A program made the translations under genes and the position numbers. Below, piece after piece: positions 1-40,394 of a stretch of 40,394 nt of DNA. This DNA comes from a virus. Location: IMG/VR virus record IMGVR_UViG_3300027734_000136, positions 1 to 40,394 of that record. The stretch is one strand, 5' to 3'. The notes under the pieces are model-generated. The model searched no databases. It saw only the letters and a list, made by a program, of their open reading frames with translations, and had not been told where the DNA came from. Numbering within the stretch: position 1 is the stretch's first letter; every line of letters begins with the position of its first letter.

Positions 1-175
1 ACAGAAAATTAAAAGAATCTACGATTATGCAATTTCTGAAGATGATTTTGAAGTAGAGAAGAATAGATTAGACTTTGCTATGTTTGTAGACGAACACGAT
101 ATTAGGAGAAACACTAACTTCTTAGAGACGTTTCCGGAATTAACAAAATTTTATAGCGATGTTAAGAATAGATAA
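1..175 (+). CDS. Radical SAM protein, C-terminal end (5' truncated by window)
   Basis: An open frame enters from the left edge (codons begin at base 2) and stops at 173-175. Its last residues, around DIRRNTNFLETFPEL, closely match the C-terminus of the radical SAM gene ending at 2310, which has DIRRNKNFVETFPML at the same place. I therefore call it the tail of a paralogous radical SAM/twitch protein. The cluster-binding cysteines and the TIM-barrel core lie outside the window, so catalysis cannot be judged. It overlaps the next gene by 17 bases, as is usual in this island. It is the first of three related radical SAM genes within 3.6 kb. Confidence 0.65.
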   Translation, partial: QKIKRIYDYAISEDDFEVEKNRLDFAMFVDEHDIRRNTNFLETFPELTKFYSDVKNR

Positions 176-740
176 AGAAAATCCCTGGATTATGTGGCCT
201 AATAGCATGGTTGAGAACTTTATTGAGAATCCAGCAAATAGGGTCTTTGATTACGAGAAAGATTTTCTATTTAAATTAGTATTCTCTCTACCTAACCCTA
301 TTACGCAAAAAGCCACTCTATTTTCCAAACTACCTTCTTACTTTGGAATCGATTTAGAGGTAGACGGAATGACTTTTATTGTTTCTTACGAAACAGGGCA
401 GACAGAGTATGTACACGTTAGCCGCAAATGGCAAGTAGATACTGATTACGAGCTGGTTATCGCAAGAAAAGAGAGAGAATTACATTTTTTTGTAAATCGA
501 GAAAATATACTTAACTTTACGTTACGTAATAAGCTATCTTGCGATAGTACCTCTCATATTATCTTTGGAGCCGGTAATTTTCCAAAGAACGGATTTAATT
601 TAAACTACTTAGACGTAGATTTACAAAGATTACAGATATTTCAAGAAAATACTCTGATTGCAGAGCATGATTTCGACATATTTATATATAATAAGAGTTT
701 TGATAAGACAGAGAATTGTAATTTTATACATAAAATTTAG
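159..740 (+). CDS. Hypothetical protein, possible lectin-like beta-sandwich
   Basis: A 193-residue protein not firmly recognised. It has no signal peptide and no membrane segment. The middle and C-terminal parts are rich in alternating hydrophobic strands (FKLVFSL, DYELVIARKERELHFFV, HIIFGAGN, VDLQRLQIF). The pattern of a short glycine turn followed by LDVDLQRLQIF resembles concanavalin A-like/LamG beta-sandwich domains, which bind glycans or sit in fibre proteins. This is a fold guess only. It starts inside the end of the preceding radical SAM gene and ends two bases before the next one, so it is translated within the radical SAM operon and may be a partner or substrate-binding protein. It has no catalytic motif I can identify. 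Confidence 0.6.
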   Translation: MLRIDKENPWIMWPNSMVENFIENPANRVFDYEKDFLFKLVFSLPNPITQKATLFSKLPSYFGIDLEVDGMTFIVSYETGQTEYVHVSRKWQVDTDYELVIARKERELHFFVNRENILNFTLRNKLSCDSTSHIIFGAGNFPKNGFNLNYLDVDLQRLQIFQENTLIAEHDFDIFIYNKSFDKTENCNFIHKI

Positions 741-742
741 TT

Positions 743-1342
743 ATGGGAGTATTTGCTAAAAAAGAAGAAGAAAGCTACCAAGAGTATCGAGATAGAGCTA
801 TAAATTCTATCTCCCCTGCATTTTGCGGAGCTAAGTGGTTTAATGCCACTATTTGGTTAGGTAACGGTACAAATGCAAGCTGTCATCACCCGCCAGCACA
901 TAAAATACCTTTAGAAGAGGTAGCTATGAGTTATAAAGCAATTCATAACACTCAGTATAAGAAACTAGTTAGAAAACAGATGCTAGAAGGCGAAAGGCCT
1001 AAAGAGTGCGACTACTGCTGGAAGATTGAAGACTTGGGTCCTGATAAAGTATCAGATAGAGTATATAAATCAGTTATCTATACTGACGAAGAGCTGCTAG
1101 AGGCGAAAACTAAGTTAAGTTGGACAGAAGATGTTGACTTAAAGACATTAGAGATTGCTTTCGATCCTAATTGTAACTTTGCCTGTTCTTATTGTAACGC
1201 TTCCTTTAGTACTACCTGGCAAAACGATATTAAGAAGAACGGCCCGTACCAGAACCTAGTAAGTGATGGAGCAGCAGCCTTTAGCACGACGGAAATCACG
1301 CTATGCCTTACGGTAAGAAAAACGAAGGTAATCCTTATGTAG
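743..1342 (+). CDS. Radical SAM protein, N-terminal half (split by frameshift)
   Basis: This 199-residue frame carries the N-terminal cysteine-containing domain (C47, C89, C92 in KECDYCWKIED) and the radical SAM cluster motif CxxxCxxC at C144, C148 and C151 (sequence CNFACSYC), which would bind a [4Fe-4S] cluster and SAM. Homology-like sequence ends at about residue 180 (DGAAAF); the remaining 19 residues are out of frame and read as nonsense. The natural continuation is in another frame from base 1285, which encodes HDGNHAMPYG and the GGEP half. One missing base between 1282 and 1283 explains this, for example a lost C turning TTT-CAG into TTTAG. With it restored the protein would be 522 residues (743-2310). 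This half has the cluster motif but not the SAM-binding GGEP motif. Confidence 0.75.
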   Translation: MGVFAKKEEESYQEYRDRAINSISPAFCGAKWFNATIWLGNGTNASCHHPPAHKIPLEEVAMSYKAIHNTQYKKLVRKQMLEGERPKECDYCWKIEDLGPDKVSDRVYKSVIYTDEELLEAKTKLSWTEDVDLKTLEIAFDPNCNFACSYCNASFSTTWQNDIKKNGPYQNLVSDGAAAFSTTEITLCLTVRKTKVILM

Positions 1343-2310
1343 AAGCATTTTGGAAATGGTGGGAAGCTGAGTTACAGCACTCATTAAGAGAGTTAAGAGT
1401 AACAGGAGGCGAGCCTACTATGTCTCAAGACTTTTGGAAGTTAATGAAATGGTGGGAAAATAATAAAGACTGTGCTGTAGATTTTGCAGTTAATTCTAAT
1501 TTAGGACAGAAAGATGAATTATTTGAAGAATTATTAAAAGCAAGCCACAACATTAAAAGTTTTCATTTATATACAAGCTGTGAATCGACAGGTGCTCATG
1601 CCGAGTACATTAGAGACGGTTTAAAATGGGAGAAGTGGGTTAGTAATGTAGAAAGAATGTTAAAAGAAGGTAATGTAAAGTCTATAAACTGTATGATGAC
1701 AATTAATGCATTATGTTTATTTTCTATTACAGACTTTATGGACGAAATATTGAGACTAAAAAGAGAATATAAAACTCCTTCACCTCACTGTTCATTCAAC
1801 ATATTACGTTTTCCTTCCTTCCAGTCAATAGTAACTCTACCTAAACATATTAGAGAAGAGAGAGCTAATCATATTGAAAAATGGATATTTGATAATTATG
1901 ATGGAGGTGCAAACTTCTTTCAAGATTGGGAAAGAGACGGAATGTTAAGAATGGTAGCCTATATAAGAGAAATCGAAACAGGACATAACCATACTTCTTC
2001 TTTAGAGTCTAGAGAGAGAGATTTTAAGTCTTTTTATACTCAATACGATATAAGAAGAAATAAAAACTTCGTAGAAACATTTCCAATGTTAAAAGAATGG
2101 TTTGAAGCAATACCTGAAACAAACATAGCACCATTAAAAGAAGCTATTAACGGAGATGACGCAAAATCTAACCGTTACGTAGACGAGGTAATGGAAACTG
2201 CTAAGAAAGAAGGCTGGGTATTAAATCCACAGTGGGCTAATCCAGGAGCTCAAGACTATATTGAACCTGATCAGCAAGATGAAATGTTAAACTTTATTAA
2301 AAATGGTTAA
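1303..2310 (+). CDS. Radical SAM protein, C-terminal half (split by frameshift)
   Basis: This 335-residue frame continues the radical SAM protein that starts at 743. It contains the GGEP motif (ELRVTGGEPTMS, about residues 32-43) that contacts the SAM amino group, the rest of the barrel, and the C-terminal DIRRNKNFVETFPML segment shared with the partial gene at 1-175. The ATG at 1303 is internal to the ancestral protein: the frame is open back to 1285 and reads HDGNHA before that ATG. Without the CxxxCxxC half upstream it cannot bind the cluster. It ends with an 8-base overlap with the next radical SAM gene. It is either one part of a broken gene, a sequencing or assembly indel, or (less likely) the product of recoding. 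Confidence 0.75.
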   Translation: MPYGKKNEGNPYVEAFWKWWEAELQHSLRELRVTGGEPTMSQDFWKLMKWWENNKDCAVDFAVNSNLGQKDELFEELLKASHNIKSFHLYTSCESTGAHAEYIRDGLKWEKWVSNVERMLKEGNVKSINCMMTINALCLFSITDFMDEILRLKREYKTPSPHCSFNILRFPSFQSIVTLPKHIREERANHIEKWIFDNYDGGANFFQDWERDGMLRMVAYIREIETGHNHTSSLESRERDFKSFYTQYDIRRNKNFVETFPMLKEWFEAIPETNIAPLKEAINGDDAKSNRYVDEVMETAKKEGWVLNPQWANPGAQDYIEPDQQDEMLNFIKNG

Positions 2311-3565
2311 TCTTAAAGACAGTAAGAACTTTTGTGCAGCCCCCTGGATGCATCTTCACGTAATTAATAACGGTGAGGCATTTCCTTGTTGTATGACTCC
2401 TCTTGAAAAGGAAAATTCATTCGGTAATGTTAAAGAACAAACTCTATTAGAGGTAGTTAATAGTAATACTGCTAAAGAAATGCGACTGAGGATGTTAGAA
2501 GATAAGCCTTTACCTAAGAGTTGCGAAAGATGTACTAATAGAGAAGAGCACGGTCTTACAAGTATGAGACAGGGGATGAACGGTAATTGGTACGACAAGG
2601 TTAAAACAAACATAGAAAAGACAAACCCAGACGGATCAGTTAACGAACTCAACTTAAGGTATTGGGATTTTAGGTTTAGTAACTACTGTAATCTGTCCTG
2701 TAGAACTTGCGGACCTTTATTTAGCAGTGCTTGGGCTAATGACTATCCAAAATTACATATTGACGATCAACAAACAGGAGTCATACATTTAGATGATGCA
2801 GAAATTTTTTGGAAGGATATTGAAGAGAACGTTAAAAACATGGATCAGATAATGTTTGCAGGAGGTGAACCGATGTTAATGAACGAACACTGGAGAATGA
2901 TAGATTTATTTGAAAAATATAATCATTATGATGTTGAGTTAAAGTATTCTACTAATGCAACTCTGCTACATAGAGGGAAGAGAAATATTTTAGATATTTG
3001 GCCTAAGTTTAGACATATTCATTTAAGTTTAAGTATTGATGGAGTTGGTGATACTTTTGAATATGTAAGAAACGGAGGTAAATGGCCTCAAGTTGAAACC
3101 AATTTACTTAACATAGATAAAAACCATATTGATTTTTGGATACACCCTACAGTAAGCAATTTAAACATCTTTAGATTAACAGAGTTACATAAAAAGCTCT
3201 TTGATATGGGAATTATTCCTGCAGAGAAAAAAGAAAAAGAACAGTATTATGGCATAGAAGATTATTTCATTAAGAGATTCCATATAAATCCTCTGTATGT
3301 TCAAGAGTTTAATTGTATCAAAGCTCTTCCTCCTGAATTGAAAGAATTAGCAACAGATAAGATTACAAAGTATGGAAAAGAGTTATACGATAAACACGGA
3401 ATTCCTAAAGAAGGGTGGGACTCAATAGTACACTTTATGTGGGAGTCTGATCAATCACACTTATTTCAAGAGTTTGTAGACATGACTACGAAGTTAGACA
3501 TAATAAGAAATCAAAACATATTAGCAATTAACCCTGAGTATAAAAACTATTTTAAATTAAAGTAA
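2303..3565 (+). CDS. Radical SAM / twitch domain protein
   Basis: A complete 420-residue radical SAM protein. The N-terminus has the pattern CAAPWMHLHV, then FPCC and CERC (C11, C29, C30, C74, C77), typical of a group of phage and bacterial radical SAM proteins with an extra cysteine-rich entry domain. The cluster motif CxxxCxxC is C129, C133, C136 (CNLSCRTC), and GGEP is at 187-190. The remaining barrel and a C-terminal region related to the two upstream paralogues follow. The reaction is unknown; families with this layout act in peptide and sugar modification. The stop codon shares one base with the next ATG (TAATG), so it is probably translationally coupled to the SGNH hydrolase. It is the only intact radical SAM protein of the three here. 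Confidence 0.85.
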   Translation: MVNLKDSKNFCAAPWMHLHVINNGEAFPCCMTPLEKENSFGNVKEQTLLEVVNSNTAKEMRLRMLEDKPLPKSCERCTNREEHGLTSMRQGMNGNWYDKVKTNIEKTNPDGSVNELNLRYWDFRFSNYCNLSCRTCGPLFSSAWANDYPKLHIDDQQTGVIHLDDAEIFWKDIEENVKNMDQIMFAGGEPMLMNEHWRMIDLFEKYNHYDVELKYSTNATLLHRGKRNILDIWPKFRHIHLSLSIDGVGDTFEYVRNGGKWPQVETNLLNIDKNHIDFWIHPTVSNLNIFRLTELHKKLFDMGIIPAEKKEKEQYYGIEDYFIKRFHINPLYVQEFNCIKALPPELKELATDKITKYGKELYDKHGIPKEGWDSIVHFMWESDQSHLFQEFVDMTTKLDIIRNQNILAINPEYKNYFKLK

Positions 3566-4497
3566 TGCACGGATTAACTATTTTTAAAGAATTAAAAAAG
3601 CAAAACAAAGAAAGTATTCTATTTAGATACGATCAACTAAAGGATTACGAAGAGTTACGTCTATTGTCGCTGTACTTAATGAGTAAAAGTACTAATATTA
3701 TATGCGAATCTCCTACTAGGTTTGAAGTCTTACATGCTTTAGAAGAAAAGGAGTCTAAGGAAGCTATTAACAAAGGTAAAACTAGTTTTAAATTTGAAGA
3801 TGTACATTATGATATGAGTGAATTAGGTTATAGAATTACAAATCCTTTAGAAAATATAAAAAATTCCGTTGGAGTATTCGGATGTAGCTATACCTTTGGA
3901 GTAGGAGTACCTTACGAGAAAGTATATTCTTCCATACTTGAGCGTAAACTTAAAAAACCCGTTTATAATTTCGGAATACCTGGAGGAAATATACAGAAGA
4001 TAGCTAAAGCTTTCTGTTCTATTAATAACTTTTACAGGTTAGATACAGCTGTTTTCGTCCTACCCTCTTTATACCGTTACGAATTTATAAGAGAAGCCGG
4101 CGATTGCTTTTATCAAGAGGATCTTATTCCAAATTATCCTCCTTATGATAATCCTAGGGTATATAAAATGTTGTACGAAGAGTTTGACGACACAACGTTT
4201 TTTAATGAGTATATAAAAAATATAAACCTTATAAAGTATAATGCAAAAATACAAAGCACAAAAACCTACATTACGACTTGGTGTAAAGCTACTTTAGATC
4301 TTGTTAGAAAATATAATTTAGATTTATTTAACGTAGAACAGACGAGGTTTGTAGAATCAGAAGAATCACATGCAGGGATTAATGTTACAGATTTTGCTAG
4401 AGACGGATATCATCCCGGTATAAGATCTCATGCATTATCTGCTGATTCTATCTATAACGCAATTGTTCCTCCTAGAGACACTAAAAAACTTATATGA
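3565..4497 (+). CDS. SGNH/GDSL-like hydrolase
   Basis: A 310-residue protein with the hallmarks of SGNH hydrolases. Block I is GCSYTFGVG with the likely nucleophile S108, a Gly/Asn block follows at about 136-142 (FGIPGGN), and the C-terminal D280-x-x-H283 is in RDGYHPG. Such enzymes hydrolyse ester bonds, often O-acetyl groups on sugars, or can act as transferases. The first 100 residues are an extra N-terminal domain of unknown fold. No signal peptide is visible, so it works in the cytoplasm or in the virion. It overlaps the carbamoyltransferase gene by four bases (ATGA). A second SGNH gene closes the island at 13692. The real substrate is unknown. Confidence 0.75.
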   Translation: MHGLTIFKELKKQNKESILFRYDQLKDYEELRLLSLYLMSKSTNIICESPTRFEVLHALEEKESKEAINKGKTSFKFEDVHYDMSELGYRITNPLENIKNSVGVFGCSYTFGVGVPYEKVYSSILERKLKKPVYNFGIPGGNIQKIAKAFCSINNFYRLDTAVFVLPSLYRYEFIREAGDCFYQEDLIPNYPPYDNPRVYKMLYEEFDDTTFFNEYIKNINLIKYNAKIQSTKTYITTWCKATLDLVRKYNLDLFNVEQTRFVESEESHAGINVTDFARDGYHPGIRSHALSADSIYNAIVPPRDTKKLI

Positions 4498-6050
4498 TAG
4501 TACTAGGCATTTCAGCATATTATCATGATTCAGCGGCTTGTTTATTTCAAGACGATAAACTCGTATTTGCATGTGAGGAAGAAAAGTTTACAGGTATAAA
4601 ACATGATTCTAGCTTTCCTACACACGTTGTAAACTACATTAAAGAACATTATACAGATAAATTCGATTTAATTTGCTATTACGAAAAACCAAACTTTAAA
4701 TTATTAAGAGCTTTAAAGCACAACTGGCTATCGGTACCGCGTATACTATGGACTAATATAAAATTACGGTTCAAATTAAGAGAGCTTTGCAAGAATACGT
4801 TCTTTTCTGAACATCATATGTCTCACTTAATGTATGCTTACTACAGTTCTCCCTTTAAAGACGCTACTTTAATGAGTATTGACGGAGTAGGAGAAGAAGA
4901 AACTTTACGAATAATGGAAGTTACTGACGGAATGGTCATTCCACAAGTATCTATTAAGTATCCGCATTCTCTTGGCTTACTTTACTCTGCTATTACGTCA
5001 TATCTTGGCTTTAAACCTAACGAAGGCGAATATAAAGTAATGGGACTTGCTTCTTACGGAGATCCCACTGCCTATAAGGGTAAGTTTAGGAAATTATTAA
5101 ATTATAAGAGAGGATTACAGGTAGATATGAAGTATTTTACCTGGAGTAGGAGTAACAGAGTAATGTTTAATCATCACTTAGTCGAGCTGCTAGGAGAAAA
5201 TAGACTTCCAGATGAACCAATAGAACAAAGACACAAAGATATTGCAGCAGCACTTCAATGGATATACGAACAAGCATTATTTCATTACTTAAAGCAATTC
5301 CCAGGCGAAAATTTATGTTTAAGCGGGGGATGTGCTTATAACGGAACAGCAAACGGCAAGATTAAGACAAATACTTCTTATAAGAACGTGTGGATACCGC
5401 TAGCTCCTTCAGATGCAGGTTCCTGTATAGGGGCTTGTTTAAATTATTTAAATAAAAATATAAACCAAGACCCTTTCTTAGGTCCTTCTTACGAAGACTT
5501 CGAAATGTGTAACTCTAAACCTTTAGATTTAGGTACTATTGCTAAAGAACTTAACGACGGGAAGGTAGTGGGATGGTTTGAAGGTAGAATCGAGTTTGGA
5601 GCAAGAGCTTTAGGACATAGGAGTATTTTAGCAAATCCAACTCTACCTGGAATGCAAGATCGAATAAACAAGCTTATTAAAAAACGTGAGATGTTTAGGC
5701 CATTTGCACCAATGGTAATCCAAGAGGCTCAATCTATGTTCTTTGAATCGGATGACTTTGTTCCCTATATGAATCAAGTAGTAAAAGTAAAGGAAAAGTA
5801 TAGAGATAAATTAAAAGCAGTAACTCACGTAGATGGAACAGCAAGAATACAGACCGTTTATGATCAAAAAAGTAAAATGTACGAGTTACTATGGAAATTT
5901 AAACAATTAAGCGGCTTTCCGATACTATTAAACACCTCTTTTAACATAAAGGATAAGACAATGGTACTAACTCCGGAAGATGCTTATAAAACTTTTTTGG
6001 AAACTAACATAGATATCCTTATTATTAATAATAAAATGTACTTTAAATGA
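4494..6050 (+). CDS. Carbamoyltransferase, NodU/CmcH/TobZ family
   Basis: A 518-residue protein that spans the whole NodU/CmcH family. The N-terminal Kae1-like ATPase/carbamoyl-adenylate domain opens with ILGISAYYHDSAACL and EEEKFTG, followed by the histidine region EHHMSHLMYAYYSS, the nucleotide-binding segments LMSIDGVGEE and LSGGCAYNG, and the C-terminal domain with GARALGHRSILANP and RPFAPMV. In this family carbamoyl phosphate and ATP give carbamoyl-adenylate, and the carbamoyl group then moves to a hydroxyl of a sugar or antibiotic. In a phage the acceptor may be a glycan, a virion protein or a modified nucleotide; sequence does not say. It is flanked by SGNH and APS kinase genes and shares ATGA with the small gene after it. 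The family call is firm; the substrate is open. Confidence 0.9.
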   Translation: MIVLGISAYYHDSAACLFQDDKLVFACEEEKFTGIKHDSSFPTHVVNYIKEHYTDKFDLICYYEKPNFKLLRALKHNWLSVPRILWTNIKLRFKLRELCKNTFFSEHHMSHLMYAYYSSPFKDATLMSIDGVGEEETLRIMEVTDGMVIPQVSIKYPHSLGLLYSAITSYLGFKPNEGEYKVMGLASYGDPTAYKGKFRKLLNYKRGLQVDMKYFTWSRSNRVMFNHHLVELLGENRLPDEPIEQRHKDIAAALQWIYEQALFHYLKQFPGENLCLSGGCAYNGTANGKIKTNTSYKNVWIPLAPSDAGSCIGACLNYLNKNINQDPFLGPSYEDFEMCNSKPLDLGTIAKELNDGKVVGWFEGRIEFGARALGHRSILANPTLPGMQDRINKLIKKREMFRPFAPMVIQEAQSMFFESDDFVPYMNQVVKVKEKYRDKLKAVTHVDGTARIQTVYDQKSKMYELLWKFKQLSGFPILLNTSFNIKDKTMVLTPEDAYKTFLETNIDILIINNKMYFK

Positions 6051-6154
6051 TAAAATTAGTTAAACAGTGGATTGAAAGATGGAAGAAAAAGCAGAAAGCA
6101 AAGAAGAGAATAGAAGAACTTAAAAAAAGAGATCCCTTTACTTATAAACACTAA
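6047..6154 (+). CDS. Small basic protein, 35 residues
   Basis: A short frame begins in an ATGA overlap with the carbamoyltransferase stop and ends two bases before the APS kinase ATG, filling the gap exactly. The product is 35 residues and strongly basic (MIKLVKQWIERWKKKQ, then KKRIEELKKRDPFTYKH) and would form a single amphipathic helix. The position between two tightly packed genes and the clean start/stop spacing argue for a real gene. The DPFTY ending is not a motif I can assign. Function unknown; it might bind nucleic acid or membrane through its charge. Confidence 0.55.
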   Translation: MIKLVKQWIERWKKKQKAKKRIEELKKRDPFTYKH

Positions 6155-6156
6155 TT

Positions 6157-6594
6157 ATGATAATATGGTTAACAGGACAGCCTGGAGCAGGTAAGACAAC
6201 CCTGGCTAAATGGCTAGAAGCACATTTTGCAGGTAAAGCCGCTATCGTAGACGGTGATGATATTAGAGCGATCTTTGATAATAAAGACTATTCAGAAGCA
6301 GGTAGAAGAAAGAATATAGAATTAGCTCAAAACATAGCTAAATTTTATCACCACAAAGGAAATATTGCTATTGTATCGCTGGTATCACCTTATAAAGATC
6401 AACGAGATTCCTTTAAGGAAGCCATAGGAGACGGTATTGTAGAGGTATACGTACATACTACAGATATTAGAGGTAGAGAACAGTTTCACGTAGCGGATTA
6501 TAGTGCTCCTACAGAGAATTTTGTAGATATCGATACTACTAGTAGATCAGAGTTTGAAGTATTTCAAGAATTAAGACAAAAATTGAGTTTATGA
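6157..6594 (+). CDS. cysC: Adenylylsulfate (APS) kinase-like protein
   Basis: A 145-residue P-loop kinase of the CysC family. Walker A is GQPGAGKT at 7-14; the APS-binding region includes VDGDDIR at 31-37, the helix SEAGRRKNIELAQNIAKF, and SPYKDQR at 77-83 (the SPYRxxR block of APS kinases). Near the C-terminus YSAPTENFVDIDTT matches the family YExPxxPEIxIDT region. APS kinase phosphorylates APS to PAPS, the donor for sulfotransferases. It is shorter than typical bacterial CysC (about 180-200 residues). APS itself would have to come from host ATP sulfurylase, as none is seen here. Two sulfotransferase-like genes lie downstream (9634, 12088) and a DUF2061 gene two positions on, a family often found beside CysC. 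A different small-molecule kinase role remains possible. Confidence 0.8.
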   Translation: MIIWLTGQPGAGKTTLAKWLEAHFAGKAAIVDGDDIRAIFDNKDYSEAGRRKNIELAQNIAKFYHHKGNIAIVSLVSPYKDQRDSFKEAIGDGIVEVYVHTTDIRGREQFHVADYSAPTENFVDIDTTSRSEFEVFQELRQKLSL

Positions 6595-6977
6595 AAAATA
6601 TATTAGCAAAAGGCAACAGTAATGGTAAAGGTCATGCAATGTTTATCGGTAGATGGCAGCCTTGGCATGATGGACACCGCTGGTTAATAGATCAGGCTTT
6701 AAATGAAGGAAAAAAGGTGTTATTATGTATTAGAGACGTAGAGCCTGACGAGAAAAACCCTTGGACTGCACACGAGGTTCTAATGAATCTTGCTACAGTT
6801 CTAACAGATCTAGTATCTGAAGGAAAAGTTAAAATTATTACTATTCCCGATATAGAATCAGTTAATATCGGAAGAGGAATTGGATACGATGTAATTGAGC
6901 ATGTACCACCTCAAGAAGTACACGACATTTCTGCTACCAAAATTAGAGAGCAAATGAAAAAAGAGGGAAAGTTGTGA
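6591..6977 (+). CDS. Nucleotidyltransferase, HxGH-type (cytidylyltransferase-like)
   Basis: A 128-residue protein of the nucleotidylyltransferase superfamily. It has the HxGH signature as H26-D-G-H29 in GRWQPWHDGHRWL and the C-terminal ISATKIR at 113-119, which holds the second nucleotide-binding motif (ISSTxxR in NMNAT, PPAT and CTP:phosphocholine-type enzymes). These enzymes couple a nucleoside triphosphate to a phosphorylated small molecule, releasing pyrophosphate. It overlaps the APS kinase by four bases and is followed by a GTGA overlap with DUF2061, so the three form one unit. It is not an ATP sulfurylase by motif, although pairing with APS kinase makes a role in activating a sulfur or sugar compound tempting. 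The substrate is unknown. Confidence 0.75.
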   Translation: MKNILAKGNSNGKGHAMFIGRWQPWHDGHRWLIDQALNEGKKVLLCIRDVEPDEKNPWTAHEVLMNLATVLTDLVSEGKVKIITIPDIESVNIGRGIGYDVIEHVPPQEVHDISATKIREQMKKEGKL

Positions 6978-7183
6978 TAGTAGAGAGGAAAAGACATATA
7001 GTTAAAACGATCAGTTATAGAATCGTAAGTACTTTAATTGGATTCCTACTAATGTGGCTAATAAGCGGATCTATTAAAGTAGGAGCTGCATTTGGAATAG
7101 CGGAATTAGTGTATAAACCGATTCAGTACTATATTCATGAAAGAATCTGGTATAAATGGATAAAATACGGGTTAAGGAAGTAG
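6974..7183 (+). CDS. DUF2061 small membrane protein
   Basis: A 69-residue protein with a GTG start inside the stop of the previous gene (GTGA). It has the DUF2061 signature: RHIVKTISYRIVSTLIGFLL at the N-terminus, a second hydrophobic stretch around GAAFGIAELVYKPI, and the ending YYIHERIWYKWIKYG. Two membrane helices are likely, so it sits in the host inner membrane. DUF2061 genes are often neighbours of sulfate-activation genes in bacteria, which matches the APS kinase two genes upstream. Its biochemical role is not established. It is the last gene before a 38-base gap with a promoter-like motif. Confidence 0.85.
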   Translation: MIVERKRHIVKTISYRIVSTLIGFLLMWLISGSIKVGAAFGIAELVYKPIQYYIHERIWYKWIKYGLRK

Positions 7184-7192
7184 TTTTTATAG

Positions 7193-7209
7193 CTATTTAT
7201 AGATAAATA
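7193..7209 (+). promoter_or_regulatory. Promoter-like motif CTATTTATA within an inverted repeat
   Basis: CTATTTATA occurs at 7193-7201, 20 bases before the ATG of the fibre-like gene. It is the left arm of an inverted repeat, TATTTAT-AG-ATAAATA (7194-7209). The right arm reads ATAAATA on the + strand, which resembles the T4 late promoter core TATAAATA. It may be a late promoter or a regulator site; which strand it works on is not clear. Confidence 0.45.
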
Positions 7210-7221
7210 AGTAAAACGCAT

Positions 7222-9171
7222 ATGAGAGCAGTTATTATAGGAACCGACTTTATGAAAGATATAGATGGATCTTTCAAAGCTTTAGAAACGAATACTAATG
7301 TACAGTTAGATACTCAGTGGTCGTTAAATTTCGATTCTGCATCTTTTGAGAATTTCGTAACATCTAATAATTTTACAGAAATTGTTTTAATTTCAAATGA
7401 AAACAATTTATCAGCACAGTCAAGTTATACGTTTAATTACGATTTTGAAGAGTTAAAGACGAAAATTAGTCAAAATTCAGAAAATAGTACAGCTGTTTTT
7501 TCAAGTTTTAAATCTTACTTAGCTGATTTTACATCAGGAAGTTCTATAACTTTTAATACATTTCAAACCGATAGGACTTCAATTACTGTTCCGTTTGTAG
7601 AAGATGAAGATAGCAAGTTAATTATTCGATTATCATATGATACTACAGCATTAATTGACGATACATATGCAAGAGATAACTGCGAGTTTTTAAAGTTAAT
7701 GTACGACGCAGACCCAAATTCTGTTCCGAAGTGTTATATAAATAACGACGAAATTATCCTTGATTCGATCGGTACTACTTTGAGAGATAATGGAAATCAT
7801 CCAAACTACTGTATTAAAAGACGAGTGACTCCTTTTGATAACAAAACATATCCAAAATTACTTAAAGTTGATACAATTGAACAATTAAATGTATTGAAGT
7901 CTAATTTAAGAGCTGAAGAGTATATCCAGGAGTTTATATACAATACTGATGATTTATTAGATAACAGAGTTAAATCGTATAGAAGTGTAGATCTACTGTA
8001 CGGTTCAAATTTAGATATTATTAACTTACAAACTTTAGAAAAAACTGCAAATTTAGAAGTAGTAGAAAGTTGTGATTTTGACGATAATGGAGAAGTTCAA
8101 TACTGGGATAGAATGAGATACTGTCAAAAATTTTACACTCAAATTTCAGAAGTTGCAGTAAAGTTAGATGCAACTGATAATACGAAAATTATACTACCAG
8201 ACGGAAATATATCTTTAGCAAAAGAGCTCAATACCGGTGATAGTGTGAAATCAATACTATTTAGTACTTTATCAACTGACGATAGAGCTCAACCTGCACT
8301 AACGTGGAGTAGTTCTTTTAACGAGACAGTAGCAAATTTTGAAATATCGACAACTGAGTTAGTAAACACTGGTTCTTTAAACTATTTCGGTACATTAGTC
8401 ACGTTCGAAACTGATACTAATGCGATATTTTCAGATGTAGGGCATGCTGAAATTATGGTTAAAGACGGAGATAACGCAAAATTTCAACAGTACATAAATT
8501 TAATTGCAGGTAGCACAGTCGTCTTATTTGATAGTTTGACTAATGAACTAGTAACATCAGTTATAACTAATATAACATACAAATTCGATAAATTTAAAGG
8601 GTACTTGCTAGACTTTGAAGCATCAGATTTATTTTTGACGTTAGAAGAGACAGAAACACAGAGCAGATACGGTTTAGTAACACATAATTACGGTTACGAC
8701 TGTAGATACGTAAGATGCCCTCCAGGAGACCGAAATAACACTTTATTTCTTTTTAATGACTGCGGTAGCAATTATTTTTATACGTACGGCGCACGTACCT
8801 ATGCTTACCTAGACCCAGGCACTGTATGTGCAAGGTACCCAGGCTATAGCCCTTATGGATATTCAACACCGGTATGCGAAACCAGCGATGAATCCGGAAA
8901 CGGACAAAATCCTTATTATCAAGTTTACGGGTATTGTAACGGACAAAAATCCGATGTTTTATATAAAGAGAATATAAAACTATACGATAAGTCTTTACAT
9001 GGTATAAACATATATCGTTTTAATTATAAAAACGAAGATGGCTTATATGAGGGAGTAATCGCACAAGAGTTAATTGGAACAAAATTTGAAAATGCATTAT
9101 CTAAAGATAGAAATGGTTTATATACGGTTGATTATAATAAAATAGATGTTGAATTTAAAAAAATAAAATAG
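7222..9171 (+). CDS. Tail-fibre-like protein with Hint-like and S74 chaperone domains
   Basis: A 649-residue protein. The C-terminus (about 575-649) is a Peptidase_S74 intramolecular chaperone domain: KSDVLYKENIKL with candidate self-cleavage Ser577, GLYEGVIAQEL, and GLYTVDYNKI. Such domains help fibre and spike proteins trimerise and are then cut off. Residues about 312-489 look like a Hint (intein-fold) domain: TKIILPDGNISLAKELNTGD at the start, a histidine block VGHAEIMVKDGD, and THN at 487-489, but no Cys or Ser where a splicing nucleophile belongs. Residues 490-574 are very rich in Tyr, Cys, Pro and Gly. The N-terminus GTDFMKDIDGSFKALETNTN resembles the metal-binding end of ATP-grasp proteins, a weak match. 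Likely a receptor-binding virion protein, in its own transcription unit. Confidence 0.75.
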   Translation: MRAVIIGTDFMKDIDGSFKALETNTNVQLDTQWSLNFDSASFENFVTSNNFTEIVLISNENNLSAQSSYTFNYDFEELKTKISQNSENSTAVFSSFKSYLADFTSGSSITFNTFQTDRTSITVPFVEDEDSKLIIRLSYDTTALIDDTYARDNCEFLKLMYDADPNSVPKCYINNDEIILDSIGTTLRDNGNHPNYCIKRRVTPFDNKTYPKLLKVDTIEQLNVLKSNLRAEEYIQEFIYNTDDLLDNRVKSYRSVDLLYGSNLDIINLQTLEKTANLEVVESCDFDDNGEVQYWDRMRYCQKFYTQISEVAVKLDATDNTKIILPDGNISLAKELNTGDSVKSILFSTLSTDDRAQPALTWSSSFNETVANFEISTTELVNTGSLNYFGTLVTFETDTNAIFSDVGHAEIMVKDGDNAKFQQYINLIAGSTVVLFDSLTNELVTSVITNITYKFDKFKGYLLDFEASDLFLTLEETETQSRYGLVTHNYGYDCRYVRCPPGDRNNTLFLFNDCGSNYFYTYGARTYAYLDPGTVCARYPGYSPYGYSTPVCETSDESGNGQNPYYQVYGYCNGQKSDVLYKENIKLYDKSLHGINIYRFNYKNEDGLYEGVIAQELIGTKFENALSKDRNGLYTVDYNKIDVEFKKIK

Positions 9172-9175
9172 AAGC

Positions 9176-9325
9176 ATGGCAACAGAAAATAATAAAAATT
9201 TATCTTATTCAAACTACAAAGATTTGTTTAAAAGACAGAAACTTGTTTCAAATAGTACAGTAAAGTTAAATTTACTGAATGCAGTAGCGGTATTGACGAG
9301 CGCAATAAAACAAAAGCATTCTTAA
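9176..9325 (+). CDS. Small hypothetical protein, 49 residues
   Basis: An ATG five bases after the fibre stop opens a 49-residue frame (MATENNKNLSYSNYKDLFKR at the start, ending AVLTSAIKQKHS). It fills most of the 178-base gap before the zinc-ribbon gene. It is soluble, with a predicted helical C-terminal half (VKLNLLNAVAVLTSAI). The clean position directly behind a virion gene and codon use like its neighbours support a real gene, perhaps a small partner of the fibre. No family recognised. Confidence 0.55.
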   Translation: MATENNKNLSYSNYKDLFKRQKLVSNSTVKLNLLNAVAVLTSAIKQKHS

Positions 9326-9337
9326 TAGAATTTTTTT
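9318..9337 (+). terminator. Weak terminator-like hairpin
   Basis: ATTCT (9318-9322) and AGAAT (9327-9331) can pair around a TAAT loop, followed by a run of T to 9337. The stem is only 5 bp with one G-C pair, so it is weak, but it lies right at the end of the small gene and before a new ATG. It could end the fibre transcript. Confidence 0.3.
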
Positions 9338-9348
9338 AATAATAAGTT

Positions 9349-9633
9349 ATGATAAAAAAAGTAAAAGAAATTGCAGAATCGTGGATTATTGCAGCAAATC
9401 CATCAAAAGAACAGTTAGTATTAGCAGCAGCTAGATTAAATATCTGTAACAATTGTGAATTTATAGGACATAGAAAGAATACAGGAAGTCCCGTCTGTAC
9501 TAACTGTGGCTGTCCTCTTAAGAAAAAAATATTTTCACCAATGTACGATGCCTGTCCGCTACACAAGTGGTTAGAGGTTGAAAATACAGAGCTATTTACA
9601 AATACTCAGAAAAAATCAAAAAGTTTTTTGTAG
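9349..9633 (+). CDS. Zinc-ribbon protein
   Basis: A 94-residue protein with ordered cysteine pairs: CNNC, CTNC followed by GC, then CPLHKW (about residues 33-36, 50-55, 69-74). This spacing indicates a zinc ribbon of the kind found as small phage proteins of unknown role, possibly binding nucleic acid or protein. The N-terminal 30 residues are helical. It starts in the GTTATG context shared with other genes here and its stop abuts the ATG of the sulfotransferase-like gene, so both are probably made from one message. A narrower function cannot be given. Confidence 0.7.
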   Translation: MIKKVKEIAESWIIAANPSKEQLVLAAARLNICNNCEFIGHRKNTGSPVCTNCGCPLKKKIFSPMYDACPLHKWLEVENTELFTNTQKKSKSFL

Positions 9634-10368
9634 ATGAGTTTATTAATTAATAACGAATTAATCTGGGTTAGTATTCCAAAAAATGCAAGCTATTCAGTCG
9701 AGCACTCACTATTAACTTCGAATCTTAGAATAGAACATGCACCAGTATATTATGCATTATTAGAAAGTAACAAGCTTAATAATACCGATGTATTACCGCA
9801 TCCGCATGTTAAATTAGATGAATTAAAGAGAGATTTCGGTGACAAAGAGACATTTTGTATAAAAAGAGATCCTTACGATAGATTTATAGCCGGAATTGAA
9901 TTTATTTTTTCAAAAATTATTACTGTAAACAATCATACTCCAGTAGTTGATATTAGCGAAATTGATAATAATTTTATATATTCGTTTTTTGATTTTGAAA
10001 CTATAAATAATTTATACGATACAACTAATCGAAGACATGAACTATGGTTTAATATTTACTGTAGACTAATTAAAGAAGAGTTAGATTTTAGTAGCACTTA
10101 TAGGAATGTGTTTACTAATCTCTCTACAATACTTTCACAAAACTATTGGACAAACTGTAAAAAATGTACCTACGAATTTGATATTTTAGATTTAGACAAG
10201 TATACTAAGTTTATAAATAAAAAATTTAATGTTAATATAGAAATTGAGAAGTTAAATACAACTATATACAAAAATAAATCAGGTATAATTAATAATATTG
10301 AATTTAAAAACTGGGTATATAATTCTTTTGAAAAAAGATTTGATATAAATAATAGAAATTTTATATGA
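9634..10368 (+). CDS. Sulfotransferase-like protein (first)
   Basis: A 244-residue protein with the two PAPS-binding signatures of the sulfotransferase superfamily. The 5'-phosphosulfate loop is WVSIPKNASYSVEHSLL, with P15-K16-N17-A18-S19 near the N-terminus. The 3'-phosphate region is CIKRDPYDRFIAGIEF (R78, then about S/A86). The layout is like the membrane-type carbohydrate sulfotransferases in short form. It would move a sulfuryl group from PAPS to a hydroxyl or amine on a sugar or protein. The C-terminal half is divergent. The APS kinase upstream could supply PAPS. It ends in an ATGA overlap with the first oxygenase gene. Sequence alone does not prove activity or acceptor. Confidence 0.7.
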   Translation: MSLLINNELIWVSIPKNASYSVEHSLLTSNLRIEHAPVYYALLESNKLNNTDVLPHPHVKLDELKRDFGDKETFCIKRDPYDRFIAGIEFIFSKIITVNNHTPVVDISEIDNNFIYSFFDFETINNLYDTTNRRHELWFNIYCRLIKEELDFSSTYRNVFTNLSTILSQNYWTNCKKCTYEFDILDLDKYTKFINKKFNVNIEIEKLNTTIYKNKSGIINNIEFKNWVYNSFEKRFDINNRNFI

Positions 10369-10859
10369 TAAGTTTTGTTAATAATTTACTAGATAAAGAC
10401 GAGTTTATTTTTTTAAAAGAAAAAATGACAGATAACTTAAATGATTTTACAATAAAACCAGATAAAGTTAAACTTACATACTATAAGACAGATATATCTA
10501 AACAAAAAAATAGCTTATTAAATTACTACAGTAAAATAAGCAGGTATGTAGATCTTAATATTTTTGATATTAGTTTTATTTCACTCAACTGTGCTACAGA
10601 CGATACAAACAGTGAAGATACGTTTCATAGAGATAATTGCGATAGAACAGTTATAACTTATTTAAACAATAATTTCAAAGGCGGAGAATTGCAATATATT
10701 CTAAACGAGGAAACAAAACTGTTTAATCCAATAGAGAATATGACCATAATATTTAATTCAAAAATTAAACACAGAATATTACCGGTAAAAGAAGGATTTA
10801 GATACTCCCTGGTAACTTTTTTCGTCCTAAAACCTACCAATATTATAAAGTTATTTTAA
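10365..10859 (+). CDS. 2-oxoglutarate/Fe(II) oxygenase (first, P4H-like)
   Basis: A 164-residue double-stranded beta-helix protein. The iron triad is visible as H88-x-D90 in FHRDNCDRTVITYL and H136 in KIKHRILPV, with R146 in EGFRYSLVTFF positioned to hold the 2-oxoglutarate carboxylate. The GGELQY strand between them is typical of prolyl 4-hydroxylase-type enzymes. It should hydroxylate a C-H bond using O2 and 2-oxoglutarate; the substrate is unknown. It starts within the stop of the sulfotransferase-like gene (ATGA), which suggests coupled translation. It is the first of five such genes between 10365 and 13695. Confidence 0.8.
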   Translation: MISFVNNLLDKDEFIFLKEKMTDNLNDFTIKPDKVKLTYYKTDISKQKNSLLNYYSKISRYVDLNIFDISFISLNCATDDTNSEDTFHRDNCDRTVITYLNNNFKGGELQYILNEETKLFNPIENMTIIFNSKIKHRILPVKEGFRYSLVTFFVLKPTNIIKLF

Positions 10860-10871
10860 TAAAAATCACAT

Positions 10872-11396
10872 ATGTACAGCCAGTATTTTAATATCTTATC
10901 CGAACAAGAGTATTCTATATGTAAAGAAATAATCGATAACTCTTTATGGAAATACGGTCATCTAAGTAGACCTACTTCCTCTCATAAGTTTTGGATGATA
11001 CCAAGTTTGACAAGTTATCCGTTTTTTAACAGTATTTTTATAAAAAAAATAGAGGAATTGACGAGTAATCAATTTGAAATAATTAGAATATACGCAAACG
11101 GTCATACGTTTGGTCAAGAAGGAGATTGGCATGTAGATTCTAAATTAGAAAATGCTTGGACGTTCTTATATTATTTTAATAAAGGAGACAGTAGTACTAT
11201 AGGAGAAACTTATTTTAAAGACGAACAGGATAACATTACTGATATCGCAAAACCTACACACAATAGCGGTATATTATTTAAAAGCGACCTTTACCATAAA
11301 GGGTCTTCGCCAAAAATAACATTTAATGATTTACGTATTACAATTGCATTTAAATTAAAAATGATCAAATTAAAATTAGATAAAACTTTGTTTTAA
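10872..11396 (+). CDS. 2-oxoglutarate/Fe(II) oxygenase (second)
   Basis: A 174-residue protein. The iron ligands appear as H87-x-D89 (GDWHVDSKLENAWTFLYYFN) and H142 (DLYHKGSSP), followed by R155 (DLRITIAFKL). The GETYF strand after the HxD motif is the usual place for the acidic or glycine-rich strand of the double-stranded beta-helix. The protein differs clearly from the other four oxygenases here, especially in its N-terminal 60 residues, so they are not simple tandem copies. The gene lies 12 bases after the previous stop and 9 bases before the next start. The substrate cannot be predicted. Confidence 0.8.
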   Translation: MYSQYFNILSEQEYSICKEIIDNSLWKYGHLSRPTSSHKFWMIPSLTSYPFFNSIFIKKIEELTSNQFEIIRIYANGHTFGQEGDWHVDSKLENAWTFLYYFNKGDSSTIGETYFKDEQDNITDIAKPTHNSGILFKSDLYHKGSSPKITFNDLRITIAFKLKMIKLKLDKTLF

Positions 11397-11405
11397 TTAA
11401 AAGGT

Positions 11406-12083
11406 ATGAAAATTGAAAAAATTTATTTTGATAAGGACACCTACATATGGAAGGTTAAGTTAAATTTAAAGGAATTTAAAGATGAATTCTTAAAGGAATG
11501 TTATGAAGAAATTGAATTACAAAAAAACCAAAAAGCTGATGGATACCTTCACCAGTACCACGTAAAAGATAAAGTAGATAATTACTTCTGGGAGCGATCA
11601 ACTTCGAAAGAAATATTAATTCTAAAAAAAATAGACACTATTATTCAAAGCGGTATAAATTATTCCGAAGAAATATATAAAAGTGCGCAAAATAATTGGA
11701 GTATTATAAATTCAGATTGTTGGATAAATAGAATACGTTCTAAACCAGTACAGCCAAACTTTTATGCTGAAACAAGAAGTAAAAAATTTCATACACATAC
11801 GGGAATTGCACACGCTACAAAGTCTTTTTACCCACATTACACCTGGGTATACTATATTCAAATGCCAAATAGATTAAGACCGGGTACAGACGACGGTATA
11901 ATTTACTTTAAATCAAATAAAGGTGTCGAATACAGCATACTACCAGAAGAAGACGACTTAATTATAATGCCTGGAGATATGCCGCATTTTCCAATGAACG
12001 CATCAGAGTCAACTATTGATAGGATAGTTTTAGCTGGAAATGTTGGATTTGAACATTTAAAAGTTACAAAAACTTTAATGTAA
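11406..12083 (+). CDS. 2-oxoglutarate/Fe(II) oxygenase (third, cupin-like)
   Basis: A 225-residue protein with the layout of the putative 2OG-Fe(II) oxygenase family related to PF13759. An H-x-H pair (H129, H131 in KKFHTHTG) precedes a strand ending WVYYIQMP, then GIIYFKS, then LIIMPGDMPHFP with H194, and finally DRIVLAGNV with R206 for 2-oxoglutarate. The first 90 residues form a separate helical N-terminal domain with no known match. Members of this family are frequent in marine and T4-like phages with no proven substrate. It belongs to the same gene run as the oxygenases on either side but comes from a different subfamily. Confidence 0.75.
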   Translation: MKIEKIYFDKDTYIWKVKLNLKEFKDEFLKECYEEIELQKNQKADGYLHQYHVKDKVDNYFWERSTSKEILILKKIDTIIQSGINYSEEIYKSAQNNWSIINSDCWINRIRSKPVQPNFYAETRSKKFHTHTGIAHATKSFYPHYTWVYYIQMPNRLRPGTDDGIIYFKSNKGVEYSILPEEDDLIIMPGDMPHFPMNASESTIDRIVLAGNVGFEHLKVTKTLM

Positions 12084-12087
12084 CGGT

Positions 12088-12678
12088 ATGGTTATTATAG
12101 TAATAGCAGAACCAAGAACCGGTTCGACAAATCTTGCTAATTGGTTTTCTGCTAAGAAAAATTTTACTGTTTTACAAGAACCGATAGCAAATTTAAGAGC
12201 GAAGGATTTTAAAAACGGCATAACTCCTTTTAGATGGGAGTATCAGACAGAACATTTGTTTGTAAAAGATATTTTAGGTAACGGCTTACATTTTAATGAA
12301 TTAATCTCTATTTCTGACAGAGTAATATTGCTTTACAGAGAAAACGAAGAAGAACAAATAGAGTCTTGGTTGAACGCTAAGGTAGAAGGTACCTGGCATC
12401 AACAATGGATATACAAGGAACTAGAGAGTAAAGAAGAAGAAGAGGCGTTTAAAAAAGTAAAAAGACGTTTTAAAGAAGAGTATCTTGATAAAGACTTTTT
12501 TAAAATCTCTTACGAAGAGTTATACTATAGAGACGGCTTTGAAAAAGTGTTAGAGTACATAGGTATTGAAGATTTAAAAAATAAAGGTTTTCCTTACGGA
12601 AAAAAGTATAGAGTAAATTCAGAAGAAGAAATTAAAATAGACTTAAAGGATGAAAATAGAAAGCCGAAATTTATTTAA
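12088..12678 (+). CDS. Sulfotransferase-like protein (second)
   Basis: A 196-residue P-loop-like protein. The N-terminus IIVIAEPRTGSTNLANWF has the sulfotransferase 5'-phosphosulfate loop PRTGSTNL at 9-16, and R84 in ILLYRENEEEQIESW fits the 3'-phosphate site (R followed by a helix with S93). It resembles Stf0-type and other small bacterial sulfotransferases and is clearly different from the gene at 9634. The C-terminal third is strongly charged. It probably transfers sulfate from PAPS to an unknown acceptor. Its last 29 bases overlap the next oxygenase gene, whose ATG lies inside it, so expression of the two is linked. Confidence 0.7.
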   Translation: MVIIVIAEPRTGSTNLANWFSAKKNFTVLQEPIANLRAKDFKNGITPFRWEYQTEHLFVKDILGNGLHFNELISISDRVILLYRENEEEQIESWLNAKVEGTWHQQWIYKELESKEEEEAFKKVKRRFKEEYLDKDFFKISYEELYYRDGFEKVLEYIGIEDLKNKGFPYGKKYRVNSEEEIKIDLKDENRKPKFI

Positions 12679-13201
12679 TACAGAGGAGGTAAGTAAGATA
12701 CTTTCCTATGTAGAACAATGGGAGAATACTAATATCGAAGTAAGACTAGGGTCTAACTACTCAAAGAATGGCGGTGTGATGAAATCCTTTAAAATAATCT
12801 GGAATAAAGATAACCTATGGATTCAAGATAGAATTATAGATTGGGTAAATGCCTTGCCGGGAATAATAACAATTAATAAGAGTAGTACTATTGAATGTAC
12901 TTTTAGAAGATATGAGGTAGGAGACTTTTTTATTAAACATGATGACCATGTATATAGTGGAGATAAGAGAATATACACTTTAGGAATACAACTATCTGAC
13001 TTAGAGAACTTCTCAGGAGGTGATTTAAAATTTTACTTACCTGATACCGAGTATATCCTACCTTACGAAAAAGGAAAAGCTTACATATTCGATTCAGGCA
13101 TTCCTCATTCAGTAGAGTTGGTAACTAAAGGCGTTAGAGAGACTTTAATGTTTTTTATAGGGGAGTCTAATATTAAGCGTAACGAAAGAAACTTCATATG
13201 A
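12650..13201 (+). CDS. 2-oxoglutarate/Fe(II) oxygenase (fourth, P4H/PHD-like)
   Basis: A 183-residue protein typical of short prolyl hydroxylase-like enzymes. FRRYEVGDFFIKHDDHV carries H97-x-D99, the strand RIYTLGIQLSDLENFSGGDLKFY follows, the second histidine is H153 in IPHSVELVTKG and R163 (VRETLMFFI) binds 2-oxoglutarate. The FxxYxxGDFxxxHxD pattern is a strong match to the P4Hc family, whose known members hydroxylate proline in proteins; phage members are untested. It begins 29 bases inside the second sulfotransferase gene and ends in an ATGA overlap with the fifth oxygenase. Its last residues, NERNFI, resemble the NNRNFI end of the gene at 9634. Confidence 0.85.
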   Translation: MKIESRNLFNTEEVSKILSYVEQWENTNIEVRLGSNYSKNGGVMKSFKIIWNKDNLWIQDRIIDWVNALPGIITINKSSTIECTFRRYEVGDFFIKHDDHVYSGDKRIYTLGIQLSDLENFSGGDLKFYLPDTEYILPYEKGKAYIFDSGIPHSVELVTKGVRETLMFFIGESNIKRNERNFI

Positions 13202-13695
13202 TTAAGCAAAAGGTTATTTTTAGTAAAGAAGAATGTAGTACTATAATCGATTTTTTTAAAAAAGAAAGTGAATTATGGAGTAATTCAGATAGAAAATATC
13301 AATCTGCTATTATAGATTTTACTACAGAAACTGAATGGCTATTTACTAGACTAAAAGAGTTTTTTGAAGCAGAGATAGAAATAAAAATTATAAAATTGAA
13401 AAATTTTATACATTTACATAGGTACGAAAAGGGGGATTGGTTTGGGAGACATAAAGATACTAGAGAAAGTAGAATGTATGCTGTAGGAGTGTGTCTAAAC
13501 GATGAGTATAAAGGAGGCGACTTTGTACTTTATGATAAGGAAGCTTATCTACTAGAAAAAAGAGCCGGAAATGCTTACGTATTTGATGTTAATACCGAAC
13601 ACGAAATAACACCGATAGAAGAAGGAGAGAGGTATTCACTTATTTGGTTTTTAGAGAATACTAATTTAAAAATAAAAATTAAATCTTTAATATGA
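13198..13695 (+). CDS. 2-oxoglutarate/Fe(II) oxygenase (fifth, P4H/PHD-like)
   Basis: A 165-residue relative of the previous gene: HLHRYEKGDWFGRHKDTRESRMYAVGV holds H85-x-D87 after the RYEKGDWF strand, GGDFVLY follows, H135 is in NTEHEITPI and R145 in GERYSLIWFLE. All ligands for iron and 2-oxoglutarate are present, so it is probably active. Similarity to the fourth oxygenase in the core suggests an old duplication, but the N-terminal 60 residues differ. It overlaps both neighbours by four bases, giving tight translational coupling from 12650 to 14456. Confidence 0.85.
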   Translation: MIKQKVIFSKEECSTIIDFFKKESELWSNSDRKYQSAIIDFTTETEWLFTRLKEFFEAEIEIKIIKLKNFIHLHRYEKGDWFGRHKDTRESRMYAVGVCLNDEYKGGDFVLYDKEAYLLEKRAGNAYVFDVNTEHEITPIEEGERYSLIWFLENTNLKIKIKSLI

Positions 13696-14456
13696 TAAAA
13701 TACTGGACATTAGAAACTTTTGATGTATCTTCTTATAAATGGAAATTAGAAGAAAGGAAGAACAGGACATATACGACATCAGGATCAGACAATTCTGGAC
13801 AATCTACATATAGCTACAACTCTTTAGGATTTAGAGGAGACGAGCCTACTAAACAAGGATTTAAGATAATGTCTTTAGGGTGCTCTCATACAGAAGGAGT
13901 AGGAGTAGATGACGATAAGACATGGTCTCACCAACTCTGTAAACTAATCCCAAACGCAGTAGACTTAAACTTCGGGTTTGGAGGAAGAAGTAGTGATTAC
14001 GTTTCAAGATGCTTACTAACATATTACGACTTAGTTAAGCCAGACTTAGTTTTAATAATGTATCCAAATCAAGATAGGAAAGATTATTATACAAGAGAAG
14101 GAGGAGTTGAACCTTTTGCATGGAACCCTTGGGGATATTTTAAAGAAGATCCGGTAGGAAGAGAGATGTACCATAATTTATCTAATATCACTAATAAACA
14201 AGACGGTATTGTTAACTGGTATAGAAACCATTTGCTAATTACGTACTTTTTACAGATTAAAAATACCCCGTTTGTATGGAATGGAGCACATTTAGACGGG
14301 GCTATAGAAGAATCTAATAGATTTGATAATGATTATAGAAATTATAAGGATTATGGAGCAGACGGTGGACATCCTGGCCCTGAACATAACAGGCTTTACG
14401 CAAAAAATCTATACAGTTTCTTAAAAGAAAATAAAATATTGCCGGAAGTAGGGTAG
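13692..14456 (+). CDS. SGNH/GDSL-like hydrolase
   Basis: A 254-residue SGNH protein. After YSYNSLGFRGDE, common just before the core of phage SGNH proteins, block I is LGCSHTEGVGV with nucleophile S65. FGFGGRSSDYV supplies the Gly block, YPNQDRKDYY the Asn block and D224-GG-H227 (DGGHPG) the catalytic Asp/His pair. It is compact, with only a short N-terminal extension, unlike the gene at 3565. Esterase or acyltransferase activity on sugar O-acyl groups is the family norm; the true substrate is unknown. It is the last gene of the modification island and is followed by a promoter-like motif and the tail genes. Confidence 0.8.
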   Translation: MIKYWTLETFDVSSYKWKLEERKNRTYTTSGSDNSGQSTYSYNSLGFRGDEPTKQGFKIMSLGCSHTEGVGVDDDKTWSHQLCKLIPNAVDLNFGFGGRSSDYVSRCLLTYYDLVKPDLVLIMYPNQDRKDYYTREGGVEPFAWNPWGYFKEDPVGREMYHNLSNITNKQDGIVNWYRNHLLITYFLQIKNTPFVWNGAHLDGAIEESNRFDNDYRNYKDYGADGGHPGPEHNRLYAKNLYSFLKENKILPEVG

Positions 14457-14473
14457 TTCCTAAAAATATCGAT

Positions 14474-14482
14474 ATATTTATA
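14474..14482 (+). promoter_or_regulatory. Promoter-like motif ATATTTATA
   Basis: This copy of the recurring motif ends 25 bases before the ATG at 14508 and lies in the 51-base gap that separates the modification island from the tail genes. It would be the first promoter of the tail module. Confidence 0.4.
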
Positions 14483-14507
14483 TAATACAACACCAAAATT
14501 TAATTTT

Positions 14508-14744
14508 ATGTTATTTGGAATCTTTATCGTAGTAGTAGCAGTAGCTACAGCTTACTTATTAAACAAGTCTAAGATCTCTAAAGCTATTGAAAACGCAAAG
14601 GAAGCGATTACTCCAGCAGTTGAAGAAGTAGTAGAAGTAGTAGAAAAGGTAGAAAAGGTAGCTCCTAAGAATGAAGTAGCGAAAAAAGCTTCAAAAGCAG
14701 CTAAAGACGCTAAAGCAATAGTTAAACAAGCAAAAAAGAAGTAA
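14508..14744 (+). CDS. Small membrane-anchored Ala/Lys-rich protein
   Basis: A 78-residue protein with one N-terminal hydrophobic helix (LFGIFIVVVAVATAYLL, about 2-18), followed by a charged coil-forming region with EEVVEVVEKVEKVAPK and an Ala/Lys-rich end (AKKASKAAKDAKAIVKQAKKK). It would be anchored in the membrane with the basic tail in the cytoplasm, or be a lipid-interacting virion part. It is the first gene after the island and one base before the next gene. No family recognised; low sequence complexity makes homology hard to judge. Confidence 0.6.
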   Translation: MLFGIFIVVVAVATAYLLNKSKISKAIENAKEAITPAVEEVVEVVEKVEKVAPKNEVAKKASKAAKDAKAIVKQAKKK

Positions 14745-14745
14745 A

Positions 14746-15000
14746 ATGTCAGAAAAAGTTACGTTAACACAGGAAGAACTTAAAGAGTTCCAAGGTCTTA
14801 GAGAAGAAATCTTCGAAACAATCGGAGTTTTAGGTGATTTAAATTACAAAAAGACTCTTTTAGAGTTTGAGATTGAGAATTTAAACAGTATTATTAAGCA
14901 GAACGCTTTAAAAGAAAAAGCCCTATTGACAGGGTTTGGCACTAAGTACGGTAATGGTTCTATCGACGTAGAAACCGGCGTTATCACACCAATACAATAA
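14746..15000 (+). CDS. Small coiled-coil protein
   Basis: An 84-residue protein. Residues 8-60 form a continuous helix with heptad-like hydrophobic spacing (ELKEFQGLREEIFETIGVLG, then LLEFEIENLNSIIKQ). A conserved-looking turn follows, TKYGNGSIDVETGVITPIQ, at the C-terminus. Helix plus KYGxGSI/TGxITP ends occur in small proteins of many T4-like marine phages, beside tail genes, with no known role. Its place just before the sheath gene suggests an assembly helper, but this is not shown. Confidence 0.6.
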   Translation: MSEKVTLTQEELKEFQGLREEIFETIGVLGDLNYKKTLLEFEIENLNSIIKQNALKEKALLTGFGTKYGNGSIDVETGVITPIQ

Positions 15001-15024
15001 ATTAGGTTTTGCCATCATTACCAG

Positions 15025-15033
15025 CTATTTATT
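15025..15033 (+). promoter_or_regulatory. Promoter-like motif CTATTTATT
   Basis: The motif ends 20 bases before the sheath ATG, the same distance as upstream of 7222. An AAATA that could pair with TATTT lies a few bases downstream. Confidence 0.45.
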
Positions 15034-15053
15034 ATCAGAAATAAACACATAAA

Positions 15054-16826
15054 ATGGCAGAAGCATTAATTAGTCCTGGCGTTTTCCTTAGAGAAAACGA
15101 CCTTTCTCAAATAACAGCAGGTCCAATTACAGTAGGATCGGCTTTAATCGGCCCTACAGTAGTAGGAAAAGTGAATATCCCAACCCTTGTAACTTCATAC
15201 TCAGAGTATAAAGCTAAGTACGGAACTACTTTCATTTCTGGAGGTAATACACAAGAGTACTTAACTTCTCAAGCAGCTTACAACTACTTCCAACAAGGAG
15301 GTACTTCGTTGTTAGTAACGAGAGTAGCGAGTGGTTCTTATACTGCAGCTACTTCTTCTACAGTTGTTAATAGCTTAGGTTCAGCTTCTTTCCAAATAAG
15401 TACTTTATCAGTAGGTACAGTGATGAATAATAGCCAAGGCGCTACTACAGCAACTAACGGCTTGTTACCTTCTGGTTCTGCTGACAACGTTAGATGGCAG
15501 ATCTCTCAAGCTGATTCGGCTTCAGGGTACTTTACTCTACTTGTTAGACAAGGAAATGATTACACACAAGGACAAACAGTATTAGAAACCTGGACTAATT
15601 TATCTCTAGATCCAAATCAAAACAACTATATTGCATACGTAATTGGAGATCAAGATCAAAGAGTGGCTTATGATGAAAGCGGTGCTGCTTATTTAAATAT
15701 AACAGGCAGTTACCCTAACAGATCTAATTATATTAGAGTATCTAGCGTATATTTTCCAACACCAAACTACTTAGATCCGCAAGGTCGAGCATATGCGGCT
15801 TATACAGCTTCTATTCCTTTAAACGGTAGCGGATCTGCAAACGGTAGCTTTGGTGGTGCAACTGGTGCTTTATACGGAGGTTTATTATCAAACGGAAGTG
15901 CTTCTGTTGCATTAAATTTATTCGAACAAATTCCAACAGTAGCTGCAACAGCTGCTGCTAACAATATTCAAGGTCTAGTTAATAATGACTACGACGTCGC
16001 AATTAGCTTACTTGCAAATTCAGATGCCTATGCTTATAACGCAATTTACGCACCAGGTATTACTAATCAGAACGCTGCAAGTCAAGTATCTACTTTATTA
16101 AGCACGGTTCAAAACCGCGGTGATGCTATTGCAGTAGTTGACATGGTTGGATACAATCAAAATATTACAGCAGTAACTACTGGAGCTCAATCTTACGATA
16201 ATTCATACGGTGCTACATATTGGCCTTGGGTTCAAGTAAGATCCCAAGAAACAGGTAGATTAAACTTCGTACCGGCCTCTACTATTATCCCAGGAGTATA
16301 TGAATACAATGATAAAGTATCTGCTGAGTGGTTTGCACCTGCAGGTCTTAACAGAGGAGGTTTACCAACAGTAATCCAGCCAGAAAGAAGATTAACAGTA
16401 GCACAAAGAAACACTTTATATACAGGTAAAGTAAACCCAATCGCAGTATTCCCAGGTCAAGGTACAGTAGTATATGGTCAAAAGACTTTACAAGCTAGAG
16501 CTTCTGCTTTAGATAGAGTAAATGTAAGACGTTTATTAATCGCATTGAAGGGATATATTGGTCAAATTGCAGAAACATTAGTATTTGAACAAAATACTGC
16601 TGTAACTAGAAATAAATTCTTATCTCAAGTTAACCCTTACTTAGAGTATGTACAACAGAGACAAGGTTTATATGCATTCAGAGTGGTAATGGACGAAACC
16701 AATAACACACCAGATGTAATCGATAGAAACTTACTTGTAGGTGCTATCTACTTACAGCCAACTAGAACAGCTGAATACATCCAATTAGATTTCAACGTAT
16801 TACCAACTGGAGTAACATTCGGTTAA
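15054..16826 (+). CDS. gp18: Tail sheath protein (T4 gp18-like)
   Basis: A 590-residue protein of the contractile tail sheath family. The N-terminus LISPGVFLRENDLSQI has the SPGV motif typical of sheath subunits. The C-terminal domain includes RLLIALKGYIGQIAETLVFE and a final strand region AEYIQLDFNVLPTG, which matches the conserved sheath core that links neighbouring subunits. The central part, about 100-430, is more variable and surface-exposed in known sheaths. Length is near the 659 residues of T4 gp18. It would polymerise around the tube and contract during infection. It lies directly ahead of a duplicated-domain protein and the tube gene. Confidence 0.92.
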   Translation: MAEALISPGVFLRENDLSQITAGPITVGSALIGPTVVGKVNIPTLVTSYSEYKAKYGTTFISGGNTQEYLTSQAAYNYFQQGGTSLLVTRVASGSYTAATSSTVVNSLGSASFQISTLSVGTVMNNSQGATTATNGLLPSGSADNVRWQISQADSASGYFTLLVRQGNDYTQGQTVLETWTNLSLDPNQNNYIAYVIGDQDQRVAYDESGAAYLNITGSYPNRSNYIRVSSVYFPTPNYLDPQGRAYAAYTASIPLNGSGSANGSFGGATGALYGGLLSNGSASVALNLFEQIPTVAATAAANNIQGLVNNDYDVAISLLANSDAYAYNAIYAPGITNQNAASQVSTLLSTVQNRGDAIAVVDMVGYNQNITAVTTGAQSYDNSYGATYWPWVQVRSQETGRLNFVPASTIIPGVYEYNDKVSAEWFAPAGLNRGGLPTVIQPERRLTVAQRNTLYTGKVNPIAVFPGQGTVVYGQKTLQARASALDRVNVRRLLIALKGYIGQIAETLVFEQNTAVTRNKFLSQVNPYLEYVQQRQGLYAFRVVMDETNNTPDVIDRNLLVGAIYLQPTRTAEYIQLDFNVLPTGVTFG

Positions 16827-16848
16827 TAAAGAATAAAAAAACAACTCG

Positions 16849-17706
16849 ATGAAGAATAATACAAAAGTTAGATTACATTTATCTAAGCAATTGTTTGAAT
16901 CTCTGACAAAAGAGATTCTTAAAGAAGCAAAAGCTAACGACGGTTATACTGTAGCAGTTAAACAACCTAAGACACCGAAGCAATCTAAGTCTCAAGCAAC
17001 TTCTCCGGAAGTTCAAAAAACTGACGCCGAAGCGATGATGGGAGAAGTACATGCTCAAGCAGATACTAAGAAGATGGAGAAGATGAAAGAAATGGAGATG
17101 AATGTAGCAGAAGAAGGTCAATTAAACGAAATAGATCCAGCTACATCTTGGGAAGCTATCGCAGCAGGTATGGCAGCTATTGGATTAGCACCTCTTGCTA
17201 TCGATAAAATGCACAAGTGGTGGGAGAAAAAACACCCAAAAAGTTTTAAAGCAGCTCAAAAACTTAGCGGTGCTATAGATAAACAGATGGGAGGCAACAC
17301 ACCTGGTCAAGGACATGGTGTTGATACAAGTAAAACTTTTGGTCCACAAAACGAAATCTCTAGCGAAGGTATTGCAGCATTAGTTGGTTTAATTCCAGGA
17401 GTAGTCCTTACAGCAGCTATCATTAAGGATATCGTAGCATATATGAAAGATAATAACCTTAAAGGTATTGACGGTTTTAAGCAAGCTTATAAAGCTGTAG
17501 GCGGTGCTGCTTCTGCACACATGGATAGAAAAGTAGGCGGTAATCAACCAGGAGAAACACATTCAGTAAATCCAGGTAAGACTTTCGGTCCGAATGAAGA
17601 TACTTTAAAGGAATATGAGCACCATTACGAAGTAAGAAACGGTGAATGCCGTAGATATAATGACGAAGGTGAATATACAGTAGTTTCCATGCATCATTGC
17701 CGTTAA
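16849..17706 (+). CDS. Hypothetical protein with internally duplicated module
   Basis: A 285-residue protein between sheath and tube genes. Residues 1-95 are charged and helical with a low-complexity Lys/Gln linker. Two copies of a module follow: about 101-169 and 171-251. Each has a hydrophobic helix (IAAGMAAIGLAPLAI; IAALVGLIPGVVLTAAII), an amphipathic stretch, then a conserved block ending MGGNTPGQGHGVDTSKTFGP and VGGNQPGETHSVNPGKTFGP. The C-terminus is His/Cys-containing. The hydrophobic helices suggest membrane contact or burial in a virion complex. Position implies a late, tail-associated role. I recognise no family. Confidence 0.7.
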   Translation: MKNNTKVRLHLSKQLFESLTKEILKEAKANDGYTVAVKQPKTPKQSKSQATSPEVQKTDAEAMMGEVHAQADTKKMEKMKEMEMNVAEEGQLNEIDPATSWEAIAAGMAAIGLAPLAIDKMHKWWEKKHPKSFKAAQKLSGAIDKQMGGNTPGQGHGVDTSKTFGPQNEISSEGIAALVGLIPGVVLTAAIIKDIVAYMKDNNLKGIDGFKQAYKAVGGAASAHMDRKVGGNQPGETHSVNPGKTFGPNEDTLKEYEHHYEVRNGECRRYNDEGEYTVVSMHHCR

Positions 17707-17724
17707 TAAGTTTTGCATTAATAG

Positions 17725-17733
17725 ATATTTATA
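17725..17733 (+). promoter_or_regulatory. Promoter-like motif ATATTTATA
   Basis: This copy ends 16 bases before the tube ATG, in a 43-base gap. An extra promoter here would give the highly needed tube protein its own message, closed by the terminator at 18254. Confidence 0.4.
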
Positions 17734-17749
17734 TAAAACATAGAATAAA

Positions 17750-18235
17750 ATGCCAGTATTAGATCCAAATGAAATTATGTTTACGGCCTTTGAACCAACC
17801 GTTCAGAACCGTTTCATCATGTATATTGACGGTATCCCTTCATTTATGATCAAAAGTGCAACTGCACCAAACATCAACTTGAACGAAGTTAAAATCGACC
17901 ATATCAACGTTTACCGTAAGATTAAGGGTAAGGCTGAGTGGCAAGATATGACTTTAAACTTATACAACCCAATCTCTCCTTCAGGTCAACAAGCCGTAAT
18001 GGAGTGGATTCGTTTATCACATGAATCAGTAACTGGCCGTGATGGTTATTCTGACTTCTACAAAAAAGACCTTAACTTATCTATCTTAGGACCAGTAGGC
18101 GATGTAGTATCAGAGTGGATTATCAAAGGAGCTTTCGTTAAGACATCAAACTTTGGTTCTTACGATTGGTCTAATCAAGACGCTATCACAATTGAATTAG
18201 GTATAGGAATGGATTATTGTATCCTTAACTACTAA
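17750..18235 (+). CDS. gp19: Tail tube protein (T4 gp19-like)
   Basis: A 161-residue protein matching T4-type tail tube subunits in length (T4 gp19 is 163) and pattern. The N-terminal FTAFEPTVQNRFIMYIDGIPSFMIKSATAP leads to the first beta-sheet, and the strands around INVYRKIKGKAEWQDMTLNLYNPI and GAFVKTSNFGSYDWSNQDAITIELGI are the conserved core. It forms the hexameric rings of the inner tube inside the sheath. The gene is bracketed by a promoter-like motif and a strong terminator, so it probably forms its own late transcript. Confidence 0.92.
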   Translation: MPVLDPNEIMFTAFEPTVQNRFIMYIDGIPSFMIKSATAPNINLNEVKIDHINVYRKIKGKAEWQDMTLNLYNPISPSGQQAVMEWIRLSHESVTGRDGYSDFYKKDLNLSILGPVGDVVSEWIIKGAFVKTSNFGSYDWSNQDAITIELGIGMDYCILNY

Positions 18236-18253
18236 TCGATTAAGAATATTAAG

Positions 18254-18279
18254 AAAGCCGCCTTTTTGGCGGTTTTTTT
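18254..18279 (+). terminator. Rho-independent terminator after the tail tube gene
   Basis: AAAGCCGCC (18254-18262) pairs with GGCGGTTTT (18268-18276) across a TTTTT loop: five G-C pairs, a G-U, then A-U pairs, followed by T to 18279. It is the only strong, GC-rich hairpin with a T-tract that I found in the window, 18 bases after the tube stop. Confidence 0.88.
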
Positions 18280-18301
18280 ATGTAAAAAAGCTATATCTTA
18301 G

Positions 18302-18310
18302 ATATTTATT
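18302..18310 (+). promoter_or_regulatory. Promoter-like motif ATATTTATT
   Basis: Located after the tube terminator and ending 22 bases before the ATG at 18333. As transcription stops at 18279, a new promoter is needed here, which strengthens the reading of the motif as a promoter. Confidence 0.5.
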
Positions 18311-18332
18311 GATATATAACTAAATTAAGATT

Positions 18333-19097
18333 ATGGAAAACCAACCAAAAATGAGTCTCCCTACAGAGACTGTTGAACTACCTTCAAAAGGACTTTTGTA
18401 TCCTTTAGAGAATCCTTTATCTTCTGGCAAAATCGAAATGAAATACATGACTGCTAAAGAAGAGGATATTTTATCTAATCAAAACTATATCCGTCAAGGA
18501 GTAGTATTTGATAAATTATTTCAATCCCTTATTGTATCTAAAATTAACTACGACGACTTAACAGTAGGTGATAAAAATGCAATTTTAATTGCAGCACGTA
18601 TTTTAGGTTACGGTAAAGACTACCAAACTAAGTATCCTCATCCGATTACAGGAGAGGAAGAGCTTATTACTATCGATCTTGCAGAAATAAAGAATAAAGA
18701 AGTTGATTACGATTTATGTAAGAATTTAAATGAGTTTACATTCACCTTACCTCAGTCTAAAAACGAAATTATTTTTAAAATACTAACTCATAGAGATGAA
18801 AAGCAGATTGAAATTGAATTAAAGGGACTTAAAAAAATTAACTTATCTGCAGACGTTACTACAAGACTAAAACAATCTATCGTATCAATTAACGGTAGTA
18901 GAGACAAGAAAGACATTAGAGAGTTTGTAGATACCTACTTATTAGCTACCGATGCTAGAGCTTTAAGAAATTATATGAGAAAAATAACTCCAGACCTAAA
19001 CTTAACTTTTACTTTTGTCGGTTCAGACGGCTACACACAGGAGGGTGTAGATCTACCAATAGAAGCTTCCTTTTTTTATCCTTCCACAGGAGTATAG
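18333..19097 (+). CDS. gp26: T4 gp26-like baseplate/tape-measure chaperone
   Basis: A 254-residue protein of the T4 baseplate family (PF12322, gp26). The family signature is ELPSKGLLYPLENPLSSGKI, MKYMTAKEEDILSN and FDKLFQSLIVSK in the first 70 residues, and a C-terminal half with ALRNYMRKITPDLNL. In T4 it helps assemble the baseplate hub; its place just before the tape measure equals that of the lambda gpG chaperone. It ends at FFYPSTGV. At the FF codons there is a seven-T run (19071-19077), and the next reading frame continues with a conserved-looking sequence lacking a proper start, so a share of ribosomes may shift frame to make a longer product of about 340 residues. T4 gp26 is 208 residues. 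Confidence 0.85.
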   Translation: MENQPKMSLPTETVELPSKGLLYPLENPLSSGKIEMKYMTAKEEDILSNQNYIRQGVVFDKLFQSLIVSKINYDDLTVGDKNAILIAARILGYGKDYQTKYPHPITGEEELITIDLAEIKNKEVDYDLCKNLNEFTFTLPQSKNEIIFKILTHRDEKQIEIELKGLKKINLSADVTTRLKQSIVSINGSRDKKDIREFVDTYLLATDARALRNYMRKITPDLNLTFTFVGSDGYTQEGVDLPIEASFFYPSTGV

Positions 19098-19362
19098 ATC
19101 CGCTCTCTTTACCCAAATACATGAGATAGTATTCTACGGAAAAGGAGGTTATAATTGGGAGACTGTATATAATATGCCTATTTGGCTACGTAATTTCACT
19201 TATAAAACTATGAATGATTTTTACGAAAAACAGCAAGAAGCAAACGATCAAGCTAGTAACAAAGGAAAATTAGTTACAGCTAATAAACCTCTAGCAAAAC
19301 CAGGAATTCCAAACTCAACTAAAGCAATACCTACATATACGAGCAAAGTGTCTAAAAAATAG
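19063..19362 (+). CDS. Frameshift-dependent C-terminal extension of the gp26-like chaperone
   Basis: This frame (+1 or -2 relative to gp26) is open from 19063 to the stop at 19360-19362. It reads FFILPQEYRSALFTQIHEIV, then FYGKGGYNWETVYNMPIWLR, then NFTYKTMNDFYEKQQEANDQ and a Lys/Pro-rich tail. The only ATG (19174) lies inside the conserved-looking YNMPIWLRNF stretch, so starting there would cut the domain in half, and no ribosome site precedes it. The layout, ORF before tape measure plus an overlapping out-of-frame second part rich in aromatic and helical sequence, is that of the lambda G/GT tail chaperones. I infer it is made as a fusion. T4 codes gp51 at this map position. Confidence 0.7.
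   Translation, partial: KLPFFILPQEYRSALFTQIHEIVFYGKGGYNWETVYNMPIWLRNFTYKTMNDFYEKQQEANDQASNKGKLVTANKPLAKPGIPNSTKAIPTYTSKVSKK
19071..19078 (+). other. Candidate programmed frameshift site (T7-A)
   Basis: Seven T followed by A (TTTTTTTA), read in the gp26 frame as TTT-TTT-TAT. A Phe tRNA can re-pair perfectly with UUU after moving by two bases back or one forward, and either move reaches the frame of the downstream extension. The 0-frame stop follows 18 bases after the run (19095-19097). Confidence 0.55.
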
Positions 19363-19371
19363 GCACTTTCT

Positions 19372-19380
19372 CTATTTATA
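19372..19380 (+). promoter_or_regulatory. Promoter-like motif CTATTTATA
   Basis: It lies 3 bases before an ATG at 19384 and 27 bases before the in-frame ATG at 19408. Other copies sit 16-25 bases from a start, which favours 19408 as the tape measure start. Confidence 0.45.
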
Positions 19381-19407
19381 TACATGGACTTACTACGTAA
19401 ATTTTAC

Positions 19408-21723
19408 ATGGCTACTTCAACTGGTGGTGGCGGAAATACTTCTGACGAAGCTGGAAAGACTAATGAAAAATTTGAACAGTTAAAAGAAACAGTAGAAATA
19501 CTAAAAGATTCTTTTGAGAGTATAGGCAGACTTCTTAAAGACGAAATTAACGATAACCTATCGGATGCTGCTAGACAGACTAGAGATTGGGGAAAATCAG
19601 TTGCTTCTGGTATTAATAAAGATCTTCAGAGCATGGCTAAATCTAGCCAAGATATCTTAAAAACACAGATAGCTATAGCAGACGGGTCTATTAAGGAAAG
19701 AGATATAACTAAGCAAAAAAACGAATTTTTAAAGAGAACTGCACAAGCAGAGATAGATATTAAAAATGCTCGAAAGAACCAATTAATCTCTGCAAGCACT
19801 TTCCTTAAGATGACAAGAGAGCTTAAAGAAAAGCAGAAAGAACAATTAGCAGTATATGCACAGCAAGAGATGTACGCAAGAAAGATCGAATCTTCTATGG
19901 GTAATCTCGGTAAAATCTTTAAAGGTCTTGCACAAGTACCTATTGTAGGACAACTTGTCAATGCAGAAAAGATTCTTGAAAAAATGCAAAAAGCAGCCGG
20001 TGAAGGGAAAGGGCAGCTTGGAGTAATGGGCGCTGGAATAAAAGAAACTTTTAAAACAGCAGGCGATAGCTTAACAGACCTTACAACAGTCCTCCCTGGT
20101 ATAGTGACTGGATTTATTGCTCTTGCTAAATTAGCTGCCGACTTTGAATCTAAACAGTTTGAAACAGCTAAAAATTTAGGAGTTAGTGTAGCTAGAGGAA
20201 AAGAATTAAGGACTGGTTTCATAGAGCTTGCAAAAGCTAACTTACAATTAGGTGTAACTGCCGATCAATTAGAAAAATCATACGAAGGTGTACAGAATCA
20301 GTTAGGGTTTATTGTTAAACAAAGTCAAGAGTTTAACTTAAGTACCGCTCTAATTGAAAGACGTACTGGCGCTTCTGCTGAAAGTATGGCATTACTACAG
20401 TTTGCTGCTAAAAAATCAGGAGATACTCTAATGGGAACTTATAAAACCATCTCAGGTATTACTAAAGAAACTGGTGCAAGAGTTAAATTAGAATTATCAG
20501 AAAAGCAGGTACTAGAAGAAGTCGGCAAAGTATCTGCAACCGTATATCAAAATTTTAGAGGTAATTATAAAGAGTTAACAGGAGCAGTAATACAAGCCAA
20601 AGCATTAGGTACTACTCTTGATAAAATTAATGCAACTCAAGATCAGTTTTTAGATTTTGAAACTAGTATACAAAAGCAATTTGAAGCCGAAGTACTAACA
20701 GGCGAAAATTTAGAGTTATCTAAAGCAAGACAGCTTGCCCTTTCTCATGATACTAAAGGGCTAATGGTAGAGCTTAATAGACTTATCGGCGATAATGCAA
20801 AATGGAATCAATTAGATTCTATCTCACAGAGAGCTAAAGCGGAAGCCATAGGTATGAGTAGAGATTCAATTGCAGAAATGTTCAGAGATCAAGAAAAAGC
20901 AAAAGTACTAGGTGAAGCTGCAGGCGCTGATTTACGTACTCAGTATGATATACTAGTTGCACAACACAAAACAAGACAGCAAATAGTAGCTACATTAGGA
21001 GAAGAAGCAGTAAATAGTGCACAACAAGCCTCAGTATCAGAAAAACTTGCTGCTACAATGGATGCTATTAAAAATTCTATTGCACAAATGGCAACTGTAC
21101 TGCTTCCAATGATTACTAAAGTCGCTGATTGGTTAGCTAACATGAAAAATCTTAAAACAGTATTTGCAGGCATTGTCGGTCTATTAGCAGCAGCAGCATC
21201 ATATAGCTTTGCTATAAAAACAGCAAACGCTATAAACTTAGCAATGAGTAGGCAAGAGCTTAGTACAATGGCCTCTCGTTTAGCAGGGGAAACAGCTATA
21301 GCGACAACAAAAGCTGCTGGTGCAGCAAGTTCTGTAACAGCAGGATCAGCCTATTTAGGGCCAGGCGCTATAGCAGTAGGTGCAGCAGCATTCGCAACGT
21401 TAATGGGGTACTTAGCCTATAATTCATCAATGAGCGGAATGGATAGTTTAGGAGCTCCAGGGGATACCGGTGCTAGCGGAGCAGGAGGAGGAGGCGAAAC
21501 AACTGCAATGCCTAGCAGTACTACCTCAATACCTAGCACTGGTATGAGCGCTGCATCAACTCCAGCTTCTTCAACTGCAAGTAGTTCAACCTCTTATACA
21601 CCTTCAGGAACAAATGTAACTTCTGGAAACGGTAAAAGTACAGGAGATGTTTATATAGATGGAGCTAAAATAGGTCAAATTATCTTTAAAAATGCTAATC
21701 AACAGCAATTAAACGTAGTCTAA
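19408..21723 (+). CDS. gp29: Tail tape measure protein (T4 gp29-like position)
   Basis: A 771-residue protein from this start (779 from the ATG at 19384). It is mostly helical with long charged coiled coils (about 30-190), hydrophobic segments near LPGIVTGFIALAKLA, TVFAGIVGLLAAAASYSF and GAIAVGAAAFATLMGYLAY, and a Ser/Thr/Gly-rich linker before a small C-terminal domain ending DVYIDGAKIGQIIFKN. This mix is typical of tape measures, which set tail length and pass through the membrane at DNA entry. The start at 19408 (MATSTGGGGN) is preferred because the promoter-like motif lies only 3 bases before the earlier ATG. It follows the gp26-like chaperone pair, as expected. Confidence 0.82.
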   Translation: MATSTGGGGNTSDEAGKTNEKFEQLKETVEILKDSFESIGRLLKDEINDNLSDAARQTRDWGKSVASGINKDLQSMAKSSQDILKTQIAIADGSIKERDITKQKNEFLKRTAQAEIDIKNARKNQLISASTFLKMTRELKEKQKEQLAVYAQQEMYARKIESSMGNLGKIFKGLAQVPIVGQLVNAEKILEKMQKAAGEGKGQLGVMGAGIKETFKTAGDSLTDLTTVLPGIVTGFIALAKLAADFESKQFETAKNLGVSVARGKELRTGFIELAKANLQLGVTADQLEKSYEGVQNQLGFIVKQSQEFNLSTALIERRTGASAESMALLQFAAKKSGDTLMGTYKTISGITKETGARVKLELSEKQVLEEVGKVSATVYQNFRGNYKELTGAVIQAKALGTTLDKINATQDQFLDFETSIQKQFEAEVLTGENLELSKARQLALSHDTKGLMVELNRLIGDNAKWNQLDSISQRAKAEAIGMSRDSIAEMFRDQEKAKVLGEAAGADLRTQYDILVAQHKTRQQIVATLGEEAVNSAQQASVSEKLAATMDAIKNSIAQMATVLLPMITKVADWLANMKNLKTVFAGIVGLLAAAASYSFAIKTANAINLAMSRQELSTMASRLAGETAIATTKAAGAASSVTAGSAYLGPGAIAVGAAAFATLMGYLAYNSSMSGMDSLGAPGDTGASGAGGGGETTAMPSSTTSIPSTGMSAASTPASSTASSSTSYTPSGTNVTSGNGKSTGDVYIDGAKIGQIIFKNANQQQLNVV

Positions 21724-21724
21724 A

Positions 21725-21955
21725 ATGTCAGTATTAGGTCAAATAAAGAATTCGCAGTTAAGTAAGCAAGGTAAAACTAACCTTACAGGACAGTTCGAAG
21801 GAACTCCTCAAAACGTAGCGACAGTATTAAGAGGCTCTTCCGTTCTTTTAGCTTCCTCTGTAATCCCTGTAAGTCAGAATCCACTAGACGTTACTTATGG
21901 CGCAAAACCACAACCAACATATTTAGATTTCTTAAAAGCCTCTAATAAATCATAA
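21725..21955 (+). CDS. Small hypothetical tail-region protein
   Basis: A 76-residue protein starting two bases after the tape measure stop (TAAAATG) and ending one base before the next ATG. It is Ser/Gln/Pro-rich with one hydrophobic strand region (VATVLRGSSVLLASSVIPV). There are no membrane segments or known motifs. The tight packing among baseplate genes argues for a virion or assembly role. Not recognised. Confidence 0.6.
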   Translation: MSVLGQIKNSQLSKQGKTNLTGQFEGTPQNVATVLRGSSVLLASSVIPVSQNPLDVTYGAKPQPTYLDFLKASNKS

Positions 21956-21956
21956 G

Positions 21957-23813
21957 ATGCCGTTAATTAACTTCAAGACAAACCTTACTAGCTTACGATT
22001 TGGCATGGATCAGCCTGGAGGCGGAGATAGCGGTCAACCATTTATTCAAGCTCCTATTGAGACTGTTAATACCCCTACGGATTTTAAAGACTTTTATGAG
22101 CTTAATAGAACTAGCTTAGATTACCCAGTAAGAGGGGGAGCGATAAGCTCTCTAGTAAATGGAACATATACTACTAAGGCAGCAGTAATAGATACTGAAC
22201 GTATAAAGAGGTTTTTTAAATCTGCACCACAAGGTACTGCTTTTATACAAAAACAAAAAGGATTACAGTTAACTAATCCTAAAACTCAAGTACCTAATTC
22301 ATTACAGTTTGTAGGATTATCCTTAGGCAATGCAGTTATACCCGTTACACAAGTATACAATCCCGCAAATACTATTGCACAGGTAGGTGTTCAAGGTACT
22401 GGAACTCACTTTAATAGACACGGTAATAGCCCTAGTGTATATGAATCTGTACGACAAACTTATCAATACATTGTAGGTGCACCTCAAAACAATACAACAG
22501 CCACTAATAGACTTTCTATTTTACGTGCTTTAAAGTTAATAAGCAATAAAAACTTTCTTGTAAGCTCAGATACAACTTATGCTATAGGAATTGACCCTCT
22601 TCTAGTAGATAGATTAGGTATTTCATCTATACAAAATCAATTATTCAATTATCCAGGAGGTCCAGGCTCTACTTACGGAGATGGCTTTACAAGAATTTTT
22701 AGATATACAGATACCGATGCTGCAAAAATAGAATACACTAATGGATTTACTGTAGCAGGAATTCAACGCCCTTACTCTGCTATAGCATTTACATATCAAC
22801 AGCTTGCTGCACAAGATACTCGTACAACTAATCCTGGATCACCAACTCAGGCTAAGATTCAAGACTTTAGAAAGCAAACAAACGACGGACAAACACCAGT
22901 TATTCCGTACAATGCGGATAACTACGGAGCTAAAACCGATATAGTTACAAGGTTAAATATTGGTAATCCAGGCGCACCTAGAGCTAGAGTTAACTATACT
23001 GATACTACTAATAATACCGGTGTAGATAAGTTAAATGCTTTAGCACCTTTTTACTTTAATACAAGCAATCAAAAGCCTTGGGATCTAGAAGACGATAAGG
23101 GAAATCTTTTAGCTACAAACGATATTATAAAATTTGCTTTTGAGTGTATAGATAACGATGATCCTGACGGGTCAACTGCTGCAGCTTTAGTTTTCAGAGC
23201 TTTTCTAGATGGCCAAATTAGTGATAGTAATCAAGCTAGTTATAATACGTTTAAGTATGTGGGTAGAGGTGAGACTTTTAGAACTTACCAAGGATTTGAT
23301 AGAAGTATTGGCTTTAGCTTTAAAATGTTTGCGCAAAGTAGACAAGAACTTAAACCAATGTATCAAAAGCTAAATCATCTCGTATCACAAGTGTATCCTG
23401 ACTATTCTGCAACTTATAATTTAATGCGCGGAAGTGTTGTTAAATTGACAATTGGTGATTATCTTTATAGAGTACCGGGTTTTTTAGAGAGTGTAAACGT
23501 GACTATTGATAATGGTAACACGCCTTGGGAAATTCAATTAAACGAATTTATAAACTCAGGAGATCCTGCTACTACTGCTCAAGCCTTTCGAACTGAAGCA
23601 ACAACAGGTATTAAGCAAGGAGAAGATGACGTAAGACAATTACCTCATATGGTTTCAGTACAATGTAGCTTTAAACCTATTATGGATATATTACCGCGAA
23701 GAGTAACTCTAAATAACAACTTTGTACCGTTGCTTGCAAATAACGGAGATTTCTTACAATCAACCGCAGTAGTAGCTCAAGGTGTTATTAACCAAGCAAG
23801 TCAAACACAGTAA
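21957..23813 (+). CDS. Large tail/baseplate protein, tube-like C-terminal region
   Basis: A 618-residue protein. The N-terminal 330 residues are Gly/Asn/Thr-rich structural sequence. The C-terminal third contains GRGETFRTYQGFDRSIGFSF, the helix SRQELKPMYQKLNHLVSQVYP, VVKLTIGDYLYRVPGFLESV, and PWEIQL followed by LPHMVSVQCSFKPI. Alternating strands with one long helix and the ending SVQCSFKPI fit the tube-fold domain seen in tail tube initiator/cap proteins (gp48/gp54-like), but I cannot match it to one T4 protein. Position between tape measure and LysM wedge protein supports a place at the tube-baseplate junction. Part of the virion; identity uncertain. Confidence 0.6.
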   Translation: MPLINFKTNLTSLRFGMDQPGGGDSGQPFIQAPIETVNTPTDFKDFYELNRTSLDYPVRGGAISSLVNGTYTTKAAVIDTERIKRFFKSAPQGTAFIQKQKGLQLTNPKTQVPNSLQFVGLSLGNAVIPVTQVYNPANTIAQVGVQGTGTHFNRHGNSPSVYESVRQTYQYIVGAPQNNTTATNRLSILRALKLISNKNFLVSSDTTYAIGIDPLLVDRLGISSIQNQLFNYPGGPGSTYGDGFTRIFRYTDTDAAKIEYTNGFTVAGIQRPYSAIAFTYQQLAAQDTRTTNPGSPTQAKIQDFRKQTNDGQTPVIPYNADNYGAKTDIVTRLNIGNPGAPRARVNYTDTTNNTGVDKLNALAPFYFNTSNQKPWDLEDDKGNLLATNDIIKFAFECIDNDDPDGSTAAALVFRAFLDGQISDSNQASYNTFKYVGRGETFRTYQGFDRSIGFSFKMFAQSRQELKPMYQKLNHLVSQVYPDYSATYNLMRGSVVKLTIGDYLYRVPGFLESVNVTIDNGNTPWEIQLNEFINSGDPATTAQAFRTEATTGIKQGEDDVRQLPHMVSVQCSFKPIMDILPRRVTLNNNFVPLLANNGDFLQSTAVVAQGVINQASQTQ

Positions 23814-23815
23814 TA

Positions 23816-24124
23816 ATGCAATCAAGATATAAAAATATACCTGTCACAAGACTAAATTTAACCGGAAGTACTTACTACGAGACTAACATCTACCCAGAAG
23901 TACAGCCAACTAATTCTGATTATTATGTTATTACAACAGTTAATGATCGATTAGATTTAATCGCACAAGACTTCTATCAGGATTCAAGTCTGTGGTGGGT
24001 TATTGCATCAGCAAACGCTTTACCCGGGGATTCAATATACCCTCCTATTGGTATTCAATTAAGAATTCCAATCAACCTTAAAATAATACTAAACAATTAT
24101 AATTCTGTAAATAATGGATTCTAA
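23816..24124 (+). CDS. gp53: LysM-type baseplate wedge protein (gp53-like)
   Basis: A 102-residue protein whose residues 36-86 form a LysM-like unit: YYVITTVNDRLDLIAQDFYQ, then SSLWWVIASANAL and a PPIGIQLRIP ending. The pattern of DRLDxIAxxxYxDxxLWWVIAxAN and a final PxGxxLRIP is typical of gp53-type wedge and tail-spindle adaptor proteins of contractile systems. In T4, gp53 bridges neighbouring baseplate wedges. Its last 11 bases overlap the start of the hub-like gene. Confidence 0.8.
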   Translation: MQSRYKNIPVTRLNLTGSTYYETNIYPEVQPTNSDYYVITTVNDRLDLIAQDFYQDSSLWWVIASANALPGDSIYPPIGIQLRIPINLKIILNNYNSVNNGF

Positions 24125-27100
24125 TATAAAATTATCCAATGTTCTCGGCGCTCCTTTTCGAAGCTATGTCTTATCTCAGTTTGATATAAGAGCTAATCGT
24201 AACAGTACTGGCGGAACAGCAGAAAATAAAAGGGGTCTTGAAGAGGTTTTATTTTTAGCCAATAAAACAGCATGGGTACGTCTTGCATCCTCTGTTAATG
24301 TAATTGGTAGAACTTTAGAAAAAATTAATGAGAATGAAAAAGCAGCTAAGCCATACGACGTTACAACTAAGCAAATATATAATGCTCTAGGAACAGGACT
24401 ACTTGATAAAGAAGATAGTTTAGCACAGGATTGGATACTTGAAGCAGGCACTTCTGTACAAGTTGGGGACGGGATTAACTTAAGAGAAGGAATAAGTGCA
24501 GATAATAGAGCAAATCTTACAGGTGTTACATTAGGTGCTTACGGTCTCGGAGGTACGACAGAACTAGGATTTGTTCCAATGCCTGGTCTAACTTCTGTAA
24601 CAATAGAAACTTTAGGACGTTTAGGTTCATTAAGACAAGCTACCGTTAATTTTAGAGTTAACAATTTAAACCAGCTTAATGTTATTGAAGCTCTTTATTT
24701 TAGGTTAGGTTATTCTATGATACTCGAATGGGGACATACACAGTACTACCTTAATGACGGTACCTTTCAAACAGATAATATATACGGAATTGAAGGGCTT
24801 TTTAATGATAATTTAAGAAAAGAAGATATAATAACTAAAATTAATACCAAGACGAGAGAGACAGACGGAAATTACGGAGGAATGTACGGTATAGTAACCG
24901 GATTTAACTTTAATGCCACTCAAGATGGAGGCTACGACTGTACTGTAAAGTTGATAGGTCATGGTGCTATAATGGATTCAACGAAAGCAAATCAATCCTA
25001 TACTTTACCAGCTGGACAGATTGAAGAATATGAAAGACTTCAAGAGTATATCTTAAAACAGATAGCTATACAGAAAAAAATTAACGAAGATCTTGCAGCT
25101 CAATTAGCTGCCGGATCTGCAAATGCACAAGTAAAACCTGCAGAGCCTCCAGAAGCTGCATCAACATCTCTTACCGAGCTTTATAAGCTTATACATAAGT
25201 ACATACATAAGGAGAGTACATATACCTATACAAAGTTTTTAATTGAATACGGATTTCCAATACCTACTGTAGAGGCCTTAGAAGCTAAAGCATTTGGAAG
25301 TATAGACGGACCTCTTTCTGGCACCGAATGGGTCGTCTTTATCCCAGATAGTGCGTTTAATGTATTTACAGATCCAGCCGTAAAAGCAGGATATATTAAA
25401 AAGTTCGCAGGCTTTTATATAAGACACCTTACTGAATTTTTAAGAGTACAAACTTCAGACACCTTAGGTGCAAGCTTAGATCTTACTGTACTTAATAGAC
25501 TACTAAAAGAAGCAACATTTGGATATGACGATGGAACAGGTAAAGAGACTGACGCATTAGATTTATTTTTTGATTTAAAAGGTTCATATTTAAATAAAGC
25601 GATAGGAGCTATAGCTACTTACCAACTCGGTCCAAAGGGTAGAGAAGTACCTATTCCTGGTAAGATAGAAGGAACTACAGGCTACGAGGGTTGGCCAGAC
25701 TTAGTTAGTACAACGTACGGAACTCGATACGACAAACCGTTTTATCAGGAAGATAACCCGAATTCCACAGTAGAGCAGTATATTGTAGGATATGTTGACC
25801 TAAAGATAACAGTAAACGTGCCTGCAGAATGGGTTAACTATTCACCTACCGCAAATCAAGTAACTACTGCAATAGATCAATGGCTTGGAGGAGCCAATTC
25901 AGTGATTTATCCTGCGATAAGTCTAAAACATAATGGCAATAAAAAAGCCAATAGTGTCGCCCCTATTTTAGATAATGACTTTACAATTACTGCAACCTGG
26001 ACCGGTATCAAAGTACCTAACGTTGCGTATAACGGCCCAAAAGAGCAAGCAGATGTTACTGCCGATTTTAAAGGAAAGGAATACCCAGCAATTACCCGCG
26101 CTAATAATGTAGCTCCATCAGTACCCGTTACACTAACTATAACTACTAATAACCTTACTCCTTTTTACGATTTTAAAGTAAACGGTAAGAAGTATGACGC
26201 AACCGGTAATAGAGCTACTTCAGCAAATACCGGAACTGCAGACACTACTATAACACAGGCGGATATAGCTCAAACAAAATCTCCTGAAGGATTTAGTTCC
26301 GCTTTACAAGCCATGCTTACAATCGTACAAGCACAAGCACAAGCAGCAGCATTAAAGAAGACAGGAGTCTATGTACATGATATCTTAGAAACTACAAGAA
26401 AGTTTTATACAGATGGAGCTCTAAATAATGTCTTTGATGCAACAGGTAAAACAACTAACCCAGACTTTACAATAGTTAAAGGTGAAAATTTTACAGAATT
26501 TAAGTTATTAAATTATGCAATAAAAGGCTTTAGTAGTGCTATAATAGGGGATAGCTCAGTAGAGACGTATAAGAAAGTTGATGCTGTAGATTTTAAAGCC
26601 CTTTGCAAAGCTTATGTTATAAAATACAAACAGGGCGGAGTAGAAGGTGTTGTAAATGATGTTAGATCTCCAACATACATAACTCTCGGATACTTACTTG
26701 CGTTTTTAAATAATATGTGTTTAATTTACGATTCTAACCAATCTCGTAAAACAGGTGCACCAGCTGTAAGTACAAACCCAATAGGCACTAAAAAGCATCC
26801 TTTTATTTACATTGATTTTAATCCAACAACTAATTTTTGCTTTACTATACCTCAACAGTTTTCTATAGATCCTACTATATGTATGATCCCTATGCAAAAA
26901 GGTCAAAAATACTATAGAAAACTTTTTACTACTGATGAGATTATAAAAAAACTTTCCCCACCGCTTTTTAATACAGAGACAAATAACGTAGTAACACAAG
27001 ACCTTGAAAAAGGAGGAGCAAGTTTTACGACAAATGATGGAACAGATTCTGCTAAATATAAAGGCAATCTAATGAGTATACTTGTAAATACACAGTACCT

Positions 27101-28610
27101 ATTAGATCTATGCCTTAATATGTCAAGAAACGATCCTGAACATGCAGTCAACCTTAAGCCTTTTTTAGATCAAATTCTAATAGATATTAATAAGTGTTTA
27201 GGAGGAGTAAACTCTTTTAGAGTTAGTTATCTAGATGAATCTAATACGATACAAATAGTAGATGACCAATGGGTACCTTTAAAAGATACAGTATTAAGTC
27301 AGACAGAACAAGGTGCAAAAAATGCTACTACTCCCGTAACTTCCGGACAATTACCTTTAGACGGATCTATTATTGCATCTCCAGAAGCACCAGGATCAAT
27401 ATCAATAGTAGGAACAAAGAGTATAACGAGAGAATTTCGCCTTAATACTGTAATTTCTTCTAAATTAGCAAGTAAAATTGCAATATCTGCACAAGCAGAA
27501 ACAGGATCAGTAAACTCTAAAGACCATTCTCCGTATAGCCACTTAAATACGTTTTATGAAGATAGGTATTCCCGATCAAAAGAAGATCCTACTATAGGAA
27601 ATAATGCTACTGTAGTAAACAAAAGCGGAGCTACTTCTGACCAGGAAGCAGCAGATTTATTTAATAGTCACGTACAATGTTTATATGGTAAATTTGAAGG
27701 GTATAACCCTAAAAATATCGAAGCCGCTAAGAACTACTACCTTGAAAGAATGTCTAAAGCAAAATCATCAAATCCCCTAACTAGTGCCTCTCCGTACATA
27801 CCTCTTGAGTTAGAGTTGACAGTAGACGGTATAAGCGGTATAATGATGATGAATGGTTTTACTGTTCCAAATGATAGGTTGCCTTATACCTACCAAGGAG
27901 AAGGCGGTAAGACTAAAATTGCCTTTATTGTAACTGGGTTAGTACATACTATTCAAAATAATGAATGGCTAACTAAGATAAAAGGACAGATGATAAAATT
28001 AAAAACACCAGTACTAATAGAAACACCTGGAAAAAGATCAGATGCCTTACAAATATCTTTAGCTTCTATAACTACACTAAGCGATGAATTTAACAGCAAG
28101 TACCCGTGGAGTGCTGGCTTTATTAGTTATGTAATGAAACAGGCAGGAGTAAGTAATTTTCCTTATAATTCGTATCATAGTGAATATGCGCAAGCTCTAA
28201 GAAGTAAACCTAACGGCTGGCAGGTCTTAGATCCAGGTAAGACCAAAATTCAAGCAGGAGATCTAGTAGTAGCAAATAGAAATGGAAATACTCTGACTTT
28301 TACGACCAGAACTTGGTCGGGAGCAGGTCATGGAGATATTATAACTGCTGTAAACGGTAACGTAGCTACAGGAATTGGAGGTAATGTGGGTAATACTGTA
28401 GGGAAAAAGAGTCTTGCATTAAGTGGAGGGCAGTTAGGAAAAACTGATTACTTTGTAGTACTTAGACCTCCTCAAGGTGATACAACTAGCATAGTAAATA
28501 AAGCATTAGCAGAGTATGATTTATGGCATACAAATAAATGGAAGGAGACATCGCCAGATGCTTTACCTTATTTAAGAGAATATTATAAAATAATAGGTAT
28601 AACTATATAG
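24114..28610 (+). CDS. Very large baseplate hub-like protein with DUF2272-type domain
   Basis: A 1498-residue protein. The N-terminal 300 residues (GFVPMPGLTSVTIETLGRLG, ALYFRLGYSMILEWGHTQYY, GYDCTVKLIGHGAIM) look like hub proteins of T4-type marine phages. A long insert-rich middle follows (about 310-1230), then another hub block at about 1245-1300 (PLELELTVDGISGIMMMNGF, FIVTGLVHTIQNNEWLTKI). From 1330 it has a papain-like DUF2272 core: PWSAGFISYVM, GDLVVANR (about 1382), GHGDIITAV with H1406, and GIGGNV (about 1421). In place of a catalytic Cys there is Ser1333. The tail at 1460-1498 resembles the part of DUF2272 that normally comes first. Probably sits at the tail tip and may act on cell wall. 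Confidence 0.75.
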   Translation: MDSNIKLSNVLGAPFRSYVLSQFDIRANRNSTGGTAENKRGLEEVLFLANKTAWVRLASSVNVIGRTLEKINENEKAAKPYDVTTKQIYNALGTGLLDKEDSLAQDWILEAGTSVQVGDGINLREGISADNRANLTGVTLGAYGLGGTTELGFVPMPGLTSVTIETLGRLGSLRQATVNFRVNNLNQLNVIEALYFRLGYSMILEWGHTQYYLNDGTFQTDNIYGIEGLFNDNLRKEDIITKINTKTRETDGNYGGMYGIVTGFNFNATQDGGYDCTVKLIGHGAIMDSTKANQSYTLPAGQIEEYERLQEYILKQIAIQKKINEDLAAQLAAGSANAQVKPAEPPEAASTSLTELYKLIHKYIHKESTYTYTKFLIEYGFPIPTVEALEAKAFGSIDGPLSGTEWVVFIPDSAFNVFTDPAVKAGYIKKFAGFYIRHLTEFLRVQTSDTLGASLDLTVLNRLLKEATFGYDDGTGKETDALDLFFDLKGSYLNKAIGAIATYQLGPKGREVPIPGKIEGTTGYEGWPDLVSTTYGTRYDKPFYQEDNPNSTVEQYIVGYVDLKITVNVPAEWVNYSPTANQVTTAIDQWLGGANSVIYPAISLKHNGNKKANSVAPILDNDFTITATWTGIKVPNVAYNGPKEQADVTADFKGKEYPAITRANNVAPSVPVTLTITTNNLTPFYDFKVNGKKYDATGNRATSANTGTADTTITQADIAQTKSPEGFSSALQAMLTIVQAQAQAAALKKTGVYVHDILETTRKFYTDGALNNVFDATGKTTNPDFTIVKGENFTEFKLLNYAIKGFSSAIIGDSSVETYKKVDAVDFKALCKAYVIKYKQGGVEGVVNDVRSPTYITLGYLLAFLNNMCLIYDSNQSRKTGAPAVSTNPIGTKKHPFIYIDFNPTTNFCFTIPQQFSIDPTICMIPMQKGQKYYRKLFTTDEIIKKLSPPLFNTETNNVVTQDLEKGGASFTTNDGTDSAKYKGNLMSILVNTQYLLDLCLNMSRNDPEHAVNLKPFLDQILIDINKCLGGVNSFRVSYLDESNTIQIVDDQWVPLKDTVLSQTEQGAKNATTPVTSGQLPLDGSIIASPEAPGSISIVGTKSITREFRLNTVISSKLASKIAISAQAETGSVNSKDHSPYSHLNTFYEDRYSRSKEDPTIGNNATVVNKSGATSDQEAADLFNSHVQCLYGKFEGYNPKNIEAAKNYYLERMSKAKSSNPLTSASPYIPLELELTVDGISGIMMMNGFTVPNDRLPYTYQGEGGKTKIAFIVTGLVHTIQNNEWLTKIKGQMIKLKTPVLIETPGKRSDALQISLASITTLSDEFNSKYPWSAGFISYVMKQAGVSNFPYNSYHSEYAQALRSKPNGWQVLDPGKTKIQAGDLVVANRNGNTLTFTTRTWSGAGHGDIITAVNGNVATGIGGNVGNTVGKKSLALSGGQLGKTDYFVVLRPPQGDTTSIVNKALAEYDLWHTNKWKETSPDALPYLREYYKIIGITI

Positions 28611-28613
28611 AGT

Positions 28614-29297
28614 ATGTCGTTAAAGTATTATCCATTGAGTAGAGTAGAGACAAACAAGTATACTAGAGGTAATGAATTTGTATTACCTGACGGAACTACC
28701 TATGCCGGGAGATATTATGCAACTTACAATAACAAATTTTTTACAGGTATAACTCCAGCCTTAGGAACAAATATAGAATTAATTCCGATAAGCCTTTTTA
28801 GGGCACGTAATAAGACTAATACTGTTCTTACCAATCCTATTAATAATATAACTGTAATACCTAGTTCTTCTGCTGCTTATGATCAAGCAAATAGACAACT
28901 TGCCGGTAGTTTAATAGAATTAAACCCTTACATACCTATACCAATAGATGGTGATTACGCAAGAGGTTATTTTACAAGGTACTTTGCTAAAAAAGTATCT
29001 GGAACAGGGTTTATTATGGAGATTTCAGAGCAAGACTGGGCTCAAGTAGGAAATGGAAATGTTGATAAGGGACTACTATCGTACGAAACTGCAGATATGC
29101 TTTGGCAATTAACAGGACCAACGTACGATACAAGAAAATCTCAGTATCAAATTATAGGAGGGGTTTACACTACTAATAAACGTGTAACAGAAGCAAAACA
29201 AAAAAGCTTTAGAGGTATTGTAGAGTATATTGGAGGGGATTATACTAAATTTGCAAAAATAACTGAAGTATCAGTTGCTACTTCGGGAAGTATGTAG
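28614..29297 (+). CDS. Hypothetical structural protein
   Basis: A 227-residue protein starting three bases after the hub stop. The N-terminal FVLPDGTTYAGRYYATYNNKFFTG is repeated in style with strands and aromatic turns; GDYARGYFTRYFAKKV and GFIMEISEQDWAQV lie in the middle. The N-terminal YxGxYYxxxxxxFxTG pattern occurs in small proteins of many marine T4-like phages near baseplate genes. It has no catalytic motifs, signal peptide or membrane segment. Likely a baseplate or neck part by position. It is the last gene of the tail block. Confidence 0.6.
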   Translation: MSLKYYPLSRVETNKYTRGNEFVLPDGTTYAGRYYATYNNKFFTGITPALGTNIELIPISLFRARNKTNTVLTNPINNITVIPSSSAAYDQANRQLAGSLIELNPYIPIPIDGDYARGYFTRYFAKKVSGTGFIMEISEQDWAQVGNGNVDKGLLSYETADMLWQLTGPTYDTRKSQYQIIGGVYTTNKRVTEAKQKSFRGIVEYIGGDYTKFAKITEVSVATSGSM

Positions 29298-29299
29298 TA

Positions 29300-29314
29300 T
29301 ATTTACTGTAAATA
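29300..29314 (+). repeat. Perfect short palindrome TATTTAC-T-GTAAATA
   Basis: Seven-base arms with a one-base centre, in the gap between the tail block and the polymerase-like gene, ending 6 bases before its ATG. It resembles the inverted repeat at 7194-7209 and may be a degenerate promoter-like motif or a repressor site. Confidence 0.4.
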
Positions 29315-29320
29315 AAAGTT

Positions 29321-30616
29321 ATGTATTTCATTGTTGAGACCGAAGAACAGCTTTCACAGCTGCCTAGACCTGAAAAATGCTTTGTTGAGTTAATGGCTCT
29401 TTCTGAACATACTCATCCAGCTTTAACTACACCGTGCGTCTTATACTATAATGATTTTAAGAAAGGATATATTATTCCAATTAACCATTCAGAAGCCTTT
29501 TCCCTCTCTATCGATCAAATTCAGACCTTTTTAAAAGGTATCCCTAAAATATACTTATTAGATAAAAAATGGCATTCTTATTTTTTAAATCTAACTAACG
29601 GAATTGATTTATTCTTTACTGTACTTGATATAGAAGGTAAAATTCCAGACGTACAATGCTATACACCTGTACATTTAGACTACTACGAGAAGTTTAAATA
29701 TTCCTCACAGGTAAATACCTTTATTCCGATCTCAAAGCATTACGAAAGATGTGAATGTATGTTTGAAATGGTTAAAGACTATGCAGGAAGAGAGTCAAAT
29801 GCTGAATGGCAGAACAAATACACTGAAGTGTATAAATGGGTAGAAGAGCAGGGAATCTTAGTAGATGAAAAGCTCTTTGATAAGTACTTTGAAACTCCTT
29901 GGAAAGGGAGATCTTTAAGGGATAGTAGGGTTTATTCGAGTTATAACCTGTATAATATTACTTCACGTCCTACTAACGCATTTAATAGTATAAACTTCCT
30001 TGCTTTTAATAAAGAAAATGGCTCTAGAACGGCTTTTATACCGGAAAACGATGCTTTTGTAGAGTTTGATTTTGACGGATATCATTTAAGGTTGATTGCC
30101 AATAAAATGGGAACTGAAATACCGCAAAATGAGTCAATTCACGAGTATTTAGGTAAGCAGTACTTTGAAAAAGACGAATTAACGTCTGAAGAATATCAAG
30201 AAGCTAAGAAAATTACGTTCAGACAGATGTATAACGGAGTAGAGGATGAGTATAAGCACATTGAATTCTTTAAAGACGTAGCAATCGCAGTAGATGCCAT
30301 GTGGACTACCTATAAAGGAAGCGGTTTTTTGGAATTACCGAATAAAAGAAGACTTACACTAGAGAATGCTAATCCTCAAAAGCTATTTAACTACTATATT
30401 CAATGTTTAGAGACAGTAAACAACGTTAAAAAACTAGATAAGCTAAAAAGCTATCTTCAAGATAAACAAAGCAAAGTGCTTTTAGTTGTATACGATTCGA
30501 TATTAATTGATTATGCAGCATCAGACGGAAAAGGTACCCTATCTCATATTAAAGATATCCTAGAAGCGGATAGATTTAAGGTAAAGGCTAAAAAAAGCAA
30601 TAACTATAACTTTTAA
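29321..30616 (+). CDS. Family A DNA polymerase-like protein, short form
   Basis: A 431-residue protein with the palm/finger motifs of DNA polymerase I. YSSYNLYNITSRPTNAFNSI corresponds to the template-binding TxTGRxSS region. Motif A is EFDFDGYHLRLIA with D250 and R257, motif B is K296xxxF300 then Y304-N-G306, and motif C is VVYDSILID with D392 (normally HDE). The first 110 residues resemble the exonuclease domain (YIIPINH, KIYLLDKKWHSYFL) but lack the usual acidic metal ligands. Both catalytic aspartates of the polymerase are kept, yet several side residues differ (His in place of the motif A Glu, Tyr/Ser around motif C). Much shorter than T7 polymerase (704). Polymerase activity is likely but not certain. 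Confidence 0.72.
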   Translation: MYFIVETEEQLSQLPRPEKCFVELMALSEHTHPALTTPCVLYYNDFKKGYIIPINHSEAFSLSIDQIQTFLKGIPKIYLLDKKWHSYFLNLTNGIDLFFTVLDIEGKIPDVQCYTPVHLDYYEKFKYSSQVNTFIPISKHYERCECMFEMVKDYAGRESNAEWQNKYTEVYKWVEEQGILVDEKLFDKYFETPWKGRSLRDSRVYSSYNLYNITSRPTNAFNSINFLAFNKENGSRTAFIPENDAFVEFDFDGYHLRLIANKMGTEIPQNESIHEYLGKQYFEKDELTSEEYQEAKKITFRQMYNGVEDEYKHIEFFKDVAIAVDAMWTTYKGSGFLELPNKRRLTLENANPQKLFNYYIQCLETVNNVKKLDKLKSYLQDKQSKVLLVVYDSILIDYAASDGKGTLSHIKDILEADRFKVKAKKSNNYNF

Positions 30617-30629
30617 CACTAAGAACGAA

Positions 30630-30638
30630 CTATTTATT
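30630..30638 (+). promoter_or_regulatory. Motif CTATTTATT directly before an ATG
   Basis: An exact copy of the recurring motif, but it touches the ATG at 30639. If it is a promoter, a message from it could not include that ATG, so this copy may have another role or be chance. Confidence 0.25.
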
Positions 30639-31058
30639 ATGGAATTTATACAGTTAACACAAGATCAATTGAAGAATAAGTTATTTTGCACATTCTCTCC
30701 TAAAGACAAGCTAGAAGAGGTTTTAGATACGATTAAATCCGAATACGTAATCATGTACGGAAAGATATTTGTATTAGAATCTGAAGATTCTGATGAATTT
30801 TTGTGCACTTACAATATTGAAGTTCAAAGTACTAATACAAGAGTACTTCCAAATACAATACTTTTACATAGAAAGAAGGAAACTAATACGTTATACACGA
30901 TTAACAGTTTAAACCTTCTAATTAAATCCCTAAACGAGGGAATCTTAGACACGTCCTTTAGAGTAGAGTGGCAGAATTACAGAAATACTGTACTTCTAAC
31001 TCAAGGCGACGACTTAAGAAAACTTTCTACAAAAATCCACAAAATAGTTAACTTATAA
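30639..31058 (+). CDS. Hypothetical protein in replication block
   Basis: A 139-residue soluble protein. FLCTYNIEVQSTNTRVLPNT, LLHRKKETNTLYTINSLNLL and VEWQNYRNTVLLTQGDDLRK suggest a compact alpha/beta protein. It looks conserved in style with small proteins in T4-like marine phages near recombination genes, though I cannot name the family. Located between the polymerase-like gene and the SSB. A terminator-like structure covers its end. The start at 30639 is the only plausible one, as the next Met is residue 39. Confidence 0.6.
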   Translation: MEFIQLTQDQLKNKLFCTFSPKDKLEEVLDTIKSEYVIMYGKIFVLESEDSDEFLCTYNIEVQSTNTRVLPNTILLHRKKETNTLYTINSLNLLIKSLNEGILDTSFRVEWQNYRNTVLLTQGDDLRKLSTKIHKIVNL

Positions 31059-31077
31059 GTTGCTAGTTCGGATTTTT
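31031..31077 (+). terminator. Nested hairpin with T-tract, possible terminator
   Basis: AAAAATCC (31031-31038) can pair with GGATTTTT (31070-31077), enclosing the perfect 12-base palindrome AACTTATAAGTT (31050-31061); a T-run follows to 31079. It overlaps the last codons of the preceding gene and comes before the SSB promoter region. The long loop makes it less sure than the hairpin at 18254. Confidence 0.4.
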
Positions 31078-31125
31078 TTACTTACATTTCCTTATAAAGT
31101 AAATTTTAAACTAAAACAATAAGTT

Positions 31126-31944
31126 ATGGCAATGGACCTATCTGCGATTAAGTCGAAACTTAACTCGTTACAGAACCAAAAGTCAGGCGGTCAAAAAAGA
31201 GACATGTCCTTGATCTTATGGAAACCTACTGTGGGTAAACACAGCGTTCGTATCGTTCCTGCAACATGGGACAGATCAAATCCTTTTAAGGAAGTATTAG
31301 TACATTACGGTATTGGTAACCGTACTATGATTTCATTAGTTAACTTCGGTGAAAAAGATCCAATTGTTGAATTTGCTAAGCAATTAGCTACAGCAGGAGA
31401 TAAAGAGAACTGGGTTATGTCTAAGAAATTAGAACCTAAGATGCGTGTATTCGCTCCTGTCATCGTTAGAGGTGAAGAAGAGAAGGGCGTACGCTTATGG
31501 GAGTTCGGTAAGCAAATTTATGCTGAATTATTATCATTAGCTGACGATCCTGATGTAGGAGATTACACAGACGTAATTGAGGGTCGTGATATTACGATCG
31601 AAACTACCGATGCAGCTGCTAACGGTACTGGTTATAACCAATCTAAAGTACGTGTTCGTACTAAAACTACTCCTTTATCAGAAGAAGCAGCAGAAGTAGA
31701 AAAGTGGTTAAATACTCAACCAGAGGTATTCACTATCTTTAAGAAATATTCTTATGATGAGATGAAAGAATCTTTGTTAAGTTGGCTACACCCTGAAGCT
31801 GCTACTGATGAACCAGCAACTCCAGCTGCACCTACTGCACCCGTAGTAGAAGCACCAGCTCCTGCTAATAAACCAGCATCGTTTGCTTTAAACGCTAAAC
31901 CTAAAGCAAGCATTGACGACGAGTTCGACGAATTATTTAAATAA
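31126..31944 (+). CDS. gp32: Single-stranded DNA-binding protein (T4 gp32-like)
   Basis: A 272-residue protein of the gp32 type. The basic N-terminus (AIKSKLNSLQNQKSGGQKRD) matches the cooperativity region, and the OB-fold core includes LILWKPTVGKHSVRIVPATW, RVFAPVIVRGEEEKGVRLWE and FGKQIYAELL. An Ala/Pro-rich linker leads to an acidic end, IDDEFDELFK, which in T4 recruits replication proteins. It contains no cysteine, so it lacks the zinc site of T4 gp32, as in several marine relatives. Starts in the GTTATG context after a 67-base gap; it leads the replication-recombination genes uvsX, rnh and helicase. Confidence 0.9.
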   Translation: MAMDLSAIKSKLNSLQNQKSGGQKRDMSLILWKPTVGKHSVRIVPATWDRSNPFKEVLVHYGIGNRTMISLVNFGEKDPIVEFAKQLATAGDKENWVMSKKLEPKMRVFAPVIVRGEEEKGVRLWEFGKQIYAELLSLADDPDVGDYTDVIEGRDITIETTDAAANGTGYNQSKVRVRTKTTPLSEEAAEVEKWLNTQPEVFTIFKKYSYDEMKESLLSWLHPEAATDEPATPAAPTAPVVEAPAPANKPASFALNAKPKASIDDEFDELFK

Positions 31945-31952
31945 ACAATTAC

Positions 31953-33029
31953 ATGGTAAAAGGAACTAAAGCTTCTCTTAATGAGAGTATAGCTGGTGCC
32001 CTAAAGGGTACCTTTAATCTAGATAGCTTTAAAGAAGCAAAGAACTTATCTAGTACATCGATTAAGATGAAAGAACAAAAATGGATACCTTTATCAAAAG
32101 CATTTCAAGACTGTTTATCTATACCTGGCATCCCACAAGGCCATATTACACTACTCCGCGGTCACTCTGACACCGGTAAAACAACAGCTCTCTTAGAAGC
32201 AGCAGTAAGCGCCCAGAAAATGGGCGTCTTACCTGTTTTTATTGTTACCGAGATGAAGTGGAATTGGGAGCATGCTAGGTTAATGGGATTAGAGTATGAA
32301 GAAGTAGCTGATGACAATGGAGTAGTAAAGGATTATAAAGGATTTTTCTTGTATATTGATAGAGAAAGATTAAATACTATTGAAGACGTAGGTGCATTTA
32401 TTGCAGATTTACTTGACGAACAGAAGAACGGTAAATTACCTTATGATTTATTATTTTTATGGGATTCAGTAGGCAGTATACCTTGTGAAATGTCTGTAAA
32501 CTCTAATAAGAATAATAACGAATGGAATGCAGGCGCTATGTCTAAGACATTCGGTAACTTTATTAACCAAAAAATCGTATTATCACGTAAAGAAAGTCAA
32601 CCTTATACCAACTCAATGCTAGCAGTAAATAAAATCTGGGTAGCTAAAGCAGAAAACATCATGGCACAGCCTAAGATGAAAAATAAAGGCGGGGATACGA
32701 TGTATTTTGATTCTTCATTAATTGTTACTTTCGGTAATGTTACTAGTTCTGGTACAAATAAGATTAAAGCAACCAAGAACGGTAAAGATGTAGAGTTTGC
32801 AAAGCGTACTAAAGTTAGTTGCGATAAAAACCACGTTAACGACGTAACATCTGCAGGTAGAGTTATTATGACTGCACATGGTTTTATTGATGATACTAAG
32901 CAAGCTATTGATGCCTATAAGAAACAGTACTCGAAAGGATGGTTAAAGACTTTAGGAGCTACCGACTTCGAGGTAGTAATAGAGACCGATGAGGATAGTA
33001 AAGATATTTTTGATGCTTCAGAAGAATAA
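31953..33029 (+). CDS. uvsX: UvsX/RecA-like recombinase
   Basis: A 358-residue RecA-family strand-exchange protein. Walker A is GHSDTGKTT at 70-78; the Walker B strand is LLFLWDSVGSIP; EMSVNSNKNNNEWNAGAMSK is the mobile-loop/interface segment; the C-terminal GFIDDTKQAIDAYKKQY helix region is UvsX-like. Length is close to T4 UvsX (391) and RecA (about 350). It forms filaments on ssDNA coated by the gp32-like protein encoded 8 bases upstream and drives recombination-dependent replication. The ending EDSKDIFDASEE is acidic. Confidence 0.9.
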   Translation: MVKGTKASLNESIAGALKGTFNLDSFKEAKNLSSTSIKMKEQKWIPLSKAFQDCLSIPGIPQGHITLLRGHSDTGKTTALLEAAVSAQKMGVLPVFIVTEMKWNWEHARLMGLEYEEVADDNGVVKDYKGFFLYIDRERLNTIEDVGAFIADLLDEQKNGKLPYDLLFLWDSVGSIPCEMSVNSNKNNNEWNAGAMSKTFGNFINQKIVLSRKESQPYTNSMLAVNKIWVAKAENIMAQPKMKNKGGDTMYFDSSLIVTFGNVTSSGTNKIKATKNGKDVEFAKRTKVSCDKNHVNDVTSAGRVIMTAHGFIDDTKQAIDAYKKQYSKGWLKTLGATDFEVVIETDEDSKDIFDASEE

Positions 33030-33033
33030 TATT

Positions 33034-34071
33034 ATGAATACAGACTATAGAAAAATGTTTGCGGAAATGGAAAGTGAACCGGTAACAACCCTGCATAAAA
33101 ATAGCAGGGTTCTTATTATAGACTCGTTAAATACGTTTTTACGTAGTTTTGTAGCAATACACCATATCAATCCAGCGGGTAATCACGTAGGAGGATTAGG
33201 AGGCTTCTTAAAATCAGTCGGTGCAGTTATAAAACAATTACAGCCTACTAGGGTTATTTTAGTTTTTGACGGCGTTGGCGGTTCAACAAATAAGAGGTAC
33301 CTTTATCCAGAGTATAAAGCTAATAGACATATTACTAAGATCTCAAACTGGGATGCATTTGATAATCAGGAAGAAGAATCTGAGTCTATCACTAATCAAA
33401 TTTTACGCTTAGTAGCTTACTTAAAGTGTTTACCTGTTGACTTAATTGCAATAGATAAAATTGAAGCAGACGACGTAATTGGATACCTTGCAACTAGGTT
33501 TCCTGAAAAAGTAACTATACTATCTACTGATCAAGATTACTTACAGCTCGTATCGGATAAAATTACAGTTTACTCACCAGTTAAGAAGATAATCTACGAC
33601 CCGGCTAGAGTAGTAAAAGAGTACGGAATTACACCTCAAAACTTTTTAGTAGGTAAAGTTATACTAGGAGATAAAGGCGATAATGTACCCGGGGTAAAAG
33701 GTATTGGTGCAAAGACGTTAATAAAGCTTTTTCCTCAATTAAAAGAAAAAGAGAAGTTTAGATTATTAGTTTTATTAGAGTATGCAAAACAAAATATAAC
33801 AAAAAGTAAACATTACGGTGATATACTTAACTATAGCTATCAATTGGACATAAACAGGAAGTTAATGGATTTACATAATCCAAATATACCTCAAGAAGAT
33901 AAAGCTGTAGTAGATCACTTACTAAATAACCCGAATAACGGTTACGACCCTATTAAGTTTGTAAAGTTATACAACGAAGACTTATTAGGCAAGACTTTAC
34001 TTAGCCCTCAAATATGGTTAGGTGAAACTTTTGCAAAATTAACGGGGTATGAGTTGAAAGATCAAGAATAG
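33034..34071 (+). CDS. rnh: 5'-3' exonuclease (T4 RNase H / FEN-like)
   Basis: A 345-residue FEN/5' nuclease. Acidic metal ligands occur in the standard order: LIIDSLNTFLRSF (D near 31), VFDGVGGSTNKRYLYPEYKA (D then the Arg/Lys gateway), KIEADDVIGYLA, STDQDYLQLV and GDKGDNVPGVKGIGAKT, the last being the helix-hairpin-helix DNA-binding motif. It removes RNA primers and 5' flaps in lagging strand synthesis. I choose the ATG at 33034 (MNTDYRKMF), not the earlier ATG at 32989, because the latter lies inside uvsX and adds 15 residues unlike the family. T4 RNase H is 305 residues. Confidence 0.9.
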   Translation: MNTDYRKMFAEMESEPVTTLHKNSRVLIIDSLNTFLRSFVAIHHINPAGNHVGGLGGFLKSVGAVIKQLQPTRVILVFDGVGGSTNKRYLYPEYKANRHITKISNWDAFDNQEEESESITNQILRLVAYLKCLPVDLIAIDKIEADDVIGYLATRFPEKVTILSTDQDYLQLVSDKITVYSPVKKIIYDPARVVKEYGITPQNFLVGKVILGDKGDNVPGVKGIGAKTLIKLFPQLKEKEKFRLLVLLEYAKQNITKSKHYGDILNYSYQLDINRKLMDLHNPNIPQEDKAVVDHLLNNPNNGYDPIKFVKLYNEDLLGKTLLSPQIWLGETFAKLTGYELKDQE

Positions 34072-34103
34072 TTTACTATATTAAAGAATAAAGAGAATCA
34101 GTT

Positions 34104-35480
34104 ATGGCAGTTTTAAATCAGTTGAATCAATACGGTGTAGGCTTTCAAGTAAAGGTGTTATCGAGCTTACTAAGACATAAAGAATTTTTACAGAACATAC
34201 ACGATATACTAGAGGAAGAGTATTTTGATAATCCGGCACATAAGTGGATTATAGAAGAGATTTTAAAATATCATTATAAGTACCATACTACACCTTCTCT
34301 TGATGCATTACAAGTAGAGGTTAAAAAAATTGATAACGAGGTATTAAAAGTATCTGTTATTGAGCAGTTAAAAGAAGCTTATAAAGCATCTAACGAAGAC
34401 CAGGAGTATGTAGAGCAGGAGTTTGCTAATTTCTGTAAGAACCAACAGCTAAAGAAAGCTTTAATGTCTTCAGTTGATTTATTAGAAAAAGGACAGTACG
34501 ATGATATTAGGTATTTAATTGATTCAGCATTAAAAGCTGGTATGGATAAGAACCTAGGTCACGAGTACGAGAAAGATACTGAAACTCGTTATAGAGCAGA
34601 AGATAGAAACCCTATACCAACGCCTTGGCCTCACGTTAATGAATTATTACAGGGAGGATTAGGAGCAGGAGATGTAGGAATTATTTTCGGTAACCCAGGC
34701 GGAGGTAAGAGCTGGATGCTAACTGCTCTAGGAGCTATGCCTGTATCGTTAGGTTATACTGTTGCTCACTATACCTTAGAATTATCAGAAGGGTATATGG
34801 GTAGGAGATATGATGCTACGTTTACAGGACTTAAAGTACAAGAGTTAGGTTTGCATAGAACAGAAGTAAATGAGATGATTGAGAAGCTTAAAGGAAAGTT
34901 AATTATCAAAGAATTCTCAATGGGTAAAGCATCTATATCTTCTATTGAATCTCATATTCAAAAGATGACTGACCTCGGTACTAGACCGGATTTAATTATT
35001 ATTGACTACGTGGATTTATTAAAGTCTAAGCGTAAGTCTATTGACAGAAAGGATGAAATTGATGATATTTATATCTCCACAAAGGCTTTAGCAAGGGACT
35101 TAAAGTTGCCGATTTGGACTGTATCTCAAGTGAATAGAGCAGGTGCGAAAGATGATGTAATCGAAGGAGATAAGGCAGCTGGTTCTTATAACAAGGTTAT
35201 GATTGCAGACTTTGCAATGTCTTTATCAAGAAAAAGGTTAGATAAGATGAATGGAACTGGAAGAGCACATATTATGAAGAATCGATATGGCGGCGATGGA
35301 ATGACTTATCCAATGAAAATTAACACTGAAAACGGTAATATAGAAATTTTAGAAAGAGAGATGGAAGAAGGAGAATTTACTGTAGAAAATGGTAATCAAG
35401 GAACTAAGGCCCCGACTACTAATTTCAGTGCAGAAGAGAGGAATTATTTGCAGCAAAGATTCTTTGAATTAGGTAAATAA
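34104..35480 (+). CDS. gp41: Replicative DNA helicase (T4 gp41/DnaB family)
   Basis: A 458-residue hexameric helicase. The N-terminal domain (1-150) is helical like DnaB, while the RecA-like domain has Walker A GNPGGGKS at 196-203, Walker B LIIIDYVDLL (about 286-295), the TVSQVNRAG sensor region and GSYNKVMIADFAMSL. The C-terminal RAHIMKNRYGGDG is the arginine-finger strand pattern. It unwinds DNA 5'-3' at the fork and normally works with a primase, not seen in this window. Length is near T4 gp41 (475). It follows the nuclease by 32 bases in the GTTATG start context. Confidence 0.92.
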   Translation: MAVLNQLNQYGVGFQVKVLSSLLRHKEFLQNIHDILEEEYFDNPAHKWIIEEILKYHYKYHTTPSLDALQVEVKKIDNEVLKVSVIEQLKEAYKASNEDQEYVEQEFANFCKNQQLKKALMSSVDLLEKGQYDDIRYLIDSALKAGMDKNLGHEYEKDTETRYRAEDRNPIPTPWPHVNELLQGGLGAGDVGIIFGNPGGGKSWMLTALGAMPVSLGYTVAHYTLELSEGYMGRRYDATFTGLKVQELGLHRTEVNEMIEKLKGKLIIKEFSMGKASISSIESHIQKMTDLGTRPDLIIIDYVDLLKSKRKSIDRKDEIDDIYISTKALARDLKLPIWTVSQVNRAGAKDDVIEGDKAAGSYNKVMIADFAMSLSRKRLDKMNGTGRAHIMKNRYGGDGMTYPMKINTENGNIEILEREMEEGEFTVENGNQGTKAPTTNFSAEERNYLQQRFFELGK

Positions 35481-35482
35481 TG

Positions 35483-35491
35483 CTATTTATT
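35483..35491 (+). promoter_or_regulatory. Promoter-like motif CTATTTATT
   Basis: Begins two bases after the helicase stop and ends 19 bases before the ATG at 35511. Spacing and sequence equal the copies before the fibre and sheath genes. Confidence 0.45.
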
Positions 35492-35510
35492 ACTACAAAA
35501 GGTATCTAAT

Positions 35511-35723
35511 ATGAGTTTAACTGAATTATATAACGAAAAAAAGACAGCACTAGCGCCTCCTGTAGATCAAACTACTTATGAAGAGTTTGTATTTGAAATG
35601 GAGAAAAATGGCACTAACAATTTAGTAGATAGAAATATGGTAGATCCTACCTTTAGACCTCCTACTGCTGCTGATACATACCTTGAGACAGTCTTTCAAG
35701 ACGGTCTAAACAAAAACCTGTAG
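35511..35723 (+). CDS. Small hypothetical protein, 70 residues
   Basis: A 70-residue acidic, Pro/Thr-containing protein (MSLTELYNEKKTALAPPVDQ at the start, NMVDPTFRPPTAADTYLETV near the end). There are no known motifs or membrane segments. It has its own promoter-like motif, and an 87-base gap follows it, in which I see no gene, only an imperfect AAGT/ACTT inverted repeat. Expression as a short transcript is therefore possible. Not recognised. Confidence 0.55.
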   Translation: MSLTELYNEKKTALAPPVDQTTYEEFVFEMEKNGTNNLVDRNMVDPTFRPPTAADTYLETVFQDGLNKNL

Positions 35724-35810
35724 ATTCAACTAAATAAGTTATAGACTTAACGACGGTGTAAAACCCTCGAATGAAAAACGTATCTTTAATATTATAAAAA
35801 ACGACGAAAA

Positions 35811-37667
35811 ATGGACATTTCACAGAGCATTTTAAGTGACATTACGGTATATATGAAGTATGCCAAATTTAATCCCGAAGTACAGAGAAGGGAGACATGG
35901 AAAGAGTTAGTAGATAGAAACAAAGCAATGCACTTAAAGAAATTTCCGCAGTTACAGGAAGAAATTGAAGATGCTTATCAGTATGTTTACGATAGAAAAG
36001 CATTACCTTCAATGCGTTCAATGCAGTTTGCAGGTAAACCTATTGAAATTAGCCCTAACCGTATCTATAACTGTGCTTATCTTCCGATTGATGATTGGAG
36101 AGCCTTTGGAGAAACGATGTTCTTATTGCTAGGCGGTACTGGGGTAGGTTATTCAGTACAAAAGCATCACGTTGAGCAATTACCTGAAATCAGAAAACCA
36201 GATCCAAAGAAAACTAGACGTTTTTTAATTGGCGATTCTATTGAAGGATGGGCTGATGCAGTTAAGGTATTAGTTCGCTCTTATTTTGAAGGCGGATCAA
36301 CTCCAGCATTTGACTTTTCAGATATTAGAGCCAAAGGAGCTGCTTTAATCACTACTGGCGGTAAAGCACCAGGACCTCAACCATTAAAAGAATGCTTAAT
36401 TAAGATTCAAGGAATTTTAGATAGCAAAGAAAGTAACGATAAACTAACTTCTATTGAAGTACACGATATAGTATGTCATATTGCAGATGCAGTATTGACA
36501 GGCGGTATTAGAAGAGCAGCTTTAATCAGCCTCTTTAGTGCAGATGACGATAATATGATTTCAGCTAAGTCAGGTGCATGGTGGGAACTTAACCCACAGC
36601 GCGGAAGAGCTAACAACTCAGCAGTCTTATTAAGAAATAAGGTGACTGAGGAATTTTTCTTCGGCTTGTGGGACAAAATTAAGGCAAGCGGTGCTGGTGA
36701 ACCTGGCATTTATTTAAGCAATGATAAAGATTGGGGAACTAATCCATGTTGCGAGATTGCTTTACGTCCATTCCAATTCTGTAACTTATGTGAAGTAAAT
36801 GTTTCAGATGTTGTAGATCAAGCTGATTTAAATGCAAGAGTAAAAGCAGCAGCTTTTATCGGTACGTTACAAGCATCTTATACTAGCTTCCATTACTTAC
36901 GTCCTATCTGGCAAAGAACAACCGAAAAAGACGCTTTAATAGGCGTAGGAATGACAGGTATTGGTTCTGGTAAAGTTCAACAGTTAGATCTTAAGCAAGC
37001 AACTAAGATTGTTAATGAAGAAAATGAGAGAGTAGCTAAGCTATTAGGAATTAATAAAGCAGCTAGAACTACTACAGTAAAGCCTTCAGGAACTTCTTCT
37101 TTAGCATTAGGAACATCATCTGGAATTCATGCATGGCATAATGATTTCTATATTAGAAGAATTAGAGTAGGTAAGAACGAATCTATATACACCTACCTAG
37201 CAATTAATCATCCAGAGCTTATCGAAGATGAATATTTTAGACCTCATGATACAGCAGTTATCTCTGTACCGCAAAAAGCTCCAGCAGGATCTATTTTAAG
37301 ACACGAGTCTGCTTTAGATCTTCTTGAAAGAGTTAAGTCTGTATATCAAAACTGGGTTAAACCAGGTCATAGAACAGGTCAGAATACACATAATATTTCA
37401 GCTACAGTTTCTATTAAAGCAGATCAGTGGGAAGAGGTAGGAAAGTGGATGTGGGATAATAAAAAATTCTACAATGGCTTATCAGTACTACCTTACGACG
37501 GCGGAACTTATATTCAAGCACCTTTCGAAGACTGTACAGAAGAGAAGTACGACGAAATGATGAAGTCTTTACATAATATAGATTTATCTAAAGTTGTCGA
37601 ATTTGCAGACAATACTAACTTAATGGGAGAAGCAGCTTGCGCTGGCGGTGCTTGTGAAGTTCAATAA
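35811..37667 (+). CDS. nrdJ: Ribonucleotide reductase, class II (B12-dependent)
   Basis: A 618-residue monomeric adenosylcobalamin-dependent reductase. YNCAYLP holds C88 and FQFCNL C324, the likely redox pair; NPCCEIAL has the radical Cys (C313) and catalytic Glu315; TVKPSGTSSLALGTSSG is the phosphate-binding loop; the C-terminus CAGGACEVQ gives the C610-x4-C615 pair that restores the active site, as in Lactobacillus RTPR. It converts ribonucleotides to deoxyribonucleotides for phage DNA synthesis with no oxygen need and no separate small subunit, but needs host B12. Shorter than the 739 residues of L. leichmannii RTPR, without an obvious N-terminal regulatory domain. Confidence 0.92.
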   Translation: MDISQSILSDITVYMKYAKFNPEVQRRETWKELVDRNKAMHLKKFPQLQEEIEDAYQYVYDRKALPSMRSMQFAGKPIEISPNRIYNCAYLPIDDWRAFGETMFLLLGGTGVGYSVQKHHVEQLPEIRKPDPKKTRRFLIGDSIEGWADAVKVLVRSYFEGGSTPAFDFSDIRAKGAALITTGGKAPGPQPLKECLIKIQGILDSKESNDKLTSIEVHDIVCHIADAVLTGGIRRAALISLFSADDDNMISAKSGAWWELNPQRGRANNSAVLLRNKVTEEFFFGLWDKIKASGAGEPGIYLSNDKDWGTNPCCEIALRPFQFCNLCEVNVSDVVDQADLNARVKAAAFIGTLQASYTSFHYLRPIWQRTTEKDALIGVGMTGIGSGKVQQLDLKQATKIVNEENERVAKLLGINKAARTTTVKPSGTSSLALGTSSGIHAWHNDFYIRRIRVGKNESIYTYLAINHPELIEDEYFRPHDTAVISVPQKAPAGSILRHESALDLLERVKSVYQNWVKPGHRTGQNTHNISATVSIKADQWEEVGKWMWDNKKFYNGLSVLPYDGGTYIQAPFEDCTEEKYDEMMKSLHNIDLSKVVEFADNTNLMGEAACAGGACEVQ

Positions 37668-37668
37668 G

Positions 37669-37863
37669 ATGGAAAAAAAAGAATTCATACAAGGAATACA
37701 TTATTATTTGGAAGGGGAAAGGGTCATTTTTACGGCCCTTTTCCATTCTCAAAGAGGACAGTGTTGTGGGAATGGATGTAGACATTGTCCATATAGAGAT
37801 AAACATAAAAAAAGCTGTCAAGTACTTGCACAAGAATTTGGTTATCTGAGAGAAAATACTTAA
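37669..37863 (+). CDS. DUF5522 small cysteine-rich protein
   Basis: A 64-residue protein with the DUF5522 signature HSQRGQCCGNGCRHCPYRDK after a strand segment YYLEGERVIFTALF. The four clustered cysteines probably bind zinc or another metal. Function is unknown in bacteria and phages alike. I choose the ATG at 37669, one base after the reductase stop (TAAGATG), over an upstream ATG at 37648 that lies inside the reductase and adds seven unrelated residues. Its place next to reductase and deazaguanine genes may be incidental. Confidence 0.8.
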   Translation: MEKKEFIQGIHYYLEGERVIFTALFHSQRGQCCGNGCRHCPYRDKHKKSCQVLAQEFGYLRENT

Positions 37864-37881
37864 TTTTATAAAAAATACGTT

Positions 37882-38349
37882 ATGAGCAAATTTCAATCAA
37901 CAAAATTATACGACGGGTTTAGTACCGTATTCCGTCAATGGGCTGCTGAAGGTACGCATTGTAGATTTTTACATGGTTACGATATTGAATTTAGAATAAC
38001 TTTTGAAGGAGAGTTAGATCATAGAAATTGGGTATGGGACTTTGGCGGTATGAAGAGAGCTAAAACTCAAATTGACGGTATGAACGCTAAGCAATGGATG
38101 GATTATATGTTCGATCATACTACGGTATTAGCACCAGATGATCCTGAATTGGAGATCTTTAAAGAGTTAGATAAGAGAGGAGTAGTACAGTTAAGAATCC
38201 TTGAAGGCCCTGTAGGTGCAGAGCAATTTGCAAAGTATATTTACGGTAAAATAAATACTTTTGTACAGGAAGAGACAAATAACCGCGTTAGAGTAGCACA
38301 AGTAGAATTCTTTGAGAATAAAAGAAACTCAGCAATTTATATAGGGTAA
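37882..38349 (+). CDS. queD: 6-pyruvoyl-tetrahydropterin synthase / QueD-like protein
   Basis: A 155-residue PTPS-family protein. EGTHCRFLHGYDIEF holds the likely catalytic C27 and zinc ligand H31; WVWDFGGMKRAK and FDHTTVLAPDDP (D78-H79) follow, and the C-terminal GPVGAEQFAKYIY carries the Glu of the substrate site. QueD turns dihydroneopterin triphosphate into 6-carboxy-tetrahydropterin, the first step toward 7-deazaguanines. Unlike E. coli QueD it lacks two zinc histidines: the AAH position reads VFR, and HGH reads HGY. A bacterial and phage subgroup with FRQW/HCRFLHGY appears to share this, so it may be a distinct but active type. Placed two genes before queE. Confidence 0.8.
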   Translation: MSKFQSTKLYDGFSTVFRQWAAEGTHCRFLHGYDIEFRITFEGELDHRNWVWDFGGMKRAKTQIDGMNAKQWMDYMFDHTTVLAPDDPELEIFKELDKRGVVQLRILEGPVGAEQFAKYIYGKINTFVQEETNNRVRVAQVEFFENKRNSAIYIG

Positions 38350-38633
38350 TGGAAAAGAAATTTGAAAAAAAACAAGAGAAGTCTCGACGCAAGATGCTTA
38401 TTGAAAAGTGGGAAGAAGAAAATCCTTATATTCCTACCGATGAAGAGATACAGGAGAATAATAGCTATTGGGATATAGACTACCTAGAAGAAGCTAATGC
38501 TAAGACTAATAAAGGTATTAAGTACTGGCAAGAAAGATATGCTAATGCATCTAGTAATATGGGAAAATGGTACTGTCAAATACGAATTGATAGGTTAAGA
38601 AATAAGCTACATCATTATGTAGATAAAAAATAA
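38349..38633 (+). CDS. Small charged hypothetical protein
   Basis: A 94-residue, highly charged, mainly helical protein (EKKFEKKQEKSRRKMLIEKW at the start, YWQERYANASSNMGKWYCQI near the end). The ATG shares one base with the queD stop (TAATG), so it is likely co-translated with queD. No signal peptide, membrane segment or known motif. It might be a nucleic-acid-binding partner, but there is no direct support. Confidence 0.6.
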   Translation: MEKKFEKKQEKSRRKMLIEKWEEENPYIPTDEEIQENNSYWDIDYLEEANAKTNKGIKYWQERYANASSNMGKWYCQIRIDRLRNKLHHYVDKK

Positions 38634-38652
38634 TTTAATCACAATAAAACAT

Positions 38653-38658
38653 GGAGGA
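38653..38658 (+). promoter_or_regulatory. Shine-Dalgarno site GGAGGA
   Basis: Four bases before the ATG at 38663, a textbook position. It is nearly unique here, since most starts in the window have no such site, and it decides for 38663 over the ATG at 38651. Confidence 0.6.
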
Positions 38659-38662
38659 AACT

Positions 38663-38818
38663 ATGAAATGTTTAAAGAGTTCTAAGACCGGAGAAATTAT
38701 CCGAATAACAAATGAAAAGGCTGATCAAGCTACTAGGGAGTGGAAGTTTATACCTAAATCTGAATGGAAGGCTCAATTTAAAAAAGTAGAAACCCCTAAA
38801 ACAGTAACTAATGAGTAA
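38663..38818 (+). CDS. Small hypothetical protein, 51 residues
   Basis: A 51-residue protein (MKCLKSSKTGEIIRITNEKA, then WKFIPKSEWKAQFKK). The SKTGEIxRxxxxxA...WxxIPKSEWK pattern looks like a family of tiny phage proteins with a KTGE-type beta-hairpin and a KSEWK end; I know no function for them. The start at 38663 is preferred because GGAGGA stands just before it; the frame is also open from an ATG at 38651. The stop overlaps the queE start by eight bases, placing it in the deazaguanine gene run. Confidence 0.65.
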   Translation: MKCLKSSKTGEIIRITNEKADQATREWKFIPKSEWKAQFKKVETPKTVTNE

Positions 38819-39644
38819 GATAGATCCAAATAAGTTACTTATTACTAGTGACTTTTATACAGTTCAAGGCGAAGGCATAAGCAGCGGTATTCCTGCATAC
38901 TTCGTTCGTTTAGGTATTTGTAACCTAACGTGCGGTATGTCTAGAGCATTTACAAATAATTTAATGAAAGAGCAATTACTAGAAGACGGTGAAATCTTCG
39001 AAGGCGATTTAGTTAAAGAAGGTAAAGCTACCTGGACTTGTGATTCTACATCTCAGTGGTTATGGAGAGGAGAAGATAAAGAGTTTCAATACTTACTTGA
39101 TAGATTTAAAGAGGAAGGAGTATACGAGGATATTCTAGATGGTCGCGTACGTGTAATCTGGACTGGAGGTGAACCTACTATTGCAGGACATCAAGTAGCA
39201 ATTAATAACTTTACTGAATATTGGATGGATATAGAAGGTTCTTTACGTAATACCTACTATGAAATCGAAACTAACGGTACTAATTTTATCGAAGAAGAAT
39301 TATTTCAGAGCTTAGATCAAATTAACTGTTCACCTAAGTTGGATAACTCGGGTATGACAGTAAAACAGCGTATTGTTCCTAAAGCTATTAACCGTATTAT
39401 GGAGCACGATAACTACCAATTTAAGTTTGTTATTAGTACTGAAGAGGACGTTAAAGAAATCTTTAGAGACTTTATTGAACCGTTTTATATTCCTTTAAAG
39501 AATGTAGTCTGTATGCCAGGTTTAGATGATGCAGCTAACTTTGAAGAGCGTACTCGATTTGTAATGGAGATGGCTAAGAAGTATAGATTTAGAGGATTAA
39601 CTAGATTGCATATTGCAGCATGGAATAAAACATTAAACGTATAA
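38811..39644 (+). CDS. queE: 7-carboxy-7-deazaguanine synthase (QueE), radical SAM
   Basis: A 277-residue QueE-like enzyme. DFYTVQGEGISSGIPAYFVR is the family opening, RLGICNLTCG has C37 and C41, WTCDS has C77-D78, VIWTGGEPTI is the GGEP motif, YEIETNGT and NCSPKLDNSG follow. QueE rearranges 6-carboxy-tetrahydropterin to 7-carboxy-7-deazaguanine with SAM and Mg. In the usual motif CxxxCxxC the third Cys comes three residues after the second; here it follows a 35-residue insertion. A spaced cluster motif is known for the Burkholderia QueE, so this can still bind a cluster. With queD it points to 7-deazaguanine for DNA or tRNA modification. The last 24 bases or so are repeated at 39841. Confidence 0.88.
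   Translation: MSKIDPNKLLITSDFYTVQGEGISSGIPAYFVRLGICNLTCGMSRAFTNNLMKEQLLEDGEIFEGDLVKEGKATWTCDSTSQWLWRGEDKEFQYLLDRFKEEGVYEDILDGRVRVIWTGGEPTIAGHQVAINNFTEYWMDIEGSLRNTYYEIETNGTNFIEEELFQSLDQINCSPKLDNSGMTVKQRIVPKAINRIMEHDNYQFKFVISTEEDVKEIFRDFIEPFYIPLKNVVCMPGLDDAANFEERTRFVMEMAKKYRFRGLTRLHIAAWNKTLNV
39620..39643 (+). repeat. 24-base direct repeat, copy 1
   Basis: Identical over 24 bases to 39841-39864. It encodes the last residues of QueE, WNKTLNV, and most of its stop codon. Confidence 0.85.
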
Positions 39645-39649
39645 AACAG

Positions 39650-39865
39650 ATGGAATTAGAAATACTTCACGACAGCTACAGTAATGAAATGAATGAATTA
39701 TGGAGAAAATCTGATATAGGCGATTTAGATGACTGGCTTTATGATAATTGGTTGGTAGAGGATCCTGCTGGAACATTTAGAATATTAAAAATAGAAGAGT
39801 TTGAGTACTTACTTAAAAATGATCTTAACTTTTTTAATAGATGGAATAAAACATTAAACGTATAG
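39650..39865 (+). CDS. Small acidic hypothetical protein with QueE-like C-terminus
   Basis: A 71-residue acidic protein (MELEILHDSYSNEMNELWRK at the start, GTFRILKIEEFEYLLKNDLN in the middle). Its last eight residues, RWNKTLNV, repeat the QueE ending AWNKTLNV because of the 24-base direct repeat. The front part is unrelated to QueE. It probably gained its stop region by a duplication or template switch. It begins five bases after the queE stop. No known domain. Confidence 0.6.
   Translation: MELEILHDSYSNEMNELWRKSDIGDLDDWLYDNWLVEDPAGTFRILKIEEFEYLLKNDLNFFNRWNKTLNV
39841..39864 (+). repeat. 24-base direct repeat, copy 2
   Basis: Second copy, 221 bases from the first, at the end of the small acidic gene and in the same reading phase, so the same residues and stop region are made. 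Confidence 0.85.
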
Positions 39866-39866
39866 T

Positions 39867-40145
39867 ATGCAAGAAATAAATTTAGGTTCCGGTAATAATC
39901 TAATAACGACTACTTCTAAGTTAGTAACTACGCATAATACGTTACGGTTAATAACACCGACCGATGGTATAATTGAAATAGACGTAAAGATAGAAGCAGA
40001 CTTCGATACTATCCCTGAAAAATACCATGAAGTATTTTTTAATATACTTTGTGCAAAATATATAGATAGAGTATCTTTCGGTGATAATCCATTTTCGCTA
40101 TGCGTTCCCTTACCTAGGAAGCGTTGGTATCAATTTTGGAAATAA
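39867..40145 (+). CDS. Hypothetical protein, 92 residues
   Basis: A 92-residue soluble protein. The N-terminal half is strand-rich (NLITTTSKLVTTHNTLRLIT), with IPEKYHEVFFNILCAKYIDR in the centre and the ending PRKRWYQFWK. It resembles small conserved proteins of T4-like marine phages without known function. It starts one base after the previous stop and ends 10 bases before the methyltransferase start. Confidence 0.6.
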   Translation: MQEINLGSGNNLITTTSKLVTTHNTLRLITPTDGIIEIDVKIEADFDTIPEKYHEVFFNILCAKYIDRVSFGDNPFSLCVPLPRKRWYQFWK

Positions 40146-40155
40146 AAGTAGTTAT

Positions 40156-40394
40156 ATGACTCTGACAGAATTAAACGACAGTAAATTAGTAAATAAACAG
40201 CACCATGCAGAATGGACCTCTGATAAAGAAACTGATCATAGCTATCTTAGCGGGTATTATGAGCGTGAATTCGAAAATAGAGATCGCGATATTAACCTAT
40301 TAGAAATAGGAGCAGCTCAGGGAGATAGTCTTAGGCTATGGAGTGAATGGTTTACAGAAGGAAAAATTACCGGAATCGAATGTAATGACTGTTT
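40156..40394 (+). CDS. Class I SAM methyltransferase (3' truncated by window)
   Basis: The frame opens with MTLTELNDSKLVNKQHHAEW and runs off the right edge after 79 codons. DKETDHSYLSGYYEREF precedes motif I, NLLEIGAAQGDSLRLW (residues 47-62), and GKITGIE gives the acidic residue E75 that would bind the SAM ribose. The DHSY/YYE lead-in resembles macrocin-O-methyltransferase-like and sugar methyltransferase families. The acceptor cannot be known from the fragment. It may be the first gene of another modification cluster beyond the window. Confidence 0.75.
   Translation, partial: MTLTELNDSKLVNKQHHAEWTSDKETDHSYLSGYYEREFENRDRDINLLEIGAAQGDSLRLWSEWFTEGKITGIECNDC

Follow-up and report, generated by a model that had tools for sequence, protein, structure and literature searches.

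A movable phage gene cassette with a predicted ATP-grasp/Hint protein, a variable Cys-rich tail and putative tailoring enzymes

Gene content and organization

The window, the whole 40,394-nucleotide stretch of viral DNA analyzed here (IMG/VR record IMGVR_UViG_3300027734_000136), starts at the first base of its record, and a sheath gene lies downstream of the cassette described below. All of the open reading frames (ORFs) from 159 to 14456 are on the same strand (+, as for every feature given below), with many overlaps of 1–29 nt each. A middle block (6157–7183) is common in relatives and is flanked by two separable sides; the stretch is thus a left module, a middle triad and a right-half cassette, and not the one island described in the initial annotation. 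Gene labels in the locus counts were assigned by iterative profiles built for this analysis. Profile A1, built from carbamoyltransferase-scan loci, used 39 distinct proteins, A2 used 87 of 96 (near-copies being left out) and A3 used 46 of 106 J genes. Scan counts are those of the best 80 places of each scan.

The left module opens with a LamG-like protein (159–740; PF13385, E 0.05, under cut-off), whose relatives adjoin radical SAM genes in loci L102, L105 and L152. The ORFs at 743–1342 and 1303–2310 are a single twitch radical SAM gene (743–2310) with a frameshift between ~1270 and 1282: its halves score 136 and 172 bits with NF033640 (cut-off 170), and its counterparts in four relatives run for 519–521 codons uninterrupted by a stop. 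There follow a second radical SAM gene of twitch/SPASM type (2303–3565; NF033640 367 bits, 1e-109; SPASM 1e-13), SGNH-motif protein 1 (3565–4497; recognized by its motifs, with no family above cut-off) and a NodU-type carbamoyltransferase, CarbT (4494–6050; PF16861 1e-64, PF02543 2e-58). Six of ten tested CarbT-side proteins of relatives are nucleotide-sugar or amino-sugar enzymes, and a separate one is RmlC-like; the left half (radical SAM, SGNH1, CarbT) is probably a separate, sugar-related module. Two recurrent families of ~426 and ~476 aa were considered as glycosyltransferases and rejected, Pfam giving no such match; the profile of the second took in a transketolase-domain protein, and counts of both families are therefore not used.

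The middle triad consists of an APS-kinase-like P-loop kinase (6157–6594; 7e-20), common in sheath relatives, a cytidylyltransferase-like nucleotidyltransferase (6591–6977; 5e-6) and a DUF2061 membrane protein (6974–7183; PF09834 2e-16). We take it to be phage backbone. Of the 22 sheath relatives whose upstream sequence reaches 7 kb or more, ten carry it; nine of these ten show no I, J, sulfotransferase or SGNH label, the SGNH counts being loose because the SGNH1 profile is superfamily-wide (266 matches). Sulfate activation by 6157–6977 is unsupported, because those nine carry the triad with no sulfotransferase label nearby and its nucleotidyltransferase is closest to NMN adenylyltransferases.

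Architecture of gene I

Gene I (7222–9171; 649 residues) had been presented as an S74-type fibre at the center of the island with tight overlaps on both sides. It is set off instead by gaps of 38 nt before and 177 nt after, its S74 match is weak, and ~490 of its residues are modeled as two other domains. On the strength of the folding, an S74 fibre as the center is rejected as the main description. The predicted layout is a glutathione-synthetase-type ATP-grasp domain (residues 1–312), an intein/hedgehog-type Hint domain (313–492) and a variable C-terminus, with no confident model for residues 493–587.

The ATP-grasp part (7222–8157; model pLDDT 89) has as its top structure match the ligase YgiC (7uk8; Z 9.3, rmsd 4.2, 216 aligned), and the 16 matches listed at Z 8.1–9.3 are YgiC/YjfC, glutathione synthetases, glutathionylspermidine synthetase and similar proteins; all four Foldseek matches at E ≤ 0.001 are glutathione-synthetase-type proteins. 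Matches were taken from the best 50, in both structure-search lists for gene I (VIA) and in BFVD. The likeness is at fold level only (TM 0.39 to the query): no PDB sequence matches this part up to E 10, and Pfam matches of gene I family members are at chance level. Residues D9, E22, N24, K199 and R254, candidates for the ATP/Mg site, are invariant in 96 of 96 homologues, as judged from the sequence alignment, and the Asp...Glu-x-Asn-Thr pattern near the N-terminus resembles that of glutathione-synthetase-type ligases.

The Hint domain (residues 313–489, ending in His-Asn; 8158–8688) matches 6tyy best (Z 17.2, rmsd 2.0, 142 aligned), and the 50 matches listed, at Z 13.4–17.2, are all inteins, hedgehog or BIL domains. 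The terminal Asn is present in all 96 distinct homologues and the preceding His in 93, and Cys-1 is found in none of the 96; the aligned place, 316, is occupied by H (31), K (23), S (14), G (13), I (10), D (4, as in the window) or V (1), in a register that is uncertain in divergent homologues. Since Cys-1 is never present and His-Asn (HN) is kept, C-terminal cleavage alone is expected from the sequence. BILs in which no nucleophile follows the Asn are reported to be prone to C-terminal cleavage (PMC5874633).

C-terminal endings of gene I

After HN the window protein continues with 88 residues (8689–8952) containing 6 Cys and 16 Tyr, whose 3′ limit we take, by motif, to be the start of the S74-like C-terminus. 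The latter, with the stop codon, occupies 8953–9171 (PF13884 E 0.002, under cut-off; phrog_6121, a PHROG virion protein, 1e-7, residues 577–641). Among the 96 homologues the ending is a Cys-rich tail of 26–49 aa in 61, S74 in 19, further Hint domains in 13, a long segment without S74 in two and five residues in one; release of a Cys-rich peptide therefore cannot be universal, given these last 16.

In the ten closest tail pairs (16 proteins, so that pairs are non-independent) there are 62 shared Cys and no mismatch of Cys with another residue. The non-Cys tail residues of the same pairs have a pN/pS of 0.60, against 0.15 for both the ATP-grasp and Hint parts, and thus change ~4x faster than the body of the gene; as the value is below 1, relaxed constraint could account for this. 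A link between halogenase and tail Trp was also considered: at least two Trp are found in the tail in 24 of 24 plain-tail loci with halogenase and in 16 of 38 without (raw p 1.5e-4). It was dropped, as tests on the tree gave no significance (5 pairs, p 0.125–0.5; 65 of 96 scored, with the Hint class and short flanks excluded); these tests used ending classes with L133, L099 and L142 misassigned, which are corrected in the ending counts above.

These endings bear on the main rival explanation, in which gene I encodes a particle protein (an adhesin or tail-tip part) whose variable C-terminus touches the receptor, the ATP-grasp and Hint domains help in assembly or act as a scaffold, and the tip is hydroxylated, sulfated and otherwise decorated by the enzymes. 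The S74-like end, which is typical of virion fibres and also stands behind short tails (L189, L202), the position of the cassette immediately before the tail sheath gene, and a tail that changes as fast as expected of a receptor-binding part all agree with it. It is nevertheless somewhat doubtful: 77 of the 96 homologues are without S74, conservation of HN and of the polar residues in the ATP-grasp domain extends down to ~20% identity, beyond what a scaffold needs, and cleavage at HN, if it occurs, would detach the tip from the protein.

Genes 3′ of gene I

The 177-nt gap after gene I holds a 49-codon ORF, P (9176–9325), which is missing from the earlier gene list. An ORF lies no more than 60 nt downstream of gene I for 95 of 97 distinct I genes versus 364 of 2,524 control genes, or 213 of the 375 controls with a downstream gap of at least 100 nt; the count includes an ORF in L133 that looks unlike the others, and in L203 no ORF fits between gene I and the next gene. 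The pN/pS of P is 0.35 across 151 pairs. Next is J (9349–9633), a 94-aa protein (phrog_13558, 3e-8) with six Cys that are invariant across 46 aligned relatives. J as an exclusive partner of gene I is rejected, as it is seen without I in 30 of the 80 best J-scan loci, and in 13 of the 45 that are flanked on both sides by 3.5 kb or more.

The remaining genes are candidate tailoring enzymes. Five resemble 2OG-Fe(II) oxygenases, four by PF13640 (10365–10859, 1e-8; 10872–11396, 2e-5, just under cut-off; 12650–13201, 2.5e-9; 13198–13695, 1.5e-11) and one by PHROG 81 (11406–12083, 1e-9); HxD and a later His are present in four, and 11406–12083 has no HxD. Two putative sulfotransferases are weak assignments (9634–10368, PHROG 3347 1e-6; 12088–12678, PF13469, Sulfotransfer_3, 0.008, under cut-off). 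SGNH-motif protein 2 (13692–14456; PF13472 0.003, under cut-off) shares with SGNH-motif protein 1 the G-C-S-x-T, N-x-G and H-P-G motifs, family matches for the two being weak or none. The enzyme inventory first drawn up for the island thus holds for the radical SAM, carbamoyltransferase, kinase, nucleotidyltransferase, five 2OG-like and two SGNH-motif genes, and for the sulfotransferases as weak matches only. Relatives have two further kinds of protein, a Trp halogenase (PF04820 1e-87) and a SET-domain protein (6e-12); Pfam finds no halogenase among the island proteins of the window, and it is scored absent near the window gene I.

Phages with DNA-modification clusters of such enzymes exist, and the protein at 13198–13695 has a sub-threshold match to Oxygenase-NA (7e-4), as might be seen if the oxygenases and other enzymes acted on phage DNA bases. 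This is very improbable: no DNA-modifying family is above cut-off in the island, the preQ0-type QueD/QueE genes are located elsewhere in the record, and I, P and J offer no reason for a DNA target. DNA had already been judged the less favored target, and that judgment stands.

Gain and loss of the cassette

Blastn comparisons delimit a block at 7171–14473. The whole 7.3-kb block is missing from L016 (DNA 81% identical in the left flank and 90% in the right), where the empty site lies between DUF2061 and the genes preceding the sheath, and L086 and L093 (85%, 92%; maybe one virus) have a different version with I, J and sulfotransferase genes at the same place. The block, cleanly missing in one close relative and different in others, is therefore a gain/loss cassette. 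The synteny comparison proposed in the initial annotation thus bears out the joint gain and loss of the ‘fibre’ gene and the enzymes.

The neighbors of gene I recur far above background, as counted over 131 I loci pooled from two scans that have some contigs in common. In the 79 I-scan loci (best places), J lies within three genes of I in 73, a sulfotransferase in 61 and a 2OG gene in 53; the corresponding figures are 4, 100 and 146 for 1,000 random genes more than eight genes from I, and 0, 0 and 11 for 513 genes in sheath loci. Of the 31 I-scan loci with enough flank (best places), nine have CarbT no further than 5 kb from I. Its absence at that distance in the other 22 speaks against a glycan system in which all of the stretch would serve to change sugars on the host surface (by carbamoyl, sulfate and acyl groups), for example as a superinfection block, with I as an accessory enzyme. 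The carbamoyltransferase family, the sugar enzymes beside it in relatives and the twitch radical SAM and SGNH genes fit such a system, which would have no need of a fast-evolving Cys-rich tail and for which Pfam finds no glycosyltransferase in the window; we consider it unlikely.

One pattern scan of viral contigs located the gene I family at 265 places, and a single-pattern scan of a bacterial and archaeal collection with one genome per species located it once, on a 3.7-kb MAG contig. A tblastn search with four members did not find it in 50,697 phage records; the window I protein as single query retrieved no relative, profile A1 being needed to reach them. Within the literature covered (most subscription papers and all preprints being outside its scope), there was no recognized description of the family and no report joining Hint domain, phage and ATP-grasp.

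Interpretation

We propose, at a probability of roughly 0.45, that the right half is a mobile phage cassette for producing and chemically tailoring a fast-evolving peptide rich in Cys, with gene I as its self-processing precursor; the architecture is as predicted from sequence or model, and we infer the function from it. The precursor would comprise the N-terminal ATP-grasp ligase, the Hint domain without Cys-1 and the variable C-terminal segment. Asn cyclization would cut after HN and free the tail; in the window, S74 may cut the other end, leaving ~88 residues. The freed tail would be a substrate for the sulfotransferase, 2OG and SGNH enzymes, the ATP-grasp domain would form an amide bond to it, possibly joining the C-terminus of P to its N-terminus, and the product may have a role in recognition or in contests with other phages or cells.

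A more specific form of this proposal is tentative and no likelier than the decorated tip. It holds that this is an undescribed phage peptide system, in which a precursor encoded by one gene, and bringing along an ATP-grasp ligase and a C-cleaving intein-like domain, would free a fast-evolving, conotoxin-like Cys-rich peptide. The ligase would join this peptide to P or load it with P, and exchangeable sulfotransferases, 2OG hydroxylases, halogenases and others would decorate it, either as a weapon against competing phages or cells or as a particle tip.

A phage-borne modification system, as first suggested, is upheld. Its protein or glycan targets are now divided, peptide or protein tailoring being favored for the right half (7171–14473) and glycan for the left. 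A vague modification island thereby becomes a definable protein family, marked by its ATP-grasp/Hint/Cys-rich architecture. Release and tailoring of the tail would mean that phages encode ribosomal peptides which process themselves and receive chemical decorations; a tail that remains on the particle would mean that virion tips bear installed chemistry.

Comparison with known systems

S74 (endosialidase-type) tail fibres share the S74-like C-terminus of the window gene I, whereas its confident model has no fibre or beta-helix shaft and S74 is missing from most of its relatives. With the YgiC, glutathione synthetase and glutathionylspermidine synthetase ligases it has in common the fold of residues ~1–306, in a domain that is shorter and fused to Hint. 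BIL, intein and hedgehog Hint domains share the fold, the C-terminal His-Asn and the varied residue after Asn; splicing members need a Cys, Ser or Thr nucleophile at position 1, where the window protein has Asp and Cys is absent from all 96 homologues. The gene I family also differs in having Hint fused behind an ATP-grasp domain, and in many members a short Cys-rich tail that changes fast comes after it.

Cyanophage S-SSM6a, a large phage, has a cluster with similar kinds of enzymes, the study being reportedly that of Iyer et al. 2021. Its ten genes include carbamoyltransferases, a halogenase and 2OG enzymes, and PMC7824862 proposes that the cluster makes a halogenated secondary metabolite or decorates the capsule. 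The window, in contrast, has CarbT and 2OG genes and no halogenase by Pfam, and neither I nor J was found in two S-SSM6a stretches. In cyanomyoviruses the interval from g15 to g18, which ends just before the sheath gene, is hypervariable and is described in PMC2984593 with metabolic genes, whereas the window block carries tailoring enzymes and I. Here too variable genes lie directly upstream of the sheath gene, the g15 side of the comparison falling outside the window record.

RiPP clusters have an encoded variable segment adjoining modifying enzymes. The cassette likewise has a short, variable, Cys-rich encoded segment, close to which are functions of the radical SAM, 2OG and ATP-grasp kinds and, in relatives, halogenase. 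A portion of PMC11118758 treats cellular RiPPs; in the present family the segment differs in being virus-borne and fused to ligase-like and Hint domains.

Gene content of the window

The enzymes listed in the initial annotation of the window, which is the entire IMG/VR virus record (40,394 bases), are present, but some of the gene calls required revision: positions 743-2310 are a single radical SAM gene, frameshifted at ~1270-1282 here and stop-free in all four relatives compared; the 2OG-Fe(II) oxygenase-like genes of the island number five; and a 49-codon ORF (9176-9325), which we call P, had been overlooked. The frameshift may be an assembly error or real. Assignment of the sulfotransferase and SGNH genes is based on weak family matches plus motifs. 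Window proteins encoded at 10365-13695 match PHROG 274, labeled 'DNA endonuclease V', whereas Pfam places them as 2OG-Fe(II) oxygenase-like; the PHROG label may be wrong.

Among phage records, the closest relative of the tail sheath protein (15054-16826) is that of Flavobacterium phage immuto, with 53% identity. The sheath is 590 aa in the window and 699 aa in the related contig L016 (4826-6925), the extra sequence following residue ~120, and the DNA around the gene is ~90% identical despite this difference in length.

A cassette upstream of the sheath gene

The proposal that positions 159-14456 form a single modification island is not upheld by comparison with relatives. In L016, sequence matching window 6155-7170 (81%) is followed by 35 nt and then by a match to 14474-15352 (90%), and the 7.3-kb block running from gene I (7222-9171) to the second SGNH gene (SGNH2) is absent. 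L086 and L093 (85% and 92%), perhaps one virus given their identical match patterns, carry a different block in this position, with I, sulfotransferase-like genes and J, which encodes a small six-cysteine protein (9349-9633 in the window). Twenty-two of 80 sheath relatives have at least 7 kb upstream; ten of these carry the APSK-NT-DUF2061 triad (6157-7183) and one (L078) the I block, with identities to the window of 56% for sheath, 78% for the carbamoyltransferase CarbT (4494-6050), 81% for APSK, 67% for SGNH2 and only 26% for I. Flanks of 5 kb or more on each side are available for 31 loci from the I scan; of these, 29 have J, 29 sulfotransferase-like genes, 27 2OG genes and only nine CarbT. 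Ten proteins were tested, nine encoded upstream of CarbT (eight from L182 and L106, one from L078) and one upstream of the triad (from L016), and six are nucleotide-sugar or amino-sugar enzymes. From the empty or replaced site, the separate co-occurrence and the sugar enzymes beside CarbT, we conclude that there is probably a sugar module in the left half, a separate cassette in the right half (7171-14473) and, between them, the triad as part of the backbone.

Other arrangements of these genes are seen elsewhere. Several divergent twitch radical SAM genes are arrayed ahead of a carbamoyltransferase in L105 (1-9000), with the first radical SAM gene 87-91% and the carbamoyltransferase 55% identical to those of the window. 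A different order is seen in the marine single-cell virus contig L003 (MH319727), where the carbamoyltransferase gene has one radical SAM gene and SGNH2-like genes as its neighbors. Within the triad, PHROG 10255 spans both the kinase and the nucleotidyltransferase.

Predicted domains and conservation of gene I

Gene I, called an S74 fiber in the initial annotation, has a 649-aa product. Its structure was predicted together with 38 relatives, and that of residues 1-312 separately with 86 relatives. Mean pLDDT is 73 for the full model (below 50 for residues 493-587) and 89 for residues 1-312. The latter model resembles glutathione-synthetase-type ATP-grasp proteins, with four Foldseek matches at E≤0.001 and, upon re-alignment by structure comparison, Z scores of 9.3 for YgiC, 9.2 for glutathione synthetase and 8.6 for glutathionylspermidine synthetase; listed matches 27-50 are tubulin complexes (Z 6.9 to 6.2), in which we take the matching chain to be tubulin-tyrosine ligase. 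Sequence searches did not recover an ATP-grasp relationship: with Pfam the best related match among 87 family members was RimK, in three (E 0.24), and a PDB profile search gave no match up to E 10. Residues 313-492 are modeled as similar to hedgehog, intein and BIL Hint domains (Z 17.2-13.4 among the 50 matches listed).

Profile scans of viral contigs located I relatives in 265 places and CarbT in 94, and the best 80 of each were taken; both scans, with the window included, yield 96 distinct complete I proteins. Residues D9, E22, N24, T25, R136, D140, D146, Y149, P194, K199, R254 and N489 are invariant, and His occupies position 488 in 93. Cys never stands at place 316, which aligns with the Hint nucleophile and is Ser in 14. 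Given the retention of this His-Asn pair (HN) and the lack of Cys at place 316, splicing and N-cleavage look unlikely and Asn-dependent C-cleavage is possible, judging from sequence. A-type BILs, in which the Asn is often not followed by a nucleophile, are described in a review (PMC5874633) as susceptible to C-cleavage.

What follows HN is variable: Cys-rich tails of 26-49 aa in 61 of the 96 proteins, an S74 domain in 19, further Hint domains in 13, long segments without S74 in two, and five residues in one. The Cys-rich tails contain six Cys (44 tails), seven (one), eight (15) or ten (one). S74 is also found behind short-type tails, in L189 and L202, and I homologues in L153, L135, L098 and L094 end in tandem canonical Hint domains (CFVAGT...HN).

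A search of six records of 57-289 kb, none of which is rated complete, found I once in each, and tblastn with four family members found none in 50,697 phage records. A 3.7-kb Pelagibacterales MAG contig carries I, together with J, a 2OG gene and a 426-aa-family gene; this seems likely to be misbinned phage DNA.

Evolution of the Cys-rich tails

The 61 Cys-tailed proteins were compared in overlapping pairs, binned by identity of the ATP-grasp domain. At 90-99.9% identity (10 pairs, 16 proteins) there are 62 shared aligned tail Cys and no Cys/other mismatches, with non-Cys tail positions 72% identical and at a pN/pS of 0.60, versus 0.15 in both the ATP-grasp and Hint domains. At 80-90% (22 pairs) the corresponding ratios are 0.52, 0.18 and 0.19, with five mismatches, and at 70-80% (49 pairs) 0.67, 0.25 and 0.28, with 32. 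As the pairs overlap and the tail ratios are below 1, positive selection is not established.

If the tail is an enzyme substrate, a halogenase would be expected together with tail Trp. At least two tail Trp are present in 24/24 plain-tail loci with a halogenase versus 16/38 without; on the tree, however, there are only five changes of the halogenase label, and comparison of independent pairs yields p of 0.125-0.5. The comparison neither supports nor refutes the tail as substrate.

Neighbors of gene I

Of 97 distinct I loci, 95 have an ATG-initiated ORF of 22-75 codons beginning no more than 60 nt after the I stop codon, and all 97 have one by 110 nt; it has 24-51 codons in 96 and 69 in one. 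In the 60-nt control such an ORF follows 364/2,524 genes, or 213/375 when only genes with a downstream gap of 100 nt or more are counted. P has a pN/pS of 0.35 (151 equal-length pairs) and few types of C-terminus (KHL/KHS, ANS, VTQ). In L203 no such ORF fits between I and the next gene, and the ORF counted as P in L133 looks unrelated to the others.

Six Cys of J are invariant across 46 sequences. Of 79 I-scan loci, 73 have J no more than three genes away from I, 61 have sulfotransferase-like genes and 53 have 2OG genes at this distance. As background, the respective values are 4, 100 and 146 of 1,000 randomly drawn genes that lie over eight genes away from I, and 0, 0 and 11 of 513 genes in sheath loci. 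The 52 I loci from the CarbT scan have J in 30, sulfotransferase-like genes in 30 and 2OG genes in 36. Other recurrent neighbors are a Trp halogenase (PF04820, 1e-87), a SET domain protein (6e-12) and a B12 radical SAM enzyme. J lacks I in 30/80 J-scan loci, and in 13/45 with enough flank. Nine I-less loci were inspected: J is two genes upstream of a sheath gene, recognized by eye, in six, has another neighbor in one, and is absent by motif in two. A 75-78-aa version of J lies two genes upstream of the tail sheath gene, with no I, in L306, L309, L314, L307, L321 and L295.

A possible role for the cassette

We propose that I would be produced together with the tail genes, and that its Hint domain would cyclize Asn489 and so free the segment behind HN, whose far end S74, where present, would trim. 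The sulfotransferase-like, 2OG and SGNH enzymes, and in relatives the halogenase, could then modify the freed segment, and the ATP-grasp domain may make an amide bond, possibly with P. A decorated virion tip would account for S74 and the tail-gene neighborhood at least as well as this reading, but less well for the keeping of HN and of the polar ATP-grasp residues.

DNA is an unlikely target of the island enzymes, because the only known DNA-modification pathway genes noticed in the window are QueD- and QueE-like genes at 37.9-39.6 kb (37882-38349 and 38811-39644; PHROG 9e-42 and 4e-37). These belong to the preQ0 pathway, and the phage DNA may thus carry a 7-deazaguanine independently of the island.

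Relationship to known systems

A full-text literature search found no paper that we recognized as describing an ATP-grasp/Hint/variable-tail protein. Sections of a 2021 jumbo-phage survey (PMC7824862) describe a cluster in S-SSM6a that combines carbamoyltransferases with a halogenase and 2OG enzymes, for which production of a secondary metabolite or decoration of the capsule is proposed; unlike the cassette described here, it has neither I nor J in the genome stretches examined. In lying upstream of the sheath gene, the window's variable block is consistent with the variable g15-g18 region of cyanomyoviruses described in an earlier report (PMC2984593).

Follow-up and report, generated by a model that had tools for sequence, protein, structure and literature searches.

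Gene content of the region

The window analysed here, meaning the whole 40,394-nt stretch of IMG/VR record IMGVR_UViG_3300027734_000136, is a myophage fragment. It carries a core cassette of three plus-strand genes in the order KIN, NT and DUF2061, in which neighbouring genes overlap by 4 nt each. KIN (6157..6594) encodes a 145-aa P-loop kinase of the APS kinase family, a short-lid variant; NT (6591..6977) an HxGH nucleotidyltransferase of 128 aa with a NadM-like core; and DUF2061 (6974..7183, GTG start) a small predicted membrane protein. On the same strand these are followed by a tail-fibre/virion-like gene (FIB, 7222..9171) and by the genes of two probable sulfotransferases, ST1 (9634..10368) and ST2 (12088..12678). 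Directly upstream of the cassette lies a plus-strand carbamoyltransferase gene of the NodU/CmcH type (4494..6050; PF16861 1.1e-64, PF02543 1.7e-58), which is co-conserved in the nearest relatives only and is the upstream gene in 6/106 distinct KIN loci. Promoter and terminator scans performed no better than on shuffled sequence. An earlier note on this DNA had placed a sulfation module around 6157-12678; that observation holds, but its centre is the KIN-NT-DUF2061 cassette, and the inventory of the module was incomplete, as NT between the kinase and DUF2061 had been overlooked.

The kinase and the DUF2061 protein

The assignment of the protein at 6157-6594 as APS-kinase-like was confirmed by Pfam (PF01583, E=6.7e-20, 72.1 bits with a gathering score of 21.1) and by the best PDB matches, which are all APS kinases; in the kinase-family check that had been named beforehand, KIN likewise grouped with APS kinases. 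Its P-loop, DGDxxR, GRxxN and SPY..R motifs are invariant in A1 and can be aligned with canonical CysC. In that alignment the canonical CysC lid RDxKGxYxKARxGEIxxFTGIDxP is absent from KIN and RGRExFHV is found at its place, while the score against the apsK equivalog TIGR00455 (74.1 bits) falls below the cut-off of 138.7. For both reasons KIN is named here APS-kinase-like, of a short-lid clade, and the missing lid means that its substrate may differ from APS. APS kinase is its best family, and phosphorylation of the 3'-OH of APS is predicted from the gene context.

The DUF2061 protein at 6974-7183 was also confirmed (PF09834, 1.7e-16, 60.8 bits vs a gathering score of 23.1). Among flavobacterial DUF2061 loci, 19/30 adjoin cysD/cysN or an APS kinase, and locus L284 encodes a fusion of DUF2061 with a canonical APS kinase. 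The protein could act as a membrane accessory in sulfate activation.

The small nucleotidyltransferase

NT matches the cytidylyltransferase-like core family PF01467 (4.9e-6) in Pfam. Its best PDB match is NadM (4.7e-7), and its closest solved relatives are NMN adenylyltransferases. The AlphaFold2 model reached a modest pLDDT of 70.5, at which the substrate is not decidable; a fold search with it placed NadM/PPAT first, and ATP sulfurylase-APS kinase came 36th and 39th. Against the Sat family PF01747 the protein scored 13.6 bits (E 0.045; cut-off 24.3) and is thus not filed as Sat, and against the NMN-adenylyltransferase equivalog TIGR01527 it scored 37.5 bits vs a cut-off of 181.2. In the alignment with archaeal NadM (MTH150), residues 84-115, a stretch which we take to hold NMN-site residues, have no counterpart in NT, about 32 residues being replaced by about 7 (GRxxGY). 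The HxGH, GRxxGY and SxxxxR motifs are retained, with H26/H29 and S114/R119 invariant. Loss of the NMN-site segment together with retention of these three motifs fits a small acceptor, and the missing segment and low scores led us to down-weight NMN adenylylation as the role of NT. Both an HxxH-type core and linkage to APS kinase and sulfotransferase, as expected of a protein with ATP-sulfurylase function, were found for NT, the linkage in phages, in the Crocinitomicaceae MAG G008 and in haloarchaea.

Sulfotransferases and the tail-fibre-like gene

Two sulfotransferases had been claimed for this region; conserved loops of the sulfotransferase type are indeed present in both proteins, although the profile scores lie below the Pfam cut-offs, and from their sequences both are regarded as probable sulfotransferases. 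ST1 matches phrog_3347, 'Galactose-3-O-sulfotransferase' (1.1e-6), and carries PKNAS as 5'-phosphosulfate loop and RDPYDRF as 3'-phosphate loop; PKxAS and R..S loops are conserved in the family alignment. The ST1 protein of the window had no Pfam sulfotransferase match, and one member of its family alone gave one, which was weak. PDB profile searches with ST1 and ST2 returned nothing useful, with no PDB match for ST1. Some phage fragments with ST1 carry neither KIN nor NT.

ST2 scored 16.9 bits against Sulfotransfer_3 (PF13469, E 0.0078, cut-off 27). It shows a PRTGST loop, R84..S93 and a YEEL motif and lacks the Walker-A lysine; the PRxGS loop, the R..S pair and YE are conserved in its alignment, for which relatives were drawn from KIN, ST1 and NT loci, since ST2 alone as query against viral contigs yielded no confirmed relative. 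By hhalign it matched two sulfotransferase families at 44-60%, with controls at <1%. As to a PAPS pocket, which the earlier note had wanted to see in structure models, the ST2 model gives a partial answer: it matches SULT/TPST sulfotransferases (SULT2A1 at 3.5e-4) as well as nucleoside kinases, with kinases ranking first, and its fold is ambiguous between the two. The description of ST1 and ST2 as unrelated is doubtful, as their profiles align mutually, at 78% one way and 59% the other way.

The tail-fibre-like character of FIB is backed by PHROG matches to virion structural (phrog_6121, 9.8e-8) and tail fiber proteins (phrog_6578, 0.0015), but its C-terminal S74-like stretch is sub-threshold (Peptidase_S74, 0.0021). 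FIB may be a mere neighbour or, possibly, a candidate acceptor for sulfation.

Co-occurrence in viral loci

Whether related phages carry these genes together was a check named beforehand, and they do. KIN is present in 143/149 viral NT loci; in 3 viral loci NT-DUF2061 occurs without KIN within the DNA covered. Where both KIN and a sulfotransferase are found, the latter lies on the same strand at position -1 or -2 of KIN in 50/53 loci, frequently with a 4-nt overlap, and this protein in the relatives (C8) matches Sulfotransfer_3 (6.3e-16) and Sulfotransfer_1 (3.2e-15) above cut-off. A sulfotransferase was found in 56/106 KIN loci vs 0/28 sheath-matched related loci without KIN-NT (p=3e-8; loci not phylogenetically independent), and a PF13469 match in 29/39 vs 0/11 whole records (p=9e-6; records not phylogenetically independent). 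With the gene order and the partners shared by well over 100 viral loci, a chance mix is unlikely, as had been proposed.

Cellular homologues

Flavobacteriales carry operons of the order KIN-DUF2061-CysD-CysN. KIN is the only APS-kinase match in 15/16 flavobacterial genomes with such operons, the 16th having one further weak partial match. In Verrucomicrobia KIN adjoins 1-3 sulfotransferases, and in both of these groups it is used without NT. The MAG G008 encodes KIN-NT and three sulfotransferases on one contig; CysD and Sat were not found within its 2.4 Mb, an absence that may reflect the draft state of the MAG. No other NT was found in sampled genomes from the order (399) and the phylum (396) of G008, the order search giving marginal matches only (E at least 1.8e-4), which indicates that NT is rare in Bacteroidota chromosomes. 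On haloarchaeal plasmids of four genera a full-lid canonical CysC is fused to NT, with the kinase N-terminal and a sulfotransferase one or two genes ahead of the fusion; NT and the C-terminal part of this haloarchaeal CysC share 44-48% identity. A tblastn match on a Microvirga plasmid (H26) was dropped, as it was without annotation and its translated frame was interrupted.

Proposed function and alternatives

PAPS is the universal sulfate donor. From the gene families, gene order and co-occurrence observed here, we infer by context both a PAPS product and the role of NT: the phage probably uses KIN-NT-DUF2061 to make PAPS for sulfotransferases, with NT in place of ATP sulfurylase. NT would adenylylate inorganic sulfate (ATP + sulfate -> APS + PPi), KIN would turn this APS into PAPS by phosphorylating its 3'-OH, and the sulfotransferases encoded alongside (here ST1 and ST2, in many relatives a Sulfotransfer_3 protein) would transfer the sulfuryl group from PAPS. 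The most plausible acceptor is a glycan of the infected cell or a decoration of a tail fibre or adhesin; the data fit a virion part, a host glycan and a metabolite alike. For PAPS-dependent sulfation as such, the gene neighbourhoods in phages, Flavobacteriales, Verrucomicrobia and haloarchaea give strong support. The earlier proposal of phage PAPS for sulfation is therefore upheld, but its assumption that APS is taken from the host is probably incomplete: NT sits at the place of an ATP sulfurylase, and the phage may thus make APS itself. NT is a candidate minimal ATP sulfurylase and most likely replaces the usual enzyme. The chances appear even that it represents a third, miniature class in addition to Sat and CysDN: a pared-down NadM-like enzyme that has lost the NMN pocket, activates inorganic sulfate and forms separate or fused PAPS synthetases dedicated to sulfation in phages, Bacteroidota and haloarchaea.

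It is unlikely, though worth weighing, that KIN makes PAPS from host-made APS while NT is merely co-inherited with another role, for example in making another nucleotide-activated building block. The NMN adenylyltransferases among its solved relatives and the cellular KIN loci that lack NT would fit such a role, but the fusion to canonical CysC in haloarchaea, the position next to KIN in almost every viral locus and the lack of another detected sulfurylase in G008 argue against it. Rather improbable is a different 3'-phosphorylated nucleotide donor made by KIN-NT, whose group the 'sulfotransferases' would then transfer. A model for this is the CysC-like Cj1415 of Campylobacter, which phosphorylates CDP-amidate; its partners in the MeOPN (CDP-amidate) route are a glutamine kinase, a cytidylyltransferase and an amidate hydrolase. 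The missing lid, the sub-cut-off apsK score and the cytidylyltransferase-like core of NT agree with such a donor, whereas KIN stands in operons with CysD/CysN, haloarchaea join NT to a full-lid CysC beside a sulfotransferase, and glutamine-kinase or amidate genes were not noticed among the neighbours.

NAD+ salvage, in which KIN would phosphorylate nicotinamide riboside and NT would adenylylate NMN, is quite improbable: KIN is APS-kinase-like, NT falls far short of the NMN-adenylyltransferase score and misses the NMN-site region, and the partners are sulfotransferases and cys genes, against which stand the NadM-like core and a distant KIN-NT-like fusion adjoining a NADAR gene in a Stenotrophomonas phage. 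Metagenomic surveys usually interpret viral cysC as part of an assimilatory gene set raising PAPS for cysteine synthesis and describe it under assimilatory sulfate reduction (e.g. PMC9611531), and Flavobacteriales retain KIN with CysDN; this explanation is very improbable here, as no CysH or downstream assimilation gene was recognised near KIN and the recurrent phage partners are sulfotransferases. The data presented here favour sulfation over assimilatory sulfate reduction for viral cysC.

If the PAPS-making cassette is correctly read, many viral cysC genes gain a concrete alternative job, and an operon supplying the sulfuryl donor makes the question of phage sulfotransferases testable. Were NT to activate sulfate, a central reaction would have a further, new solution, and some 270 residues would suffice as a compact source of PAPS. 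Sulfation of phage parts, or of host surfaces by the phage, could bear on adsorption, superinfection exclusion and defence.

Comparison with known systems

In the literature searched, which left subscription papers mostly outside, no prior description was found of links between DUF2061 and cysC, between CysC and a nucleotidyltransferase or between phages and PAPS, nor of viral cysC, sulfotransferases, NT and DUF2061 as one operon, nor of a sulfurylase-substitute role for an NT-type protein. Phage sulfotransferases have been reported without assigned function (PMC10580990), and the surveys of viral cysC and phage sulfotransferases hold the same genes, each listed singly.

Animal PAPS synthases carry the APS kinase at the N-terminus (PMC3734648). 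PAPSS1/2, with a C-terminal ATP sulfurylase, catalyse the same pair of reactions as inferred here, and the haloarchaeal CysC-NT also has the kinase first and an HxGH-type nucleotidyltransferase second. They differ in that NT, a NadM-like domain of 128 aa, escapes recognition by the ATP-sulfurylase family PF01747, and that the phage kinase and NT are on separate genes, with no canonical lid in the kinase. The CysC-CysD-CysN operon is similar in that Flavobacteriales combine CysD/CysN with the same kinase clade and with DUF2061, but in phages, G008 and haloarchaea NT takes the place of CysD/CysN next to the kinase, and sulfotransferases are added. Archaeal NadM (MTH150), the best structural match, shares with NT the HxGH core, the GR.QP.H.GH motif and SxxxxR near the C-terminus; NT has GRxxGY in place of the NMN-site region, lies far below the NMNAT cut-offs and has sulfation genes as its partners.

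The KIN-NT-DUF2061 cassette and its cellular relatives

The 40.4-kb virus fragment carries tail sheath, tail tube and replication genes. Between positions 6157 and 7183, directly before a virion/tail-fibre-like gene, three plus-strand genes, each sharing 4 nt with its neighbour, encode an APS-kinase-like protein with a short lid (KIN, 6157-6594), an HxGH nucleotidyltransferase (NT, 6591-6977) and the small predicted membrane protein DUF2061 (6974-7183). Of the sulfation module claimed by an earlier note from the sequence alone, the kinase and DUF2061 were confirmed, but the NT gene was absent from its list. KIN matched PF01583 (APS kinase) at 6.7e-20, with Zeta_toxin as runner-up (8.6e-8), and its closest solved structures are APS kinases without exception; DUF2061 received a clear profile assignment. 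KIN lacks the canonical APS-kinase lid and its score missed the apsK equivalog cut-off.

The closest cellular homologues of KIN are found in Flavobacteriales (identity up to 53-54%), usually in the order purA-KIN-DUF2061-cysD-cysN; CysD was verified with TIGR02039 in four genomes. KIN was the sole APS-kinase match in 15 of the 16 flavobacterial genomes with KIN-DUF2061-cysD-cysN that were searched, the remaining one having one extra weak partial match. A C-terminal HAD-like domain is frequent in flavobacterial KIN (e.g. L062:8001-8801, PF13419 1.9e-5). Verrucomicrobial KIN adjoins Sulfotransfer_2/3 genes. Of 30 flavobacterial DUF2061 loci, 19 have cysD, cysN or an APS kinase within about 1.5 kb, and one flavobacterial genome encodes DUF2061 fused to a canonical full-lid APS kinase (L284:853-1704). 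Sulfate supply or membrane anchoring would be guesses at the role of DUF2061. In many phages DUF2061 is preceded by a small domain, some 80 aa long (RFN..S..DRWR; e.g. L024:8823-9269), which in the Crocinitomicaceae MAG G008 stands alone after NT (L193:18338-18571).

Conservation and linkage in phages

NT and DUF2061 follow in the same order in nearly all of fifty viral KIN loci. KIN is present in 143 of 149 viral NT loci, 129 of these 143 with a gap of 60 nt or less, and is missing from three loci with NT and DUF2061; both KIN and NT are missing from some phage fragments with ST1. A sulfotransferase family of the relatives, C8 (Sulfotransfer_3, 6.3e-16), lies at -1 or -2 of KIN, always on the same strand and frequently with a 4-nt overlap, in 50 of 53 loci with both. 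In counts from phages that are kin and not independent, with many short loci and few controls, a sulfotransferase (C8, ST1 or ST2) occurred in 56 of 106 distinct KIN loci versus 0 of 28 related-tail-sheath loci without KIN-NT (Fisher p=3e-8), and a PF13469 match in 29 of 39 whole records with NT versus 0 of 11 without (p=9e-6). PF03567 matched a few further NT records and no controls. That related phages never carry kinase and sulfotransferase together, which the earlier note named as speaking against its module, is thus not the case.

Candidate sulfotransferases and neighbouring genes

ST1 (9634-10368, +) and ST2 (12088-12678, +) are probable sulfotransferases. Residues 5-160 of ST1 match phrog_3347 (Galactose-3-O-sulfotransferase, 1.1e-6), and the PKxAS and R..S loops are kept throughout its family alignment; the PDB search gave no match and the Pfam search no sulfotransferase match for ST1 itself. 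ST2, with conserved PRxGS, R84, S93 and YE, matched Sulfotransfer_3 below threshold; hhalign gave 44-60% against two bona fide sulfotransferase families and <1% against six control families. Top fold matches of its model (pLDDT 80) are nucleoside kinases, with SULT2A1, SULT7A1 and TPST2 among the best. The two proteins had been called unrelated, but their profiles align (78% in one direction, 59% in the other), and they may be distant relatives.

Five small 2OG-Fe(II) oxygenase-like genes flank ST1 and ST2 within 3.3 kb (10365-13695), and relatives of these also occur in many KIN phages. Overlapping frames at 743-1342, containing CxxxCxxC, and 1303-2310, containing the rest, resemble a single radical SAM gene with a frameshift, which may reflect an error in sequencing or a genuine break. 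They are followed by a Twitch-domain radical SAM/SPASM protein (2303-3565; NF033640, 1.3e-109). Because three similar-looking proteins accompany KIN-NT and sulfotransferases in the G008 cluster (L193), a link of this protein to the cassette may be non-accidental.

Proposed function of NT

NT is a 128-aa protein of PF01467 whose closest solved structures are NadM NMN adenylyltransferases. It has no counterpart to residues 84-115, the NMN-site segment, of archaeal NadM MTH150, while GRxxGY is a motif that NT proteins keep without exception, from those of phages to those of haloarchaea. A full-lid CysC-NT fusion, its NT part 44-48% identical to that of the window (Halocatena 37%), is encoded on haloarchaeal plasmids (Haladaptatus, Natronococcus, Halostagnicola and Halocatena), one or two genes after a sulfotransferase; these cassettes (L194-L197) further contain a gene of the YqcI/YcgG family and a small ORF between sulfotransferase and CysC-NT. 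On one 19.8-kb contig of G008, KIN and NT precede genes for an exporter ATPase and three sulfotransferases, and glycosyltransferase-like and twitch radical SAM genes, an arrangement that looks like a cluster for surface glycan export; searches of the 2.4-Mb draft found neither CysD nor Sat. The fusion to canonical CysC, the adjacency to KIN, G008 without other sulfurylases and the lost NMN-site segment lead us to infer, tentatively, a sulfate-activating step for NT, because its sequence is nearer NadM than Sat and its predicted structure is a modest model. In Stenotrophomonas phages DLP_6 and Bhz60 (L095, L096), KIN and NT occur as a diverged fusion protein that is 35.5% and 30.8% identical to NT; in Bhz60 a NADAR gene adjoins it.

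In the simplest reading, NT would convert sulfate and ATP to APS, KIN would convert APS to PAPS, and a sulfotransferase would pass the sulfuryl group from PAPS to an acceptor. The PAPS step is supported by the family of KIN and its linkage to CysDN and sulfotransferases in several cellular groups and phages. Other phages have glycosyltransferase genes close to the cassette (L118 multidomain protein), and our best guess for the acceptor is a cell-surface glycan or one on a tail adhesin.

Earlier work assigned viral cysC, as an auxiliary gene, to assimilatory sulfate reduction (PMC9611531), the function of phage sulfotransferases has been noted as unclear (PMC10580990), and fused PAPS synthases are an established sulfate activation route (PMC3734648). 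Our literature search gave no paper connecting viral cysC or phage sulfotransferases with NT or DUF2061. Sulfate is known to be activated by Sat, CysDN or fused PAPS synthases; the cassette would therefore be a variant of known sulfate activation, with NT possibly representing a new enzyme class.
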